This document shows, one piece after another, positions 1 to 64,000 of a DNA stretch of 64,000 bases. Below the pieces are notes generated by a model, which saw nothing but the letters and a program-made list of their open reading frames with translations, was not told the DNA's origin and searched no databases. Made by a program: the position numbers and the translations under genes. The stretch's first letter is position 1, and the number at the start of each line of letters is the position of its first letter. Source of the stretch: Eutreptiella sp. 'Long Island Sound 2002' (Eukaryota; Euglenozoa; Euglenophyceae; Eutreptiales; Eutreptiaceae); the NCBI GenBank assembly GCA_964036045.1, contig OZ038379.1, positions 111,484,611 to 111,548,610 of the forward strand, written 5' to 3'.

Positions 1-34
1 AGCATTACCGGATCTCGCCACAATTCATGCTAGG

Positions 35-792
35 TATGTGCAGTGTAATCGTCCACATGATCAAATACCCCCCTCTATTCTTCTTCCCCATTCGACGGTG
101 ATGAAGTACACCCCGTATAAGTGTTGTGCTAGATCTTCAACACTTTGGCACCAATATTCTAGTAGGGGCATTGTCGGTCGATGCAATTTGGTCGTCTGTG
201 TGTAGTATAATGGTTGACATGATGAATGCCACCCCTCTCTAGAGCACGACCGTGCGCGGAGATGAAGCAGACCTCTATACAATTGTTGTGCCACTGGTCC
301 AACACTTTCACACACGTTTTTTACCAGGGGCATTGAAGGTAGAGACAAACTTGGTTGTCTGTGCGGAGTCTTGCACCATCTACAGCCATTTTAGAAATAA
401 CAACCACAAATTGTGATGAAACACTCGAAAACACGATTGACTCCGTGTTGGAAGACACCCTATAGACGACCGAATCCGCATCCACCTTCAAGGCCCCTAG
501 TAAAAAATGCGTGTGAAAGTGTTGGACCAATGGCATAACACTTGTGCAGGAGTGTACCTCAGCACCGCGCAACGGTGGTGCACTGGAGAGTGGGGGTGTT
601 CATCATATCAACCATTACACTACACACGGACAACCAAACTCCATCAACCAACAATGCCCCTACTAGAATAAGTGTGCCAAAGTTTTGAAGATCAAGGCAA
701 CACCTATACGGGGTGTATTTCATCAACATGGAATGGCGCAGTAGTTTAGAGGGGGGGATTTGATCACGTGGATGATTACATTGCACATATCG
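35..792. repeat. Imperfect inverted repeat with about 310-bp arms
   Basis: The arm at about 35-345 reappears reverse-complemented at about 480-792. For example, the stretch around 303-343 (cacacgttttttaccag) faces 482-522, and 40-70 faces 760-790. The arms enclose a loop of about 130 bp. No convincing protein is encoded. It resembles a foldback or MITE-like unit; no target duplication was identified. Confidence 0.7.
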
Positions 793-1035
793 TGCACAAC
801 TGATGGCAATACCCGATAATGGCTGCTACAGGGGGTGAGACTTTGAGGCAGGCACCCGACATAGTACGTTAGAGACCTCAAAATGTTGGTTTGTAATATT
901 TTGGGAACTGCGGCTCCCAAATGAACTCAAAACCCATTTGCATGATATAATCTGGGCGGAAGGAGGTCAATATTCTGTGCGCAACGTTGTGCAGATGCAT
1001 GAGGGAGCAAGTGTGTGGTAGTAGGAGGACAACCA
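793..1035. other. Gene-free stretch
   Basis: No supported coding sequence. A weak, diverged copy of the TTTGGGC-x-CTGCAG palindrome lies at about 896-922. Confidence 0.4.
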
Positions 1036-2312
1036 TTGTACCTGTCTCTCCGTCTGTCCATGTGTCCGTCCGTCCGTCTGTCTTATCTTGTCTGACGGTT
1101 TGTCTTCTGTGTTTCTCTCTTTGTGTCTCTCTGTCCGACAGTCCGTCCGTCCAGTCGTCCGTCCGTCTGTCTGTTGTCTGCCTGTATGTCTGTCTATTTG
1201 TCTGTCTATTTGTCTGTCTGTTTGTTTGCCTGTCGGTCTGTCCGTCCGTGTATGTGTCTATCTGTTCGTCCGTTTGTCGGGGTGTCCATCGGACTGTCTC
1301 TCTGTCTATCTGTCTGTTTGTCTGCTTGCGTGTCGGTTTGTCTGTCTCTCCGTAGCCAAAAAATATTTGGTACCATGAATGCCACCCAACGCAACGCAAG
1401 CACAAGCGTTGGCCTTTCTTGCCCTTCGAGAAACCTATGCACCACAATGAATTGAAGCGGGTAAATTTGCCAACTGTTTAAAATTTTGGGCACTGCAGTG
1501 CTCAAAAGTAGTGAAAGTCAAATTTTAGCCCATACGGGGTACATGAATTTGAGAGTTCCGTTTCAATACATCGTACAAGCGCCTATGAGAACCACAACAA
1601 CACATTACGACCCATTTCACAATAGGGTCGCAAGCTTGGTGTAACCTTCTGCTTTGTTTTGGGCGCGGACTGCACACTGCCAAGTGTCTTGTGTCACACA
1701 GGTGTGAGACTGGTGCCCTTTTTCATGTTTTCGTAATTTTGGGCGCTGCAGTGCCCAAATTCATCCACTCGCCTTTTTTCTACCCCTCTTGCGCCATTTC
1801 TTTTGCAGGCATTGTTGCCCTCATTTATTATTGCATTGTCCGTCCGTCCATTTGTCCGTCCGTTGTCTGTCTGTGTGTCTATTTGTGTGTCTGTTTGTTT
1901 GTTTGCCTGTCGGTCTGTCCGTCTGTCTATGTGTCCATCTGTCTACCTGTCTGTCCGTCTCTCAGGGTGTCTGTCGGACTGTCTGTATGCCTCTCTGTGT
2001 CTATCTGTCTGTTTGTCTGCTTGCCTGTCGGTTTGTCTGTCTCTCCGTAGCCAAAAAATATTTGGTACCATGAATGCCACCCAACGCAACGCAAGCACAG
2101 GTGTTGGCCTTTCTTGCCCTTCGAGGAACCTATGCACCACAATGAATTGAAGCGGGTAAATTTGCCAACTTTTTAAAATTTTGGGCACTGCAGTGCTCAA
2201 AAGTAGTGAAAGTCAAATTTTAGCCCATACTGGGTACATGAATGTGAGAGTTCCGTTTCAATACATCGTACAAGCGCCTATGAGAACAACAACAACACGT
2301 TACGACCCGATT
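1036..2312. repeat. Tandem duplication of a 695-bp unit containing (TGTC)n/(CGTC)n microsatellite
   Basis: Two GTCC/GTCT tetranucleotide tracts (about 1036-1352 and 1829-2047) are each followed by an almost identical segment. The first starts with cgtagccaaaaaatattt at 1351, the second at 2046. Both can be followed to about 1610 and 2305, a constant offset of 695 bp. Open frames here are low-complexity translations of the microsatellite and are not called as genes. Confidence 0.85.
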
Positions 2313-2443
2313 GACAAGAGGGGGGCAAGCGTGGAGTAACTTTGTGCAATGTGGATTCACCTATAGAGACAACTAGACACACACTTTCAATGACCCCCCT
2401 AAAAAGTACAACCAGAAGGTTTGGGCACTGCAGTGCCCAAAAA
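1484..2443. repeat. Dispersed CTGCAG-centred palindromes (TTTGGGCACTGCAGTGCCCAAA type)
   Basis: Near-perfect palindromes built on TTTGGGC[A/G]CTGCAGTG[C/T][C/T]CAAA occur at about 1484-1507, 1736-1762, 2177-2202 and 2419-2443. The 1484 and 2177 copies belong to the 695-bp duplication; the other two lie outside it. This is the left-most of several region-specific palindrome families in the window. Confidence 0.75.
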
Positions 2444-2714
2444 TTTCAAATGCTAACATTCCAAGCCCTGAAGCGGGGGTGTATATGTGCAGCTCTAAGA
2501 GCAACAAAAGGCGAGGTTGTTGTATCCCACAATGAAAATCCACGTGGGGTTGGCCGAAAAAATGATATGCTTTTTTTGGGTGCAAAAAACGGATGTTGAA
2601 ATCGCCATGAATCGTGCCTTTTAGCAACGAAGTCTACGTGCGTATAGAGCCGCCTAAGGGAGATGCCCACCCACACGTTGTCCGTCAGGAACGTGGGGCC
2701 GTCACGGTGCCACA
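2444..2714. other. Gene-free stretch
   Basis: No supported coding region or repeat beyond the flanking palindrome. Confidence 0.3.
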
Positions 2715-3204
2715 TCACCTGTGCCAGAAAACAGTCCGTGTGTAACGGGTCACCGTGACCGGTCGCCGGGAAACGCTTTGGTGCAGGGTGAAATTACGTG
2801 CAGTTTCTGCCAGAGGTTTCATGCATGCGGTCCCAAAAATGTCATTGTCCTCGTCCGTCTGAAAATGGACCTCCGTGACACGGGGGGCGGACAATGCCTT
2901 TCGCACCTGCATCAGGGTTCCCCATGGGCACTTCCATTGACTGTGGGCCCGGCTGTACTGCAGTTTGCGGAAGCTGTCGCCATTTTTGCGGCTCTCCCAC
3001 ACAATGGCCGCGGCCAACAGCTCCAAATCGGGGGTGGGGGGTTTGCCCTCCCCGCAAACGAGGTGGATGCGGCGGCGGCCGGGTTCGACGTGTACTTGCC
3101 AATGTGGCCCCAAAATCTCCCCCACGACTTCACGAAGGCGCGCCAGCCGCGCGCGCCTGTCGCGGTAGTTTGAGGGTGCCAGCTACTCAAAGGCCCGCTG
3201 CATG
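2715..3204 (-). CDS. Hypothetical exon with one in-frame TAG
   Basis: A minus-strand frame runs from an ATG at 3202-3204 to a TGA at 2715-2717. It is interrupted once by TAG (3183-3185) in the context AFE*LAPSNYRDRR, where Gln would be natural. The product is basic near its start (RDRRARLARLREVVG) and has no motif I recognise. A possible splice acceptor (GCGCGCAG before GTCTTTG) lies at about 3224. The TTGGCGCGCGCCAA cluster at 3268-3425 lies immediately upstream, the same arrangement seen for other genes in this region. It may be an N-terminal exon of a gene continuing to the left; no function is proposed. Confidence 0.4.
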
Positions 3205-3267
3205 ATGCACAAACAAAGACCTGCGCGCGTGAGGACGTGGCAGGCGTGTTGGATCATACAACGGAAG

Positions 3268-3425
3268 GTTGGCGCACGTTGGCACACAGTTGGCACGCAG
3301 TTGGCACACAGTTGGCACGCAGTTGGCGCGCGAGAACTCAGGACTCGGCGCGCGCCAACTCGTCAGTTGGCGCGCGCCCAGTCCTGAGTTGGCGCGCGCC
3401 AAGTCGTGAGTTGGCGCGCGCCAAA
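3268..3425. repeat. Palindrome cluster, TTGGCGCGCGCCAA family
   Basis: Several copies of TTGGCGCGCGCCAA and half-sites (TTGGCGCGCG, TTGGCACGCAG) are separated by 5-20 bp. They lie between the end of gene D (TGA at 3432) and the hypothetical exon at 2715-3204. Confidence 0.9.
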
Positions 3426-3431
3426 TGCTGC

Positions 3432-4654
3432 TCATTTCCGCGACCGCTTGCTGCCCTGACTCCCCTAGCCCTCTTCCGCCCGCCTGCGCTTGGGGTCAAG
3501 CAGGTGCGCAACCGGGTGCTTGTCCAGCAGGCCCTTCAGCTCCGTGAGGGTGGCCTCTTTGACCCCCATGTTGATGGCCACATGGCGTTGGGCGCTGAGT
3601 GCAGAGTGCAACTCAACCGCCGCGGCCTGCAGGTACAGCACATGCTGCACATGGTCGGGGTCGGGGCCACCCTCTGCCCCCCCCACAACTGCACGCACCT
3701 GCGCCGTGGCGGTCAACTGCTGCTGCAACTCCACCCTCTGCTTTTCCCACCCCTTCTCCCGCCGCTCCCACAGGGCGAGCTCGCCGGCGAGCGCCTCTTG
3801 CGCCGTCTTGCGGGCGGCCTCCGCCGCCTTCAGCTGCTCGCGCAGCAGCTTGTTCTCAGCCTCTAGCCAGAGAATCTCCGCCTTCTCCCATGCCCCCCCC
3901 TCGTCTCCCGCTGCGTGCGCTGCCTGTGCTGCCTCGTGGGGGGTGGTCGTGGGGCGAGGGCGCCTGGAGCCCCTGGCCTGCTGTTCCGTGCGGCCCTTGC
4001 TCTGCAGGGAGGGGTCCCCAAACGCGTCGGATCCGGCCCTGCCCCCCTTCTCCGCCTTCGGCCCTCTCCCCGGGAGCTGCTTCTGGAAGCGGAGGAGAAA
4101 CGCCTGCGCTGCCTCCTTCAAGTGGGGGGCAGGGGCAATGGCCCGCACGTCGCTCCACTCGCACTGCTTCCACCTCTGCAGCCTAGCAGAGCGTCAATGC
4201 TGCAGAGGAGGAGCCGGTTGTGCGTGGAGGGGGGGCGCACCTGCACAAATGGCACAACTAAGACAACCCATGGTTGCACCCGCGCCTTCCCCTGCACCAC
4301 TGCCCAGAACGGGCACTCCACCACCCTATTCGGTCCGGACCCCCGCCGAATCACCTGCGCCTGGAACAGGCGGCTGATCCTCGTCCCCCCCCCATCGATG
4401 ACGTCCACCGCCGTCGCCTCGGCGGACGTCACCTTCAGAAACTCATCGGGGCTGTGCAAGTCGTCCCCGAAGTCTGCCGGTTCCAGGACCTCCGGAACTT
4501 CCCAATCCACCTCCACGTCCACATCCACGTCCAACCCCTCCTCGTGCGCCTGCTACTGCTCCTGCGGCTGCCCCTCCAGCTGCTCCGCTGCAGGCGGCAC
4601 GGGCACTGGACGCGATTCCACTTCCAATTGAAAATTGGCGTAGTGGATTGGGAC
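3432..4654 (-). pseudogene. Copy D, exon 2: beta-rich domain plus coiled coil (2OG-oxygenase element family)
   Basis: Exon 2 starts after the acceptor TTTGCAG at 4655 with a phase-0 GTC codon (VPIHYANF), and the frame can be followed to TGA at 3432-3434. An acidic stretch of alternating Asp/Val precedes a domain resembling the same part of copy E: D reads CEWSDVRA where E reads PEWADVAW. A long Glu/Ala/Leu coiled coil (about 3.95-3.68 kb) and a short GSQGS linker follow. Copies B and E carry similar linkers. Defects are TAG at 4553-4555, a frameshift near 4180 and TAG at 3465-3467. The second oxygenase domain seen in A and B is missing here. Role unknown. Confidence 0.6.
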
Positions 4655-5060
4655 CTGCAAATACGCAAGATCACATTGAACAAGCATTGAACAATGCACA
4701 CAACGACACCAATGCGACAACCAAGACGACACAAAAAGCAACCACACAACAACGTTTCCGATAAAACCCAACCAATTAAATTGAAGCGCCAAAACTGGAC
4801 TTGGCGCGCGCCAACTAGTTACTTGGCGCGCCAAAACTGGACTTGGCGCGAGCCAAAACTAGACTTGGCGCGCGCCAACTGGACACTTGGCGCGCCAACT
4901 TGTCACTCGGCGCGCGCCAACCGATGAGTTGGCGCACGCCAAGATGGAAATCGGCGCGCGCCAACTGCGAAGTTGGGGCGCCAATCTGGTATTTGGCGCG
5001 CGCCAAATGCGTGTGACGTGTGACAAAATCGCGTGCATGCAAAGCACCGCGCGGGCACAC
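4655..5060 (-). other. Copy D intron (406 nt, phase 0)
   Basis: The donor is AAG then GTGTGCCCGC; the acceptor is TATTTGCAG then GTCCCA. Both exon frames meet in phase 0. The position matches the introns of copies A, B and C. Most of it is filled by the GGCGCGCC palindromes listed separately. Confidence 0.7.
4798..5007. repeat. Palindrome cluster, TTGGCGCGCGCCAA family, inside D intron
   Basis: About ten full or half copies of TTGGCGCGCGCCAA lie at intervals of about 15-25 bp, wholly inside the predicted intron of copy D. The spacer bases between copies are unrelated to each other. Confidence 0.9.
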
Positions 5061-5367
5061 CTTCTCGCTGCAGGAGCAGATGGTGCGGCATGCCTCGTCC
5101 ACGCGGACGAGGCCCAACATCTCGGCGTCTTGGGAGCTCAGGGGCGGCGTGAAGTGGGCCATTGCCATCCAGGCCATGCGGGCGGCACCTGGCTCCCGCA
5201 CGAACGCGGCGCCCAAAGCGGCGAACGAGTACACCGCCGTGCCGGCCGTGCAGCGCACGCGGGACCGGTCGGTCCCCTCGGGGGGGGGGGGAAGCCACCA
5301 CCGGTGGATGTGCGGAGTGAGGCAGGCATCCCCTCTGGCCGCCTTGGCGGTGGGCCCCGCTTGCGTG
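5061..5367 (-). pseudogene. Copy D, end of exon 1 (2OG-element family)
   Basis: The minus-strand frame ends in SCSEK directly at the donor AAG|GTGTGC. The matching part of copy C ends PCECK|GTGTGC, and several blocks between the two align (RCTAGTAVY with QCMLFFVG; MAHFTPP with MTGIAPP). Only about 100 codons remain. Upstream (in gene sense) the homology stops at the TTCGTGAACGGCC junction at about 5367-5369, so the catalytic part of exon 1 is absent. A run of ten G at 5280-5289 probably breaks the frame further. This is a 5'-truncated copy. Confidence 0.5.
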
Positions 5368-5368
5368 T

Positions 5369-5632
5369 ACCCTTCGTGAACGGCCGTTAAGTGGCCGTTT
5401 GAATAATTGCGTGAATTTCACGCGAATTTACCCAAATTTTGAGGTTTTTGGGGGAAAATGCCATATTCTTGGTTCACTCCGAGGGCTTTGAGGGGCCAAA
5501 ATTCCTCCCCCAGCTTTGTTACGCATCATCCAATGAAAGTCCCGCCCCAAAAGCATCCATCATGTCCGAACCGTGCCCAAAACGAGAGGTGTCGGAACCC
5601 GGCAAGCCTGTAGCCGATGCACAGCCGTAAAT
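5369..5632. repeat. 270-bp module shared with 18,650-18,898
   Basis: From CTTCGTGAACGGCCG onward, this segment is nearly identical to 18,650-18,898, including the tracts TTACCCAAATTTTGAGG and CATCATGTCCGAACCGTGCC. It begins sharply at the 5' edge of copy D, as its twin does at the edge of copy C. It ends in a TTCGTACGAA cluster at both sites. No protein is apparent. Confidence 0.85.
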
Positions 5633-5633
5633 T

Positions 5634-5705
5634 CACGTGAATTCGTACGAAATTCGCACCAATTTCGTACGAATTTCGTACGAATTGCATGTGAATTCAC
5701 GTGAT
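5634..5705. repeat. Palindrome cluster, TTCGTACGAA family
   Basis: Overlapping TTCGTACGAA, TTCGCACCAA and GTGAATTCACGTGA units occur in series. They follow the 270-bp module and lie on the 3' side of the transposase-like gene T1. Confidence 0.85.
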
Positions 5706-5817
5706 TTTACAGAAATGTTACCGGTGTGCACCCCCTGATTTGTCCTCACACCCCTAGTAGGCCCCCCAGCATGCACCCCGATCACAGGCAACAATGGTTT
5801 GGGTTCGTAAGGCGATC

Positions 5818-7579
5818 TCATGTCCGTCTCTTGCGGCACCGGAACCGCCGCTGTAGAGTCTGAAGGTGCTGCATGTCGGTCAGAAGCCGTCTTCTTGTGC
5901 GGCTTGCATACGTTTGTACACTTATGGGCCCTTGCCCGTGTTGAGCCCTTTTGGTCGCATCCCAGCCATGCAACCAAAGGCTGTCGTCAATGGTGTGGTT
6001 GTCCACAACCACTTGCACCCCTAGTCTCCCCCGGAGGAGGCTTAGGCCCCCGCTGTTGCGCAACATGCGCTTCAGCCTCCGGTGACTTCCCTCCATGGCA
6101 AAGCAGAAGAACTTTGACAAGATTGTCCACTTCTTTGCAAAATAATATATGTGGTCGATCCAAAGATGCGTCCACAGAAGTTTGCCCCACTGGAGCTCAT
6201 TGTGGGCAGCGCCCATGGCTATGCTATGGTTCCGGAGCCGCCCCAGGTCGGCCCCGGAGAACCATGCGGAACGCCACGCGAATACACACATGCTTGCAAA
6301 ATTCTCCCACCACGTTTTGCATACCGACTCCCAACTTTCTCCCCCTACTTGATGCTGCCTCACACTAGGCTGCTCTAGGCAAGCATCTATTATCTTCTCC
6401 CAACCCCTATTCCGCATGAAATGGATGGCAGCAGCACACTCCATCCTCACCTTGCCCTTGCTGTTTGCCTTGTCATTATTTAATGAGGCACGGGTGCAAG
6501 TTCGTGCAGCAAGCCGTGCCTCATCTAGAACCGGTTGCAGCATGGTGCGACACTCTGGCCGGTGCCTTCCCTGTCAATTGTACAACTAGGTCCCGTGTCC
6601 CGTTGACTGCACACAACAGGACACGAAGGACCCCATGGAGGCCATAATCAGGCACTCGCCTATCACTCGTAATGGTCCTATATATAGCATTTATGGCAAC
6701 GGCCGGTTCCCAGTTGCCGTCTATCGCACTTGCTGTGCCAAAGGTAGCAAGGCACAGAGCACGGTTACGCATGCAGACCCAACACACAGTGGCACCAGGG
6801 GATTCTGCCTTCCAGTTTTGGCAGCCCACCATGAGCACCTGTGCTTTACCATGTGCACACAGAAAAAAAAGGGAATGCCTGTCGTTCCCTCCCGTATCCT
6901 TAAAACTTACGGTTGCGGCCTTGCGCAACTCATCAGAAAAATCAATTTCTTGGGAGGCCGCGTAGAGGGTCTCCCACTTTTCACTGCCCCCTAGTAGCCA
7001 CCAACTAGATAGTTGGTTGGGGCTGGCGGTGCCACCAAGCGTGCAATGGACGTACGAGGCCTCATGCCTCGATGTACCGTCCACCGCAATAGGTAACCAA
7101 TGCAGCCGTCGGTCCCTGCGCTGCATGAAGTCCGAGGGTGGGGGTGGTCGACACTTGAATAGGTGGCCGATGCGGTCAGGTAGGTAGCAGGCCGCACCAT
7201 TGATGGCCGTGTCGTCTCCCGTATAGGCGGTGAACGCCCGGGACTCCGGCAATGCTAGCTGCCGAAGCATGCCGTACACCTGGTCCCATACCACACCGTA
7301 CGTCATGCTCCCCACTAGGTACCGGGACTCCGTCCTAGAGAGGTGCAATGACCGGATCCTCCAGACGGCCATAATCAACCTCTCCTCCATGGTGGGCTCA
7401 GGCTGGAAGGTGGCTACAACTCTTCTTTCGGGGGTAAGCACTATTTGCCTCGTGTCGGGCAGGTACTTGACGGTGTAGGGTGCTGCAAGCTCCTTGGTAA
7501 CAACTTCCTGGAGCTCTTGTAGGCGCCGCCGTCGTGTACGATCCGCTAGCAGATGGAATGGCTCCTTGGGCCGCGGCAT
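5818..7579 (-). CDS. T1: transposase-like protein (two overlapping frames)
   Basis: A frame of 352 codons (ATG at 7577-7579) overlaps by 23 bp a second frame of 241 codons that ends in TGA at 5818. Together they resemble one protein of about 590 residues with a frameshift near 6521-6560. Features typical of eukaryotic DNA-transposon proteins are a C-x-x-C pair (VCWVCMRN), a downstream LHGVLRVLL block, and a His/Trp-rich segment (WTHLWIDHIYYFAKKW, then EGSHRRLKRML). T2 shows the same order (CWNCN; WVHWVVCHSGAHLQRW). The first half has WLPIAVDGTS, which could hold an early acidic catalytic residue. The C-terminus is basic. TTCGTACGAA clusters flank it on both sides. The superfamily is uncertain; a link to KDZ-type transposons is inference. 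Confidence 0.55.
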
Positions 7580-7677
7580 GGTGTGAGATACAAGACCTGT
7601 TGAATGGGGGAGGCAGTCATCGCAAGGTTTCTACCATCCCCCTCCCGCAGACAACCGTCTCTACTGTGATTCGCATG

Positions 7678-7820
7678 CAAGTTGAAGAAATTCACATAAA
7701 TTCGCACGAATTTCGTACGAATTTCCCGCGAATTTCAACTGAATAGATTTGTGTGAATATTCTGAAAATGTGAAATTCGCACGAAATTCGTACGAATTTC
7801 GTGCGAATTTCACATGACTG
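7678..7820. repeat. Palindrome cluster, TTCGTACGAA family, upstream of T1
   Basis: Repeated TTCGTACGAATTTC, TTCGCACGAA and CGCGAATTTC units begin about 100 bp upstream of the T1 start codon. This is the same placement as the clusters upstream of copies A, B, F and G. Confidence 0.85.
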
Positions 7821-7958
7821 TCACAGAATTTCTGCCGAAGCCTCATCCTTCTGCCCTCGTTGACCCTCACTAAGCAAGCGCAGGATGGTGCTCATGGGTT
7901 ATCACACACCCAGTCTAGTGGCTGTCATTCCGGCTGACACTCAGTCAGCAGTGTAACA

Positions 7959-8086
7959 CGTTAGGGGGCATAGCATACCCCAAATAAAATACAAACAGTG
8001 CCGCAGAAAATATCGGAAAGAGGTTTGGGGGCATGGCATACCCCGAATAATGTACAAACAGTGCTGCAGAAAATTTCGCACAGTGG
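7959..8086. repeat. Two tandem copies of a 63-bp repeat
   Basis: The unit containing GGGGCATAGCATACCCC and ACAAACAGTGCCGCAGAAA (7959-8022) is repeated with few changes at 8023-8086. It overlaps the 3' end of copy E. Confidence 0.7.
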
Positions 8087-8213
8087 GTTGGGAGTGCCCC
8101 ACATGTTGGTCAACCTGCCCATGCTTTGGGGGGGGGGGGGCAGGATAACATTCGTGGTGGTTAGAAAGGACAAGGGGTCCCGAGGGTAAAGGGTGAGCTA
8201 CACCCCCCCCCCC

Positions 8214-8256
8214 TGGAGCAGAGCTCCGGCTAGCGGAGCCCTGGGAGCTCTGCTCC
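8214..8256. repeat. Short hairpin GGAGCAGAGCTCC / GGAGCTCTGCTCC
   Basis: A 13-bp inverted repeat has a loop of about 15 bases. It follows a run of ten C and lies inside the Ser-rich end of copy E. Confidence 0.6.
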
Positions 8257-9315
8257 GCCACCGCCTCCACAAAGGAGGGGTCCATGGCCGCACACGTGAG
8301 GCGGTGGGGGTGTTACTGCCGGCGCACTTCCTCCAGTGCGGCAGTCACCTTGGGGGCGTCGGGGGCCATGCTGTCCACATCGACCTGCTTGCCACTAGCC
8401 ATCATGGGCATCCACAGGCCGGTGGACATTGCCGACATCTGGCCGCCGCATGCCTCAGCCTGGGCATGGCACGCCTGTGCGCCGGCCAGGAGGTACCGGA
8501 CACCGGCGGCACTGGCCCCCCCCTGTCACCCGGGGGGGCCTCGGCACCCTCAGGCCTCTCCACTGCCTCTGCTGGCTGTGCCGCTGGCTTTGCCTTGCGC
8601 AACATCGCCTGGTCGCGCTCAAGAGTTTTCTGGTGACGTCCGCCAACCGCGACTCGGAGTCCCGCCTGTCCTCGTGGGCCCTGGACAGACGGGCCTCGAG
8701 GTCACGGTTGGCGGCCTCCGCGCTGATCGCGCGTGCCTCCCACGCCCCCGCCCGCTGCTAGTCCACCCACTCTTGCACCACCCCCCGCTGCCGCCGCCCC
8801 GCCACCGGCTCTGCCTGCTCCGCCCGCACCGCCCGCTGTGCTGGGGTGGCCGTACACGCGACTTTTGGGGGGGGGGGCTCGGTGTCCCCTTGGGGGGGGC
8901 GCCCTTTCCGCTTGCGGGTGGGGAGTTCGTCCTCCTTGACGTCAATGACGTCAGCCACCCCCATCTTGCGCTGCCTCCCCACATGGACGCGCATGGCAAA
9001 CCATGCCACGTCCGCCCACTCCGGCCTCCGCGGCTCCCAACCCGTGAGCACATTCAGAAAACAAACCCCAGCCCTGCTCACCGTCCCCTCCTCCCCGATC
9101 CGCGACACCCCGGTCTGCACCCGCCAGTGCCCACTCACAAGCCGGTAGGCAAACATGCCCACCAGCTCCTGCCCCGCAGGCAGGTTGGCCCCCCCCCTGA
9201 CCACAATGGGGCAGGGGAAGGAGATGCGGAAGGTGCCCTGCACCCCCTGGGACTCCATGACCATGTCCCACGTGGCACTGAGGTGCCGATGCCGCCCATC
9301 GGGCCCGGGCGGCAC

Positions 9316-9878
9316 CTGCTGGGTCCAGGCCGTATGGTGAGCATAACCTGGCATACCAAGAATACCCCCCCAAAACAGCCATTTTGGCACATGTACCTAG
9401 TCGTTCCGTGTGCCCATGGGATATAAAAAAATCAGTTTAGCACCCTGAAAATAGGGGGGGGGGTCAAAAAACCAGAAAGCCAATTCCATACACCCACACC
9501 TGTGCGTGGCAATCTACACTTTTTGAGGTATTTGTCAGTATACTCGAAGTATTGGAGAAGTATTCTTGCCGTATACTTCGGAGTATACGGCCGTATACTC
9601 AGAAGTATACGGCCGTATACTTGGAGTATACGGGGACTTTCTACCTTCCACCCATGCCACCATTCTCATCACCTACCCCTCCCCCTTGCATTTACTCATG
9701 ACCCTGCAACCCCCAAACACATTGTACACACAAAAGAGCACCATATGAGCAAAGCAGAAGACCACAAGAAGCAACCTTGTTTGATGTCCCATCCGAAATG
9801 TCAAATGTGATCCACTTCCCCATGTTATATATACCTAATATACACACTTACGCATATTGCACATCACATGATATATAC
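9316..9878. other. Presumed intron or spacer between T2 and copy E
   Basis: No gene is supported. It contains a 38-bp segment also found inverted at 16,763-16,799, and the GTATACGGCCGTATAC cluster listed separately. Confidence 0.4.
9537..9635. repeat. Palindrome cluster, GTATACGGCCGTATAC family (1 of 4)
   Basis: Two perfect 16-bp palindromes GTATACGGCCGTATAC plus several half-sites (GTATACTTCG, GTATACGG). They lie upstream (gene sense) of the copy E acceptor. Confidence 0.9.
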
Positions 9879-11504
9879 CTACATGTGCTTTGGTGCACGA
9901 TGCTTCTTCCGCATGCGTTGCATGCCAAACTTGATCCCCTCTCTACCCGAACCCTTTTCCCCAAACCACAACCGGATGCCCCAATCAAGGGCATCCAGGT
10001 GCAGAGCATGCCTTAGTCCCCATCGGGTGACATAAGGCTTGCTCAGCTTCCACCCTTGAAAACAATGGCGGATGTCCATTTTAAAATTTTTGTTCCTCCA
10101 TTCCGTGGGAATGGAGGAAAACTTAATAAAATTCCCCCACCTTTGGAGGTGTGCCCCACTGTGGCACACCACCCAATGCACCCAAACCGGAACACTCCAC
10201 CCCAATGCCCCCCATGCCTTGGTGAATTGTGTAACCATGGATGCATAACGTTGGCGTTGATCCATGGGAACAGGACCCACATGGCGCCAAATCTTTTGCA
10301 TATAGTAACAGGCCTGCAACATGAGGTGCAGGACGGCACTGGTTTTGAGCCACCTGTTGCCCTCCCACTTCACAACATGGGTACAATACATTGCAACAAT
10401 GCGCACCAACTCGGCGTGCAACTCAGGTGTTTCGAAAAAAAGACGGGAGGCATTAATGTCGAGAGTGTGTTCCTTCTCTTTCGAGGGAGCACGCATCACT
10501 CTCTCAGCCACAGGGATGTGCTTTGCTTCTTGCCGGAGGTTAGAAATGAAATGGGACACGGCCCTTAGGGCTCCTGGTGAACCCCATGTGCGGGCGCTGT
10601 CCTTGAGACGTTTCCCAATGCTTGTCCCCACCCTTGCACAACAATGTGCCACATCTCCAACATTGCGGACAGCAGGGATGCAAGACATAAGGGACCCAAT
10701 GCGAGGAAGCACTGGAAAATCTGCAATTGCAAACAAATGGGCTTGAAATTGGTCATACTTGAGATTGCAATTCCAACATTTCCCACACGAACCCGACATC
10801 ATGACTTTCCCATCCCCACTTTTCAAACACAATAATTTTTTGGGAGTACCCCCAATTTCTATGCCGCCCTCGGCTTCAAGTTTTTTGATTTGGTCATTCA
10901 ATTTCCCCACGGCATCCATCCTTTGCAGATGGGCCATATCGTCCCCCCCATCAAAAACCCACCATGAGGCCCATGCCTGACCATCATGGTGTGCCCCCCT
11001 ATCCTCCCATAGGTCCACAAACACGTCACAACGTGTGGCACTGGCATCATGAAAAACAGTGGCATCAGAACAGAGTACAACAGCCAAATATGTATTCTCC
11101 TCATACTTCCGAATGCTGTCTTCGGCATGGGCACATGCAACCATGGTGGTGACAATATCATGCAATTCCACCACCCCACATGTCCGGGTACCCCCTTTAG
11201 TGGCCACGTCCAAAACCCTCCCCTTGGACAGATAAGGTGTGAGTGTATTACGCATTGTCATGACATGGTCCCAAGTGCATGTGGTCCTCATGCAACCCTT
11301 CAATGCCCGGATGGAAAGGTGGTGCCGCCGCATCCATCGGAGTGGGTTAATTGCCTCCTTGTCGGCCACATCCACCTCACCATCTTTTAAAATAATCATG
11401 AGGCCTTGGGCATGGGGTCGCAAAAGTACATCGTCACCAAGCAATGCTGATGCTACTGATTGCATCCACAAACGTCTTTGCCGTTGCCCTCTTTCCCCGC
11501 AATC
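9879..11504 (-). CDS. T2: transposase-like protein
   Basis: An uninterrupted frame of about 540 codons ends in TAG at 9879-9881, with TGA four codons later. The first ATG is at 11,465. The frame extends upstream to a TTTTTTTTACAATAG tract at about 11,505. Beyond this T8 run another frame (to 11,802) continues with protein-like sequence (AHLSTAIIVSNMFANAH), so a frameshift at the T run or a short intron is likely. Features: LCSDATVFHDAS and CDVFVDLWED (possible acidic catalytic region), SCGKCWNCN (C-x2-C-x2-C), a Lys-rich loop, then WVHWVVCHSGAHLQRW matching the order seen in T1, and a basic tail (KFGMQRMRKKHRAPKH). It is flanked by GTATACGGCCGTATAC clusters on both sides. The transposase assignment rests on layout, not on a verified DDE triad. 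Confidence 0.5.
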   Translation of the reverse strand, partial: DCGERGQRQRRLWMQSVASALLGDDVLLRPHAQGLMIILKDGEVDVADKEAINPLRWMRRHHLSIRALKGCMRTTCTWDHVMTMRNTLTPYLSKGRVLDVATKGGTRTCGVVELHDIVTTMVACAHAEDSIRKYEENTYLAVVLCSDATVFHDASATRCDVFVDLWEDRGAHHDGQAWASWWVFDGGDDMAHLQRMDAVGKLNDQIKKLEAEGGIEIGGTPKKLLCLKSGDGKVMMSGSCGKCWNCNLKYDQFQAHLFAIADFPVLPRIGSLMSCIPAVRNVGDVAHCCARVGTSIGKRLKDSARTWGSPGALRAVSHFISNLRQEAKHIPVAERVMRAPSKEKEHTLDINASRLFFETPELHAELVRIVAMYCTHVVKWEGNRWLKTSAVLHLMLQACYYMQKIWRHVGPVPMDQRQRYASMVTQFTKAWGALGWSVPVWVHWVVCHSGAHLQRWGNFIKFSSIPTEWRNKNFKMDIRHCFQGWKLSKPYVTRWGLRHALHLDALDWGIRLWFGEKGSGREGIKFGMQRMRKKHRAPKHM

Positions 11505-11814
11505 CTATTGTAAAAAAAACAGGGTGGGCCATAACATGTGAAACAAAATAGGGTGCCGGCGTTGACGTTTGTGGATGCAGAGCACATACTGCATAGAGGG
11601 TCAAATGCCGGCGTTTGATTCCCTCAGAAAAATCCTGAATGCTCTCCAAACAAAGCCCCTTCTCCTTCTGATGGGCATTTGCAAACATATTGCTTACAAT
11701 AATTGCTGTGGAGAGATGTGCCAGGCATATGTGGGCCAGTTGCCCAGTGAAACCCTGCGCACAGGCGCATGCAACAGGCGCACAGCATGTACGATTCAGC
11801 ACAAATCTTTCGCC

Positions 11815-11900
11815 ATATACTTCGAGTATACGGCCGTATACTTCCAGGTATACGGCCGTATACTCGGAGGTATACGGCCGTATACTGGTAGTATACGGTG
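11815..11900. repeat. Palindrome cluster, GTATACGGCCGTATAC family (2 of 4)
   Basis: Three perfect 16-bp palindromes plus terminal half-sites. They lie exactly between the end of copy B (TAG-TGA at about 11,904) and the start of T2. Confidence 0.95.
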
Positions 11901-11904
11901 CTCA

Positions 11905-13628
11905 CTAGGAGCCCCAAGGACGAAAGCCATAGGCCAATAACGCATCAACAGACTCATCGGGGAGGTAATCTGTGTTGCACCCATTGTAGAAAACAATGGC
12001 ATAGCGCCCCCCCCTCCATCGGGCAGGCCCGTGGTGGGCTTTGGAGTTGAAAACCACACCCGGCCAGCCCTTGTAGGCCTTCGCATCCACAACACCACCT
12101 CCATGTACATCCAATTGCATCGGGGTCCCTTGCATGGGAGTATGGAGCACTCCACCTGTTTCAACACAGACCTCCCCACCACTATGCGCCCCGACAACGC
12201 AGATGGCGGAAAGCGGAGAAGGATCCCTCATATGGCGATGGCCCGGCATTCTTTGTGAAGTATCGCATTGTACCACTTGAATGGTGGTTCAATGGAACCA
12301 CCTTGCAAAATTCGCATGCCCATGTGCATTTGAAAGGCAAATTAGCTCCCTTTGCCTTTCATTGCCGCTGCACAAGCGCACGGCGCCAATCCTTCCCCTG
12401 CCTGTGTGTCCCTGTAGCCCCAAACTGCACATTGTGCACTTGTACACCCAAGATGTGCACCTTGCGGTACACCAACTCTCGGCATAAAGCTGCAAGGGCG
12501 GGGTTGGATGGGGGTAGTCATTGCGGCTTTGGGGGGAGGCCACTGGCTGGGGAGGCGGACTGACTGCCCTGACTCCCACTGCCCTGACTCCCAGACCCTT
12601 GGGGTGGGGGTGCACTCCGTGTGACACTATGGGCCACAATGGACCTCGCCCACTCCTCGTTGGCCTTGGCCGCTTGGAGTTGCCTCTCCAACTCCTTGGC
12701 CTTGAGGTGCCAGTCATGGGCACTTGCGGTGGCATCGGCCAACTTGGTCTCCAGGTCCGCAATCCTCTTGTCCTTGGCGTCACCCTCAGCATGGGCAACC
12801 TTCAGCTCCTCCTTGAGGGAGGCATTGGCCTCCCTCAAGGAGGTCAGGGAAGTCCGGCTGAACTCCCCGATCTCTCGGGAGATGTTCAGCCGGGACTTCC
12901 CCAAGCCCGCCACAACACCGCTGGGCACATCGAGGTCCCCCAGGGCCTCGCATGTGCCACGGCGGGCAGCTGCTTCAATCCCCCCCACCCCTCCAAACCC
13001 CTCAAGCCCCCACGAGCCAACAGCAACAGCAGGAGCAGCAGACCCGGAAGGCTTGGGGGCCTTCCAGGTGGGGGTGGGTGCAGGGGTGGCCCTTGGTTCA
13101 GCGGGCTCATCATGAGCCCGCTTCAGCCCCCTCCCCCCAAGCTGTTTCCCCGCCCTCGAGGCCAATTCGGCCTGGAGGGCGAGGGAGTACTCCCCGGGGA
13201 CAGGCTCCCCCCCAAAACTTTGGAGCACCATAATGGAGTCCGAAATGCTCCATTTTTCCCCCGTGGTGCTCAAAAAAACCCGCACCTTCCCGGAGCTCTT
13301 GCTCCACACCGCAGCCCCCCAAATGGGCTCCACAACCCCCCCCCCCCTTTGCGACATTCGCCACAACCCTAATGGGCAGGCGAATGTCGTAAAGTGCACC
13401 ACTGGCACGGACATTCAAACGGGAATAGTATCCCGTGTCCTTGCCAGTGGTGCACGCCAGATCGGAGGGCGCACTGGCAACATCCCCCGGACCCACAGGA
13501 ATGGGGTCCACGTACTCCCGACCGGAGATCACTTGTCCTGCGGCAGCCTTTGGCGCCACCAACTCCACCTCGGGCTCGGCCACCTCGTAATCGGTGATGC
13601 TCCGCAGTGGCCAGGGATCATACTGGAC
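11905..13628 (-). pseudogene. Copy B, exon 2: beta domain, coiled coil and second 2OG-like oxygenase domain
   Basis: The acceptor CCCATTCAG is followed in phase 0 by GTCCAGTATG (VQYDPWPLRSI). In order: a domain with GREYVDPIPVGPGDV and VWSKSSGKVRVFL; a Lys/Arg-Pro segment; a strong coiled coil (EANASLKEELKVAHAEG onward, about 12.85-12.65 kb); and the linker GSGSQGSGSQGSQ. It ends with an oxygenase-like domain: HRHMRD, then VGAHSGGEVCVETGG, then FNSKAHHGPARWRGGRYAIV. The last block resembles the distal His/Arg strand of 2OG-Fe(II) oxygenases, including TET/JBP-like ones. A canonical H-x-D is not clear, so activity is doubtful. Frameshifts fall at the C run 13,336-13,346 and in 12.5-12.25 kb. 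It ends TAG-TGA. Confidence 0.6.
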
Positions 13629-14186
13629 CTGAATGGGAAGAAAGGGTGGAATTCTAACAAAGAACTAGGCAAAATGGATCGAAATTGGCAACAAATAGTA
13701 TGAGTATACGGCCGTATACGTCCGAGTATACGGCCGTATACCTCGGAGTATACGGCCGTATACTCAAAATGGGTGGGCAGGTATACGGCCGTATACTCGC
13801 GGTATACGGCCGTATACTAGGGGTATACGGCCGTATACCGCGGGTATACGGCCGTATACACAAGGTATACGGCCGTATTCCAAGACCATGGCACTGGGTG
13901 GGTGAGAGGTATGCATGCTACACTTGCAAACGAAACGTTCCTGGTTCAAACCCCACTGCCCACAAACATGCAAAAACATGTGTAGGCCATTGAAAAATCC
14001 TGGGAAGATGTTGAAGAGGTTGATGATCAATTCAATTCAACTCAACTTGAAGAACTGCAACCATATAGGGAGGCGCTGAAGACAGGCCAAACAAAAAAAC
14101 CCACCAGTGGCCCTACCTTTTGAGATAACTGGGACTTAATGAATAACAACAACACTGTTCAACCCATGCCCGGATCCCACAAATAC
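13629..14186 (-). other. Copy B intron (558 nt, phase 0)
   Basis: The donor is AATCAG then GTATTTGTGG; the acceptor is TTCTTCCCATTCAG then GTCCAG. The position matches the introns of A, C and D. Confidence 0.7.
13702..13879. repeat. Palindrome cluster, GTATACGGCCGTATAC family (3 of 4), inside B intron
   Basis: Seven perfect GTATACGGCCGTATAC copies plus one ending in TTC are spaced by 3-15 unrelated bases. All are inside the predicted intron. Confidence 0.95.
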
Positions 14187-16262
14187 CTGATTGCAGATGC
14201 ACCACAGCTCTTGCTTCTCCTCTTCCTCCTCCTCCACGTCCTCATCTTCTTCTCCGGCCTTCTCCTTGCCCTTCCTTGACTTCGCCTTGGGCTTCGGCTT
14301 CGACTTCTTCTTTCTCGAAACCGTCTTGAATGGCCACCACTTCACCCAACCATAGCTCTCCGCCAGTGCAACATCCATGAGGTGGTGCTTGTGCCCAAGT
14401 GCAAACCAATGCAAAACCCCGCCAATTGTGGTATCGGTGGAAGCCAAAGCAACACCACCAATCAAACCCCGCGAAACCACGAAATGAACCGGGGGGACAA
14501 GCAAGGAAAGTGCCATCCGAGCCCACAGAAGGCAAGGGGTTAGCATGCATTTGCGGCAATGGGCACTCCTCATATGAAGGGTGACCCTCAACCCCAACTC
14601 GAAGGGGGCTAGGGGACAAATGTTCATGAACTGCAAAAAAAGTAGCCCCATCAACGGGCATGTAGAACTGAAGTGGGGCCGGACAACGACCCCATGCAAC
14701 ACCACTGTGTTGCGTCATTGTCTCACCCTGATTCCAAGCGCCCTCCTCACAGGCACCACACTGCCCCTCCAGGGCGTGGGTGGCACACAATGGCACGTTG
14801 CCACATGTAACACAAAAAACTGTGGTAGCATCACTCACATCCAACAACACCTCACAACCAACTGCACCACAAGTGGCATGAGGGCCTTGAGACCCTTCGG
14901 GGGATGCAGCCGCTTTGCCGGCCCAAGGGGGAACAACAACAGGGCAAGTGTTGTTGTAGTCGAACCTGGAGGTACCAACCGAAATGAAACCAAAAACACG
15001 GGGCCGATGGGGGTTTGTGGTAGGGCAAATACCTCCGCGATGCACAGTCAGTGCATTGCCCAACCACACATCCCCGATGTCCAATGGGGCCATTGGGGCC
15101 GCCACCCAAGGGTCCGGGAGGCCCGTGTGGGATGCAACCACAAAATCCCCAGCACAACCATCATCGGGTGTGGGGGAGAACATCGGAAACAAGCAAATAA
15201 CATGGTGTTGGTCCGGGCCGGCAACATAGCTGAGGTTAATGTCACGGTGCCAACACTGTTTTTTTTCCACATCCACTGTACCGGCCTTCACCACAATAAA
15301 GGTGGTAACATTCACGACCGGACACTTCCAACCCAAATGAGTCTCCAAGTGGGGTATGAGGACCTCCCTTGCGAAACTGTACATTGCACCCCCCTCCGGT
15401 GGAGTCATTGTGCGGCGGGTGTCACTGTCCCTTGCACGAGTCTCGGCGGGCCAATCCTCATTAAAAATATTGAGCCCCGCATCTGCCCTAAGTTCCCCAT
15501 ACTCATCCTGCAGCTTGTCCATCCAACTGACAGAAATGAAGCCAGATTGGAAAGCATGGCCCCATTGCTTGAAATCCTTGAGGTCGTCGACATGACGATG
15601 ATCGACGACGTCAACGGGGATGGAGACACGATGGTGTTCAACACCAAAAAGGGGGGTGGTGGTGAGGGGGAAGAAAAGGGAGGGGTGCATCCCAGTACCC
15701 TTGTACCAGGTGGGGAGGGTGTGGCCCTCCAAATCGGCATGCCAGAACCATGGTGATTGGGAGTGGAGGGAGTAGAGGGGGGCGGTGTCCTCCCAATGCC
15801 CCCGCTGCACTTGCTGGGCCTTGCACTCCCATTTGCGCCAGCCAGCGGCCACGTCCCCCGAGACATGAATCCCCCGAGAGCCATCCTGCATCTCCCATTC
15901 CCTCAAATACATACTCATCCCCCTATTGGGCCCCCCACAGCTTTTTTTAACATGCTCCACGACAGCGCGGGCATCCGAATCATGGAGCTACAAAACAATA
16001 GCTTGCAGATTGGGGTTGTTGTCAAACAACGACAACACAGGGTCAGTGAGGCTGTGGGGTTGGGCAACGCCGGGGTGCGTTAGCTTAATCAGGGCCACAG
16101 GGGTGTCCAAGGTGGACCAAGCACAATTCTCAAGAGAAGGCCAAGAGCCAAGAGAAGGCCAAGTGCGTGTGCTGTTGGGGCTGTAAACACCTCTGTGCAG
16201 TGTGCGGAGAGCTACGGCATCGGCCCACTTCTTCAACAAGGCATGAGTGCCCGCATCAGTCA
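14187..16262 (-). pseudogene. Copy B, exon 1: 2OG-Fe(II) oxygenase-like protein with zinc module
   Basis: The frame starts at ATG 16,260-16,262 (MTDAGTHALL). The N-terminal region aligns with copy A: B has L*LHDSDARAVVEHV, A has IQLHTEDVDAVVESV. The stop TAG (15,988-15,990) sits exactly where A has Gln. The oxygenase core shows WHRD (H-x-D type), CLFPMFSPTPDD and LTVHRGG (distal His). A zinc-binding pattern C-x2-C-x5-C-x2-H-x5-C-x2-C follows (FCVTCGNVPLCATH...CGAC). After a C6 run at 14,491-14,496 the correct frame shifts by one. In the new frame VPPVHFVVSRGL matches A's VPAGTILVVRRGL, and a Lys/Glu-rich tail leads to the donor after LWCICNQ. Likely an oxidoreductase acting on nucleic acid or protein; the substrate is unknown. 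Confidence 0.65.
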
Positions 16263-16743
16263 TGGTGGCAGAAAAAGAGGGCCTGGGAGAGCAAGAAGCA
16301 ACATAATATGGATTGGAATGGACACATATGGAGACATACATTGCAATCTTGAGTGAAGTATGAGCCTAGATTGGTTTCAAGTGGTGTGCAATTGTTGGGC
16401 AAAGGCAAAGCATGCAACACTATGGGCACAAAAGGCACAACAATGGAATTTTTCAACTTGAAACAACCACATGGTGCAAACAAATTCCCCCAGTATACGG
16501 CCGTATACTCTAAGTATACGGCCGTATACTCCAGAGTATACGGCCGTATACTGAGGTATTGGAGCCTTGAGTATACGGCCGTATACCCCAAGAGCCCAAA
16601 ATGGGGTAGTTTCAAACACAACATTGACCATCACAATTGGCAAACTAGAGGTATTCCCCAACCCACCTATGCATGCATTGTGCATTATACATTCGTACCC
16701 ACCTGTACATGCCACATACCCCTTTCTCCCAAAACCCCCTTTT
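16263..16743. promoter_or_regulatory. Upstream region of copy B, with palindrome cluster 4 of 4
   Basis: No gene is seen. At 16,493-16,588 there are four perfect GTATACGGCCGTATAC palindromes, 230-330 bp upstream of the B start codon. Their position upstream of the ATG suggests a 5' leader, intron or promoter function, but none can be shown from sequence alone. Confidence 0.5.
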
Positions 16744-17133
16744 TTACCCGTAGACTCCAAGGTATTCCTGGTATGCCAGGTTATGCTCACCATACGGATT
16801 CGGCTGCCTGGCGGCTAGGGTGACCCGGTCCAGGGGGGGGGTCGGTGTGGGCGTCGCCCAACTCGTCGCGGGACGGCATGGGCACCACCCCCTCGCGCGC
16901 CACATGCCCCGTGGCGGTGCTGGCCTCGCTGCCTCCCGAACGTCCAGAGCGCCGCGACCCCTCACTGCGCACACTGCCGGCCTCGCTCGGCGGCTGCCAC
17001 AACCGGTGCCTGCGGGCTGGTCGCCACCGGGGCCTTCGGGGGGCTCGGCGTGCTCCTCGGGCAACCGGGGCCGGGGCTTGTACTTGCGCTTGGTGTGGTG
17101 CCGAATATCCGGCGACCACGCGGTGAATGGGAC
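16744..17133 (-). pseudogene. Copy C, start of exon 2 (truncated)
   Basis: The acceptor ACATCTGCAG is followed in phase 0 by GTCCCATTC (VPFTAWSPDIRHHTKRKYK), equivalent to VPIHYANF in D and VPPGPDG in E. The exon continues as an Arg/Pro-rich stretch. It then runs into a 38-bp segment that copy E carries in the opposite orientation near 9336-9373. The frame stops at TAA 16,744-16,746 soon after. The rest of the beta domain and coiled coil is missing, so the copy ends at a rearrangement junction. Confidence 0.5.
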
Positions 17134-17434
17134 CTGCAGATGTGGGGAAGTGTGCAAGGCACAAATTGAGAAAGGGGGAGTGGACACGAGGCAATGCAAG
17201 AACAAAAGGAGCAAATTGGACGAAATTTACAGAAATTCGTACAAAATTCGTGCGAAATTCGTACGAAATTCGTACGAATTTCCTACGAATTTCACATTTC
17301 CAGAACATTCACGCAAATTTATTCACGTGAAATTCGTGCGAAATTCGTACGAAATTCGCACGAATTTCGTACGAATTTCACGTGAATTTCGTCCAATTTG
17401 CCAATAAACAAAGCACACACACAAGCAAGCACAC
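17134..17434 (-). other. Copy C intron (301 nt, phase 0)
   Basis: The donor is TGCAAG then GTGTGCTTGC; the acceptor is CACATCTGCAG then GTCCC. It contains the TTCGTACGAA cluster at 17,218-17,400. Confidence 0.7.
17218..17400. repeat. Palindrome cluster, TTCGTACGAA family, inside C intron
   Basis: A dense array alternates TTCGTACGAAATTCGTGCGAA-type words with ACGTGAAATTCACGT-type words. It fills most of the predicted intron. Confidence 0.9.
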
Positions 17435-18645
17435 CTTGCACTCGCATGGGTAGGTGATGCTCCATGCCCCGGTCTTCGCGCACTTGGGCGACCGCCACGC
17501 TGAGACCGTGTTCACCAGGTGCCACAGCGTGGTCGCCCGCTCCGGGGGGGCAATGCCGGTCATGGCGAAGTGGATCTCCGACTCCGCATCGACATTGTCC
17601 CCCCTGCAGACCTCCAGCTAGTGCACGCTGCCCACGAAGAACAGCATGCACTGCTCGCCGACCTCGATGACGGCGAGGTCGGAGGCCGGGGCCGACCGGG
17701 AGAGGAAGGTGGGGTGGAAGGGGCAGGCGGGGGGGTCTGCCGGGACCGACTCGGGGGGGTCGGCGAAGAGGGCCTGGGCAGCATCCCCCTCCCACAATTT
17801 GAACCCCAATTAAACCCCACCCTCCCAACCACCCCCTTCCCCACCCACAACACGTGGTCCACGCTGGGAAAGTCCCAGCTGGACAAATCCCCAGCAACGT
17901 CCAGGGCCTCCTTGGGGGGGGTGGCGTCCAAGTGTGTGGTGTTGGCCTGGTGGTGTTTGTGTCGGGGGTCGGGGGTCCACAAGTTAAAAAGAGGCCCCTG
18001 CAGCCCATCCTTGGAGTCGGGGAGGGCAGGCAATCCATGATGGCGGCTGGTGGCCGCCATCAGCAGCATGTCCCCCCGATGCAGCTCAACGGTGTCCCAG
18101 CGCGCCTCCTCCGCCTCCCCCAAGGCCGTCCCCGCCTGCACTGCCACCTGGTAGTCCTCTGACAAGCAGAGGAAGCTACTCAGGTGGCACCCCGAGACCT
18201 CCCTGTTGTGGGGGGGGGAGGACCTCGGGGTGGGTGGCGACGTCGGTGTGGGGGAGCTGCGGCCCACTCCCCACACTCACCACAATGACGCTGCCCGGCG
18301 TCATTGGGTGGAGTTCCCCAACCCCAGGAACACTTTCGGTGAGGTGGGGGTGGAACTTCTTGAAGAGAGGCCCCCCCACCCCCGACCCCAAGTTGCTCTT
18401 GCTTTGCCAACGCCGGGGGAGCCCAGGATCCTTGGCCTGCTCCTCACTCTGCGCGGCGTTGAAAAGGAGCTCAAAATTTTTTGCGTCCCATCAACAAAGT
18501 TGAGGGGCGGCTGGGAGGGGCCAACCCTATCAGGGGCGGGGTCAGGGTTGCCCATCACCCCAAAAGGGGGGTCGGGAAGGGGTTCGGTGCGGAGGGGGGG
18601 TTCACTTGAAATGAAGGGGGGGGCGCATGAGGCACCACTGTACAC
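17435..18645 (-). pseudogene. Copy C, exon 1: 2OG-Fe(II) oxygenase-like protein
   Basis: Reading from 18,645: SEPPLRTEPLPDPP, PLNFVDG, then KNFELLFNAA, LPRRWQSKS, then PQLPHTDVATHPEVLP with an H-x-D pair. Next come FLCLSEDYQVAVQAGT, ELHRGDMLLMAATSRHHG (distal His) and LWTPDPRHKHH (candidate Arg), a good order for a 2OG-Fe(II) dioxygenase core. The exon ends AAG|GTGTGC. Compared with copy F, the segment between FVDG and KNFELLF is missing (about 0.9 kb of F sequence). Frame breaks occur at the G run near 18,208-18,217 and at TAG 17,618-17,620. No zinc module like that of A and B is seen. The 5' edge meets the 270-bp module at 18,650. Confidence 0.6.
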
Positions 18646-18649
18646 TTCG

Positions 18650-18898
18650 TGAACGGCCGTTAAGTGGCCGTGTGAATAATTGCGTGAATTTCACGTGAAT
18701 TTACCCAAATTTTGAGGTTTTTTGGGGAAAATGCCATATTATTGGTTCGTTCCGAGAGATTTGAGGGGCCAAAATTCCTCCCCTAGCTTCGTTACGCATC
18801 ATCCAATGAGGGTCCCGCCCCAAAAGCATCCATCATGTCCGAACCGTGCCCAAAACGAGAGGTGCCGAAACCCGGCAAGCCTGTAGCCGATTCACGGC
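18650..18898. repeat. 270-bp module shared with 5369-5632
   Basis: A nearly identical second copy of the segment beginning CTTCGTGAACGGCCGTTAAG and ending near CCGATTCACGGCCGTGAATT. It abuts the 5' edge of copy C, as the other copy abuts D. Confidence 0.85.
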
Positions 18899-18985
18899 CG
18901 TGAATTCACGTAAATTCGTACGAAATTCGCACGAATTCGCACGAATTTCGTACGAATTTGACGTGAATTCACGTGAATTCATACC
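18899..18985. repeat. Palindrome cluster, TTCGTACGAA family
   Basis: GAATTCACGT, TTCGTACGAAATTCGCACGAATT and ACGTGAATTCACGT units follow the 270-bp module, as at 5634-5705. Confidence 0.85.
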
Positions 18986-19059
18986 AATTTCACCCTTGTG
19001 CACCCCCTCATGTGTCCTAACACCCGGGGTGCCTCCCCCCCAAACACCTCTGCAGGCAC

Positions 19060-20455
19060 CCTGGCTACAGGCAACATGTGCACATGTGTGTGGGTGTGCC
19101 TTTGTGTGGGGTGTGTGGGTTTGTGTGGGTTTGTGTATGGTTGTATGGTTGGGTTTGCATGTGGGCGGATGTGTGACTTCCTGTTTGTTTCTACGTGCGG
19201 GCGTGCGTCTGTGCGTTGGTGTGTGTGAGGATGTGGGGGACACCCGACCACATACGCACACAAACCCGTCCCAAACCTCACACCAACACCCACACACCCA
19301 CACACACAACCACGGACCCATGGATACACACCCACACACAAACACGCACCCACGCGCACAAACCAATCAACACACACACACACACACACAGATAGACACA
19401 CCCACAATGATCCCGCCCCACACACCTAACCACGACAAATCCACTATGCAGGTGTGTGTGCGTATGTGTGGCTGGGCAGTGTGTGGGTGTGGGTGGGGTG
19501 GCAGGGCGGTTTGATTCCACTAATGGCATGTGGGTGTGTGTGTGGGGGGGGGGGGGTACATGTGCGGCTGTCTGTGAGGATGTGAGGAGCACCAAACCAT
19601 GCACATATACGCACAAGCCTTACACACACACACGCACACCCTTCCCGCACCTCACACCAACACGCGCGCACACACAAACACACACAACCACACACCCGAC
19701 TACACATGGACACACCGACCCACATACACGCATCCGCACAAACCATACGCATACACACACACACAGAATCACCCCCCTAAACATTTAACCGTGACACATC
19801 CACTTTCCAGGTACGTATGAGGGTGTGTGGGCGGGCAGTGTGTGGGTATGGGTCGAGTGGGGGGCTGTTTGCTTTCATTGAGGGTATGTGTGTGTTTGTG
19901 CATGGGTGTGTGTGTGTCTCTGTGTGGGGGGGGGGTGTATGACTGTCTTTTTGGTTATGGGTGTGGGCGTGCGCCTGTGTGCGTGGGGCGGGTGAGGATG
20001 TGAGGAGCACCAAACCATGCACATATACGCACAAGCCTTACACACACACACACACACACCCTTCCCGCACCTCACACCAACACGCGCGCACACACAAACA
20101 CACACAACCACACACCCGACTACACATGGACACACCGACCCACATACACGCATCCGCACAAACCATACGCATACACACACACACAGAATCACCCCCCTAA
20201 ACATTTAACCGTGACACATCCACTGTCCAGGTACGTATGAGGGTGTGTGGGCGGGCAGTGTGTGGGTATGGGTCGAGTGGGGGGCTGTCTGCTTTCATTG
20301 AGGGTATGTGCGTGTTTGTGCATGGGTGTGTGTGTGTCTCTGTGTGGGGGGGGGGTGTATGACTGTCTTTTTGGTTATGGGTGTGGGCGTGCGCCTGTGT
20401 GCGTGGGGCGCGTGAGGATGCGAGGAGCACCAAACCAGATATACACACAAGCCAT

Positions 20456-20486
<31 letters not shown>

Positions 20487-20629
20487 TACACACCCTTCCT
20501 GCACCTCACACCAACACGCGCATACACACAAACACACACAACCGGACACCCAACTACACATGGACACAACGACCCACCCACCCACACACACACACACATC
20601 CGCAGAAACCCATCCACACACACAGGCAG

Positions 20630-20661
<32 letters not shown>

Positions 20662-20820
20662 CCCCCCCCCCTAAACATCTAACCGTGGCACATCCACTGT
20701 CCAGGTACGTATGAGGGTGTGTGAGCGGGCAGTGTGTGGGTGTGGGTCGAGTGCATGGGGGGCTGTTTGCTTTCATTGAGGGTATGTGTGTGTTTGTGCA
20801 TGGGTGTGTGTGTGTGTCTC

Positions 20821-20852
<32 letters not shown>

Positions 20853-20870
20853 CCGGGGGGGGGGGGGCAG
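19060..20870. repeat. GT/CA-rich satellite of about 420-bp units
   Basis: A unit with a GT-rich half (GTGTGTTTGTGCATGGGTGTG), then GAGGATGTGAGGAGCACCAAACC, then a CA-rich half recurs with GTGAGGATG starting at about 19,574, 19,992 and 20,412, an offset of 418-420 bp. A more diverged unit precedes them. Reading frames here are Cys/Val- or His/Thr-rich translations of the repeat and are not genes. Confidence 0.85.
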
Positions 20871-20954
20871 GTACAGGGAAATGTGTGTGGGTGTGGGGAC
20901 TTCGTTATTGCATACGTGGTGTTGGTGTGGCTCTTCTGCCAGTGTCCTGCAAAA

Positions 20955-21110
20955 ATGGTACGAAATTCGCACGAATTTCGTACGAAATTCGTACGAAATT
21001 GGTACGAATGTCGTACGAATTTGGCACGAAATTTGTCCCCAAAGTGTACCGTGAATGTGGTTGTTACGAATTTCGTACGAAATTCGCACGAATTTCGTAC
21101 GACTTTCGAC
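20955..21110. repeat. Palindrome cluster, TTCGTACGAA family
   Basis: TTCGTACGAAATTCGTACGAAATTGG-type words, plus a segment (GTACCGTGAATGTGGTTGTTACGAA) repeated at 21,968-21,991. Confidence 0.85.
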
Positions 21111-21139
21111 CAATTTGCATGAATTTGTATCATTTTTAT

Positions 21140-21745
21140 GCAGAACAAACACACTCAGCCCATAGCACACAGCACAGCAACACAACAACAACACAGAAGA
21201 ACAACACAGTCACCCCATATCACACAGCACAGCAACACAACAACAACACAGAAGAACAACACAGTCAGGTCATCAGCAACAGTCACCAATGAGGAGCAGC
21301 AGACAGACGAAGCACAACAAGCAGCAAGCAAAACAACGGTACCAACACAGCCGAAAAGCAGGCATTACACACACATCATGACAATCAGCAGCAACAAACA
21401 CAAACGACAGACAGTCACAAACTGCAAACAGCACAAAAGTATTGTCCCACATGATTCAACAACCGGCAGCCACCCATCCAACCATCCACACCCACTCATA
21501 GCACACAGCACATCAACACAACAACAACACAGAGGAACAACACAGTCAGGTCATCAGCAACAGTCACCAGTGAGGAGCAGCAGACAGACGAAGCACAACG
21601 AGCAACAAGCAAAACAGCGATACCAACGCAGTCGAAAAGCAGGCATTAAACACACATAATGACATTCAGCAGCAACAAACACAAACGACAGACAGTCACA
21701 AACTACAAACAACACAAAAGTATTGTCCCACATGATTCAACAAAA
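21140..21745. repeat. CAA/CAG-rich tandem duplication, offset 281 bp
   Basis: A segment with ACAGTCAGGTCATCAGC at 21,261 recurs at 21,542 and continues in parallel to the ATTGTCCCACATGATTCAACAA box (21,441 and 21,722). Internal shorter repeats (CACAGCACAGCAACACAACAA) are present. No gene is supported. Confidence 0.8.
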
Positions 21746-21894
21746 CCACCCAGGAACCCAAGAACCACCAATGCATGCACATATCACCCAGGCACGCACA
21801 CACCATGCACACAGGCCCACACAAACAACAACCCCTCCGACCAGGCACACCCACACACACACAAAAATGACACAAATTCATGCAAATTGTTTGA

Positions 21895-22130
21895 ACTTCG
21901 TACGAATTTCGTATGAAATTTGTACGAAATTCGTGCGAATTTCGTACGAATTTCGTCCCTCAATACGTACCGTGAATGTGGTTGTTACGAATTTCATACG
22001 AATTTTGTACGAAATTCGTATGAAATTCGTAACAACCACATTCACGGTACGTATTGAGGGACGAATTTCGTACGAAATTCGTACGAAATTCGCACGAATT
22101 TCGTGCGAACTTCGTACGAACCTCGCACCA
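21895..22130. repeat. Palindrome with arms of about 115 bp built from TTCGTACGAA words
   Basis: The sequence is close to perfectly symmetric about 22,008/22,009. For example, GTTGTTACGAATTTCATACG (21,981-22,000) faces its complement at 22,017-22,036, and 21,941-21,960 faces 22,057-22,076. Confidence 0.85.
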
Positions 22131-22249
22131 TTTTTGCAGTACACTGGCAGAAGAGCCACACCAACACCACCTATGCATGTAACGGAGTCCCCACACCCAC
22201 ACACATTTCCCTGTACCTGCCCCCCCGGCATCCACACACACATACAGTG

Positions 22250-22284
22250 CAGCAATGTACACACACACACACACCGCACAGAGA

Positions 22285-22351
<67 letters not shown>

Positions 22352-22405
22352 CGTGAGGTGACCAAAGAACCAAGGACACACATTTCCCGATACCTGCCCC
22401 CCCGG

Positions 22406-22484
<79 letters not shown>

Positions 22485-22500
22485 CCATACAAACCCCTAC
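22250..22500. repeat. (CA)n microsatellites
   Basis: Two long nearly pure CA runs (about 22,290-22,350 and 22,410-22,480) are separated by a segment containing TTTCCCGATACCTGCCCC, a diverged repeat of 22,207-22,222. On the minus strand they follow a good donor (AAACAG|GTATGTTTG at about 22,533), so they may be intronic. Confidence 0.8.
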
Positions 22501-22561
22501 ACAAACACACAAACCCAAACACAAACACAAACATACCTGTTTGCTTTCATATCAGCACAGG

Positions 22562-22789
22562 CTACACCCCATCTGTACGCAATCTTGAAATAGCAATGCC
22601 GTCCCTGTTCAACATTGGAAAGTGCACAAGAAGAGGCCTCTCAATACCCCACAATCTGTGCTCCCAATCACCCCTTCTACAGAATGCTCGTGCTGGATCC
22701 TGCAGAGCCAGGCCGTGCCGCGACACGATGCGGCTGACTGTGGTGAGAAGCCAGGCAACACCATTGGGAAGCGACTCAATACACAAAAC
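22562..22789 (-). CDS. Hypothetical exon
   Basis: After a strong acceptor (CCTTTTTCTCTTCACAG, ending at about 22,790) the minus-strand frame reads VLCIESLPNGVAWLLTTVSR, then CRRGDWEHRLWGIERPLL, then SRLRTDGV before TAG at 22,562-22,564. A donor (AAACAG|GTATGT) lies 27 bp further on. The composition is ordinary protein, unlike the surrounding repeats. I recognise no family. It could be an internal exon of a gene whose other exons are lost in the satellite DNA. Confidence 0.4.
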   Translation of the reverse strand, partial: VLCIESLPNGVAWLLTTVSRIVSRHGLALQDPARAFCRRGDWEHRLWGIERPLLVHFPMLNRDGIAISRLRTDGV

Positions 22790-22864
22790 CTGTGAAGAGA
22801 AAAAGGATACCCTCCCTAACCTTAACCGCATTGCAACAAGCAAGACACCCTCATAACCCCACAC

Positions 22865-23234
22865 CCAGACACTCAGGGGCTGTAAGTGGGGGGTCTCCTT
22901 GCCCCCCCCCCCCTCCCAACCCTAGACGTGGTTGATTACGCTCCTATGGTTTGACCCAATGAACCCCCCCACCCCACCCTCATGCATCTACTAGCAACTA
23001 TCACCTTTGCCCTTCCCAACAACTGTGTGAGCAAGGCAACAATGGTTCGACCCCAATGGACCCCCCACCACTGCATCCACTATCACCTATAACCTATGCC
23101 CTTCCCAACAAATTTGTGAGCAACGCAACAAAGATTAAGAAATGTAATGTGTAATGTTTTGATTTGATCTACAAAACAAATTGATCAATATCCAATGTGT
23201 GCAACAAATAGCAGTGACAAGACAAAATTGGGGC
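22865..23234. other. Gene-free stretch with two diverged copies of an approximately 95-bp repeat
   Basis: Segments containing CCCTTCCCAACAA-ctgtgtgagcaaggcaac (about 22,950-23,040) and CCCTTCCCAACAAATTTGTGAGC (about 23,098-23,125) resemble each other. No coding sequence is seen. Confidence 0.4.
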
Positions 23235-23545
23235 CGATTCGTACGAATTCGCACGAAATTCGTACGAAATTCGTACGAAATTCGTGCGAATTTCACATTC
23301 TCGTGAATCTGTGAATCTAGCGTGAATTTATGCGTGAATTTGGGTGCGTGAACTTCACATTCACGCCAATCTCACCAAATGTGTTGAACCATGCGGCTAC
23401 TTCAAAACTGTAAATTGCACACATTTGTTGGATCTTACTTTGGGCGAAGATAGCACGACAAAAGCACACGATAGCACCAAGTTACGAGCAAAACACAGCA
23501 AAATTGGGTGAAATTCACGGTACCGTGAATCTCGGATTCAAACGG
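23235..23545. repeat. Spacer module repeated directly at about 24,270-24,555
   Basis: TTCGTACGAA words, then GTGAATCTGTGAATCTA, then CACCAAATGTGTTGAACCATGCGG, then GAGCAAAACACAGCAAAATTGG and CACGGTACCGTGAAT occur in the same order at both sites. Confidence 0.8.
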
Positions 23546-24201
23546 CCGGTTCACGAAGGGTACAACGGTACCATTGCAAACAAGTTGTGCTATAGAAGGT
23601 GGGGTGGGTGACGTCGCGGACGTGCACCTGGGGGGGGATTGTGGGATGGAAAGGGGCGATGCCCAAATCATCCCACCACCGGGGGTTGGCAAGGTGCGAA
23701 GAAAAGGGGAAAAAAGAATGGTCTGCCGGTGCACCTGCAGCAAGATCCTGCAAGCACACCATATCGCAGTGGGGGGGGTATGTGGACGAGGTTAGTGGTG
23801 GGGTACTCCTGGACGTGGGCGTGCTTAGGCTTCCCCACAGGGTTAGTCCTCATGGAGTTGAGGAGCTGGTCAACACTGGAGGGGAGAGGGGTTAGATGCA
23901 GAAATTTAAGGGAGGGGAGTTGGCGGCGCAGTTCCCTCCACAAGGTTGTGGCCCATCCCCTCCCCCCGAGGTAACTATTGCGGGTGGGGCTGCGCATGTC
24001 GATGTGGATGACCTCGGGGGAGGGGTCGAGGGAGGCTGCCCAGCCCACGACGTCATCCACCCCCAGTGCCCCCGACCCGTACGTCGCCTCCTCCAATTGA
24101 TGGTGGGCGACGGGGAGGGCTTTGTAGTGGGCGAGGGTGTCGGCTGTGGGGTCGGGGCGCGAGGCCAGGCTGGCGAGCTGGGACATAGTCTGCTGGAACA
24201 T
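23545..24201 (-). pseudogene. Copy F', N-terminal fragment (left arm of inverted duplication)
   Basis: The frame starts at ATG 24,199-24,201 (MFQQTMSQLASLASRPDP). It aligns over its whole length with copy F on the other arm. Blocks include GVDDVVGWAASLDPSPEVIH, IDMRSPTRNSYLGGRGW, LWRELRRQLPSLKFLHLTPL and SVDQLLNSMRTNPVGKP, resembling an alpha/beta leucine-rich or F-box-associated region. After a G8 run at 23,768-23,775 the frame shifts to CLQDLAAGAPADHSFFPF and VTHPTFYSTTCLQWYR, and the copy then stops at the TTCGTGAACCGGCC junction. It has CAA (Gln) where F has TAA. Confidence 0.6.
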
Positions 24202-25525
24202 GATTCAAAGAGAAGAATGCGAAGGCTTTGAGAGCTGTGACAAAGCGAAAGAGTGGAAAGGAGGGTAAATTTAATTTGTGCGAAATTCGTACGAAATTCG
24301 TACAAAATTCGTGCGAATTTCATATTGGCGTGAATCTGTGAATCTACCGTGAATTTCTGCGTGAATCTGGGTGCGTGAATTTCAAATTCACGCGAATCTC
24401 ACCAAATGTGTTGAACCATGCGGGGGCTTTAAACCTCTAAATTGCACATATTTGTTGCATCTTACTTTGGGCGAAGGTACCACGACACAAGCACACGATA
24501 GCACCAAGTTACGAGCAAAACACAGCAAAATTGGGTGAAATTCACGGTACCGTGAATTTCACCCAATTTTGCTGTGTTTTGCTCGTAACTTGGTGCTATC
24601 GTGTGCTTGTGTCGTGGTACCTTCGCCCAAAGTAAGATGCAACAAATATGTGCAATTTAGAGGTTTAAAGCCCCCGCATGGTTCAACACATTTGGTGAGA
24701 TTCGCGTGAATGTGAAATTCACGCACCTAAATTCACGCAAAAATTCACGCTAGAGTCACAGATTCACGAGAATGTGAAATTCGCACGAATTTTGTACGAA
24801 TTCCTACGAATTTCGCACGAATTTACCCTCCTTTCCACTCTTTCGCTTTGTTACAGCTCTCAAAGCCCTCGCTCTTTTTTCTTGTAACAATGTCCCAGCA
24901 AACTATGTCTCAACTCGCAAGCCTGGCCTCGCGCCCCGACCCCGCAGCTGACACCCTCGCCCACTACCAAGCCCTCCCCGTTGCCCACCATTAATTGGAG
25001 GAGGCAACGTACGAGTCGGGGCAACTGGGGGTGGATGACATCGTGGGCTGGGCAGCCTCCCTCGACCCCTCCCCCGATGTCATCCACATCGACATGCGCA
25101 GCCCCACCCGCAACAGTTACCTCGGGGGGAGGGGATGGGCCACAACCCTGTGGAGGGAACTGCGCCGCCAACTCCCCTCCCTCAAATTTCTCCATCTAAC
25201 CCCTCTCCCCTCCAGTGTTGACCAGCTCCTCAACTCGATGAGGACTAACCCTGTGGGGAAGCCTAAGGACGCCCACGTCGAGGTGTACCCCACCACTAAC
25301 CTCGTCCACACCCCCCCCCCCACTGCGATATGGTGTGCCTGCAGGATCTCGCTGCAGGTGCACCAGCAGACCACTCTTTTTTTCCCTTTTCTTGGCACTT
25401 TGCCAACCCCCGGTGGTGGGATGATTTGGGCATCGCCCCTTTCCATCCCACCATCCCCCCCCAGGTGCACGTCCCCGACGTCACCCACCCCACCTTCTAT
25501 AGCACAACTTCTTTGCAATGGTACC
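23567..25525. repeat. Spacer-free inverted duplication, arms about 980 bp
   Basis: The symmetry centre is between 24,548 and 24,549 in CACGGTACCGTG. The inner 300 bp on each side are almost identical in reverse complement (for example GCAAAATTGGGTGAAATTCA against its mirror). Outer parts carry the F' and F coding regions. The two arms end at matching GGTACC sites (23,567 and 25,520-25,525). Head-to-head genes thus share the middle as a common 5' region. Confidence 0.92.
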
Positions 25526-25780
25526 GTGGTGCCTCATGCGCCCCCCCCTTCATTTCAAGTGAGCCCCCCGTCCGCACCGAACCCCTTCCCGACCCCCCTC
25601 ATGGGGTGATGGGCAGCCCTAACCCCGCCCCCGACAGGGTTGGCCCCTCTCAGCCGCCCCTCAACTTTGTTGATGGGAACGGCTACATTGTGGTTCGGGG
25701 GCTTGTGGAGGCACGGGATTGTGAGGTGTTCCGTTTGCGCACTGCAGCACGAGAAATATTAAAGTTCCTATTCCTTGGTG
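24890..25780 (+). pseudogene. Copy F, exon 1: N-terminal domain and start of 2OG-like domain
   Basis: The start ATG at 24,890 (MSQQTMSQLASL) follows the leader motif AGCTCTCAAAGC, also found upstream of A and F'. TAA at 24,992-24,994 replaces a Gln codon present in F'. The N-terminal block (IDMRSPTRNSYLGGRGW, LPSLKFLHLTPL) is followed, after a frameshift in the C run at 25,309-25,320, by CLQDLAAGAPADHSFFPF, WWDDLGIAPFHPTIPPQ and VTHPTFYSTT. A Pro-rich linker and PLNFVDGNGYIVVRGLVEAR come next, typical of the N-terminal strand of 2OG-Fe(II) oxygenases. The match with C ends at FVDG. The exon end is not certain. Confidence 0.6.
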
Positions 25781-26459
25781 TGTGGCAAAAAGAATTGTCA
25801 TTTCTGTCTACTCTATCGTTTCCCATCGAACGTTCCCATGTGCTCACCTGTCTCTCAAGTGCCGACAAACACTAGCGTCTCACAGTGAGGTAACACACCC
25901 GCTAATAGCAACGATGAATGCCAATGTTCCGTTACGCACACGTGTTCAACAACAAAGCCATTCTGCTATCGTAATAGATCTCCTTGACAAAAGGAACCGG
26001 GTGCACCCCCCCCCCCATGGCAGGGGGGGTCCTAGAGGCCTTGGCAGGGGGCACATTGTTGTGGATACATGCGACAGTGCTCCTGAGCCCGACCTGCTAC
26101 TTGGGATTTTTGATGCAGAGTTTTTTGTTGCGGTTGGAGGAGGGGGGCTTTGCCAACGAAGAGGTTTGTTTGCTTTCGTGGTTGGTGACTGTGAATGCGC
26201 TCGATCCGGTCCTATTTCATTGACTTTTGATACTTTGATACTTTGTGAGGTTTTTCATTTGTTATTTACCTCCTTTTTTCAAAGCACTTGTTTTGTTATG
26301 TCTCACTCGGCCACTTCCACTTTGTCTGGTGCTTTTGATGTTGCGAAGGATGGGGACTTTATCTTGGTTCAAGCAATACCGAAGGCACCCAGGGTTAGTC
26401 CAAAAAAGGCTTGGCGGAAACGAAAGTGAAGGCGTGGTGCTAATGACCTCAACCAGGAC
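25781..26459. other. Intron-like stretch in copy F
   Basis: No coding support. In copy C the flanking coding blocks are joined directly, so this may be an intron of F, an insertion in F or a deletion in C. Confidence 0.35.
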
Positions 26460-26771
26460 ATGGCTCATCCACTGCGGGACACCCGTACCAACCGTGATAG
26501 TATCCTTCCAGAGATCGACTTGGGGTGGAACAAGGTGATGAAGGCGTGGGGCAGCGGCGACGAAAAAGTCGTCGCAAAGAATTTTGAGCTCCTTTTCAAC
26601 GCCGCGCGGAGTGAGGAGCAGGCCAAGGATCCTGCGCTCCCCCGCCGTTGGCAAAGCAAGAGCACCTTTGGGATGCAGCGTTCTAGGGCGTGGTGCGGAA
26701 CCCCCCCAATTTTGGGTGTTGTTAATATGGTTGGAACCCGGAATTTCACATGTTACATGGGTGCACTATGA
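26460..26771 (+). pseudogene. Copy F, second coding block
   Basis: The frame reads IDLGWNKVMKAWGSGDEKVV, then AKNFELLFNAARSEEQAKDP and LPRRWQSKS, matching copy C. After WQSKS it diverges (TFGMQRSRAW) and stops at 26,771. In C the oxygenase H-x-D core follows at this point, so F is truncated just before its catalytic centre. Confidence 0.55.
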
Positions 26772-26889
26772 TGCAACAATGTGCCTTCCATGTTTCGTTT
26801 GCTCGATATTGCCCGTTTTGCACTTTTTGCGATTTGATCTTTGTGTGCTCTAAATAGTTAGAACGGGGTTAGAACGGGGTTAGAGCACT

Positions 26890-26997
26890 AGTTATCGCGT
26901 GGGTTATCGCGCGATAACCTAGTTATCGCGGGGGTTATCGCGGGGGTTATCGCGCGATAACTAGTTATCGCGCGAGTTATCGCGTAGGTTATCGCGC
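26890..26997. repeat. Palindrome cluster, TTATCGCGCGATAA family, upstream of copy A
   Basis: At least two full GGTTATCGCGCGATAACC / GTTATCGCGCGATAAC palindromes and about six half-sites (GGGTTATCGCG) lie 55-165 bp upstream of the A start codon. Confidence 0.95.
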
Positions 26998-27017
26998 TTC
27001 ATTTTATGTTTCCCCTT

Positions 27018-27042
27018 TTCGCTTTAGCTCTCAAAGCTTTCA
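27018..27042 (+). promoter_or_regulatory. Shared 5' leader motif upstream of A
   Basis: TTTCGCTTTAGCTCTCAAAGC lies just before the A start codon. A close version (TTTCGCTTTGTTACAGCTCTCAAAGC) lies just before F, and mirrored before F'. Conservation outside the coding sequence suggests a transcription or translation leader. Confidence 0.45.
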
Positions 27043-27053
27043 TATTCTTCGTA

Positions 27054-29174
27054 ATGGCCCTTGCTGCTGCCCACACTTGGTGCGAGCACCATCAAAAGCT
27101 CCTTGGGGTCCATCGCCTTGGCGGTCCTGAGCGGTTTACCATGGGTGATGCCAATGTGAGGCGCCTTGTGGCGACCCGCTTTGAACATGGTGTGGACTTT
27201 GGACTCCTTGTCCATAAGTCCCCCTTCATGGCGGACAAGCGAGACCCCCTGGTTCTCAGCAACTACATCTTCGAGTTGCTAGAGGTAAATCCAAGGGTTG
27301 CTGGATTTTTGATCCAGCTTCATACCGAGGATGTGGACGCGGTGGTGGAGTCCGTCACCGCTAATGCCGAGAAGGGTGCGGGGACGAAGACGACCCTCTA
27401 TGTGGGTCAGGAGGAGGAGGAGGAGGAGGAAGTGGAGGAGGAGGAGGAGGATGCGGGGGGGGTGGGGGCTGGGGGGAGGAAGGAGAAGCCCCACAACCCC
27501 CTCATGATTAGTGTCCAGAAGGTAAGGGTGAGACCTGGTAAGGGGAAGGGGAAGTCGGATGGTTGGTTCCCCCAACCCCTCACCCACAACACCCGCCGGG
27601 TCTGCACTGACGACCCCGAAAAGAAGCTCCCCGTGCACTCCCTTTGCCCCACAAGGGAGTGGGAGCGTGAGTGGTATGGGGTCACCACTCCCAACATTAT
27701 TTCGGGGCAGGGGGTGATTCTTTTTCCATTTGGGGCAACACCCCCCCTTATTGGGGAGGCGGAGGAGGTGGTTGCCGCCGAGCCCTTGGGGGCCTTTAAT
27801 AGGGACCCGAATGACCTTGTGCTCACGGTGGGGGGAAAGCTGGTGGTCAACCACCTCCTGGAACACGATTTTTTGAGTGACATTCAGCTGCAAAGTCTTT
27901 TGGATGATTTGGATAGGGTGCCTCTCTCAGAGAAGGCACCCATTTTCAATGAGAACCCCCCCATTGTCGGCAGGCCTCAAGATTCTGGGACCCGCCGCAC
28001 ATTGTATGGCAACTATGGGGGTGCCGACCAGCACAAGCACAACCCCCACAAGCTCCATGACCTGCCAGTCCTCAAAAGGGTGGCAGATCGTGTGCTTGAG
28101 ACCGCGAAGAAGACTGTGGTGGGGGGGGTCGGATGGAGTTGCACCATCCTTGACATGGCCGAAATTTCGAGCTATGACCACACCCCCCAGCACCTCCATC
28201 GCGACGCCCCCCCCTACACCATTCCTGAAGGCACATTGATTGCCAATTGCCTTATTATGCTAACCCATAATCATGAGGAGGAGGATGGGTCACATTTTCT
28301 TTTTGTGCCCTCCAGCAGTTCAGGGTTCCCTGACCCTTGGGTGGAGAGGGCTGTGCCATTCAAGAGGGGCACTGCCTTTTTTTTTAATGCCCTTGATGTC
28401 CACAGGGGGTCGGGGATTCCCAAGGCCTCCCCCATGGGGGTAAGGGACCCCCCCCTCATGGTATTTTTTGCCATTGAGCTTACCCAGGGGGGGAATCTTC
28501 GATTCCCCCACCTGCACGTGACGCAGTCCATTAAAAGGCCCCAGCTGGGGGCACCTGGTGGCCGGGTGGCCAGGACAGTCCAGTGTGATGGGGCGGTCAG
28601 GTGTAGGGGGAAGGTGGTAGCCAATTGCTACGGATGCAATCGGCTGATTTTGTGCACCGCCCACAAAGATGGCCTTTGTGTGCCATGCCAGGAGGGGGAG
28701 GAGGTGGAGGGGGGGGAGGAGGAGGTGGTGGTGGACCCCAATGGGGTCAGCATTGAGCAATCTGCTCAGTGCTTGCTCCCGGTGGGAACAACCACAGGGC
28801 ATTTTTTGTTGTCGGGCTGGGGGATTGGGAGGGAGGTGATTGCCCCCCTCACTAATGAGGAGGCGGGGGCGGTCGCAGGCCACCTCGATCAGTGCCCCTT
28901 GGCCAAGGTGTGCCATGGGGAGGCACTGCCCTGGCCCACCTTGCAAGGGCATGTTGGGATTAAGGTGCCGGCGGGCACCATTTTGGTGGTGAGGAGGGGG
29001 TTGTATGGGAGAGTGGCAAGGGTGGCCCGTGAGGTGGAGGGGGTGGCCCAGGTGGTGGAGTGGCGGCAGGTGGGGGAGTATGCGGCCGCCACGGACTTCG
29101 TGTGGCTGCGGAGGCTGGGCCTGGTGCTGGACGACCCCAAGAAGGAGGGCCAAGGCATGTGTCCATGTCACCAG
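27054..29174 (+). CDS. Copy A, exon 1: 2OG-Fe(II) oxygenase-like protein with zinc module
   Basis: An uninterrupted exon of 707 codons. ATG 27,054 is chosen because it follows the leader shared with F; an upstream in-frame ATG at 27,006 lies in the leader. In order: N-terminal domain (NPRVAGFLIQLHTEDVDAVV); an acidic Glu run (about 123-140); LVVNHLLEHDFLSDIQ, the oxygenase N-strand; an iron-binding HRD (His382, Asp384); SHFLFVPSSSSGFPDPW; and LDVHRGSG (His450). After this comes a zinc pattern C-x2-C-x5-C-x2-H-x4-C-x2-C (CYGCNRLILCTAHKDGLCVPC), then VPAGTILVVRRGLYG. It ends at donor CAG|GTGTGA; reading through gives a stop two codons later. Family role: 2OG- and Fe(II)-dependent hydroxylation or demethylation. 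The substrate here is unknown; the transposon setting suggests DNA or chromatin (inference). Confidence 0.75.
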
Positions 29175-29415
29175 GTGTGAAAACTTCCCACAACACCCTG
29201 CTCTAACCCTTGCTCTAACTAGTTATTGCGCTAGGTTATCGCGTTCTAACTAGGTGCTCTAACTAGTTATCGCGCTAGGTTATCTCGTTCTAACTAGTTA
29301 TCGCGGGGTTATCGCGGGGGGTTATCGCGGGGGTTATCGCGCGATAACCTAGTTATCGCGGGGGTTATCGCGCGGGTTATCGCGTGTTTTTTTTTGTTTC
29401 TTTTGTTTTTTTCAG
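29175..29415 (+). other. Copy A intron (241 nt, phase 0)
   Basis: The donor is CACCAG|GTGTGAAAAC. The acceptor has a long T-rich tract ending TTTTTTCAG|GCTACC. The frames of both exons meet in phase 0. Confidence 0.8.
29220..29385. repeat. Palindrome cluster, TTATCGCGCGATAA family, inside A intron
   Basis: One complete GGTTATCGCGCGATAACC plus about ten half-sites (TAGTTATCGCG, GGGGTTATCGCG), all within the predicted intron. Confidence 0.95.
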
Positions 29416-29963
29416 GCTACCATCTTGCAGCTGCCCCGTATCTTCGTCAAGGACGACGCCAAGGCAGCCGAGGCAGCAGGCGGAGCAGCAGAAGCAGCAG
29501 GGGCACGGCCCGCCACGCCGGTGGCGGACTGGTTGGAGCTGGAGGGGGAGAAGAGGCTGCCGGAGGGGGCGTCGTGGCGGTGGGGGGAGCCTGGGGATGA
29601 GGCCTGCAGGATGGGGGGGACGGGATGGTACCGGCAGGTCACCATCACCGAGAAGGAGGGGGGGGTGGAGAGGAAGACCAACCTCACCTTCCCCTCCTAT
29701 GTGTGGGTTGGGGGGGAAACGGCCAAGTGGCCGAATGCCGCAGAGGGGGAAACGGTTGCGGCTTTTTTGTGTTTGTTTGGGATGAGCGACCCCCCCCAAA
29801 GGAAATCTTATTTCCTTTTGAGGGTGTGTTTTTTGTGGGAGGGGGAGTATACGGGGAGGGAAGTGTGGCAGAAGCTGCACAGGGGGGGGGGGGCATCCAC
29901 CAGGTTGGTGGGTATGACCCCCCCCCTTCTGTGGTGGACGCCACTGCCGATTGGGTTCGGCAG

Positions 29964-30020
<57 letters not shown>

Positions 30021-31165
30021 CCAAGGGGGGAAGGCCGGGAAAAGGCCAGACGAAGCGGGGACCAGACGTGGTGGTGGTTGAGCCGAATGCCCCCCCCCCC
30101 CCTTAGGGGTAAGGGCCAAACCCCCGCCCCCAAGCCCTCCCCCAAGCCATCGAAGGTGGCAAAGGTGGCGGCGGCCCAGCCCCCCCATGAGGCCCTGGAC
30201 GTGGAGGCCTTGGGGGCCAGTGTGGCCACCCACGTGACGGACGCTTGCCAGGTTTTGGTGGAGCAGGCGGCCGCCACGGGGGTCGAGGCCGCACTGGCCA
30301 AGGGTCGGTCGGCCGACCATGTGCACAAGTCGGCCTTGGCGAAGGCCGAAAAGGCCTAGGGCAACACCCAGCGTGCCCTGGACCAGGCCCTCAACCCGGC
30401 CGCCAAGAGGGGGGAGGAGGTGGAGGCGATGAGGGAGGCCCTGAGGGAGGCCCAGGAGGGGAGGCGGAAGGCGGAGGTGGAGGCGGCCCAGCTTAGGGTG
30501 GAGGTGGAGGGGCAGTGGAGGAGGGGGGATGACCTCCAGCAGCGCTTGGGGGTGGCTGAGGCGCACGTGCGCAGCCTCACCTCCACCCTCAGTGCCTCCT
30601 TCACCGCCCAGCAGGGGCCGGCGCCGCAAGGGTTGCAGAGTCAGGGTAGCGGGAGTAGGAGTGGGAGCCAATGGCTCGTGGGTTTGCTAAGGGGGTTGCC
30701 CAAGGGCATTTTTTGTGGGCAGGAGCGATATGGGGCCCAAGTGGACATGTGCCACTTCCGCCTCGTGGGAAGTGGAAACCCCAACCCCTCTAATTTTAGG
30801 GCGACCCACATGGCCGCTGCTACCCTGAGGCCTGCCCTCACCCCCTTGGTTGCAGACCTCAATGGGTATTGCACCTCCAATGCTCCACCATGGTTCACAT
30901 GGTGTAGCATCCAAATTGTTCGCCCCCAAGGGACGGACACCATGGGCCTCCACTCCCATTTGCGGGATGGGGCGCCCATGGCGCTTATTGTGTGTGTGGG
31001 GTCTTTCACGGGCGGTGAGTTTTGGGTGGAGAGTGGTGGCCTGCTGAATCCCTCCATGAGGGAAAAAAAGCGGCACACCCGTGTGTGCAAGGGTAGGGCG
31101 GTGGAGGGTTGGGCATGCACCGCCACCCCCCAAGCCCCGGTGTTGTTCAACACCAGGGCACTATA
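29416..31165 (+). pseudogene. Copy A, exon 2: beta domain, coiled coil and second 2OG-like domain
   Basis: The exon begins ATILQLPRIFVKDD and contains ADWLELEGEKRLPEG and GWYRQVTITEKEGG. The frame shifts at the G10 run 29,881-29,890. It then crosses a (TA)n microsatellite and a Lys/Pro-rich part, and meets TAG at 30,357-30,359 in AEKA*GNTQRALDQ. A long coiled coil (EAMREALREAQEGRRKAEV), the linker GLQSQGSGSRSGSQ and the second oxygenase-like domain follow: LHSHLRDGAPMALIV, VGSFTGGEFWVESGG, LFNTRALYG. Homology to copy B stops at about 31,165, where the final His/Arg strand should be. There the sequence abuts copy G in the opposite orientation. The second domain is therefore truncated. Confidence 0.6.
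29963..30016. repeat. (TA)n microsatellite inside copy A exon 2
   Basis: About 26 TA dinucleotides with one G interruption (TATGTATA). In frame it would encode a Tyr-Ile run in the middle of exon 2, absent from copies B, D and E. Confidence 0.95.
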
Positions 31166-32402
31166 TGGGGGTGAGAAACAGCCCCGCAGACATCCCCTCT
31201 TGCAGGAGGAGGATGTCCCCCATGTAGGGCACCGGGGGGTCCAACGGTTGCTCAGCCTGCGACACGAAGCGGACTGGCTGGGGGATCGCGTCGGGAGTGA
31301 AGACGTCCTCCTTACTCTGCCGCACTCTGTGGGGGGGGGGGGGCGGCATCCGCATCAGCCGGCGCGGCCGGCCTCTCCTCCGCATCCGCCGGCGCCTCCG
31401 GCATGTCCTCCTCTTGGGGTTAAGGCACGGGGTCGGCCTCCTCTGCCGCACTCTGTGGGGGCGGGGGCGGCATCCGCATCAGCCGGCGCGGCCGGCCTGT
31501 CCTCCGCATCCGCCGGCGCCTCCGGCATGTCCTCCTCTTGGGGGGCAGGCACGGGGTCGAGCGCGGGGAGTGCCTCGGCCTCCTCAGACCCCTGGTCAAG
31601 GGGGCTGAAGTTAACTGGCCTCTGTGCCCAGAGGAGACCCGACTGCAGCCCTCTCGGCCAGAAGCTCGGAGGGCATCACCGGAACACTGTTCATCAGGGG
31701 GCGTTGGTGCTGTAGAGGGTGGGGTGGGTGATGTCGGGGATGTGGGTGCGCAGGCGACGGTTGGTGGAGAACTCCGTGGGAGCTACTGCATCCCACGCCT
31801 GCACCTTCACTGTCTGGTACCGCACGACGGCGTCAGTGGCCGTGCGGTGCGTCCGGCCACTTTTTTTGACTGGATCCACCCACAGCCATTGCTCCTCGGG
31901 GTCGAGACCCTTAGGCGGCTTCTCCTGCAGCTCGAGAACGTTGACGAACTCTTTTGACGCTGCAGCAGTGCACAGCTTCAGGGTCTTGTTGAGGCCCTCA
32001 AGGGTGACTCGAGAAAGCTTCAACTCGACCGCGAGCGTCGTAGGGTACCGCCCCATCACGGCATAGCAGAACGTGCTAAGAACCCCCCTGGTCAGGGCGA
32101 AGTTGACGCGGGTGGCGTCAATTCGCCAGACCAAGTAGGGATTGCCCGGCTTGTCCCACTTGCCGAAGAGGGCGGCCTCCAGGGGTTCGCGGAGGGGGGG
32201 GAGCCGGGGGAAGGATTCGGCGTCCGGGGGGGGTGAGGGTGTAGGGGATGGGAAAATAGCCCACGGGGAAGTGCTCGGAGCCGACGTTGGCGATGTGGGC
32301 GTCGAGCACCGCCTACACGTCGGGGTTGGCGGGGGCAGACGTGGGGTCAGTGACGACTGTCACCTTCTTCCCCTTGCCCTTCTTGGGTTGCTTTGCAGGC
32401 AT
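31161..32402 (-). pseudogene. Copy G, N-terminal domain and start of 2OG-like domain
   Basis: The frame starts at ATG of about 32,402 (MPAKQPKKGKGKKVTVVTDP). It has TAG at 32,312-32,314 (ANPDV*AVLDAHIANVG) and then GYFPIPYTLTPP. After frameshifts in a C/G-rich tract near 32.2 kb it reads ALFGKWDKPGNPYLVWRID, LAVELKLSRVTLEGLNKTL and IPDITHPTLYST. The last block equals VTHPTFYST of F and F'. An Asp/Ala/Pro tandem repeat is followed by DPPVPYMGDILLLQEG, comparable with PLNFVDGNGYIVVRGL of F. The frame ends at TAG 31,161, abutting the 3' edge of copy A. The catalytic core is missing. Confidence 0.5.
31317..31560. repeat. Two tandem copies of an approximately 125-bp GC-rich repeat
   Basis: CGGCATCCGCATCAGCCGGC...GGCATGTCCTCCTCTTGGGG occurs at about 31,342-31,420 and 31,467-31,542. 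In the minus-strand frame it encodes an acidic Ala/Pro repeat (EEDMPEAPADAEDRPAAP) within copy G. Confidence 0.85.
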
Positions 32403-32493
32403 AATAAAGCGGTGAGATGCCTAGAAGGCAAAGGGAATGCATGAAGGGTGTAAATGGAACACTGGGTGCAAACAAACAGGAAGAATGGGGCAG

Positions 32494-32640
32494 TTGGCGC
32501 GCGCCAAAACCGGACTTGGCGTGCGCCAACTCAAGAGTTGGCGCGCCAAATTGGCGCGCCAACTCTTGAGTTGGCGCGCCAACTTTGCACTTGGCGCGCG
32601 CCAAGTGCCAAGTTGGCGCGCCAACTTTGACTTGGCTTCC
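32494..32640. repeat. Palindrome cluster, TTGGCGCGCGCCAA family, upstream of copy G
   Basis: TTGGCGCGCGCCAA, TTGGCGCGCCAA and half-sites lie 90-240 bp upstream of the G start codon. This is the same word used in the D intron 27 kb away. Confidence 0.9.
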
Positions 32641-34333
32641 AAAAAGTTGGCTTCGACCCAAAAAACCCACATATTGCAACATAACAACAAAGCAACGCAT
32701 CCATAAGCTGTAAAATATAGATAGTTCCTCACGTTTCATGCAAAAGGCGTAGCAACAACACAGTGCACAAGTACAAGCAAGTTGAATGCTCTCGACATGG
32801 AGTTGACCAGGAGTTGGCGAATGTACAGTATGTGGGGTTGGCTTCGTAGTTACAGGCATGCTTGGTGGCCCAACTGTACTAGTAGTACTAGTAGTACTAG
32901 AGCTCTCGTCTGGCATCAAATCCAATTCTGTACCTGCACCCACATTGGCTTTCCGCTGTTTTGGGTGCACGTGCACTGTGTCACATGGTTTTTCCCCTGC
33001 TGACGTTGCTTTCCACTCTTGTTTGGTTGCACCCTGGTTCTCTTCGTAGCCGGCACACTCTGTGGCAATCCTTACGCAGTTTCTGTATGGCTGCCCTGCA
33101 TATGATATTATGTACAGGCGATGGCGACAGAACGGCCGGGTTGGGCAGTGTATGCGGAAAAACTGGGGGTTGCAGTGTGGCTGTGGCGTGCGTCGGGGTC
33201 GTAGCTGACTGTGTGTAATGTGTTAGTGATGCGGTGCGTGGTTGTTTGAGGACGTTCGTCAGTTGGGCACGTATGCCCCATTTGTCGTTGCAACATACAA
33301 GAGGATTTTTCCACCATGACACAAGGTACTACTTCACATTCAAAGAGCGAACCAGGTCACTTAGGTAGACGTCACTGTATGCCTGTTGAGGCGAAAATGT
33401 TGGGACTGTTTTACTGCATTAGGCACCGCTTACATCACCATGCGTGGTGTGTTTGGTGCCCATGGGTCAAGCCAACTAGACAGTGGGGGTGGGCTTTTGC
33501 AGCCCGCATTGCGTATGGATGACTTCCAGGCAATCACTGCCCAATCATGGTCCTCTGTTGTTAGCCTACTGGTGAGGAAATGTACAGTGAGGCCGGCTTG
33601 TTCAAACTGCACCCCAAGACCATATATAGCAGACATGCATATGCATATGGTTGATGAGTTTTTCTGTTACCAGATCTTGGAACTGTAGTGGGTTGGCTTG
33701 TACCTCAGGTAGAGATTCCCTAGCAAGCTGTGACATAGATACACCACGTTTTTTCACATGTACTAATCTCCGGAAGGCACGTGTTTTTGAGAAAACACGG
33801 ATGATCCAGTCGGGAGTGATCTAAAACAAGAAGTTGTCGCGGTAACGTAACGACGGTAGCGCTTTGCAATATGGGGATCAACGGCGGGCTTCACGCCACA
33901 TACAATATATTGACGCCAGTTGCGCACTCAAACTGCCGCCCTGTGGTACCCCAGTCAGTTGATGGAACGCACTGCAGGCACCAACCAACATGCAGTCCAC
34001 CAGCAGGCTGAACGATGCTGGCGGAGAATGTCATGCACCGTTTATTTAAAACTGATTTTGCTTTATCCTCGAGCTTGTTGGCACACGTCGACTGGTTGTA
34101 TATTGGGCCCTCAACTTAGACACAAAGTATAAGAAGAAGACCACAACAATTGTTTCTGTGTGACAAGTCAGTACAACGCATGAGATATTGCACGCACTGT
34201 GTTCGGGTATGCATTCGTATATCATTGGTGCACACAAAGCTAAACTAAACTAGACTAGACTATTCTATATACACACAAAGCACAATGGACTCCCCATGCG
34301 GGGGCCCTTGTCGGGGCCCCTCAAAGGTGACAA
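32641..34333. other. Gene-free stretch
   Basis: No supported gene. Short open frames lack coding character. A small tandem of TAGTACTAG occurs at 32,878-32,900. Confidence 0.35.
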
Positions 34334-35448
34334 TTAGGGTTGAAGCAGACCACCAGGCAGTACCGCCCCCCACTTCAGGGCCTGCTTTCTCAGCATGGGC
34401 TTCCAGAAAACTGGCGCGTACCCTTTAGCAGAAAACAGATCATGGAGATGCATGTATACATCGTAAAACTCGCGGGATTTGAAACCGACACAGTGTCGTT
34501 TTCTATTGCCGTCTTTTAACAGTCCGTTCCGACGCTGACCCTTAGATGCAATGGCCTCTAAACAATACCGGAGCGCAGTAACAATGGCTTCACGTGGTAT
34601 AGACATGAACATTTCTTTCAGATCAAGCTCCAACCAGTAGCCCTGGGGTTTACCCTTGATTTTCCGGACCCATGGCAGCACATCAGTCACAGATATGATT
34701 TCCATGCTCTGCAGTGTCATCGCCGCTTGGGACCATACTACGCTCAGGACTCTACCCATACGTTTGTTCGCCCCTCGGAAAGGGTGTTTGGCATGTGTAA
34801 CCACTTCACGTAGTTTAAACAGATCGTGGTAGACCTCAGATTTGAACTTCTGCAGGTCGTAACACCCAGGCACAGGGAAAGATTTAGCTTCATGGGACGG
34901 CAATTCATTAGCAAGCGTGTCGAATGTGTGGTATTTCTCAGCAAAGGACGGTGGGGATAGAGACAACAGGGCCGTTGAGGGCTCAGGCATGTATTCCACA
35001 GGTTCGTGAAATCACGTGACAGGTCTTTGTACTCGTTCTGTAACTCCGTGAGTTGCTGTGCGATGTCAACTCTGTACAAAGGGTTGGCCTTCCACTGTAG
35101 TGCCTGTTGTTTACTGTGCGTGGTAAATGCTTGTGCTTCACTCTGCAAGAGGTGTGTGTACAGGACGAACTGGGCTGCCAGTTGCGTAGAAGCACGGAAT
35201 ACGTCATTTTTCCGGGGGTCACTGAGAAAACATTCAATCCAGAGGGACGCAGCCAATGCATTGCATGCAATCCAAGGACAGTGGTTCGCCTTGTCATATA
35301 CTCCGGCCCTGAAGCCGTGTTTGTGGAGCGCGCGTGCGGCACGTTTCAGTGGGCCCTCCTGTACACGGTGGTCGGCGTCACGTGGCTTGTTTACAATTTG
35401 GTCCACACATGTGTCAGTCAGTTTGCGCGCAAACTCAGACATGCACAA
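34334..35448 (-). pseudogene. Reverse-transcriptase-like protein, frameshifted
   Basis: Two minus-strand frames form one protein. The first (from about 35,448) reads ARALHKHGFRAGVYDKANHC, then LQNEYKDLSRDFTNL. At about 34,995 the frame moves by one base, continuing PVEYMPEPSTALLSLSPPSF. Further on, GYWLELDLKEMFMSIPREAI resembles the first catalytic-Asp motif of reverse transcriptases of Penelope-like or related algal elements (D-L-K-x-M-F-x-x-I-P). No YADD-type second motif is visible before the stop at 34,334, so the gene is truncated as well as frameshifted. Assignment is tentative. Confidence 0.4.
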
Positions 35449-36068
35449 CCAATTGTGCTAGGAAGCCTCTAGGTGTGGTTACAAGTAGGCACAAAGAGGC
35501 ATGACACCAAAAGCCCATGAACACGCACAGTGCATGTAGTTCAAGATGGAATCGTTGTGTAACCGCACGTTACCCAAATCCGACATGTCAAAAACCCTCA
35601 CATACCCCAACTTCAAAAAAGTGACCCGTTACCCAAAAAATGACCCCGTTACCCCGGTAGATAAAGGAATATGTCATCCATGCATGTATTCCCCTTGTTC
35701 CCGTCATTTATTTCGGCTTGTCCGCATTTTTTCTTGTTTATCAAATCTTAGCATCGTGATTTGGACCTTCTTTTGCCGTAAAAAGAACAAGTGTTACAGG
35801 CATTGGTTACCCGACAATTCCCCTTAGAAAGTGGTTTTTGGAACCGCGCCTTCAAAGTAGTCTTCTAGCCGTACTTTTGATTGGCCATAGGATTTTGACG
35901 CCAAAGGAGGGCGCTTGCCTTTGTTGTTGTTGGGCTGGCAACGGTTCGTAGGTTGGTTGTGCCCATGCAACTTCGTCAAGTGTGGTGTCATCGTCAAGAA
36001 AATTTGTCAAGATTCCCCTTGTGGTGCGCCCAACCTTTGGTGCCATTGCAAACATTATTAGGAAAACG
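35449..36068. other. Gene-free stretch
   Basis: No coding sequence supported. A short Pro/Gln-containing minus-strand frame (35,852-36,055) exists but has no recognisable features. Confidence 0.3.
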
Positions 36069-36161
36069 GGCTATTAACCCGTTTTTTTTACCAAAAAAAA
36101 ACGGGCTGTAGTCAGCGAAGTAGTCCGCATGTTTTTTTTTGGTAAAAAAACGGGTTAATAG
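36069..36161. repeat. Hairpin with about 30-bp arms
   Basis: CTATTAACCCGTTTTTTTTACC (36,069 onward) is matched by GGTAAAAAAACGGGTTAATAG ending at 36,161; the loop is about 30 bases. Further T/A runs with CGGGTT occur at 36,229-36,285. It resembles a foldback MITE end. Confidence 0.7.
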
Positions 36162-37328
36162 TTGTCAACAAGAACACGGCCCAACAGGAACGGCAAAGGC
36201 ACGCAAAGAGAAAGCTGATCACACGGCCTTTTTTTTTTAAAATGGGTTTTACAGCCCCTTTTTTTTTGTTCAAAAAACGGGTTGTCCGGCCAACGCCGGG
36301 GTACCAAGATGATCCACTTTGTATGAACCCCCCAAGTGTCCGGTGTGGGTCCCCCTTGCCTAGCAAAGCACCCTTTGAGAAGAAGCAAAGCAAGAGAATG
36401 ATATACAAACTCAAATGTCGTATCAAATGCCATGCAATGTAGCTTGGCCTGGAACGCGGTACCACAAAACTTTGCCAGGGCGCTGCTGCATGGGCCTCTA
36501 AGGTACTTAGGTGTTCAAGGACTTGGCTCGACGTGCAGCCATGACTAAAGCTGCTAACTCAGGGTTCCCATTGCCTGAGACTTCTAAGTACGCGGTGTGT
36601 TCCTTGTTGGGGAATGGGTCCTGCACCATGGTACCTAGGTCGTACTCTTGTTTTCACTGTGTATGCCAATCCATCGTACACTTTTTCACCGTCATGGGGC
36701 TGCCAAGGAGAAAGGTGTTGCAAACACTACTATGCGTCTGCATTCACTTGCCACAAACACACACACACACAAAGCCTGTCCACATGCGGAAACAATGCCC
36801 AAAACTGAATCGCAGGCCCTCGTATTAGGCTAGAGCACTTCGTTGGCCAACCGCAAGCAAACGTCTTGCATTTGGGCGCTCTCTGGTGTGGTGCACGTGG
36901 TGCATGTGGCAAAAAGATCCAAATGTGCCGTCCCAGGGCAATAGGCGGGTTAACACGGCCGGCCAAAACAGAGGTGAAAAATATCCCCCCAACCCCTACT
37001 GTGTTATGTTAACACGGCCGCAACAGTGATTTGAAGAATACAAAGACCAGAAGACGGGGATGTTGACTTGTGTGGTCTGGTGGTGTGTTGTGTTGTGTTC
37101 CGTTGTGTTGTGTTGTGTTGTGTTTTTTTGGTGTCGTGTTGTGTTGTGCTTTGGATTAAAGCAACGGAGGCATGCAAGAGTAGTGCAACAAATGGTGCAC
37201 CATTTGTAGACTCGTGCCACAATGTACCCGGGGCTAGAGACCTAGACACGGCGGGTTCAGTGTTCATGTAGCAACAGAGTCGCTCAGTCCCACTAGGGAT
37301 GTGAGCGAACTGTCGGTACCTGCTGGTA
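36162..37328. other. Gene-free stretch with TGTTG microsatellite
   Basis: No supported gene. (TGTTG)n occurs at about 37,085-37,150 with a short CCGTTGTG interruption. Confidence 0.5.
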
Positions 37329-37645
37329 CGCAAGTGTTATCCGGAGAAACGCGTTTTCTCCGGATAAGGGCTTATCCGGAGAAAATCGGCACCGCAGCCA
37401 GATTTTGGTCCATTTCAGCCCATTATAGGACAGTACAGTATATTTTACATTTTTCTGTATTTGTATTATTATTGCTGTTATTATTCTCTGGTACATCTGT
37501 TTAATTTCAAATGTTGAATTTGTCAAAATTTGTCTCCGTAGCCTTTAAGTTTCAGATTTTAGGTTTGTCAAAATTTGTCTGCTTAGCCTTTAAAATTCAG
37601 ATTTTCGATTTGTCAAAATTTGTCTCCTTAGCCTATTGTTGCAAA

Positions 37646-38030
37646 ATGCAAGCCCATAGCACCATGAGGGGCAAAAGGCCCAAAATTATTGATGTTGATT
37701 TGCTGAGTGATGTATCATCCCCAAAATGCCACTCACCTAAATCCCCCAGAATCAAAGAAGAAGAACTTGATGACAGTGAAGAGATGCAAGTAGAAGCAGA
37801 AGTAGAAGAACATGTCATGGGATCGTCGGATGTAGAGTCCGACGAAGTTGAGGAGGAGGAGGAAGCCTCCAACATCTCCTTTAGTGATGACGTTGGTGAC
37901 CTTGGGGATAGTGAGGGGGAAGAAGAGGACGCCAAAGAAGAAGACCCTCTCCCTCCTGTTAAGGTGGGTGACATTTTTGCAAAGAATCTTTCCAAAAAAG
38001 ACGTAATCGCGGACGTATTCTTTTGTTTCG
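37646..38030 (+). CDS. Acidic hypothetical protein inside the TIR transposon
   Basis: From ATG 37,646 (MQAHSTMRGKRPKIIDVDLL) the frame encodes a Glu/Asp/Ser-rich protein (DDSEEMQVEAEVEEHVMGSS, DEVEEEEEASNISFSDDVGD), then PPVKVGDIFAKNLSKKDVIA. From about 38,036 it enters a repeated noncoding segment, so the exon probably ends there. It resembles acidic, low-complexity N-terminal exons of eukaryotic nuclear proteins. Function unknown. Confidence 0.4.
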
Positions 38031-38036
38031 TTAATT

Positions 38037-38410
38037 TTTGTCATTTTTTTGACCAACCTCCGACCCACGACGGTCCGACCGCTCCAAGCCGTTGTGGTAC
38101 GGCCTGGCACAGCCATGCATATTTGAAAAGTAGACACTTTGGGCTTTCCAACGGACCGGACGGATTGGAAAAACTCCACGGTGGCGCCAAGTTACCCACC
38201 CGGAACTTCTGGCAACCGGATTCTGAAAAAAATTTTTTTGTCATTTTTTTGACCAACCTCCGACCTATGACAGCCCGACGGCTCCAAGCTAGTGTGCGAC
38301 CGCCTAGCACAGCCATTCATATTTGAAAAGTAGACACTTTGGGCTTTCCAACGGTCCAAACGGATTGGAAAAACTCCACGGTGGCGCCAAGTTACCCCCC
38401 CAACACCTTT
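38037..38410. repeat. Direct repeat of an approximately 200-bp segment
   Basis: TTTTTGTCATTTTTTTGACC...AAGTAGACACTTTGGGCTTTCC...CACGGTGGCGCCAAGTTACC is present twice (from about 38,036 and 38,236). A partial third copy (AAAGTAGACACTTCGG) lies near 38,628. Confidence 0.85.
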
Positions 38411-38812
38411 GCACCATGGTTTGTCAAAAACACTGTTGGGTCCAGTAAAAGGGCACTTCCACCTTGTCCCACACTCTCAAACCTGATTGCAAGGCATTGC
38501 AGGTGTGGACATGTGTCGTGCAATGTTGTGTGCAAGCCCCATTGTCAGTTTGTGGTCAGTGTGGCCCCGGGCGGCCCAATAGCTCAAAATGTTGGTCCAT
38601 CGGACCCATTAGGCCATAGCTTTTCAAAAAGTAGACACTTCGGCGCAACTTCTGACCTAGGTAGTGCCTAAATTGGAGCCGGTGGCGCCAAGTTACCGCA
38701 TTGGTACTTTTAAGAACCTGGGTTTGAAAACTAGTAAAAAAGTTCAATTTTTGGAGTGACCGCCCATCGATGGCGGCCCAATAGCTCAAAATGTCGGACC
38801 CATTAGGCCAAA

Positions 38813-39430
38813 AATGGAAACGGAAGGTTTTCTTTGGATGTTGGATGTTGTTGAGAAGCCCGACGAGGGGGAGGTGAATGAGGAAAAATGCAAACATTGG
38901 GAGGGACAAGTGCAGAAGAAGCAAGGCGGGTGGTATTTGTAGCCATAATTTATGAACTCAAAAGAATGGCAAATGAAGGAAAAACACTGGACGTGGATAG
39001 TTTTGAGCACCAAAAGTTAAGTTCATCAAAGGTGGAGGAGATGGATGCAAAAATGGAAATGGATGGTTTTCTTGGATGTTGTTGGGAAGCTAAGCGAGGG
39101 GGAGGTGAATGAAGAAAAATGCAAACATTTGGAGGGAGAGGTGCAGAAGAAGCAAGGCTGGTGGTATTTGTAGCCATGATTTATGAACTCAAAAGAAAGG
39201 CAAATAAGGGAAAACCACTTGACGAAGATTTTGGTGGATAGTTTTGAGCACCAAAAGTTAAGTTCATCAAAGGAGGAGGAGATGGATGCAAAAATGGAAA
39301 TGGATGGTTTTCTTGGCTGTTGTTGAAAAGCTGGATGAAGGGGAGGTGAATGAAGAAAAATGCAAACATTTGGAGGTAGAGGTGCAGAAAAAGCAAGGCG
39401 GGTGGTATTTGTACCCATAATTTGGGAACT
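38813..39430. repeat. Tandem repeat of about 240 bp, nearly three copies
   Basis: The unit GGATGTTGTTG...GAAAAATGCAAACATTTGGAGG...GGTGGTATTTGTAGCCATAA...CACCAAAAGTTAAGTTCATC recurs from about 38,840, 39,075 and 39,315. One frame reads EEKCKHLEGEVQKKQG, so it may be a repeated coding segment that has decayed. Confidence 0.8.
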
Positions 39431-39473
39431 CAATTCCTTCCATTAAAAATGTATTTTAGACAAGAAAAAGGGC

Positions 39474-40409
39474 GTGAAGAAAAATGGAATGTTAGGTGAC
39501 ATACGTACTGTCCATTTGGTGAAATCGCGTGCAATCTTTCTTTCCTCCAAATCCGATCATCTTCACACTGTTGACAAGGGACAAAGGCATGTTCTTTACC
39601 TCCCAAATCACAACTCCAAGCTCGAAGCAGCGGCTCACGTGTCGGCCCGTGCAAGTGCACATGCATACAAAGTGCTTTGTGGGGGTGCATCGGTTCGAAC
39701 TTTGGAGAAGTCAACACCTCTTAGGGCTTTGTGTGGTTTCTCGGAGGCATGCTTTCGTCGGTTGTGCACGGAACGTTAAAAGGAAATATCCATAGCTCTC
39801 GGTTGCGACGCATCCAGCACGTGGTTTGATCGCTTTTTTTGTGAAGCCCATGTCGCTTGTGGTATTGGTACGGAGTTGTTGGATGTGGTTGACATTTTTG
39901 CCAAGGGTGTTGCGGGGTGTCTTCAAAGCATTCTTGACATGTGGGAACGGGTGCAAAATACACAACGAGAGTTAAGTGTTCCCGTTTCAAAGTTGTACCA
40001 CATTTCCACTCTTTACGCGGATAATGCGTCGGTCAACACCGGGCATTTGAATGGTCTAACCCCATTGTTGAAGGAGGCTCGTAAAATGGCATGGGAAGAT
40101 GACCTTCAAGAGAACTTGGTGCAAGGAGGGTCGCGGGACACTTTCCCTAAATTCAAGGATTTGCAATTCAAAGGTTGCGACGACCATATTATGGCATTGG
40201 TGTATAGTGCTTTCAATGGGGTCTTTTTGGATTGGGCGAAAGAGAGGTACCCAAGTTTCTCGAACGCCAAAAAGCGAGGTGGCTTTGTTTCCCTCCCCTT
40301 CCACCTCCTCAAACACATTTCAAAGCATTTGTTGGGGTTTCTCGCTTCTGCATGGAGGGGTGCAAACAAGGAGCAACTTGTCACTCAACTAGAGCAATGG
40401 TTGAAATGA
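39474..40409 (+). pseudogene. Transposase-like protein, interrupted by one TAA
   Basis: A single frame runs from ATG 39,474 to TGA 40,409, broken only by TAA at 39,777-39,779 (RRLCTER*KEISIALGCDAS). Motifs expected of a cut-and-paste DDE/D transposase are IALGCDASSTWFDRFF (first acidic residue) and LYADNASVNTGHLNGL (second). FKGCDDHIMALVY (C-x2-H) and a hydrophobic C-terminal region follow. The order resembles hAT- or related RNase-H-fold transposases. It lies inside the TIR element, which supports the assignment. The N-terminus may start further upstream in the repeats. Confidence 0.55.
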
Positions 40410-40929
40410 TATGTATGTGCCAGCTTTGTTCTTTGTGGTTTTGTGCTCATTTGCAAGGGTTTCTACCTCAGGAGAGGGGCAAGAGGGTCCGGTTTATAGT
40501 TGCACCTGTATAGTCGTCCAATCAGTTTTTCATCCCAGAATTGGGCCCTGAGAGGCCAAAAGGTCGGCGTCGGCTTTCCAACATGGCGGCTCGAAAACGC
40601 ACCGGACAAGCTCTCTAAAGTAGTTCGAGACTCAAACTCTAAGCTCCTTTCGTCCTGTGCAATTTCCAGACGGTAGGACCCTTCTCAGAGCGTTACCAGT
40701 TACCGTCGGGCTTCCTCCACTTCTGACGGGTTTTAGCTCCACGTGAGCTCGTTTCTGACCGATCTGCTCAGCCGATCTGACCATTCTGCTTAAGAGGTCA
40801 TATCTGCTTAACCATCCCCAAGTTTTTGGCTCTGGCGGCTGTTCTGCGGCTGTTTTGGCGCCTCCGCGCCAAAATTCTCCGGATTAGGCCTTATGCGGAG
40901 AAAACACATTTCTCCGGATAACACTTGCG

Positions 40930-41526
40930 CTGTCCGTAGCATACAGCCATACTTGGTGGCGTGCGGGCGACTCTTCAGTCACTCAGGTTCCGCAGAGTTT
41001 CCGCTTTTCGTGACACAGGCAACAATTCGAAGAAGCCTTTCGTTGCTGTGAATTGGTGTTTACTATTGGCCATGAAGCATTGTGATTTGGGAAGTGGGTT
41101 CTATTGTATTCTGTCTTCTCTTTAGGGTTTGAATTGGCCTCACGACGTCTGAAACCCGTGATAGCAGGCCAATTACCCAAGAAAGTGGTAAGGGAGCTGG
41201 CAGGGCTTAGTGGGCCGCCGACCTAGCCACTAGGGCATGGGGAAGCTTGGGGTCCATCCTTACTGTCTATCTGACATTTGCCCCTTGTCCCTATTGATGA
41301 TGATGCTTGGAAAGAGAACCTATTTGGTGTTGGACACGTTGGTCCACTTCCCTATGGCGACCATCATCCAATTTTGTTTTTAGCAAGGAACAAAGCAAGA
41401 TTTGAACATTGACATGAGGCTCGGAGTTTCCGACACATAGGCGTTTTGGGATTTGTTCAAGAGAGAATGAAATGTCCGACCCACTCATGGCTCGCTCGTC
41501 GTGTGTCCTAACTCTAATAGAACTGA
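40930..41526. other. Gene-free stretch
   Basis: No supported gene or repeat. Confidence 0.3.
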
Positions 41527-42190
41527 TTAACAATTCTCCATCACCGATCTCTCTTTCAACTCATCACTGTCTGTATGTTCGTGAACACTTTCAGGCAACA
41601 ACACCAATGCCATGTTGGAACCTTGTGCCCACAAAGATTGGTCAAAGTCAACAACATCTTGATTTTTTTCCATACCTCTGAAGAGACGAAGAGAGACATC
41701 CAACACCGGAGGAAGACGAACAAAAGAACGATCTTTGAACTTGTCTAAAGAACCAAGTAATCTACCCGCATGCACAAATGGCAATGTATCTATATGAATT
41801 CGCGTAACGTCAAAAGCTTCTTGATGCAACTCACGCATCCCACCGCGTCCATTGCTCGCTTTAACCTTTATCCATGGCATGGAGCCGTCGGAAAACTTAA
41901 CTTGCAAGTGAACATATGGATTCGTCTTCTTCGGAACATGTACAAATGGGGTTGCTTTCTTGCTCTTGCTTTCACGAGAAGGAGAGGAAACAGGAAGTAA
42001 CACATGCAGAGGACGAAAGGTAGACGGACCACTTGCGGTAGCGCGGTGTGGATAAAATACATGTAAGAGGTTTCCATTGTAGCGGCGTTGATATATTGAC
42101 CTTGAGTGATAACAAATGAGCAAACGGAATTGGTAGTGTCCGACAGTTCCAAGGGAACCTGTCGGTGTTGGGGCACAGCGTCGACTACCC
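41527..42190 (-). CDS. Hypothetical protein, C-terminal exon
   Basis: The frame reads GTVGHYQFRLLICYHSRSIY, NPYVHLQVKFSDGSMPWIKV, RLPPVLDVSLRLFRGMEKNQ and LWAQGSNMALVLLPESV before TAA at 41,527. It has ordinary protein composition in an AT-richer background. Sequence upstream of about 42,190 in the same frame is hydrophobic and T-rich and looks like an intron. I recognise no family. Confidence 0.35.
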
Positions 42191-42970
42191 TTTTTAACGA
42201 CAAAAAAGGAATGAACAATTGTAGGTAAATGAAAAATAAAAGACAACAAACAAAAGGTAAACGAAAACAACGACGAAATACGTTCCAAAACCAAGATAAA
42301 CGGAGTGAGAATGTAGAAAGCCATAAGCGCATTCACAAATCTCACTAATTTGTGAAAATTAGTGGAAATTTTTCTGCTACCATGCAACACAGACGGGCTC
42401 ATTCCTTCTACAAATCTCGCAAATCAACGCCAAAGGACTCTTCTCGTCAACATGGAAACGAAAACATTAAAACCCCACTTAATGCCTTTTGAAATGCTTG
42501 AAGCCATTTTCAACACCACCATTGATAAAATCTTCTTGGTGTACTGTACTATGTTGACCGTTTTACTCTTCATCCACCATGGGCTCATAAAATTTTTGTT
42601 GGTAGGGTGTTGTTCCAAGAAAAGTCCGATCAGCAAGACCGAATCCATGATCCCGTACACCACCATCGCATGCAGGACATTGTCATCACATCTAAACAAA
42701 GCGAGGACACCATCGTGAGATGGAAGCGGACACGGACCATCCGGGTGACGCCCCTTTCCGCGTTCCTTGGACCGAAATTATGGACATTGGAGTTCGTATT
42801 TCAACACAATCTGCAGTGGCACCTAGTTTTCCGTCTGCTCAAGCCAAGGCTTGGGTGGGTACCAACAAGGTGCAAGGCATGCTACGGATCTCAATTCGAG
42901 TCAACCTTTGCTATCTTTTTCAAACAACTTGGTGGGATCATGCCTCGAGTATCAACAACCCAATTTATAC
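42191..42970. other. Stretch without a clear gene
   Basis: Short frames at 42.45-42.97 kb are possible exon remnants but have no supporting motif. Confidence 0.25.
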
Positions 42971-42984
42971 GGTCATGATTGTAG

Positions 42985-44070
42985 AATAGAGTATCAGACA
43001 TACGCAATGCCTACGAGTGGTCAAGATATCGGAGTGCCACCACACGCTCAACCAGTGCATAACGAATGTCGAGAAGATGTTGTTGTTCAACATGTGGTTG
43101 AAATTGTTGACGCAAGAATGGGCTTTAGTATTGAGTCATCGGACCAAGATTAGGTTTATCCCGGCCTTGTTAGGTATTTTGAAAATCTTTGTGAAAAATA
43201 GAGAGCTCATATATGACTCAAGTCGGCAATGTATCACAGGAGTTACGCAAGGAGTATCTTGGATCGCATGAGTCACTTCAACAAATGCGGCAAAAGCTTG
43301 ACATTATGTGTGGTGAGTCGAATGTTGAGTTATTGTGCAAGGTTGCGGAGCGGATAATGGAGTTGGAGGAACATACCTAGAAACTCCATGAAGATTTGAA
43401 GAAATTAATTGACGGCCGTTTCGGAAGACATCTCCAACGTTGTCACCGATCTTCTCAATTCTATGCTTCATTAGGGTGATGAAAAGCTCAAAGGTCTGGC
43501 ACAAGACCTTGAACACATTAAACCCAGTATCCAAAACGAATTCGCGGAAAAGTTGAAGGAGCACAAGAGAGTGCTTAAGGCTCTTGTGAATGAGAAGTTC
43601 ACAGCTGAAGGTTGTCGTCTTGCGGCCGAATTCAACCACGAGATGTAACAATTCAGGGCAAACTACGACAACAACAAGGCCTTTCTTAGTCCACAATTTC
43701 GCGATCTCGAGGTCAAGTTCGATCAACGGGAAGTGGCATTCCAAGCAAAGAAGGAAATCGAGGCACACCGTCAAGCCAACATTGATTTGCAATATCAAAC
43801 TTTGGAGAAGCCATTGCTGGCGAAGGACACGACTTCTGGAGAGATACCGGCACTCTTCAAGGAATCGAATCCAGACCTCAAGTGCTTCGAAGTTGCTCTT
43901 GTTCTCAATGAGGAGTCATTACGCAAGGTTAAAGGAAGAAAGGACAAGAATCAGACCAAGGTTGCGGCCTTACGTGGCAGTTGCACTGAGTTGAAGGGGT
44001 CCCAACTGCAGATACTGAAGCCGGTTCGGACCCCCGTGGCCATCTTTGGATCACTTGGGCTGTGTATCTA
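42985..44070 (+). pseudogene. Coiled-coil protein remnant with several TAG/TAA codons and frameshifts
   Basis: Coding blocks in the same direction: YQTYAMPTSGQDIGVPPHAQ, VEIVDARMGFSIESSDQD (TAG 43,151) and VYPGLVRYFENLCEK (TAG). After a frameshift come QVGNVSQELRKEYLGSHESL, ERIMELEEHT (TAG 43,378) KLHEDLKKLI. Then LAQDLEHIKPSIQNEFAEKL and AAEFNHEM (TAA 43,646) QFRANYDNN follow. The last block is DLEVKFDQREVAFQAKKEIE to LKGSQLQILKP. Heptad-like Leu/Glu/Lys patterns suggest a coiled coil. Family unknown. Each stop is compatible with a former Gln. Confidence 0.45.
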
Positions 44071-44125
44071 TGTGCCGGCAAGCCGCCATTGCCTGATATC
44101 ATACTCTCCCATCAACCTGGCCTAA

Positions 44126-45242
44126 CCCGATGTGATAGTGTGATAGGTTTGGCCATTCCGGCTATGAGCGGCCATATTCAGTACCGAGGCGCCGCCAGCT
44201 GAGATTTATATATCAGAATATCAGGAATCAACAGGGTTTTTTTATCATAATGTTTCCGTAATTTTTCCGCCTTTCGTTCTGATTGTCAATGTATCGGCGA
44301 CTGTCAGTTGGCTTGCGATTTTGCGGTAACCGATTGGTTAACTGTTATTTACAGATATTTTCGCGGAAACCCCGATGAAGGGTCAGATTTCATCAGTAAA
44401 GGGTTCGTTGCTTCCGCAATTTACATATTATACACTCGCAAAATTCATCCGATTTTTTCACACTTTCAGAATCGGATTTTCGACTTCGACATCGCCGCAC
44501 TCGATATGATGAATCTCGAGTGGTCATACATTTTTCCCCGATCACGAATCAACCTTCCTTTTGTTGTGCCGTTCATTTTGCTTGGAGTTATAGTTGAAAC
44601 AAAAGTGATTCGTGAGACCACTTTGAAGAATCATATCTCCGGGTCACGGCGAGGAATATCAATATCGAGAATTGGGTTGGAACCGCCTTGGTCTCAACTT
44701 AATTTAGGAAGCATCAAATGCCTTTGGTGTGTACACATGCCCGGTATAGCAAGGGATAATGGTCAAGAGGGTAGAAAGTGATATATAACTCTTGGACCGT
44801 GCAACCGAATATTTTATTGCGACTTTCGAGTGTACCGCATGAGTGTTGGGGTTGCATAGCAACTTTCCTTGGGTTCCTACGTATTTTTAACGTGAAGTTA
44901 TGTCCATGGAGGGGCATGGCATATCATGGTGGGAGCCACTTTTTGACGGTATGTGTCATATGCATGGTATGTGCTTCGATATGCTCACGCCCATGTTATA
45001 TATCTCCGTTTGTAGGAAGATATATGGAGTCATACGTGGCAAGGGCTTCGCCCATGTCCCAATGGTGAACTCCATAGCGCTAGACTAAGTCTACCGCACA
45101 TATAGTGCATGTGGGAGGGCTTACGGAGCGACCCACAAGCGCCATTACCAATTTTCCCATTTTCGTGGTGCGTGTTGGGAGGAGGTTCGAAGGTGTCCCT
45201 ATGCGTCCATGTGGGGATCCAAGTGGGGGGATTGTTTGCAAA
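44126..45242. other. Gene-free stretch left of the LTR retrotransposon
   Basis: Only short unconvincing frames. It ends at the target-site duplication. Confidence 0.3.
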
Positions 45243-45247
45243 TGGTC
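45243..45247. repeat. Target-site duplication TGGTC (left)
   Basis: TGGTC immediately precedes the 5' LTR and recurs immediately after the 3' LTR at 56,013-56,017. Confidence 0.9.
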
Positions 45248-45779
45248 TGTAAGTGCGGCTAGCCCCATCTGCTCAGATTTTCAGACATTCTGCCCAGATT
45301 GGCTACATTTTGGTCATTTTCTTTGCTTCGGCGGAATTGCCGCCTCGCAGCTCAGTCACAGGATATTTCCTATATATTTCTGATATGCCGGATTTGATTC
45401 CGCGGTCCATTTCCCGTAAATCCGCCGCATTCCGCTATTTTAGCTGGAATCGCCATTTGCCGCTGGCGCGCGCTCGCGGGCCTGATCGGCCATACAATTT
45501 TACATAAATGGATTATTTAAATTCATTCGGACAGTTTTGGACACTCAGATGTATTTAGAATAATTCCCCTCAATTTTCTTCATAGACTGGGATTTTCTGC
45601 CGGACCACAATCAGCATGGACCTTGCCTCTGTTGTCGCTGCTCTCGCCTCCGTTGGTGTTCGTGTATCCGGTTCCAACCCCAATAACAACATCCAGGGAG
45701 ACTCCTCGCGTGCCTGCCCCACTGGTCTTGCCGGCCCCGAGCCCTCCGGCACCCACATCGACCCAGGGCAGCACTTTCA
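45248..45779 (+). repeat. 5' LTR (532 bp)
   Basis: It starts TGTAAGTGCGGC and ends CACTTTCA (TG...CA). It is identical to 55,481-56,012 except for one base seen. A TATA-like TTTCCTATATATTTC lies at 45,367-45,381. It includes the ATG at 45,616 used by the gag frame. Confidence 0.95.
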
Positions 45780-48651
45780 TGGTAGCAGAGGCTACCTGAA
45801 TGTTGTTCCTTTGGTGTCCCAACCACAGCTAGCCCCTCAGTATGTCCCCGTAGACTCCGCAACCTCCGGAGACGTAACGATCACGCTCCCGTGGTGCTGT
45901 GCGAACGAGGCCTTGAGAGGAATGCCTTGCGCAAGCCCAAATTGCCCAAGAAGGACACAAATCAGCAGCTGTGGAGGCCCAGATTACAATCAAGATCCCA
46001 GTCGAAATTGGCCATCAAGCAGCTGGAATCTCCCAGCTTACGCTAATGGCAACGCTCCGGTGGAGCTTACGGACCTGGCAGGTACTAATACTCCCTACCA
46101 ATGTCCACATTTCGAGACCATCGATGCCGACATTGACGACATTGAGATGGGTGGTCCAGGTGAGGTACCAACCTATAATCGACCAGCCTCATGGGCACAA
46201 TGGGACAACCATTTGTCGTCGGAAGTGGCCCGTAACCTTGAGGCGCTTGAGGCCCTGTGTCTATTAGCCACGTCTAAGCTGATAGGACAAGAGAGAATCG
46301 CCTCTGATTTTTTATTTGAATATTTTTTCCTCCTTCAAGAAGAAATTAAGACCAGGATGTGGTGGTGTTCTCAAGAGGATGAATCCTTTGCCATTTTCTT
46401 GCAGATCTGGGAGGCAAGCCCCTTCCCGAAGGAGAAGACCAAGGCACCTGTTGCCGGGCCCTCCGTCCCCCATCCCTCTGTTTCCATCCGCGACGATCTA
46501 GCCGCCGCGGTTGAGGAAGGAATTTTAGAGGCAGCTAGGCAGGCAAGCCTGGAAATTAGGACTGAAGGAGCTCCCCAAGTGGACTCCTGGCTGCGAACCA
46601 CTGAGATTAGCGGTCCGACAGCCTGCTCAGGCCCTTCAGGACACGGTATGTACTGTCCTGCCGACTGCTCTTGCAGATCTCAGCGAGATACTGAGCTCCA
46701 ATTGCTCAAAGATCAAATGCAACTCATCATTCAGACACTGGGAATTAAAGATCTTTTCAAGACCCACATGAGGTCTGAGGGCGCATCATCGGTGGATCAG
46801 ACAACCGAACCGTCGGAGGAGGCGACAGAAATTTTTTCGATTGCTCCTTCGGTGGACTCCAAGACCACCGATGCACGGATCAGCAGGACTAAACTAAAGG
46901 AAAGGGTTACAATCTCTCGATCACAGAGTAGATCGGCGAAGGCTAGGACTGAGGTTCAGAATGCCAAAAGAACTGCCTCCCGTACTACCCTTCCTGCCGT
47001 TGATTCCAGTGCAATTGCCCAGATGTTGCTCGCCCAGACCCTCGCCGGAGCTGGTGTGGCTAATGATGCCGCCAAGGTGTCCGCCATTACGGCCGGTGTT
47101 GGGCTGGATTCACTCCTAAATCCCACTTCATTGCGACTTCGTCAGGTTGCCAAGCAACCGAAGTATAATGGAAACCCCAGACGTTGGCCTCAGTTCCAAC
47201 GGGAATTGAAACTGTGGGTTAAGACTCAAAAACTCCAGGATGATCAGTTCCTGATGGCGCTCCTGGACTGCCTTGAGGGAGCGCCGGCCAACACTTGGCT
47301 CAGAACCTGGAGTGATCGTGAAGATTCAAGTTCCCCCCTTACCTTTGATGAGGTGTGGGAACAGTTGGAGGTACGTGGATCTCGACTGCCAGAGGACCAT
47401 TACCACCAGATGTTGAAGAATTTTCCTTCGTTCTCTCGATTAATCTTGCATGAGGTGCAGGACAAGAGACAGCGCTTCTGGAATCTCGTAGAAGAATCTG
47501 AACATTCAGGCGAAAAATTTTCTAGTGCCGAGCTGAAAAATCTGATTTTTGACAAGATCCCCTCAGAAACCGCCGCCACCCTTCGGAATCGACAGTCCGA
47601 AGAAAAGGTCAAGACCTGGTGGGCGGAGATCGATGGCTTTGACGCCTCGGCCAACCGGTTTACCGTCAGGGAGGCACTTCAAAAGTGCTCCCCCACGTCG
47701 TTTACCAAGGTGAAATTCACTGAAAACACGTGGAAAATCAAGTTTAATGAACACGAGGATCGTGACTTGTTTGTCCAAGTCCTCAACAGGGGAGTAAGTT
47801 TCCACGGCAATCGCCTGAAGGCCAGGAACTGGGTGTTTTCGTTTACTCCGCAGGAACTGTGGGAAGAGGTTGAGAGGCTCGCTGACGCCACCAATCAAAA
47901 TTTCCATGAGGGTCTTGGGGGAAACAGGAATACCCAGCAAAACACCCAAAATGGGGCCCAAAAGGGCAACAAAAAGGTGAATGACACCCGGAATGTTCAG
48001 GATCATTGTAGCATCTGTCTTCTTCTAGGTTCTACGAACCGAGCTAAGACGCATTCCACTGCTAATCACCGATGGTCTGCTTACGATCATAAGGTGATTG
48101 GTGAAAATGTCAGTAATCCTCAGAATTCAGACAGGAATGACAGACAGGTGCATGGTGCTAAGGGGGGAAAGGGTAATTCGACCCCCTCCGGTGGAAACAA
48201 AACTACCGGAGGCCCTGGCGGGTTCCAAGGCAAAGGGAATCGGACTCCATCCGGCTCCGGTGGACAGCCAAACGGCCAGACAAGTCCCAATGTCAACGCC
48301 GGAGGCGGAAATCGAAATCCAGGCCAAACCCCTCAATCCGGTACAAATAAAGGAAATGCTCCAGGATCACAGGGTAAGGGTAAGGGAAATCCTTCAGGAA
48401 CCCCCTTCTCTGGTAAGGGCAGAGGGCGTGGCGACGGTGGTGGTCCATCATCCGGCGGCCGTGGCCGTGGACGTGGAAAAGGAAATCATCGTGTGGATCA
48501 GGTTTCAGGTGCAGACCAGGTGTCAGATGCGGATCGAGATTATGTCGAAAATGCTCTGAATCCAGCGGATGATCCGTTCCAAGATGAGTGGATCGACGAA
48601 TCAGGCTGTGTCCACAATGTTAACGCAGCCGCTGGAGGTCAGAACGCCTAG
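45616..48651 (+). CDS. gag: Gag polyprotein of chromovirus 1
   Basis: An open frame of 1011 codons to TAG 48,649-48,651. The listed ATG lies inside the LTR, so the frame also spans the primer-binding site; a later Met may be the true start. Residues about 505-690 (VAKQPKYNGNPRRWPQFQRE onward, with FLMALLDCLEGAPANTWL) form the capsid domain of retrotransposon Gag. A Cys/His cluster near residue 797 (C-x2-C-x11-H-x4-H) replaces the usual CCHC knuckle. The tail (about 830-955) is Gly/Asn/Lys-rich and likely binds RNA. The frame continues into pol after the TAG. It forms the particle that packages element RNA. Confidence 0.85.
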   Translation: MDLASVVAALASVGVRVSGSNPNNNIQGDSSRACPTGLAGPEPSGTHIDPGQHFHGSRGYLNVVPLVSQPQLAPQYVPVDSATSGDVTITLPWCCANEALRGMPCASPNCPRRTQISSCGGPDYNQDPSRNWPSSSWNLPAYANGNAPVELTDLAGTNTPYQCPHFETIDADIDDIEMGGPGEVPTYNRPASWAQWDNHLSSEVARNLEALEALCLLATSKLIGQERIASDFLFEYFFLLQEEIKTRMWWCSQEDESFAIFLQIWEASPFPKEKTKAPVAGPSVPHPSVSIRDDLAAAVEEGILEAARQASLEIRTEGAPQVDSWLRTTEISGPTACSGPSGHGMYCPADCSCRSQRDTELQLLKDQMQLIIQTLGIKDLFKTHMRSEGASSVDQTTEPSEEATEIFSIAPSVDSKTTDARISRTKLKERVTISRSQSRSAKARTEVQNAKRTASRTTLPAVDSSAIAQMLLAQTLAGAGVANDAAKVSAITAGVGLDSLLNPTSLRLRQVAKQPKYNGNPRRWPQFQRELKLWVKTQKLQDDQFLMALLDCLEGAPANTWLRTWSDREDSSSPLTFDEVWEQLEVRGSRLPEDHYHQMLKNFPSFSRLILHEVQDKRQRFWNLVEESEHSGEKFSSAELKNLIFDKIPSETAATLRNRQSEEKVKTWWAEIDGFDASANRFTVREALQKCSPTSFTKVKFTENTWKIKFNEHEDRDLFVQVLNRGVSFHGNRLKARNWVFSFTPQELWEEVERLADATNQNFHEGLGGNRNTQQNTQNGAQKGNKKVNDTRNVQDHCSICLLLGSTNRAKTHSTANHRWSAYDHKVIGENVSNPQNSDRNDRQVHGAKGGKGNSTPSGGNKTTGGPGGFQGKGNRTPSGSGGQPNGQTSPNVNAGGGNRNPGQTPQSGTNKGNAPGSQGKGKGNPSGTPFSGKGRGRGDGGGPSSGGRGRGRGKGNHRVDQVSGADQVSDADRDYVENALNPADDPFQDEWIDESGCVHNVNAAAGGQNA
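45780..45795 (+). other. Primer-binding site (initiator tRNA-Met)
   Basis: TGGTAGCAGAGG directly follows the LTR. It is complementary to the CCUCUGCUACCA 3' end of a typical eukaryotic initiator tRNA-Met. Confidence 0.85.
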
Positions 48652-51645
48652 GGGAGCCACGAAAATCGTCCCTCCCCAGGCGATTTCAGGCATGATCCCC
48701 AAATTCCTGATCGACCATTACTTGATGTAGGGTCGCTTGTCTCCTCTCCCCTGGATCCGGCAGCGGATCCTTCTGTTGTAGTGGACGAGGTTGGTGTACA
48801 GTCCAAGCACAGGGCTCGTCAGTTTGTCACAAAGCTGTGGGTCTCTGATTGCAAGGGAAATTTCCACCTCGCCACTTGTTTGTGTGATAATGGATCAGAG
48901 GTAAATCTCCAATCCAATGCATTCTTACCCGACGACTGCGTGTTTGAATCGCCTCATCCTGTTACCCTCGAGGGAGTTTCTGGACACTCTCTCGCAGGTG
49001 GGCAACGCGGTTGTTATATATCAACCCATTTGGTCGCTCAAGACCTTTGGGAAGAGCAAAATGTGGAAGAAGTTGTCCTTAAGGATGACTACTTCTACCG
49101 TGCTGACATAAAATATGACCTTTATTTGGGGCATCCTTGGCTTCGCAAGAACAGGGTAGCGCCCGTAGGTCATCGTCGTTGTTTTTTGCTGGAGTCAGGT
49201 CCTTTGGAGCGTCCTGAATTTCGTTTTTTGCACGCAGGGTTTAAAAGTGCAGAAGAATTTTTAAAGCAAAAAGTGACACCAAAATTTGGTGAAGATGTCA
49301 CCATTGCAGAGGTGAATGGGAGTGCCGATTACTCCCAAGAGTTAGAATGTCTTCGTAGGGACTCCCAGCCACGACGCCCTTCGCGCTGGCACTCTTCATC
49401 CTACAGAGTTGTCGACAAATGGCGCGATGCAATTTGTGAATACTTTCATGAACATCATTCTTTTTGGCCCCAGTATGATGCATTTGCTAACCGCACGAAC
49501 AAGCGCTTTGATAAGCACTTCAGCGACGCTTGGACCCACAAATGGGACAAGAAGTTGTGGATTAATCCTCCGTTTCACTTAATCCAGCAGGTCATCCACA
49601 AAATCAAGCAAGATAAGACCCAGGCAATTTTAGTTGTGCCCTTGTGGGACGACAAGCCTTGGTTTCAGGAATTACAGGACATTTGTGTTGATTACATCGA
49701 ACTTCCCAGGAAGATTAAGCTGTATGCCAGGGACGACACAGGTCCCCTGCCACAGCGGTCCTGGAGTTCGCTTGCATTCCTGGTGGATGGAAAGCTTTCT
49801 GACTCTAATTCTGCTGATTCTGGTACAGATTCCTGTGTTGGGTCTGAATCTGAGGTTGAGCGTGGTACTGATGATGAATCTATTTTTTCTGATTTTTGTT
49901 CGTCAGATACCCAAGGTGATTCAACGTCCAATGGATCCGCCTCGTCTCCCTCTTCCCCAATAAGGTCGACATCGAAAAGAATCTTCAGTGCACGGGCGAG
50001 GAAAAATCTCCAATCGCGCCGCAAATTCAGAGTTTTTTATGAAAAACCCCCTGTGGAAGCTTTTATGGATCCTTTCGAGGAGCTGGATCACGAGGAAAAT
50101 CTCTGGGATTTCGACACAAGGCCCACCTATCTTCAAGAGGCAGTGGATACGGACCTGTTTAGGGACATCCGTAAGAAGATTCTTCCTGCCAAAGCCGAAG
50201 AAGTCGCCAAAGTTTTTTCGACAGTAATTCCTGGCGATCAGGTGGACACTGAATTGTGTTCGAGGTCAAGAGAAAAGATTTTTGAGGAACGGAAGGACAC
50301 AACCCTTTCAGGAAAGTTGATCAAAGACCCCCCTGTCCGTGGACAGTTCGGTGAAGCCTTCATCGAGCTTCGTGAAGGGTACAAGGCAAAAAAACAGCGC
50401 CCTTATGAAAATCATGGACACAAACATGAGATTCTCAGAAAAATCATTGAGAGAAATCTCAGGGAATTTGGTTGGCTTGAGGGTTGCATGACCAGCGAAT
50501 GGTGTTGTTCACCCTTCACAGTCCCGAAGCCACCGCCTGCAGACCAGAACACCATTGATGGTTGGCGAATGGTGGTTGATTTTCGCAATCTCAACGCCGA
50601 AACAAAGGCGGATTCACACCCCCTGCCCCTCATTGAGGAGGAAATCGCCAAGAGGGCGAGAGGTCGTTTGTTCTCTGTGCTGGATCTCCGTCACGGCTTT
50701 CACCAAATGCCGTTGAGGAAGGACAGCAGACCTCTTACCTGTATGTGCACGCCATGTGGCCCAGTCCAGTGGACCGTCATGCCCATGGGATTGAAGAACG
50801 CCCCCTCATTTTTTCAAAGAATGATGGAGGATGTACTGTTCACAACCCATCCTGAGCTTCGTGCCTTCGTGAGTGTGTACATAGATGACATAATCATCGC
50901 GACGGAGGGGGAGGGACTGACCGAAGCCGAGCTGGTGGCCCTACATGAGAAGCAGCTGAACCAAGTTTTGGACATTCTTGACGCCAATCAGCTGATCTGT
51001 GGGCCAAAGAAGGGAAAATTATTTTTAAAATCAGTCGAATTTTGTGGTTCTCTCCTAGAAAATGGCACTCGACGACCCAGTCCAGGGAAGCTTGTCGCTA
51101 TTCAGAAGTGGAAGCGCCCTGAGACGATCACGGAGTTGCGAGGATTCCTAGGTTGTTGCAATTTTTACCACACTTTTGTGCCGAATTATGCCAAATTTGC
51201 TGCCCCCCTCACTGAATTATTGAAGGTAGGGAGAGATGCAGGCAAGGCAGGTTCAAAGGTTCGTGTCAAGTGGACTGACGAGTGCGAGGAGGCCTTCCAT
51301 CACTTGAAGGCAGCCCTCTGCGAAGTCGCCACGTTGCATGTGCCCCAATTTGACCGACCCTTCTACATTAGAACCGACGCATCTAGGTACGCGATCGGAG
51401 CTGTCCTTGAACAGGTTGATGAAGCCACCGGCGATCATTACCCTCTTGCATTTTGGTCACGGAAGCTAGCCCCACGCCAAATGCAATGGTCGCCGCGTGA
51501 GCAAGAGACTTACGCCATAATTTGCGCTCTAAAAAAGTACCAATCGTGGGTTGGCACCAATCGAGTCGAGGTCCTGACGGATCATCGATCTCTGGAGTAT
51601 TGGGCCACCGAACACATTGATACTGTCGCGAGCCCAGCTGGTTGA
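48652..51645 (+). CDS. pol: Pol of chromovirus 1: protease, methyltransferase-like domain, RT, RNase H
   Basis: The frame is open from just after the gag TAG; the first ATG is at 48,841 or later and GTG 48,781 is possible. Numbering from 48,781: protease-like active site CDNGSE (Asp36; DNG in place of DTG/DSG); residues about 208-330 resemble phage DNA-N6-adenine methyltransferases (YDAFANRTNKRFDKHF, INPPFHLI at 261-268, PLWDDKPWFQELQ). The reverse transcriptase follows with WRMVVDFRNLN, SVLDLRHGFHQMPL, MPMGLKNAPSFFQRMM and YIDD at 700-703. RNase H follows (YIRTDASRYAIGAVLEQ, Asp866). A TGA (51,643-51,645) followed by CGG interrupts the frame just before RARWHEFL. Confidence 0.9.
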   Translation, partial: GSHENRPSPGDFRHDPQIPDRPLLDVGSLVSSPLDPAADPSVVVDEVGVQSKHRARQFVTKLWVSDCKGNFHLATCLCDNGSEVNLQSNAFLPDDCVFESPHPVTLEGVSGHSLAGGQRGCYISTHLVAQDLWEEQNVEEVVLKDDYFYRADIKYDLYLGHPWLRKNRVAPVGHRRCFLLESGPLERPEFRFLHAGFKSAEEFLKQKVTPKFGEDVTIAEVNGSADYSQELECLRRDSQPRRPSRWHSSSYRVVDKWRDAICEYFHEHHSFWPQYDAFANRTNKRFDKHFSDAWTHKWDKKLWINPPFHLIQQVIHKIKQDKTQAILVVPLWDDKPWFQELQDICVDYIELPRKIKLYARDDTGPLPQRSWSSLAFLVDGKLSDSNSADSGTDSCVGSESEVERGTDDESIFSDFCSSDTQGDSTSNGSASSPSSPIRSTSKRIFSARARKNLQSRRKFRVFYEKPPVEAFMDPFEELDHEENLWDFDTRPTYLQEAVDTDLFRDIRKKILPAKAEEVAKVFSTVIPGDQVDTELCSRSREKIFEERKDTTLSGKLIKDPPVRGQFGEAFIELREGYKAKKQRPYENHGHKHEILRKIIERNLREFGWLEGCMTSEWCCSPFTVPKPPPADQNTIDGWRMVVDFRNLNAETKADSHPLPLIEEEIAKRARGRLFSVLDLRHGFHQMPLRKDSRPLTCMCTPCGPVQWTVMPMGLKNAPSFFQRMMEDVLFTTHPELRAFVSVYIDDIIIATEGEGLTEAELVALHEKQLNQVLDILDANQLICGPKKGKLFLKSVEFCGSLLENGTRRPSPGKLVAIQKWKRPETITELRGFLGCCNFYHTFVPNYAKFAAPLTELLKVGRDAGKAGSKVRVKWTDECEEAFHHLKAALCEVATLHVPQFDRPFYIRTDASRYAIGAVLEQVDEATGDHYPLAFWSRKLAPRQMQWSPREQETYAIICALKKYQSWVGTNRVEVLTDHRSLEYWATEHIDTVASPAG

Positions 51646-53835
51646 CGGGCCAGATGGCACGAATTTCTCTCTCTGTTTGACCTCCATGTGTCGTATTTGC
51701 CTGGTAAACATAACACGGTAGCGGATGCTCTGAGCCGATGGGCTTACCCCGCCTCAGAGGGGCTGCAAAGTACCAACATCCATGGTACGGAGCAGGACCG
51801 CCATGTAATCATCGAATGGGATCAGGAAGAAAAGAAACTCATTCGACGTGCATGCATGCAGTGCGCTGTTAAACAGCACGCATTGCCGTGTCACGACATC
51901 ACGGCCATCTCAGATCCGGCGCATGCCCATGAGATCTGCACCAAAACGATGAAAGTCGTGGAAAATGTCACCGATCCCTCCACAGGGAGTGTGAAACGGT
52001 TTGACTACACCCGACGAGTAAATCGATTTCGGTTGATCCAAGGCATTAAGCGTCGAGATCCGGCCAAAACTCCACCCCTGCCTAAGGATTCCCTGATCAT
52101 CCGTGACTGGACGTCCGATTACCTGCAGGATCCCATGTTTAAAGAGGTCTTTGGAAATCTCAAATCCAAAGATGCTCACAGGGATGGGATTTTTGCGGAG
52201 TACTCGTTGGATGGGGGGAAGCTGTGGATGGAGGGTAAATTGTGTGTGCCAGACGCCCTAGCCCCCCGAGTGTTAAACTGGTGGCACAAATGGGAGTCCC
52301 CCCACGCACATGGCCGTCGACTGTGGTCGATGATTAAGCATAGGTTGTTTGGATCGAGGCTCTACACTCATTGCATGAAAGTAGCTGCCGGATGTGCCCA
52401 ATGTGCTGTCTCGACACCTCCCAGCGTGAAGAAGCACGGCCATCTGAGGCCTCATCCTATTCCGGAGCGTCTCTTCAACAGAGTCACGAGTGATTTTTTC
52501 TATCTCGGTGAGCTCGATGACGAAGAGTGCCATTGGACTAATAAAAAAGTCAATGGTGTGCTTCTAATTCAGTGCCGTCATTCCGGCTACATTCAAGTGT
52601 TGCCTTGCAACATTGAGTCGATGACTGGCAAGGCTGCCGCCAAATGGTGCGCGCAGACCTGGATGGGAGGCTGGGACGTCCCATCCGAGGTGGTCACGGA
52701 CTCAGGCAAAGAGTACACCTCCGAATGGTGGAGAGAATTGTGTGCTCGCCTTGGAATGCACCACCTCAGGTGTGAAATCCACTCGCATCGAGCGCTGCCT
52801 GGCGAAAGAGCCGGCCGCTCTGTAATAAATATGCTTCGTAAGGAGCTCGCGAGTGAGAAGGATTTCCACTGGCTTGAAGTTCTCTTCGCATTGCTTCGCC
52901 GTTACCACAACACGCCTTTGTATCATGGCCTTTCTCCAAATGAAATTGTCTTTGGACGAAAGAAGTGTTGGTGGAACATGCCGTTGAATAATCCTCGCCC
53001 CTGTAAGGATGCTTCGCTGTTTTTGGACGAAGTCCAACGAGCAGATAAATCTGTGTCGAAATTAATCGAGAAGCATCAAGCTGACTGGCTTTGGGTTCAA
53101 AATCAAGGTCGAAAAAACCCCCACAATTTTGAAGTCGATGATCGAGTTTGGCTTCGAAAATCCGAAACCACCCTGGACGGAGATGACAAGCTTCTTCCCT
53201 TGTGGGAGGGGCCAATTGTTGTTACAGCACGTCTTGGTGAGAACAGGTGGAGGATTCGTGTGGATGTCAGCAGGGAAATTGACGTTTCGGGCGATCGCCT
53301 CAAGAGAGAGATCCCCTCCCCCAAGGATCGAGTTAAACCCCTTTTTTGGACTGCAAAACACTTGTCTGATCGGGTAATCGAAGGGGGGAAGTACGAACTC
53401 AAGAGGATTGTTGAAGCAAGACGTGACGCCAAGGGCGAATGGGAATTTTTGTGTGAGTGGAGGGGCTTTGATTCCAGTCACAACAACTGGGAACCAGCCC
53501 AATCTTTTGTCCATGGATACACCAAGGGGTTCATTGACTTCTTGAAGAAGCACCCCGAAATTGGTGTACTCCTGACAGATTGTTTGTCGAAACCAGACAG
53601 ACAAGTGGAGAGCGACGGAAAACGACCTGTGGTGAATCGAGATCCAGCCTTTTACGGCCCTCAGCAGCCACATTCCAGGGCTGATCCGTCGATCCCCCCT
53701 CCTGTGGTCAGGCCAGCCCAGGAGCCAAATGAGGACCAAGCTTCGAGTTCGGCCGCTGATTTGCAGCGTCCAAGCCGTACCAGGGCCCGACCAGACAGGT
53801 TGGTGGTCACATGTATTCGTGCTTGGCCGAATTGA
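51646..53835 (+). CDS. pol: Integrase and chromodomain of chromovirus 1
   Basis: It continues in the same frame after the TGA. It opens with the end of the RNase H/connection region (SYLPGKHNTVADALSRW). Next comes an HHCC zinc finger (HKWESPHAHG...CAQC) and an integrase core with Asp in TSDFFYLG, Asp in VVTDSGKEY and Glu in HRALPGERAG. A GPI-like segment (LPLWEGPIVVTARLG) follows, then a chromodomain (YELKRIVEARRDAKGEWEFL, WRGFDSSHNNWEPAQ). The chromodomain places it among chromoviruses, which use it to target chromatin. There is no start codon of its own, so expression needs TGA readthrough or this copy is defective. It ends in TGA. Confidence 0.9.
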   Translation, partial: RARWHEFLSLFDLHVSYLPGKHNTVADALSRWAYPASEGLQSTNIHGTEQDRHVIIEWDQEEKKLIRRACMQCAVKQHALPCHDITAISDPAHAHEICTKTMKVVENVTDPSTGSVKRFDYTRRVNRFRLIQGIKRRDPAKTPPLPKDSLIIRDWTSDYLQDPMFKEVFGNLKSKDAHRDGIFAEYSLDGGKLWMEGKLCVPDALAPRVLNWWHKWESPHAHGRRLWSMIKHRLFGSRLYTHCMKVAAGCAQCAVSTPPSVKKHGHLRPHPIPERLFNRVTSDFFYLGELDDEECHWTNKKVNGVLLIQCRHSGYIQVLPCNIESMTGKAAAKWCAQTWMGGWDVPSEVVTDSGKEYTSEWWRELCARLGMHHLRCEIHSHRALPGERAGRSVINMLRKELASEKDFHWLEVLFALLRRYHNTPLYHGLSPNEIVFGRKKCWWNMPLNNPRPCKDASLFLDEVQRADKSVSKLIEKHQADWLWVQNQGRKNPHNFEVDDRVWLRKSETTLDGDDKLLPLWEGPIVVTARLGENRWRIRVDVSREIDVSGDRLKREIPSPKDRVKPLFWTAKHLSDRVIEGGKYELKRIVEARRDAKGEWEFLCEWRGFDSSHNNWEPAQSFVHGYTKGFIDFLKKHPEIGVLLTDCLSKPDRQVESDGKRPVVNRDPAFYGPQQPHSRADPSIPPPVVRPAQEPNEDQASSSAADLQRPSRTRARPDRLVVTCIRAWPN

Positions 53836-55470
53836 GGAAGCCATCCTACCACATTTTGCTCAATCCACTGTTCATTCTTCCTGTTTATGTCATGATGTGG
53901 AGAACTGCGAATGTTTGATAATTTGACGTCAATCAACTTTTCTTTGGTCTCCGTTCGGCAGACAAGGCGTAGATACGCTGACGGAGTGTGCTGCCGTGTT
54001 CAGAAAAAACCAAACTCAGGCTTAATTCAGGCAGATTCGGGGTAATCTTGTCTCTGTTGGTCTGTGCATCTTTGGAATTCGGCTACTCGTGCAGATGGAA
54101 GCAACTGTACATAATCAAAACGCTGCGCAGCGACATTCACCCCTACAGGCAACCCCTGTAGTACTGGCTGCCCTAGAGGCGACGCCAGGAACTCAGATCT
54201 CACCTTCATTTGCTGTGATGCTGACGCCAAAGTCCAGATTCAGATCCAGGATCCTCAAATTTACCTTGAATTTCTCAGGTTTGTCCATCATTCTGCCACT
54301 GTTGTACGAAATCCAGACGTCAATCGTTCAGACAATCTTCATCTAGGAGCTCTAGGGACTTCTAACAGCAACCTCTGAAGTCCGTAAGCTTCGTTGTATT
54401 TTTGGCACACGCCAATGTGAGCTCAATTCGACCAGAAACTGTCGAGAATGGTGAATTCAAGTGTCTTGTGGGACTCCATCGAAAGATTGGCCTTGTCCAA
54501 GTCGATTGACACCACCGCCACTGTAAATTCGGTGTCTCTCAGTTATATACTGTCAGTAAAGTGCCTTCAGCGAACCTTCGGCGCGTTACATGCCAAGGAT
54601 CCAGCACCAGCATGTCCCATCATGATGCATCATCACATGATCCACATTTTGATAGAATCTGTTAGATGCTCGCGAACCAACGTGCCGGAAAGCACAATTG
54701 AGCTGAATAAACGACAATATATATTAACTTTAGTCTAAACGAAGGTGTTGGTAGTTTCAGTTGTAGACATTCCGCTTCATTTCACCTTCATCTCAGGGAA
54801 TTTACTCATGTTAGGACAATTTAGGTTGATTACCTTGTCATCTCCCATCATTCCTCGAAGATCTGTCGACGGCTTTGCCTAACTTCGTTGACGCTTATGA
54901 TCTTCTGTGCACTTAGGGTCTGTAGACGACATGTGTATTTGTTTAACCTCTCTGTGATTGCTTAATCCCCTCAATCTCTGCGCAAATTCATTCTCATTTT
55001 TGCTGAATCTTGTGACCATCCACCAGATGCGCCAAATCTGAGCCAGATGCTGTACTTTTCAGAACGAGAAAAGCGGGATAACACGATGTAGAGTTCGGCG
55101 AGGACACCGTAGCGTGCCCGCGACAGCGAAACTGTGCCAGAGCGCTGAGATGTCACTCCAATTCTTGATCCCCCCACTCAATCCACCAATAATCTACCTC
55201 ATTCTCAACCAATGCATGGTTTGGTATCGATTCTCGATACGTTTACATGCTTTTTAGCCCTTGACCTAATGTTTTACTGCACGGAGGACTGTTCGTCACT
55301 TCTCATTCCGTCTCATTTCAGGTTCATCCAGCCTGATTCAGTGCCAATTCAGCCCAAATCAGGTCAGATCAAGCAGATTTCGCCCCATCAAGGCTACATT
55401 TCTATGTTTTTCTGGGACTTACCCGCACTACATTCTTCGTTGACGTAGCGACACACCCCAGTGTGTTTTT
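53836..55470 (+). other. 3' untranslated part of chromovirus 1
   Basis: 1.6 kb between integrase and 3' LTR with no convincing frame and no envelope-like gene. The length is large for a Ty3/gypsy 3' UTR. Confidence 0.5.
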
Positions 55471-55480
55471 GGAGGGGGAG
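55471..55480 (+). other. Polypurine tract
   Basis: GGAGGGGGAG lies directly before the 3' LTR, the position of the plus-strand primer. Confidence 0.85.
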
Positions 55481-56012
55481 TGTAAGTGCGGCTAGCCCCA
55501 TCTGCTCAGATTTTCAGACATTCTGCCCAGATTGGCTACATTTTGGTCATTTTCTTTGCTTCGGCGGAATTGCCGCCTCGCAGCTCAGTCACAGGATATT
55601 TCCTATATATTTCTGATATGCCGGATTTGATTCCGCGGTCCATTTCCCGTAAATCCGCCGCATTCCGCTATTTTAGCTGGAATCGCCATTTGCCGCTGGC
55701 GCGCGCTCGCGGGCCTGATCGGCCATACAATTTTACATAAATGAATTATTTAAATTCATTCGGACAGTTTTGGACACTCAGATGTATTTAGAATAATTCC
55801 CCTCAATTTTCTTCATAGACTGGGATTTTCTGCCGGACCACAATCAGCATGGACCTTGCCTCTGTTGTCGCTGCTCTCGCCTCCGTTGGTGTTCGTGTAT
55901 CCGGTTCCAACCCCAATAACAACATCCAGGGAGACTCCTCGCGTGCCTGCCCCACTGGTCTTGCCGGCCCCGAGCCCTCCGGCACCCACATCGACCCAGG
56001 GCAGCACTTTCA
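55481..56012 (+). repeat. 3' LTR (532 bp)
   Basis: Same length and sequence as 45,248-45,779 apart from one base seen (A for G in AAATGAATTATTT). The gag ATG inside it reads on into flanking DNA to 56,082. Confidence 0.95.
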
Positions 56013-56017
56013 TGGTC
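56013..56017. repeat. Target-site duplication TGGTC (right)
   Basis: Exact copy of 45,243-45,247. Confidence 0.9.
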
Positions 56018-56985
56018 CCAAGCAATTGTGTTTTGAATCATATGTTGATACCATGGGTGAGCGAAGTTATATACCATTGTAATTATCTTGAAATTGGCAT
56101 TATTTGCATGTTTTTGACCTCATTTTATGCTCATTTTTGTGTGTTATGTGCTCAACTGGTCGGCTAACAGAGTAAGAAAAAGTGCTTTTCCATTGCTTTG
56201 GGACATACTCTAGTTGTATTAGAGATGCACTGAGCATCCATGCATTTTTATCTTAGTATTGGTCCAGCCAAAAGTGGTGAGAACACATTTTGACCTATGG
56301 AACCAAACACCCAATCAGGATATTGAGTGGACCCCTTAATCCCCTTTCAATCAGAAGTAAAACATCTTTTCCTGAGTTGACTGAGCACTGACATACCTAA
56401 GGTAGAGCCTATGAATTTATCTATGTTTTTCCATGAATACTTATCTGCCCTAGTGGTATGCACCATAGGGGGTTAGGCACCTCTTTTTGAGAGGTCCTGG
56501 GTTCAATTCCTGGTCAGCCTAACTAAGTAGGAAGATCCCATGTGAGTAGGAAGATCCCAGTGACATGGCAGTGACCTCATCGCCACATACCATGCCACCT
56601 CAGCACATATGGGACCCAAAACAAAGAGTGCACATCTCCTAAGATGGCACTATGGAGAGAGAGTGATCCTGAGGCAGTTTTCTAACTCTTTTCCCAAAAC
56701 ATTTCAGCTATCTCTGTGAATATGCATTCATTTGTATCCTGAGTTGCAGTTTCTGTGAATATCTAATCATCTTTCACTGTTTACACTGCAGCCCTTCATG
56801 CTTTGATCCTGAATTACCTTCTCTTTGCATACTGTTGGCTTGGGCTATCCTGGATTGAGTTGGCTTTACTGTATTTCAACAAACAAAAGCTTTTCATCAT
56901 CCAAAACCAGCAGCAGGACACCCTACAGCAACAACAAGCAGCAGGAGAAGCAAAAACACAGTGCTGAAAACACTATAAACTTTTC
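56018..56985. other. Region between the two retrotransposons, may contain the 5' LTR of element 2
   Basis: No gene is seen. The second LTR of element 2 is outside the window, so its LTR borders cannot be fixed. TGGTAGCAAGAGGC at 56,986-56,999 is a possible primer-binding site, but the preceding bases do not end in CA. Confidence 0.3.
56447..56522 (+). repeat. tRNA-like segment, possible SINE head
   Basis: GGGTTCAATTCC is a good RNA polymerase III B box. About 45 bp upstream CCCTAGTGGTATGCACC resembles an A box. A T-arm with wobble pairs can be drawn. The anticodon arm and acceptor stem are poor, so a tRNA-derived SINE or a tRNA pseudogene is more likely than a working tRNA. Confidence 0.35.
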
Positions 56986-57099
56986 TGGTAGCAAGAGGCA
57001 GCCTGTCTCTGTGCACCGGCAGCGACCCCGCGCCGTACAACCAGTGCACCGAGCAGGCAAACATAAGCAGAAGGGTGGATTAAGATGGATCCATGAAGA

Positions 57100-59586
57100 G
57101 TGGACGCCGAGGTGAACACAGCGCCAGCGCCAGAGACACCGGCAAGGCCGGCGCCTGACGCTGTACCTTCGGTGGAGCCCTTACATGGGCCAATGGATAC
57201 GGCGGAGGACTCCTTGGATGGCCTCCAGACGGCCTTTGGGGCCCTGTCGGTGAAGGAAATGGTCTCTCAGCCTCAGCCTGTGAAGAGGAAGAGAGGAAAC
57301 GAGAGCGAGAAGGATGCTGGAGAAGGAGCAGACGAAGGAGAGGAGCAAGGGCAAGACCCGACGGATGTCCCTACCTTCGAAGGCGCACCAAGCGCTTCTG
57401 GCCTCCATGCATCACCCTCTCCCATAACCACCACACTCCCAGCCGCCGCTACATCCACTTCCACAACCAACCAGCCTATGGCAGAGGGCACAGGCTTTAC
57501 TGGCATGCCTCACTACCCCGCCTATGGCATGGGCCCACCTACCACTGCGCTCAATGAGGCAACTACTGCCAGTGAGCCGGTGGCTTCCAGCTCTGCGCCG
57601 CGTTGGTATGCGGCTGACCATCCCCATCCACTCCACGCCAGGGGAACCTACATGGAAGTTCCTGGGTATGCTCCTGGGTGTACACCTGGGTATGCACCCC
57701 TGAGTGGGTTGAGGAGAGGACCAGAGTCTCTGGGAGGCAGGAGTAGAGGATCGGGAAGATCCTCCAACAGGTCCCTGACGCGGTCGGAGATCAACGAGGT
57801 GCTCCAAGGAGCCACTTCGAAAATCGTGAGCGACCTCACGCAGGAGATCAGGGAGAAACTGCAGCCCCTGATGATCCCGTCCCATGCGTCACCTACGACA
57901 GTGGGGATGTCACCCCACCGAGTACAGGCTAACCACCTGGCGGCAGGGTTGACGAATACCCTGGGGAGCCTGAGGAGCCGACCGATGCCGACTCCTGCAG
58001 CAGTACCAAGAAGCCCATTCGTCCCAAGGACAGCCCAGCCGCCCTACAGTCACGTGACGAACTCGACGAGGGCCGAGCTGGACCAGCTGGGGCTGACAGC
58101 CCTAAGGGCTATGGTGGACGTGGAGCCTTATGGCTCCAGTGATCTAGGCGGAGACCCCTCCGATGATGGGCCGCCTTCGATGACTTCTTCTTCGCCATCG
58201 GATGACGAAGACCCTGAGGACCCCGAGGACTCCAAGGGTAAGAAGAAGAAGAAGAAGAAGAAGAAGACCCGACGCCCTGAAGGACGCCGAGCTCAGGAGG
58301 CGAAGGCTATTGCCACCTCCAAGATAGTGGTGAACCTGCCTGAATTCACAGGCAAGGACCTCAGCGAGTTCGCTGAGAACTTTGGCCGGTTCCTACGACT
58401 GACCGGCCAAACCCACGCGAGTGGGCGAGTGAAGTGCGACCTGCTCCTGCAGTGCTGCAAGACGAAGTACCTGGAGAAGCAGGTCAGGCAGATCGTCACC
58501 AACTCCGCCACCTTTGCCGACGTGTTGGTTGCCCTGGAGAGGCAGTACCCAACCTACGAGACCGACCTCTCCATCAGGGCCGAGATCCAGAACCTGCCCG
58601 TCCTGCCCAACAACCCCAAACCCGGCAGGGTCTCCGAGCTGTTGGCGGACCTGGACCACTGGGCTGGACGACTGACGCCCGGTTCCTACAGCAGCGACGA
58701 CCTGCTGTTTTGGTTGTGCTCCAAGCTCCCCCGTGAGCTATGGGACGAGTGCCGTCTGACGGCTGAGCGCAAGGCTAGATCCCTCCGCTACGAGGATCTA
58801 TGCGTGCTGCTCCTGGAGATGGCGCTGGAGAAGGAGAGCGACCAACACCTGAATCACTACCGTCCTGGTGGTGGAGGTTCTGGAGGCAAAGGGTACCAAG
58901 GGTCCCGACCTGGGCAGGGGACTACCCCCAAACACGCCCACGCCCGCCTAATGGAGAACGTGAAGGAGCTATTCTGGTGTGATGCCAGAGATGAACAGGG
59001 CCACCTGCAGCATGCCTCCGACTGCGAGCAGCGAGACTGCTTTGTTGTCCTGGGGAAGCAGCAGGAAAAGATCACCGGCGCCAAGGTGAAGATGCCGGAT
59101 CATTACCGCTGCACCATCACGTGTGCATTCTGCGGTAAGCGGAAGCACTATGAGGACGAGTGCTACCATAAGCAACGCCTATCGGCGAAGCTTAAGGGGG
59201 AAGATCCTGGCAAAAGCTCAGGCAAAGGTGGAGGCAAGGCCAAAGGCAACGACTCCGGCAAGGGCAAGTCGAAAGGACGTGGTCAAGGTGGTCAAGACAA
59301 GGGTCAAGGCGGACGAGGAGGAGGCGCTAATCGCCAGAACGACAACAAGAACAAGGACAAGAACGGAGGTAACCCCAACCCTAATCCAGGGGGGAACTCC
59401 GAGCCCTCTGGAGGGCAGTCTGGACCTACCACACGCTCACAGACGCAGGCCCAGCAAGAACAAGGAGCCAAGCGTGAGCATGAAGGTGGTGACGACGGCA
59501 ACGCCAAGAAGAGAAGCCGTTTCATGAGGATGGCCCGCAAATTGCGGAACAAGGGGTTCGAGGTGACCTGTCCCGCGGAGTTCTGA
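57100..59586 (+). CDS. gag: Gag polyprotein of Ty3/gypsy element 2
   Basis: 828 codons open to TGA 59,584-59,586. The first in-frame ATG is 57,193; 57,100 is GTG. The N-terminus is Ala/Pro/Ser-rich. A Lys run (KKKKKKKKTRR, from 58,240) precedes the capsid domain (VVNLPEFTGKDLSEFAENFG, SDDLLFWLCSKLPRELWDEC). A canonical CCHC zinc knuckle (CAFCGKRKHYEDEC; C-x2-C-x4-H-x4-C) and a Gly/Lys/Asn-rich tail follow. The stop TGA is followed by CGG, and the same frame continues straight into protease. Gag packages the RNA. Confidence 0.85.
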   Translation: MDAEVNTAPAPETPARPAPDAVPSVEPLHGPMDTAEDSLDGLQTAFGALSVKEMVSQPQPVKRKRGNESEKDAGEGADEGEEQGQDPTDVPTFEGAPSASGLHASPSPITTTLPAAATSTSTTNQPMAEGTGFTGMPHYPAYGMGPPTTALNEATTASEPVASSSAPRWYAADHPHPLHARGTYMEVPGYAPGCTPGYAPLSGLRRGPESLGGRSRGSGRSSNRSLTRSEINEVLQGATSKIVSDLTQEIREKLQPLMIPSHASPTTVGMSPHRVQANHLAAGLTNTLGSLRSRPMPTPAAVPRSPFVPRTAQPPYSHVTNSTRAELDQLGLTALRAMVDVEPYGSSDLGGDPSDDGPPSMTSSSPSDDEDPEDPEDSKGKKKKKKKKKTRRPEGRRAQEAKAIATSKIVVNLPEFTGKDLSEFAENFGRFLRLTGQTHASGRVKCDLLLQCCKTKYLEKQVRQIVTNSATFADVLVALERQYPTYETDLSIRAEIQNLPVLPNNPKPGRVSELLADLDHWAGRLTPGSYSSDDLLFWLCSKLPRELWDECRLTAERKARSLRYEDLCVLLLEMALEKESDQHLNHYRPGGGGSGGKGYQGSRPGQGTTPKHAHARLMENVKELFWCDARDEQGHLQHASDCEQRDCFVVLGKQQEKITGAKVKMPDHYRCTITCAFCGKRKHYEDECYHKQRLSAKLKGEDPGKSSGKGGGKAKGNDSGKGKSKGRGQGGQDKGQGGRGGGANRQNDNKNKDKNGGNPNPNPGGNSEPSGGQSGPTTRSQTQAQQEQGAKREHEGGDDGNAKKRSRFMRMARKLRNKGFEVTCPAEF

Positions 59587-62500
59587 CGGGGACGCTCTGG
59601 TGGCACCCAAGACCTGGTGTTTTGGGTACGTATCCGACTAGGGGGACGTGAATACCTGGGGGTACTGGATACTGGAGCCACAATATCGATAGTGGCCAAG
59701 AAAATTTTACCTTGTGGGAGCCTGAAGAACACCATGACCACCGCCGCTATACGGATGGGGGATGGACATGTGGTGCACAGCTGCGGGGACTGCGAAGTGG
59801 AGGTACCTATGGGCTCCAGGACTATCGCCCATCGGTTCTATGTGATGGACACTGATGCCTTCGACTTTGTACTGGGTACTGACTTCTTCGTGCAGCACTC
59901 CCAGATACAATCCCTGACGCTGCAAGCGCCCTACCTCCTGTACGTGGACCACGGCAGTGGCAGAGAGTCTGTGCCACTGGAGCAGTCGGAACATACCTCG
60001 AGTTACCTGAGACTATCGAAGGAGGAGCCCTCGAACATGATGGCGGCCTCCAAAACTGAGGACTATCAACTATTGGGGGAAGTCCTAGACCAAGGTCTGA
60101 AGGAGTTGGGTTACTCTCGAGAAGACCTAAGTGTGGAACTGTTCGCCAGCGACAAGCAGCATGTACTGGACCTATACTGCAGCAAGGGGAAGAACTGCAG
60201 CTACAAATTTTACTGGCCCTCTTTCGGGATGGCCTACGGGAACCCCAGATTCAGTGAACTGGGGAAGGTGCTGACCAAGGTGGCCTTGGAACGTTCCCTT
60301 ATGGTCCTGTGTTGCCCCGATTGGGGAGCCCATGGGGGCAACGAGTACTGGCGAACCCTCCTTGACAAGCTGACTATCAGCTCTGTGCGGTTACCTGATG
60401 AGGCCATCTACGTGCCTCTGGGACGCAAGACGCCCATTGGGAAGCCCGGATGGGGGAGTATGCTCAGCGTGGTGGACGGAAGTCTTACCACCATCCCCTG
60501 GGAAGACCTGGACCCTACTCTGGTCCAGGCTATACAACGAGAAAGCGATGGACTCGCCTTGGGTGACTTGAAGGATCGTCTACGACCTCAAGATGCTGTT
60601 GAAACTACACCCGGAGGAGATGAGTACGTCGTGACTGACACCAACGCCCCCAACTCTCCCTGTCATGTACCTGTTCCTGATGGAGTCTCTGAGTGTGGAC
60701 TATCTGAGCTACCTAGCTCTATCCACTCAGACGACGAAACTGAGCACGACGCCTTCTTCGTGCAGACTGCGGTGGAAGAAGTGGAGAACGCCGAGTACGT
60801 CGCCCCACTAAAACCCCTACTCTCCATGAGGGTGGAAGACCCCGTGGATGAAGAGCTGGACCCTCGATCCAGGCTCAGGGAGTATGTGGATTCCAAGAGG
60901 AAGTTGTTGGCGAAAAAGCTATGCTACGCGAAGCCTACCCGCAGCTCGTGGCCACTGAAGCAAGGACGTATGGGAGACCTATCCCAACTGAAGGAGGACC
61001 TCGAACAGAAGATCACCACCTGGCAAAGGGAGGTAGATCTCAAGCTCATGAAGAGCGTATGGGGTGCACATGTGAGGACCCCAGATGAGGACGACCTCTC
61101 GGAGGAATGTGTATGTGAACCCCCTAAAGCGTGCCTATGTTGCCATCGTCCACCGGAGATGGTTGAGCAAGACCTTCTGTATGCCTACCAAGGGCTGAAG
61201 GATGCTACCGCGGGCGAAGAGTCGGTGGAGGACCACCTCCCGACGTCTATTCAAGGGGCAAGCAACTTACACTCCGACGAGGACACGGAGGACAAGATCA
61301 AGGTACTGGACCCGCGGGTGCAAAAGCTGATAAGGACCTATCTGGAGGTGTTCGGAGAACTACCCCCTCCAGCCTCATGCGACAAGCTGGTACAGATGGA
61401 CCTCAAGCTGAAACCCGAGTTCGTGGGTCACAAGATCCGGAGGAGACCCTATCCAGCTCCTAAAGAGCAGGCCGACGAGATTGAGCGACAGATACAAGAA
61501 TGTATCGACGCTGGCCTAGTCCTGGAGTACAAGGATGGGGACTACCCCCTACACTGCAGCCCCTGTTTCCTGGTGGCTAAACCTGGGTCTACAGCCAAAC
61601 GGCTGGTAGTGGACTATGGAGAGCTGAACAAAAAGACGCTGAACCACTCAGGGTCCATTCCCAATATGGAGTCTACCCTGGAGAAGATAGCCTCCTGTCG
61701 CTACAAGACCAAGATGGACAAGCGAAGTGGATTCTGGCAAGTGGACCTGACGCCCAACGCGCAGGAACTACTGGCCTTCATCACCCCTCAGGGGAGGGTA
61801 TTCAAGTGGAAGGTCATGCCATTCGGCGTGGCTAACGCCCCCGCTCTGTTCCAAGAGCTGATGAACAAGATCTTGTCCATCCTACGACGGAGACCTAAGG
61901 TGCAGGAGCTCATATCCCGTGGGGCCCAGATGGAGGCTCACATCGACGATGTATGCCTCGGGACCAATACCCAGGAGGATCACCTAATCCTCTTGGGTGA
62001 GTTCTTTGCGGTCTGCCAGGAGAACCACACACGACTCAAGCTGGAGAAGTGTGAGTTCATGCAGGAGACCATGCAGTACCTGGGGTTTGACGTTGGCTAT
62101 GGGTGGTGGACCCCAGCGGCCTCTAAGGCCAAACCCCTGATGGATGCCAAGGTACGACACGAAGACCCCAAGAAAGGACTTCATGATGTACGCAGTTTCA
62201 TTGGGGCGTGCAACTTCTATCGCCGCCACATCAAAAACTTCACCTACACCAGCGCGGTACTGACTGACTTGATCAAGAAGAGTACTACTTGGCGCTGGGG
62301 CCCACAAGAGCAACAAGCGTTTGACGAGCTCAAAGACAAGGTAGCCAACGCTAAGTGCTTGGGCGTGCCTAGGGCACAAGGGGAGATTATCCTGGTGACC
62401 GACGCCAGCAATGTGGGCGGTGGTGGAACGCTGTTCCAGTGGCAAGCACTAGAGAAGGAGGAGTTCGACTCGGCCATTTCCCAATGGGGGACGGAAGGTC

Positions 62501-64000
62501 TCAACCGAGATGGAACCCTCAAGCACAGCTACCCTGACGACAAGTGGGTCCTAGTACCTCTGGGCCACTGGAACTGGAAGTGGAACCAGGCCAGGGGGAA
62601 CTACTCCACCTATGAGCAGGAACTACTCGCGGGTATGCTGGTGCTATCCTCACAAGCACGACTGTTGGGGAGTAACCCTGTGGTCTGGCTATGCGACCAA
62701 GAACCGGTCCGCAGTTTCCAGAAGGGCCCCCCACCTGAGAAGGCCAAGCTACGTCGCTGGTGGACCTACCTCAGTCAACTACGGCTGACGGTACACCATA
62801 TCCAGGGAGTGAAGAACGAGTGTGCCGACTACATCAGCCGCAACAACTTCGACGCCCTGATTGGTGCCCGGTCTGAAGCGCTGGCTAAGGAAGCGTTCAG
62901 CCGTATGGACGTACACCTGGACCTGAACATGACCATGATACGCCCCCTGGATGGACTCCAACAATCGGAGTACCTACAGGAGTTTGGGGATATCTACCGG
63001 CGCCTGGAGAAACGCCTTGAACCCATCCTGGTCAACCAAGACCAGTGGAAGCGGGACAAGAGCTACCTCTGGCACGAGGACCGCATCGTGGTGCGTAGTG
63101 ACCGAGTCCCAGCGCTGCTGAAGTGGACCCATGAGTCCAGTGGTCATGTGGGTGCTGACCGTACCCTGAGGCTGTTCAAGCAGTGGTTCCACACTACGTG
63201 GACTGACGACCAGCTGCGGAAGACGCTCCTGCCTATCGTGGACAAGTGCCCGTGCAGGTCCTGTAAACCAGGGGATATCAGGGACAGAGGTCTCTACTCG
63301 ACCCTGCCCATCCCTCACTGTGCTAACAGTGTTCTATACGTGGACTACACGGAGATGCCGAAGTTCGGGGGCTATGACTTCGCCCTCGTGGTAACCTGTG
63401 GGTTGACCAGGTTTACCAGGGTGTTCCCATGTACCAAGCACATTACCGGAGAGGAGACTATCAAGATACTCCTGGAGGAGTGGTTTTGTGTCTATGGGGC
63501 GCCCAAGGAGATCAACTCCGATGAGGACGTACGAGTACGCTCAGATACTGGCTGGTACAAGAGGGTCCTGAGGTCCCTCAATGTCCAGGTGTCTACGGGG
63601 ATTCCCTACTCTCACACGAGCAACCCCCTATGTGAGCGACAGATTCGTGTCCTGAAGGAGAACGTCAGGATATGGTGCAAAACTGAACGCACCCGAGACT
63701 GGGTGAGACTACTCCCCGTCATATCCTTGATGATGAACTCCCAAGAGAGTTCAGCTACTGGCTACTCGCCACATGAGCTATTCATGGGGCGCCCGGCATG
63801 GTTCCTACATGCCCCCTATCCAGAGGACACCCATTCTTCTGTGGGTGAATGGGTCCAAGAGCAACAAGCGAAGGTGGACAAGGCCAAGGCTATGCTCCAG
63901 AGAGTGAGGGAGCGTCAGTGGAACAAGAAGAACAAGCACCGTGTACCGGCCACCTACCAAGAAGGGGACTGGGTGCTGGTGCACCACAGTCGACTACCCG
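59587..64000 (+). CDS. pol: Pol of Ty3/gypsy element 2: protease, methyltransferase-like domain, RT, RNase H, integrase (runs off window)
   Basis: It is open without interruption from the gag TGA to the window end, in the gag frame. Protease LGVLDTGATISIV. Next comes a domain like that in element 1 (VELFASDKQHVLDLYCSKG, FGMAYGNPRFSELGKVL, MVLCCPDWGAHGGNEYW), with the NPPF site changed to NPRF. RT: RLVVDYGELNKK, FWQVDLTPNAQE, MPFGVANAPALFQELM and HIDD in place of YxDD. RNase H: LVTDASNVGGGG. Zinc finger H...H...CPCRSC. Integrase core VDYTEMP, RSDTGWY, CERQIRVLKEN. It lacks a visible chromodomain within the window. GC-richer than element 1 and only distantly related. Confidence 0.9.

Follow-up and report, generated by a model that had tools for sequence, protein, structure and literature searches.

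Four families of DNA transposon, nested in one another in the genome of Eutreptiella sp. 'Long Island Sound 2002', each carry arrays of a short DNA word of their own at homologous places, including a shared intron of an oxygenase-like gene, and these arrays very probably serve as family-specific recognition sites of some protein that the elements encode. In the fuller reading, to which a probability of about 0.5 is given, the arrays would provide family-specific self-recognition with an anti-silencing outcome. The window, that is, the whole stretch of DNA analysed, comprises 64,000 nt (GCA_964036045.1, OZ038379.1, positions 111,484,611–111,548,610 of the forward strand). Homologously placed arrays of a different word in each family are present in it, copies of families A, B and C have TIRs and 2-bp target duplications, and the B word is both under selection and associated with a protein lineage.

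The oxygenase-like genes A, B, C and D are paralogues, as the earlier note had held in calling them copies of one gene family, but they are not a single gene copied side by side, each coming from a separate transposon family. A single tandem gene family with drifting introns was rejected because A, B and C each bear their own TIRs; the ends of the D element were searched for and not found. The phase-0 intron said to be common to the four genes at one place was confirmed: all four introns are GT-AG and phase 0 and lie just after a cysteine-rich motif (CPCHQ in A, CICNQ in B, CECK in C, and CSCSEK in D), the frames are open in the B copy L005, and exon 2 begins GTCC in B, C, and D and GCTA in A. 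Splicing is predicted from reading frames and splice sites. The separate word in each intron was likewise located, as four arrays, one per family.

The B element (9333–16794, − strand, 7462 bp) is bounded by the TIR TATGGTGAGCATAACCTGGCATACC (TIR pair 97%) and by a 2-bp target duplication, CG, at 9331–9332 and 16795–16796, and from order and orientation it appears to split a C-family gene. Its features, with all coding parts on the − strand, are a word array upstream of the oxygenase start codon and close to the right TIR (16489–16592), oxygenase exon 1 (14187–16263; HRD...HRGG, a cysteine-rich module and CICNQ at the donor; ORF 14242–15960), the predicted 558-bp phase-0 intron (13629–14186) with an array containing seven exact words (13702–13878), a coiled-coil-like exon 2 (12521–13628), a small second protein, e2b (12028–12345; HxH..GGE..H..GER), an array between both genes (11812–11898), a transposase ORF (9879–11471; D..D..CWNC..HWVVCH..IPTE), and an array close to the left TIR (9568–9633). 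Neither exon is a single open frame in the window copy; L005 is an intact copy, in which the frame stays open through the 722 codons leading to the donor in exon 1 and through the first 375 codons after the acceptor in exon 2. L006 is a deletion derivative with about 1.84 kb of B that retains the terminal arrays. The TIR of L005 and L006 is that of the window copy, and their target duplications are CT and CA.

The A element (26669–31229, + strand) begins with the TIR TGGGATGCAGCGTTC at 26669; its right end was not found within the window, and 31229 marks the end of the e2b match. An array of words and half-sites upstream of exon 1 (26857–26997) is followed by oxygenase exon 1 (27006–29174; HRD...HRGSG), an intron of 241 bp and phase 0, predicted from frames and sites (29175–29415, array 29211–29384), exon 2 (29416–30360, with an open frame of 221 codons starting at the acceptor), and e2b (30690–31229). 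A 2.85-kb deletion derivative of A in L010 retains the terminal arrays and has a 2-bp target duplication. Words upstream of the A and B start codons had been noted earlier, correctly, but placement is wider, since full-length B and A copies have arrays in the intron, between the genes, and just inside the ends.

The window copies of the C and D genes are broken, the frame being open for 61 codons ahead of the C donor and for 33 beyond the D acceptor. In D, arrays lie upstream of the oxygenase start codon (32492–32636; start codon at about 32402, − strand), in the predicted 406-bp phase-0 intron (4655–5060, − strand, array 4786–5006), and between exon 2 and a transposase remnant (array 3268–3424, remnant 2814–3164). 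Inside the D element is the left part of a C element (5366–7817, − strand), with a terminal repeat region (5366–5753), word arrays (5629–5697 and 7684–7817), and transposase pieces (5818–7579). The C intron (17134–17434, − strand, 301 bp, phase 0, predicted in the same way) has its array at 17220–17399 and adjoins the broken 3' part of exon 1 (17435–18638, − strand), where HTD and SRHHG stand in two different frames. A second C-family element (18639–23564; TIR TGTACmCTTCGTGAAC) is inserted in this C gene, with the target duplication AC at 18637–18638 and 23565–23566; a related gene copy (25468–25678) was aligned piecewise to both flanks and the site was read by eye.

The genes of all four families probably encode PhyH-like 2OG-Fe(II) oxygenase-type proteins. 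The iron site HRD...H is conserved in A, B, D, and a further family, F, and reads HTD...H in the frameshifted C copy. The B-family protein P0016 scored 22.6 bits against the Pfam PhyH model (cut-off 22), other oxygenase members being under the cut-off or without a match in Pfam scans, and a PDB profile search with the oxygenase gave a best E of 4.6e-4. No Pfam or PDB match of the oxygenase to TET/JBP was obtained at the thresholds used, the best E was 0.79 when P0009, P0003, or an e2b profile served as the PDB query, and no DNA-binding domain was identified among the encoded proteins. The NCBIfam, Rfam, and tRNA searches gave nothing of use, and two AlphaFold models, with mean pLDDT of 30.7 and 31.7, had no usable fold. 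A DD[CxxC-H-H]E motif is seen in the transposases, by alignment for A and B and by visual inspection for C and D, the second D of the window C copy being replaced (CAHGK); this suggests the motif pattern defined for the CMCT clade of EnSpm, Plavaka, Transib, and kin (PMC12730594). Target duplications of B (window, L005, and L006), A (L010), and C are 2 bp, within the 2–5 bp of that clade, but the termini (A TGGGAT..ATCCCA, B TATGG..CCATA, and C TGTAC..GTACA) depart from the 5'-CA..TG-3' usual in it; those of PlavakaA are described as TGT..ACA (PMC12730594). No VANC or Mutator-like transposase domain came up when the window ORFs and the family proteins were scanned with Pfam.

The words are mostly palindromic, 10–16 bp long, and CpG-bearing, and the window holds exact copies of TTATCGCGCGATAA (A, 3), GTATACGGCCGTATAC (B, 16), TTCGTACGAA (C, 23), and TTGGCGCGCGCCAA (D, 7), where 30 dinucleotide shuffles gave summed counts of 0, 0, 1, and 0, respectively. 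Chance palindromes were rejected as an explanation because none of the four words occurs in nine 10-kb loci at arbitrary positions. For the two words counted genome-wide, there were 4078 occurrences of the B word and 4684 of the D word, against one each for the reversed controls. The description of a perfect palindrome in each copy needs correcting for A, whose array consists chiefly of half-sites (17 of TTATCGCG on the + strand vs. 3 perfect palindromes). Similarly, spacers, which had been called unrelated, do differ from one family to another, but copies of the same family share theirs by descent.

Conservation was measured in B alone, by counting variable sites in 15 of 20 B introns chosen by coding match, together with the window copy; these counts were used in place of Fisher tests, which tally copies rather than events, and an estimate from loci chosen by the exact word was discarded as biased. 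Outside CpG, 13 of 96 word sites varied, compared with 17/39 in spacers, 113/370 in other intron sequence, 24/271 in exon 1, and 6/57 in exon 2, so that variation in B words is about as low as in exons and lower than in spacers or elsewhere in the intron. On these intron counts, the B words are under selection. In addition, the B word, which is not the one used by A, C, or D, is kept in the distant family F although the oxygenases are about 40–44% identical: the F protein P0030 is 42% identical to P0002 and 39–46% identical to most B copies, F transposase pieces in L055 are 47–56% identical, and B-type words occur at all four upstream and four of five downstream F loci. No convincing match was found between the B and F introns once words were masked. 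The genome counts for B and D, the conservation of the B word, and its persistence in F give good support to the earlier idea of a binding-site address code, with the correction that the code is specific to the family and not to the copy.

On the preferred reading, the CpG-bearing word of each family would be the recognition site for a protein encoded by that family, with sites arrayed in the intron, in the gaps ahead of and between the genes, and close to the ends of the element. The family protein, or a complex containing the oxygenase, may bind the arrays and remove or prevent DNA methylation there, by which each family would keep its own promoters and ends active and leave the rest of the genome untouched. 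Since arrays pass from copy to copy in register, change by dropping whole units, and hold one word per family, protein and word could change together. If so, sequence-specific anti-silencing would not be peculiar to Arabidopsis VANDALs but would have arisen again with another transposase, another enzyme, and palindromic CpG words, and the families would offer ready-made protein–word pairs with natural specificity switches, suitable for studies of co-change between DNA-binding proteins and their sites and useful for targeted demethylation.

The earlier statement that no system of this kind had been described was mistaken, as VANDAL elements of Arabidopsis carry arrays of family-specific motifs in their non-coding parts, introns among them (PMC5735166), and these arrays are bound by the anti-silencing protein VANC (PMC5735166; PMC10398659); this precedent counts in favor of an anti-silencing role in Eutreptiella. 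VANDAL/VANC is the closest known system, and fungal TET/JBP transposons the other neighbor. As described in these sources, VANDAL arrays resemble those of A–D in consisting of short, family-specific motifs, in lying in introns and upstream of the element's own genes, in having different motifs in related families, and in their evolution as tandem repeats with concerted divergence of the units. The VANDAL21 motif, YAGTATTAY, however, is 9 bases long and its arrayed copies all point the same way (PMC5735166; PMC10398659), unlike the longer, mostly palindromic CpG words described here, and VANDALs, Mutator-like as PMC10398659 implies, differ from A–D, with their 2-bp target duplications, other transposase type, and oxygenase-type gene. 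Fungal DNA transposons, including some of the CMCT clade, encode TET/JBP dioxygenases, which the author interprets as countering methylation, and share with A–D a 2OG-Fe dioxygenase gene (PMC12730594). In the available part of that account, motif arrays are not reported and palindromes are stated to be absent from the borders of TET genes, and the PhyH-like sequence of the A–D oxygenases, matched by no TET/JBP model, counts against the anti-silencing explanation.

An alternative account, in which the words are sites for the transposase or a TnpA-like accessory protein acting in end synapsis and promoter auto-repression, with intron and intergenic arrays adding regulation and methylation beside the point, would explain why arrays sit just inside the TIRs and are kept in the deletion derivatives L006 and the A copy in L010. 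It has a parallel in CACTA/EnSpm elements, where diverged repeats just inside the TIRs are putatively recognized by tnpA-like element products and co-evolution has been suggested (PMC2613891). Those repeats are described there as subterminal, whereas A–D arrays extend to the intron and the intergenic gap; subterminal sites alone do not require intron arrays, and the latter are equally dense, kilobases from either end, and still under selection, which makes this account unlikely. Binding by a host factor, with the words as enhancers or splicing signals and a different host protein for each family, would fit the selection on words and their placement both ahead of start codons and within intron 1. 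It is a good deal less probable, given that the nine arbitrary loci lack the words, that the word switches between related elements and is uniform within each, and that a piggyBac-type element of the same genome combines another motif with a similar layout.

The unit spacing of the B array, about 21–22 bp, and array differences by whole units (L034–L037 and L047) would be expected if the words were a neutral by-product of palindrome-multiplying mutation, such as tandem duplication, gene conversion, or satellite-like drift. Within the same array, however, non-CpG divergence is several-fold faster in spacers than in words, and the word persists in F although the rest of the intron is unalignable, so that a neutral origin is scarcely credible. 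Nor is the palindrome-growing mechanism raised in the earlier note supported, because arrays are inherited in register and copies differ by the loss of whole units.

The piggyBac-type element bears a motif of its own, arrayed in introns as well as close to its ends, which counts in favor of self-recognition. A bolder version, in which each family has a sequence-addressed demethylase (a PhyH-like oxygenase, of a kind new to DNA demethylation, steered by a family protein to that family's own CpG palindromes in its non-coding gaps) and unrelated superfamilies including piggyBac have converged on motif-array self-labeling, is doubtful. Among B copies, CpG sites varied at 7/32 in words, 7/10 in other intron sequence, 3/10 in spacers, 5/22 in exon 1, and 2/10 in exon 2; word CpGs are therefore steadier than those in the rest of the intron but not than spacer or exon CpGs, and no protection of words from methylation is evident. 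The coding parts of A and B have a CpG observed/expected ratio of 0.40–0.51 with an excess of TpG, a pattern such as methylation would leave.

The window is C2:111484611-111548610 of a genome whose introns and retroelements mark it as eukaryotic. Its first 33 kb consist of DNA transposons nested in one another, four of which represent families A, B, C, and D. Each contains a related gene interrupted once, by a GT-AG, phase-0 intron whose position is common to all four (A, 29175-29415; B, 13629-14186; C, 17134-17434; D, 4655-5060), as an earlier note on this DNA had claimed, and in the intact B copy at locus L005 the reading frame is open for 722 codons in exon 1 up to the donor and for 375 codons in exon 2 from the acceptor. 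The four introns each hold an array of a different short word, also in agreement with that note, and the intron word is seen again upstream of the gene in A and B, as it had stated, and likewise in D, as well as beside the transposase gene in B, C, and D and, in B, close to both element ends. Shuffled window sequence contained essentially none of the A-D words and nine arbitrary 10-kb genomic loci contained zero; counts across the 2.28-Gb genome, which covered the B and D words, gave 4078 B words vs. 1 for the B word read backwards and 4684 D words vs. 1 for its reversed control. Arrays are alike and in register in the introns of four A copies and of two D copies, although L029 and L011 have lost units.

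The B element extends from 9333 to 16794, and 37 bases of its terminal inverted repeats (TIRs) align at 97%. A second full copy (L005) is 97.2% identical to it across 7.5 kb, L006 is a short derivative retaining both terminal arrays, and the target duplications are CG (window), CT (L005), and CA (L006). A C-family element (18639-23564) is flanked by an AC duplication, and the ends of the D element were looked for and not found. The A TIR is TGGGATGCAGCGTTC; the right end of A was not found within the window, and a long A copy runs on through L028, where half-sites (TTATCGCG) occur in the intron (1438-1599 of that locus), in the gap between the small second gene e2b and the transposase gene (3734-3883), and past the latter (5678-5740). 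The families have inserted into one another, with C inside D, A inside both B and D, and, judging by order and orientation, B inside C; the A copy within a B element at L010 has a TG duplication when compared with the window's uninterrupted B sequence. Palindromes of A, C, or D were present in 4 of 11 fetched B-word loci (L007, L010, L011, and L014), with L010 and L011 being parts of one neighbourhood. A perfect 326-bp palindrome at 24386-24711 consists of two inverted copies of a C-element end region.

Gene order in B (L005) and A (L027, read with some parts truncated, and L028) is oxygenase exon 1, intron, exon 2, e2b, and transposase. The exon-1 proteins of A and B share ∼25% identity (E 3.7e-20), and Q-x2-HRD with a distant H is kept across six aligned sequences from D, B, F (a separate family described below), and A. 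With E limited to 10, a profile of this alignment matched 15 PDB sequences (best E 4.6e-4, no other below 0.001), and in both alignments displayed the match falls on HRD...HRG. Fourteen bear oxygenase, oxidoreductase, or biosynthetic-enzyme names, one expressly Fe(II)/2OG-dependent and the others known or likely 2OG-Fe enzymes; the fifteenth carries the name mL155, which we take to be that of a ribosomal protein. Pfam PhyH matched P0016 at 22.6 bits (cut-off 22) and some A-family proteins more weakly, and the frameshifted C copy in the window still displays HTD and SRHHG. Because of the conserved HRD...H, the PDB profile matches, and the PhyH matches, the A-D product may be called a PhyH-like 2OG oxygenase-type protein, not TET/JBP. 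For the small protein e2b (copies at 30690-31229 and 12028-12345), 149 relatives were recovered at E up to 1, with no named protein among the 120 listed, zero Pfam matches, and one meaningless PDB match (E 0.79); its residue pattern HxH, GGE, H, GER recalls 2OG oxygenases. The A transposase is 29.7% identical to that of L005 (E 1.7e-58), and D..D..CWxC..H..HxxxxH..E was visible by eye in all four families, with the second D lost in the window C copy, a pattern which together with the 2-bp target duplications would fit the CMCT group as outlined in PMC12730594.

P0030 represents the separate family F. Its identity is 42% with the B query and 39-46% with most B copies. Of 98 matches in this comparison most were B copies, and flanks were taken from six different-looking loci, of which L058 was rejected as a B copy, leaving five (P0030 and relatives at 50-74% identity to it). 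B-type words occurred in 4 of 4 upstream and 4 of 5 downstream stretches and were absent from L051. Inspection by eye places the arrays of L055 and L059 downstream of a donor that follows LWCARNR or LWCACNQ and upstream of an acceptor leading into B-exon-2-like sequence. With words masked, the F introns gave no convincing match to the B intron (best E 0.002, within the exon-1 part), which argues that one word outlived the rest of its intron. Families A, C, and D, more distant from B than F is, use other words, and this is the behaviour of a putative recognition site changing together with its protein.

A genome search with the B oxygenase scored 76 of 3207 candidates. Eleven had one identical bit score and 17 another, on different contigs, all 28 being stop-free in the matched part; these groups, drawn from scores and not DNA identity, look as after a recent burst. 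Twenty intron sides from these 76, hand-picked to span 85-98% identity independently of word content, included 17 with at least four words (up to three mismatches) and three (L032, L040, and L048) with zero at that threshold. After removal of five (L032, L033, L040, L042, and L048) where the array was absent or unrelated sequence had entered, 15 introns and the window copy were compared, with CpG sites counted apart. Non-CpG sites varied at 13/96 positions in words vs. 17/39 in spacers (p 4e-4) and 113/370 elsewhere in the intron (p 7e-4), and exon 1 (24/271) and exon 2 (6/57) did not differ significantly from words. CpG positions varied at 7/32 in words vs. 7/10 across the remaining intron (p 0.008); word CpGs were no different from those of spacers (3/10) or exons (5/22 and 2/10), which lends no support here to protection of the words from methylation. 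Whole units were lost in five copies (L034-L037 and L047).

We regard the A-D words as putative self-recognition sites (probability ∼0.85), and anti-silencing, at roughly even odds, as their likeliest purpose. The main rival explanation makes them binding sites for the transposase or a TnpA-type protein. Coding sequence of A and B is poor in CpG (observed/expected 0.40-0.51, vs. 0.54 to 1.56 in the nine arbitrary loci) with an excess of TpG, as methylation would leave it. According to PMC5735166, Arabidopsis VANC21 binds YAGTATTAY arrays in VANDAL21 non-coding regions, the intron and upstream arrays evolve as tandem repeats, and VANDAL6 is targeted by VANC6 through another motif; PMC10398659 describes opposite effects of VANC and RdDM on the same non-coding regions. 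The earlier note's view that nothing of this kind had been described is thus incorrect, since family-specific arrays, including intronic ones, are known from VANDAL/VANC. Its address code survives insofar as the words are family-specific and the B word tracks the protein lineage into F, with the family, not the copy, as the unit. Some fungal transposons encode TET/JBP dioxygenases, which PMC12730594 interprets as tools against silencing, whereas the oxygenase-type gene of A-D is PhyH-like. The A-D elements bring these two known ideas together, pairing an oxygenase-type gene with family-specific arrays, and a keyword search, within the library and terms used, found no report of such a transposon system.

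A piggyBac-type element (C1:24018321-24024496, L009+L026; PF13843, E 1.1e-16) residing in a B element contains 66 GGTAAC/GTTACC sites vs. a mean of 3.7 and a maximum of 9 in shuffles, close to its ends and in the introns, recognized by eye, of its second gene. Motif-array labelling in this genome therefore spans more than one transposase type. In the window, TAGATAAAGGAATAT at 35655-35672, with GTTACC motifs nearby, matches the terminal repeat of this element by eye and is probably the end of a relative. Further along, an LTR retrotransposon (45248-56016) has direct repeats of 536 bp that are 99.8% identical and an interior with matches to reverse transcriptase, integrase-core, and chromodomain.
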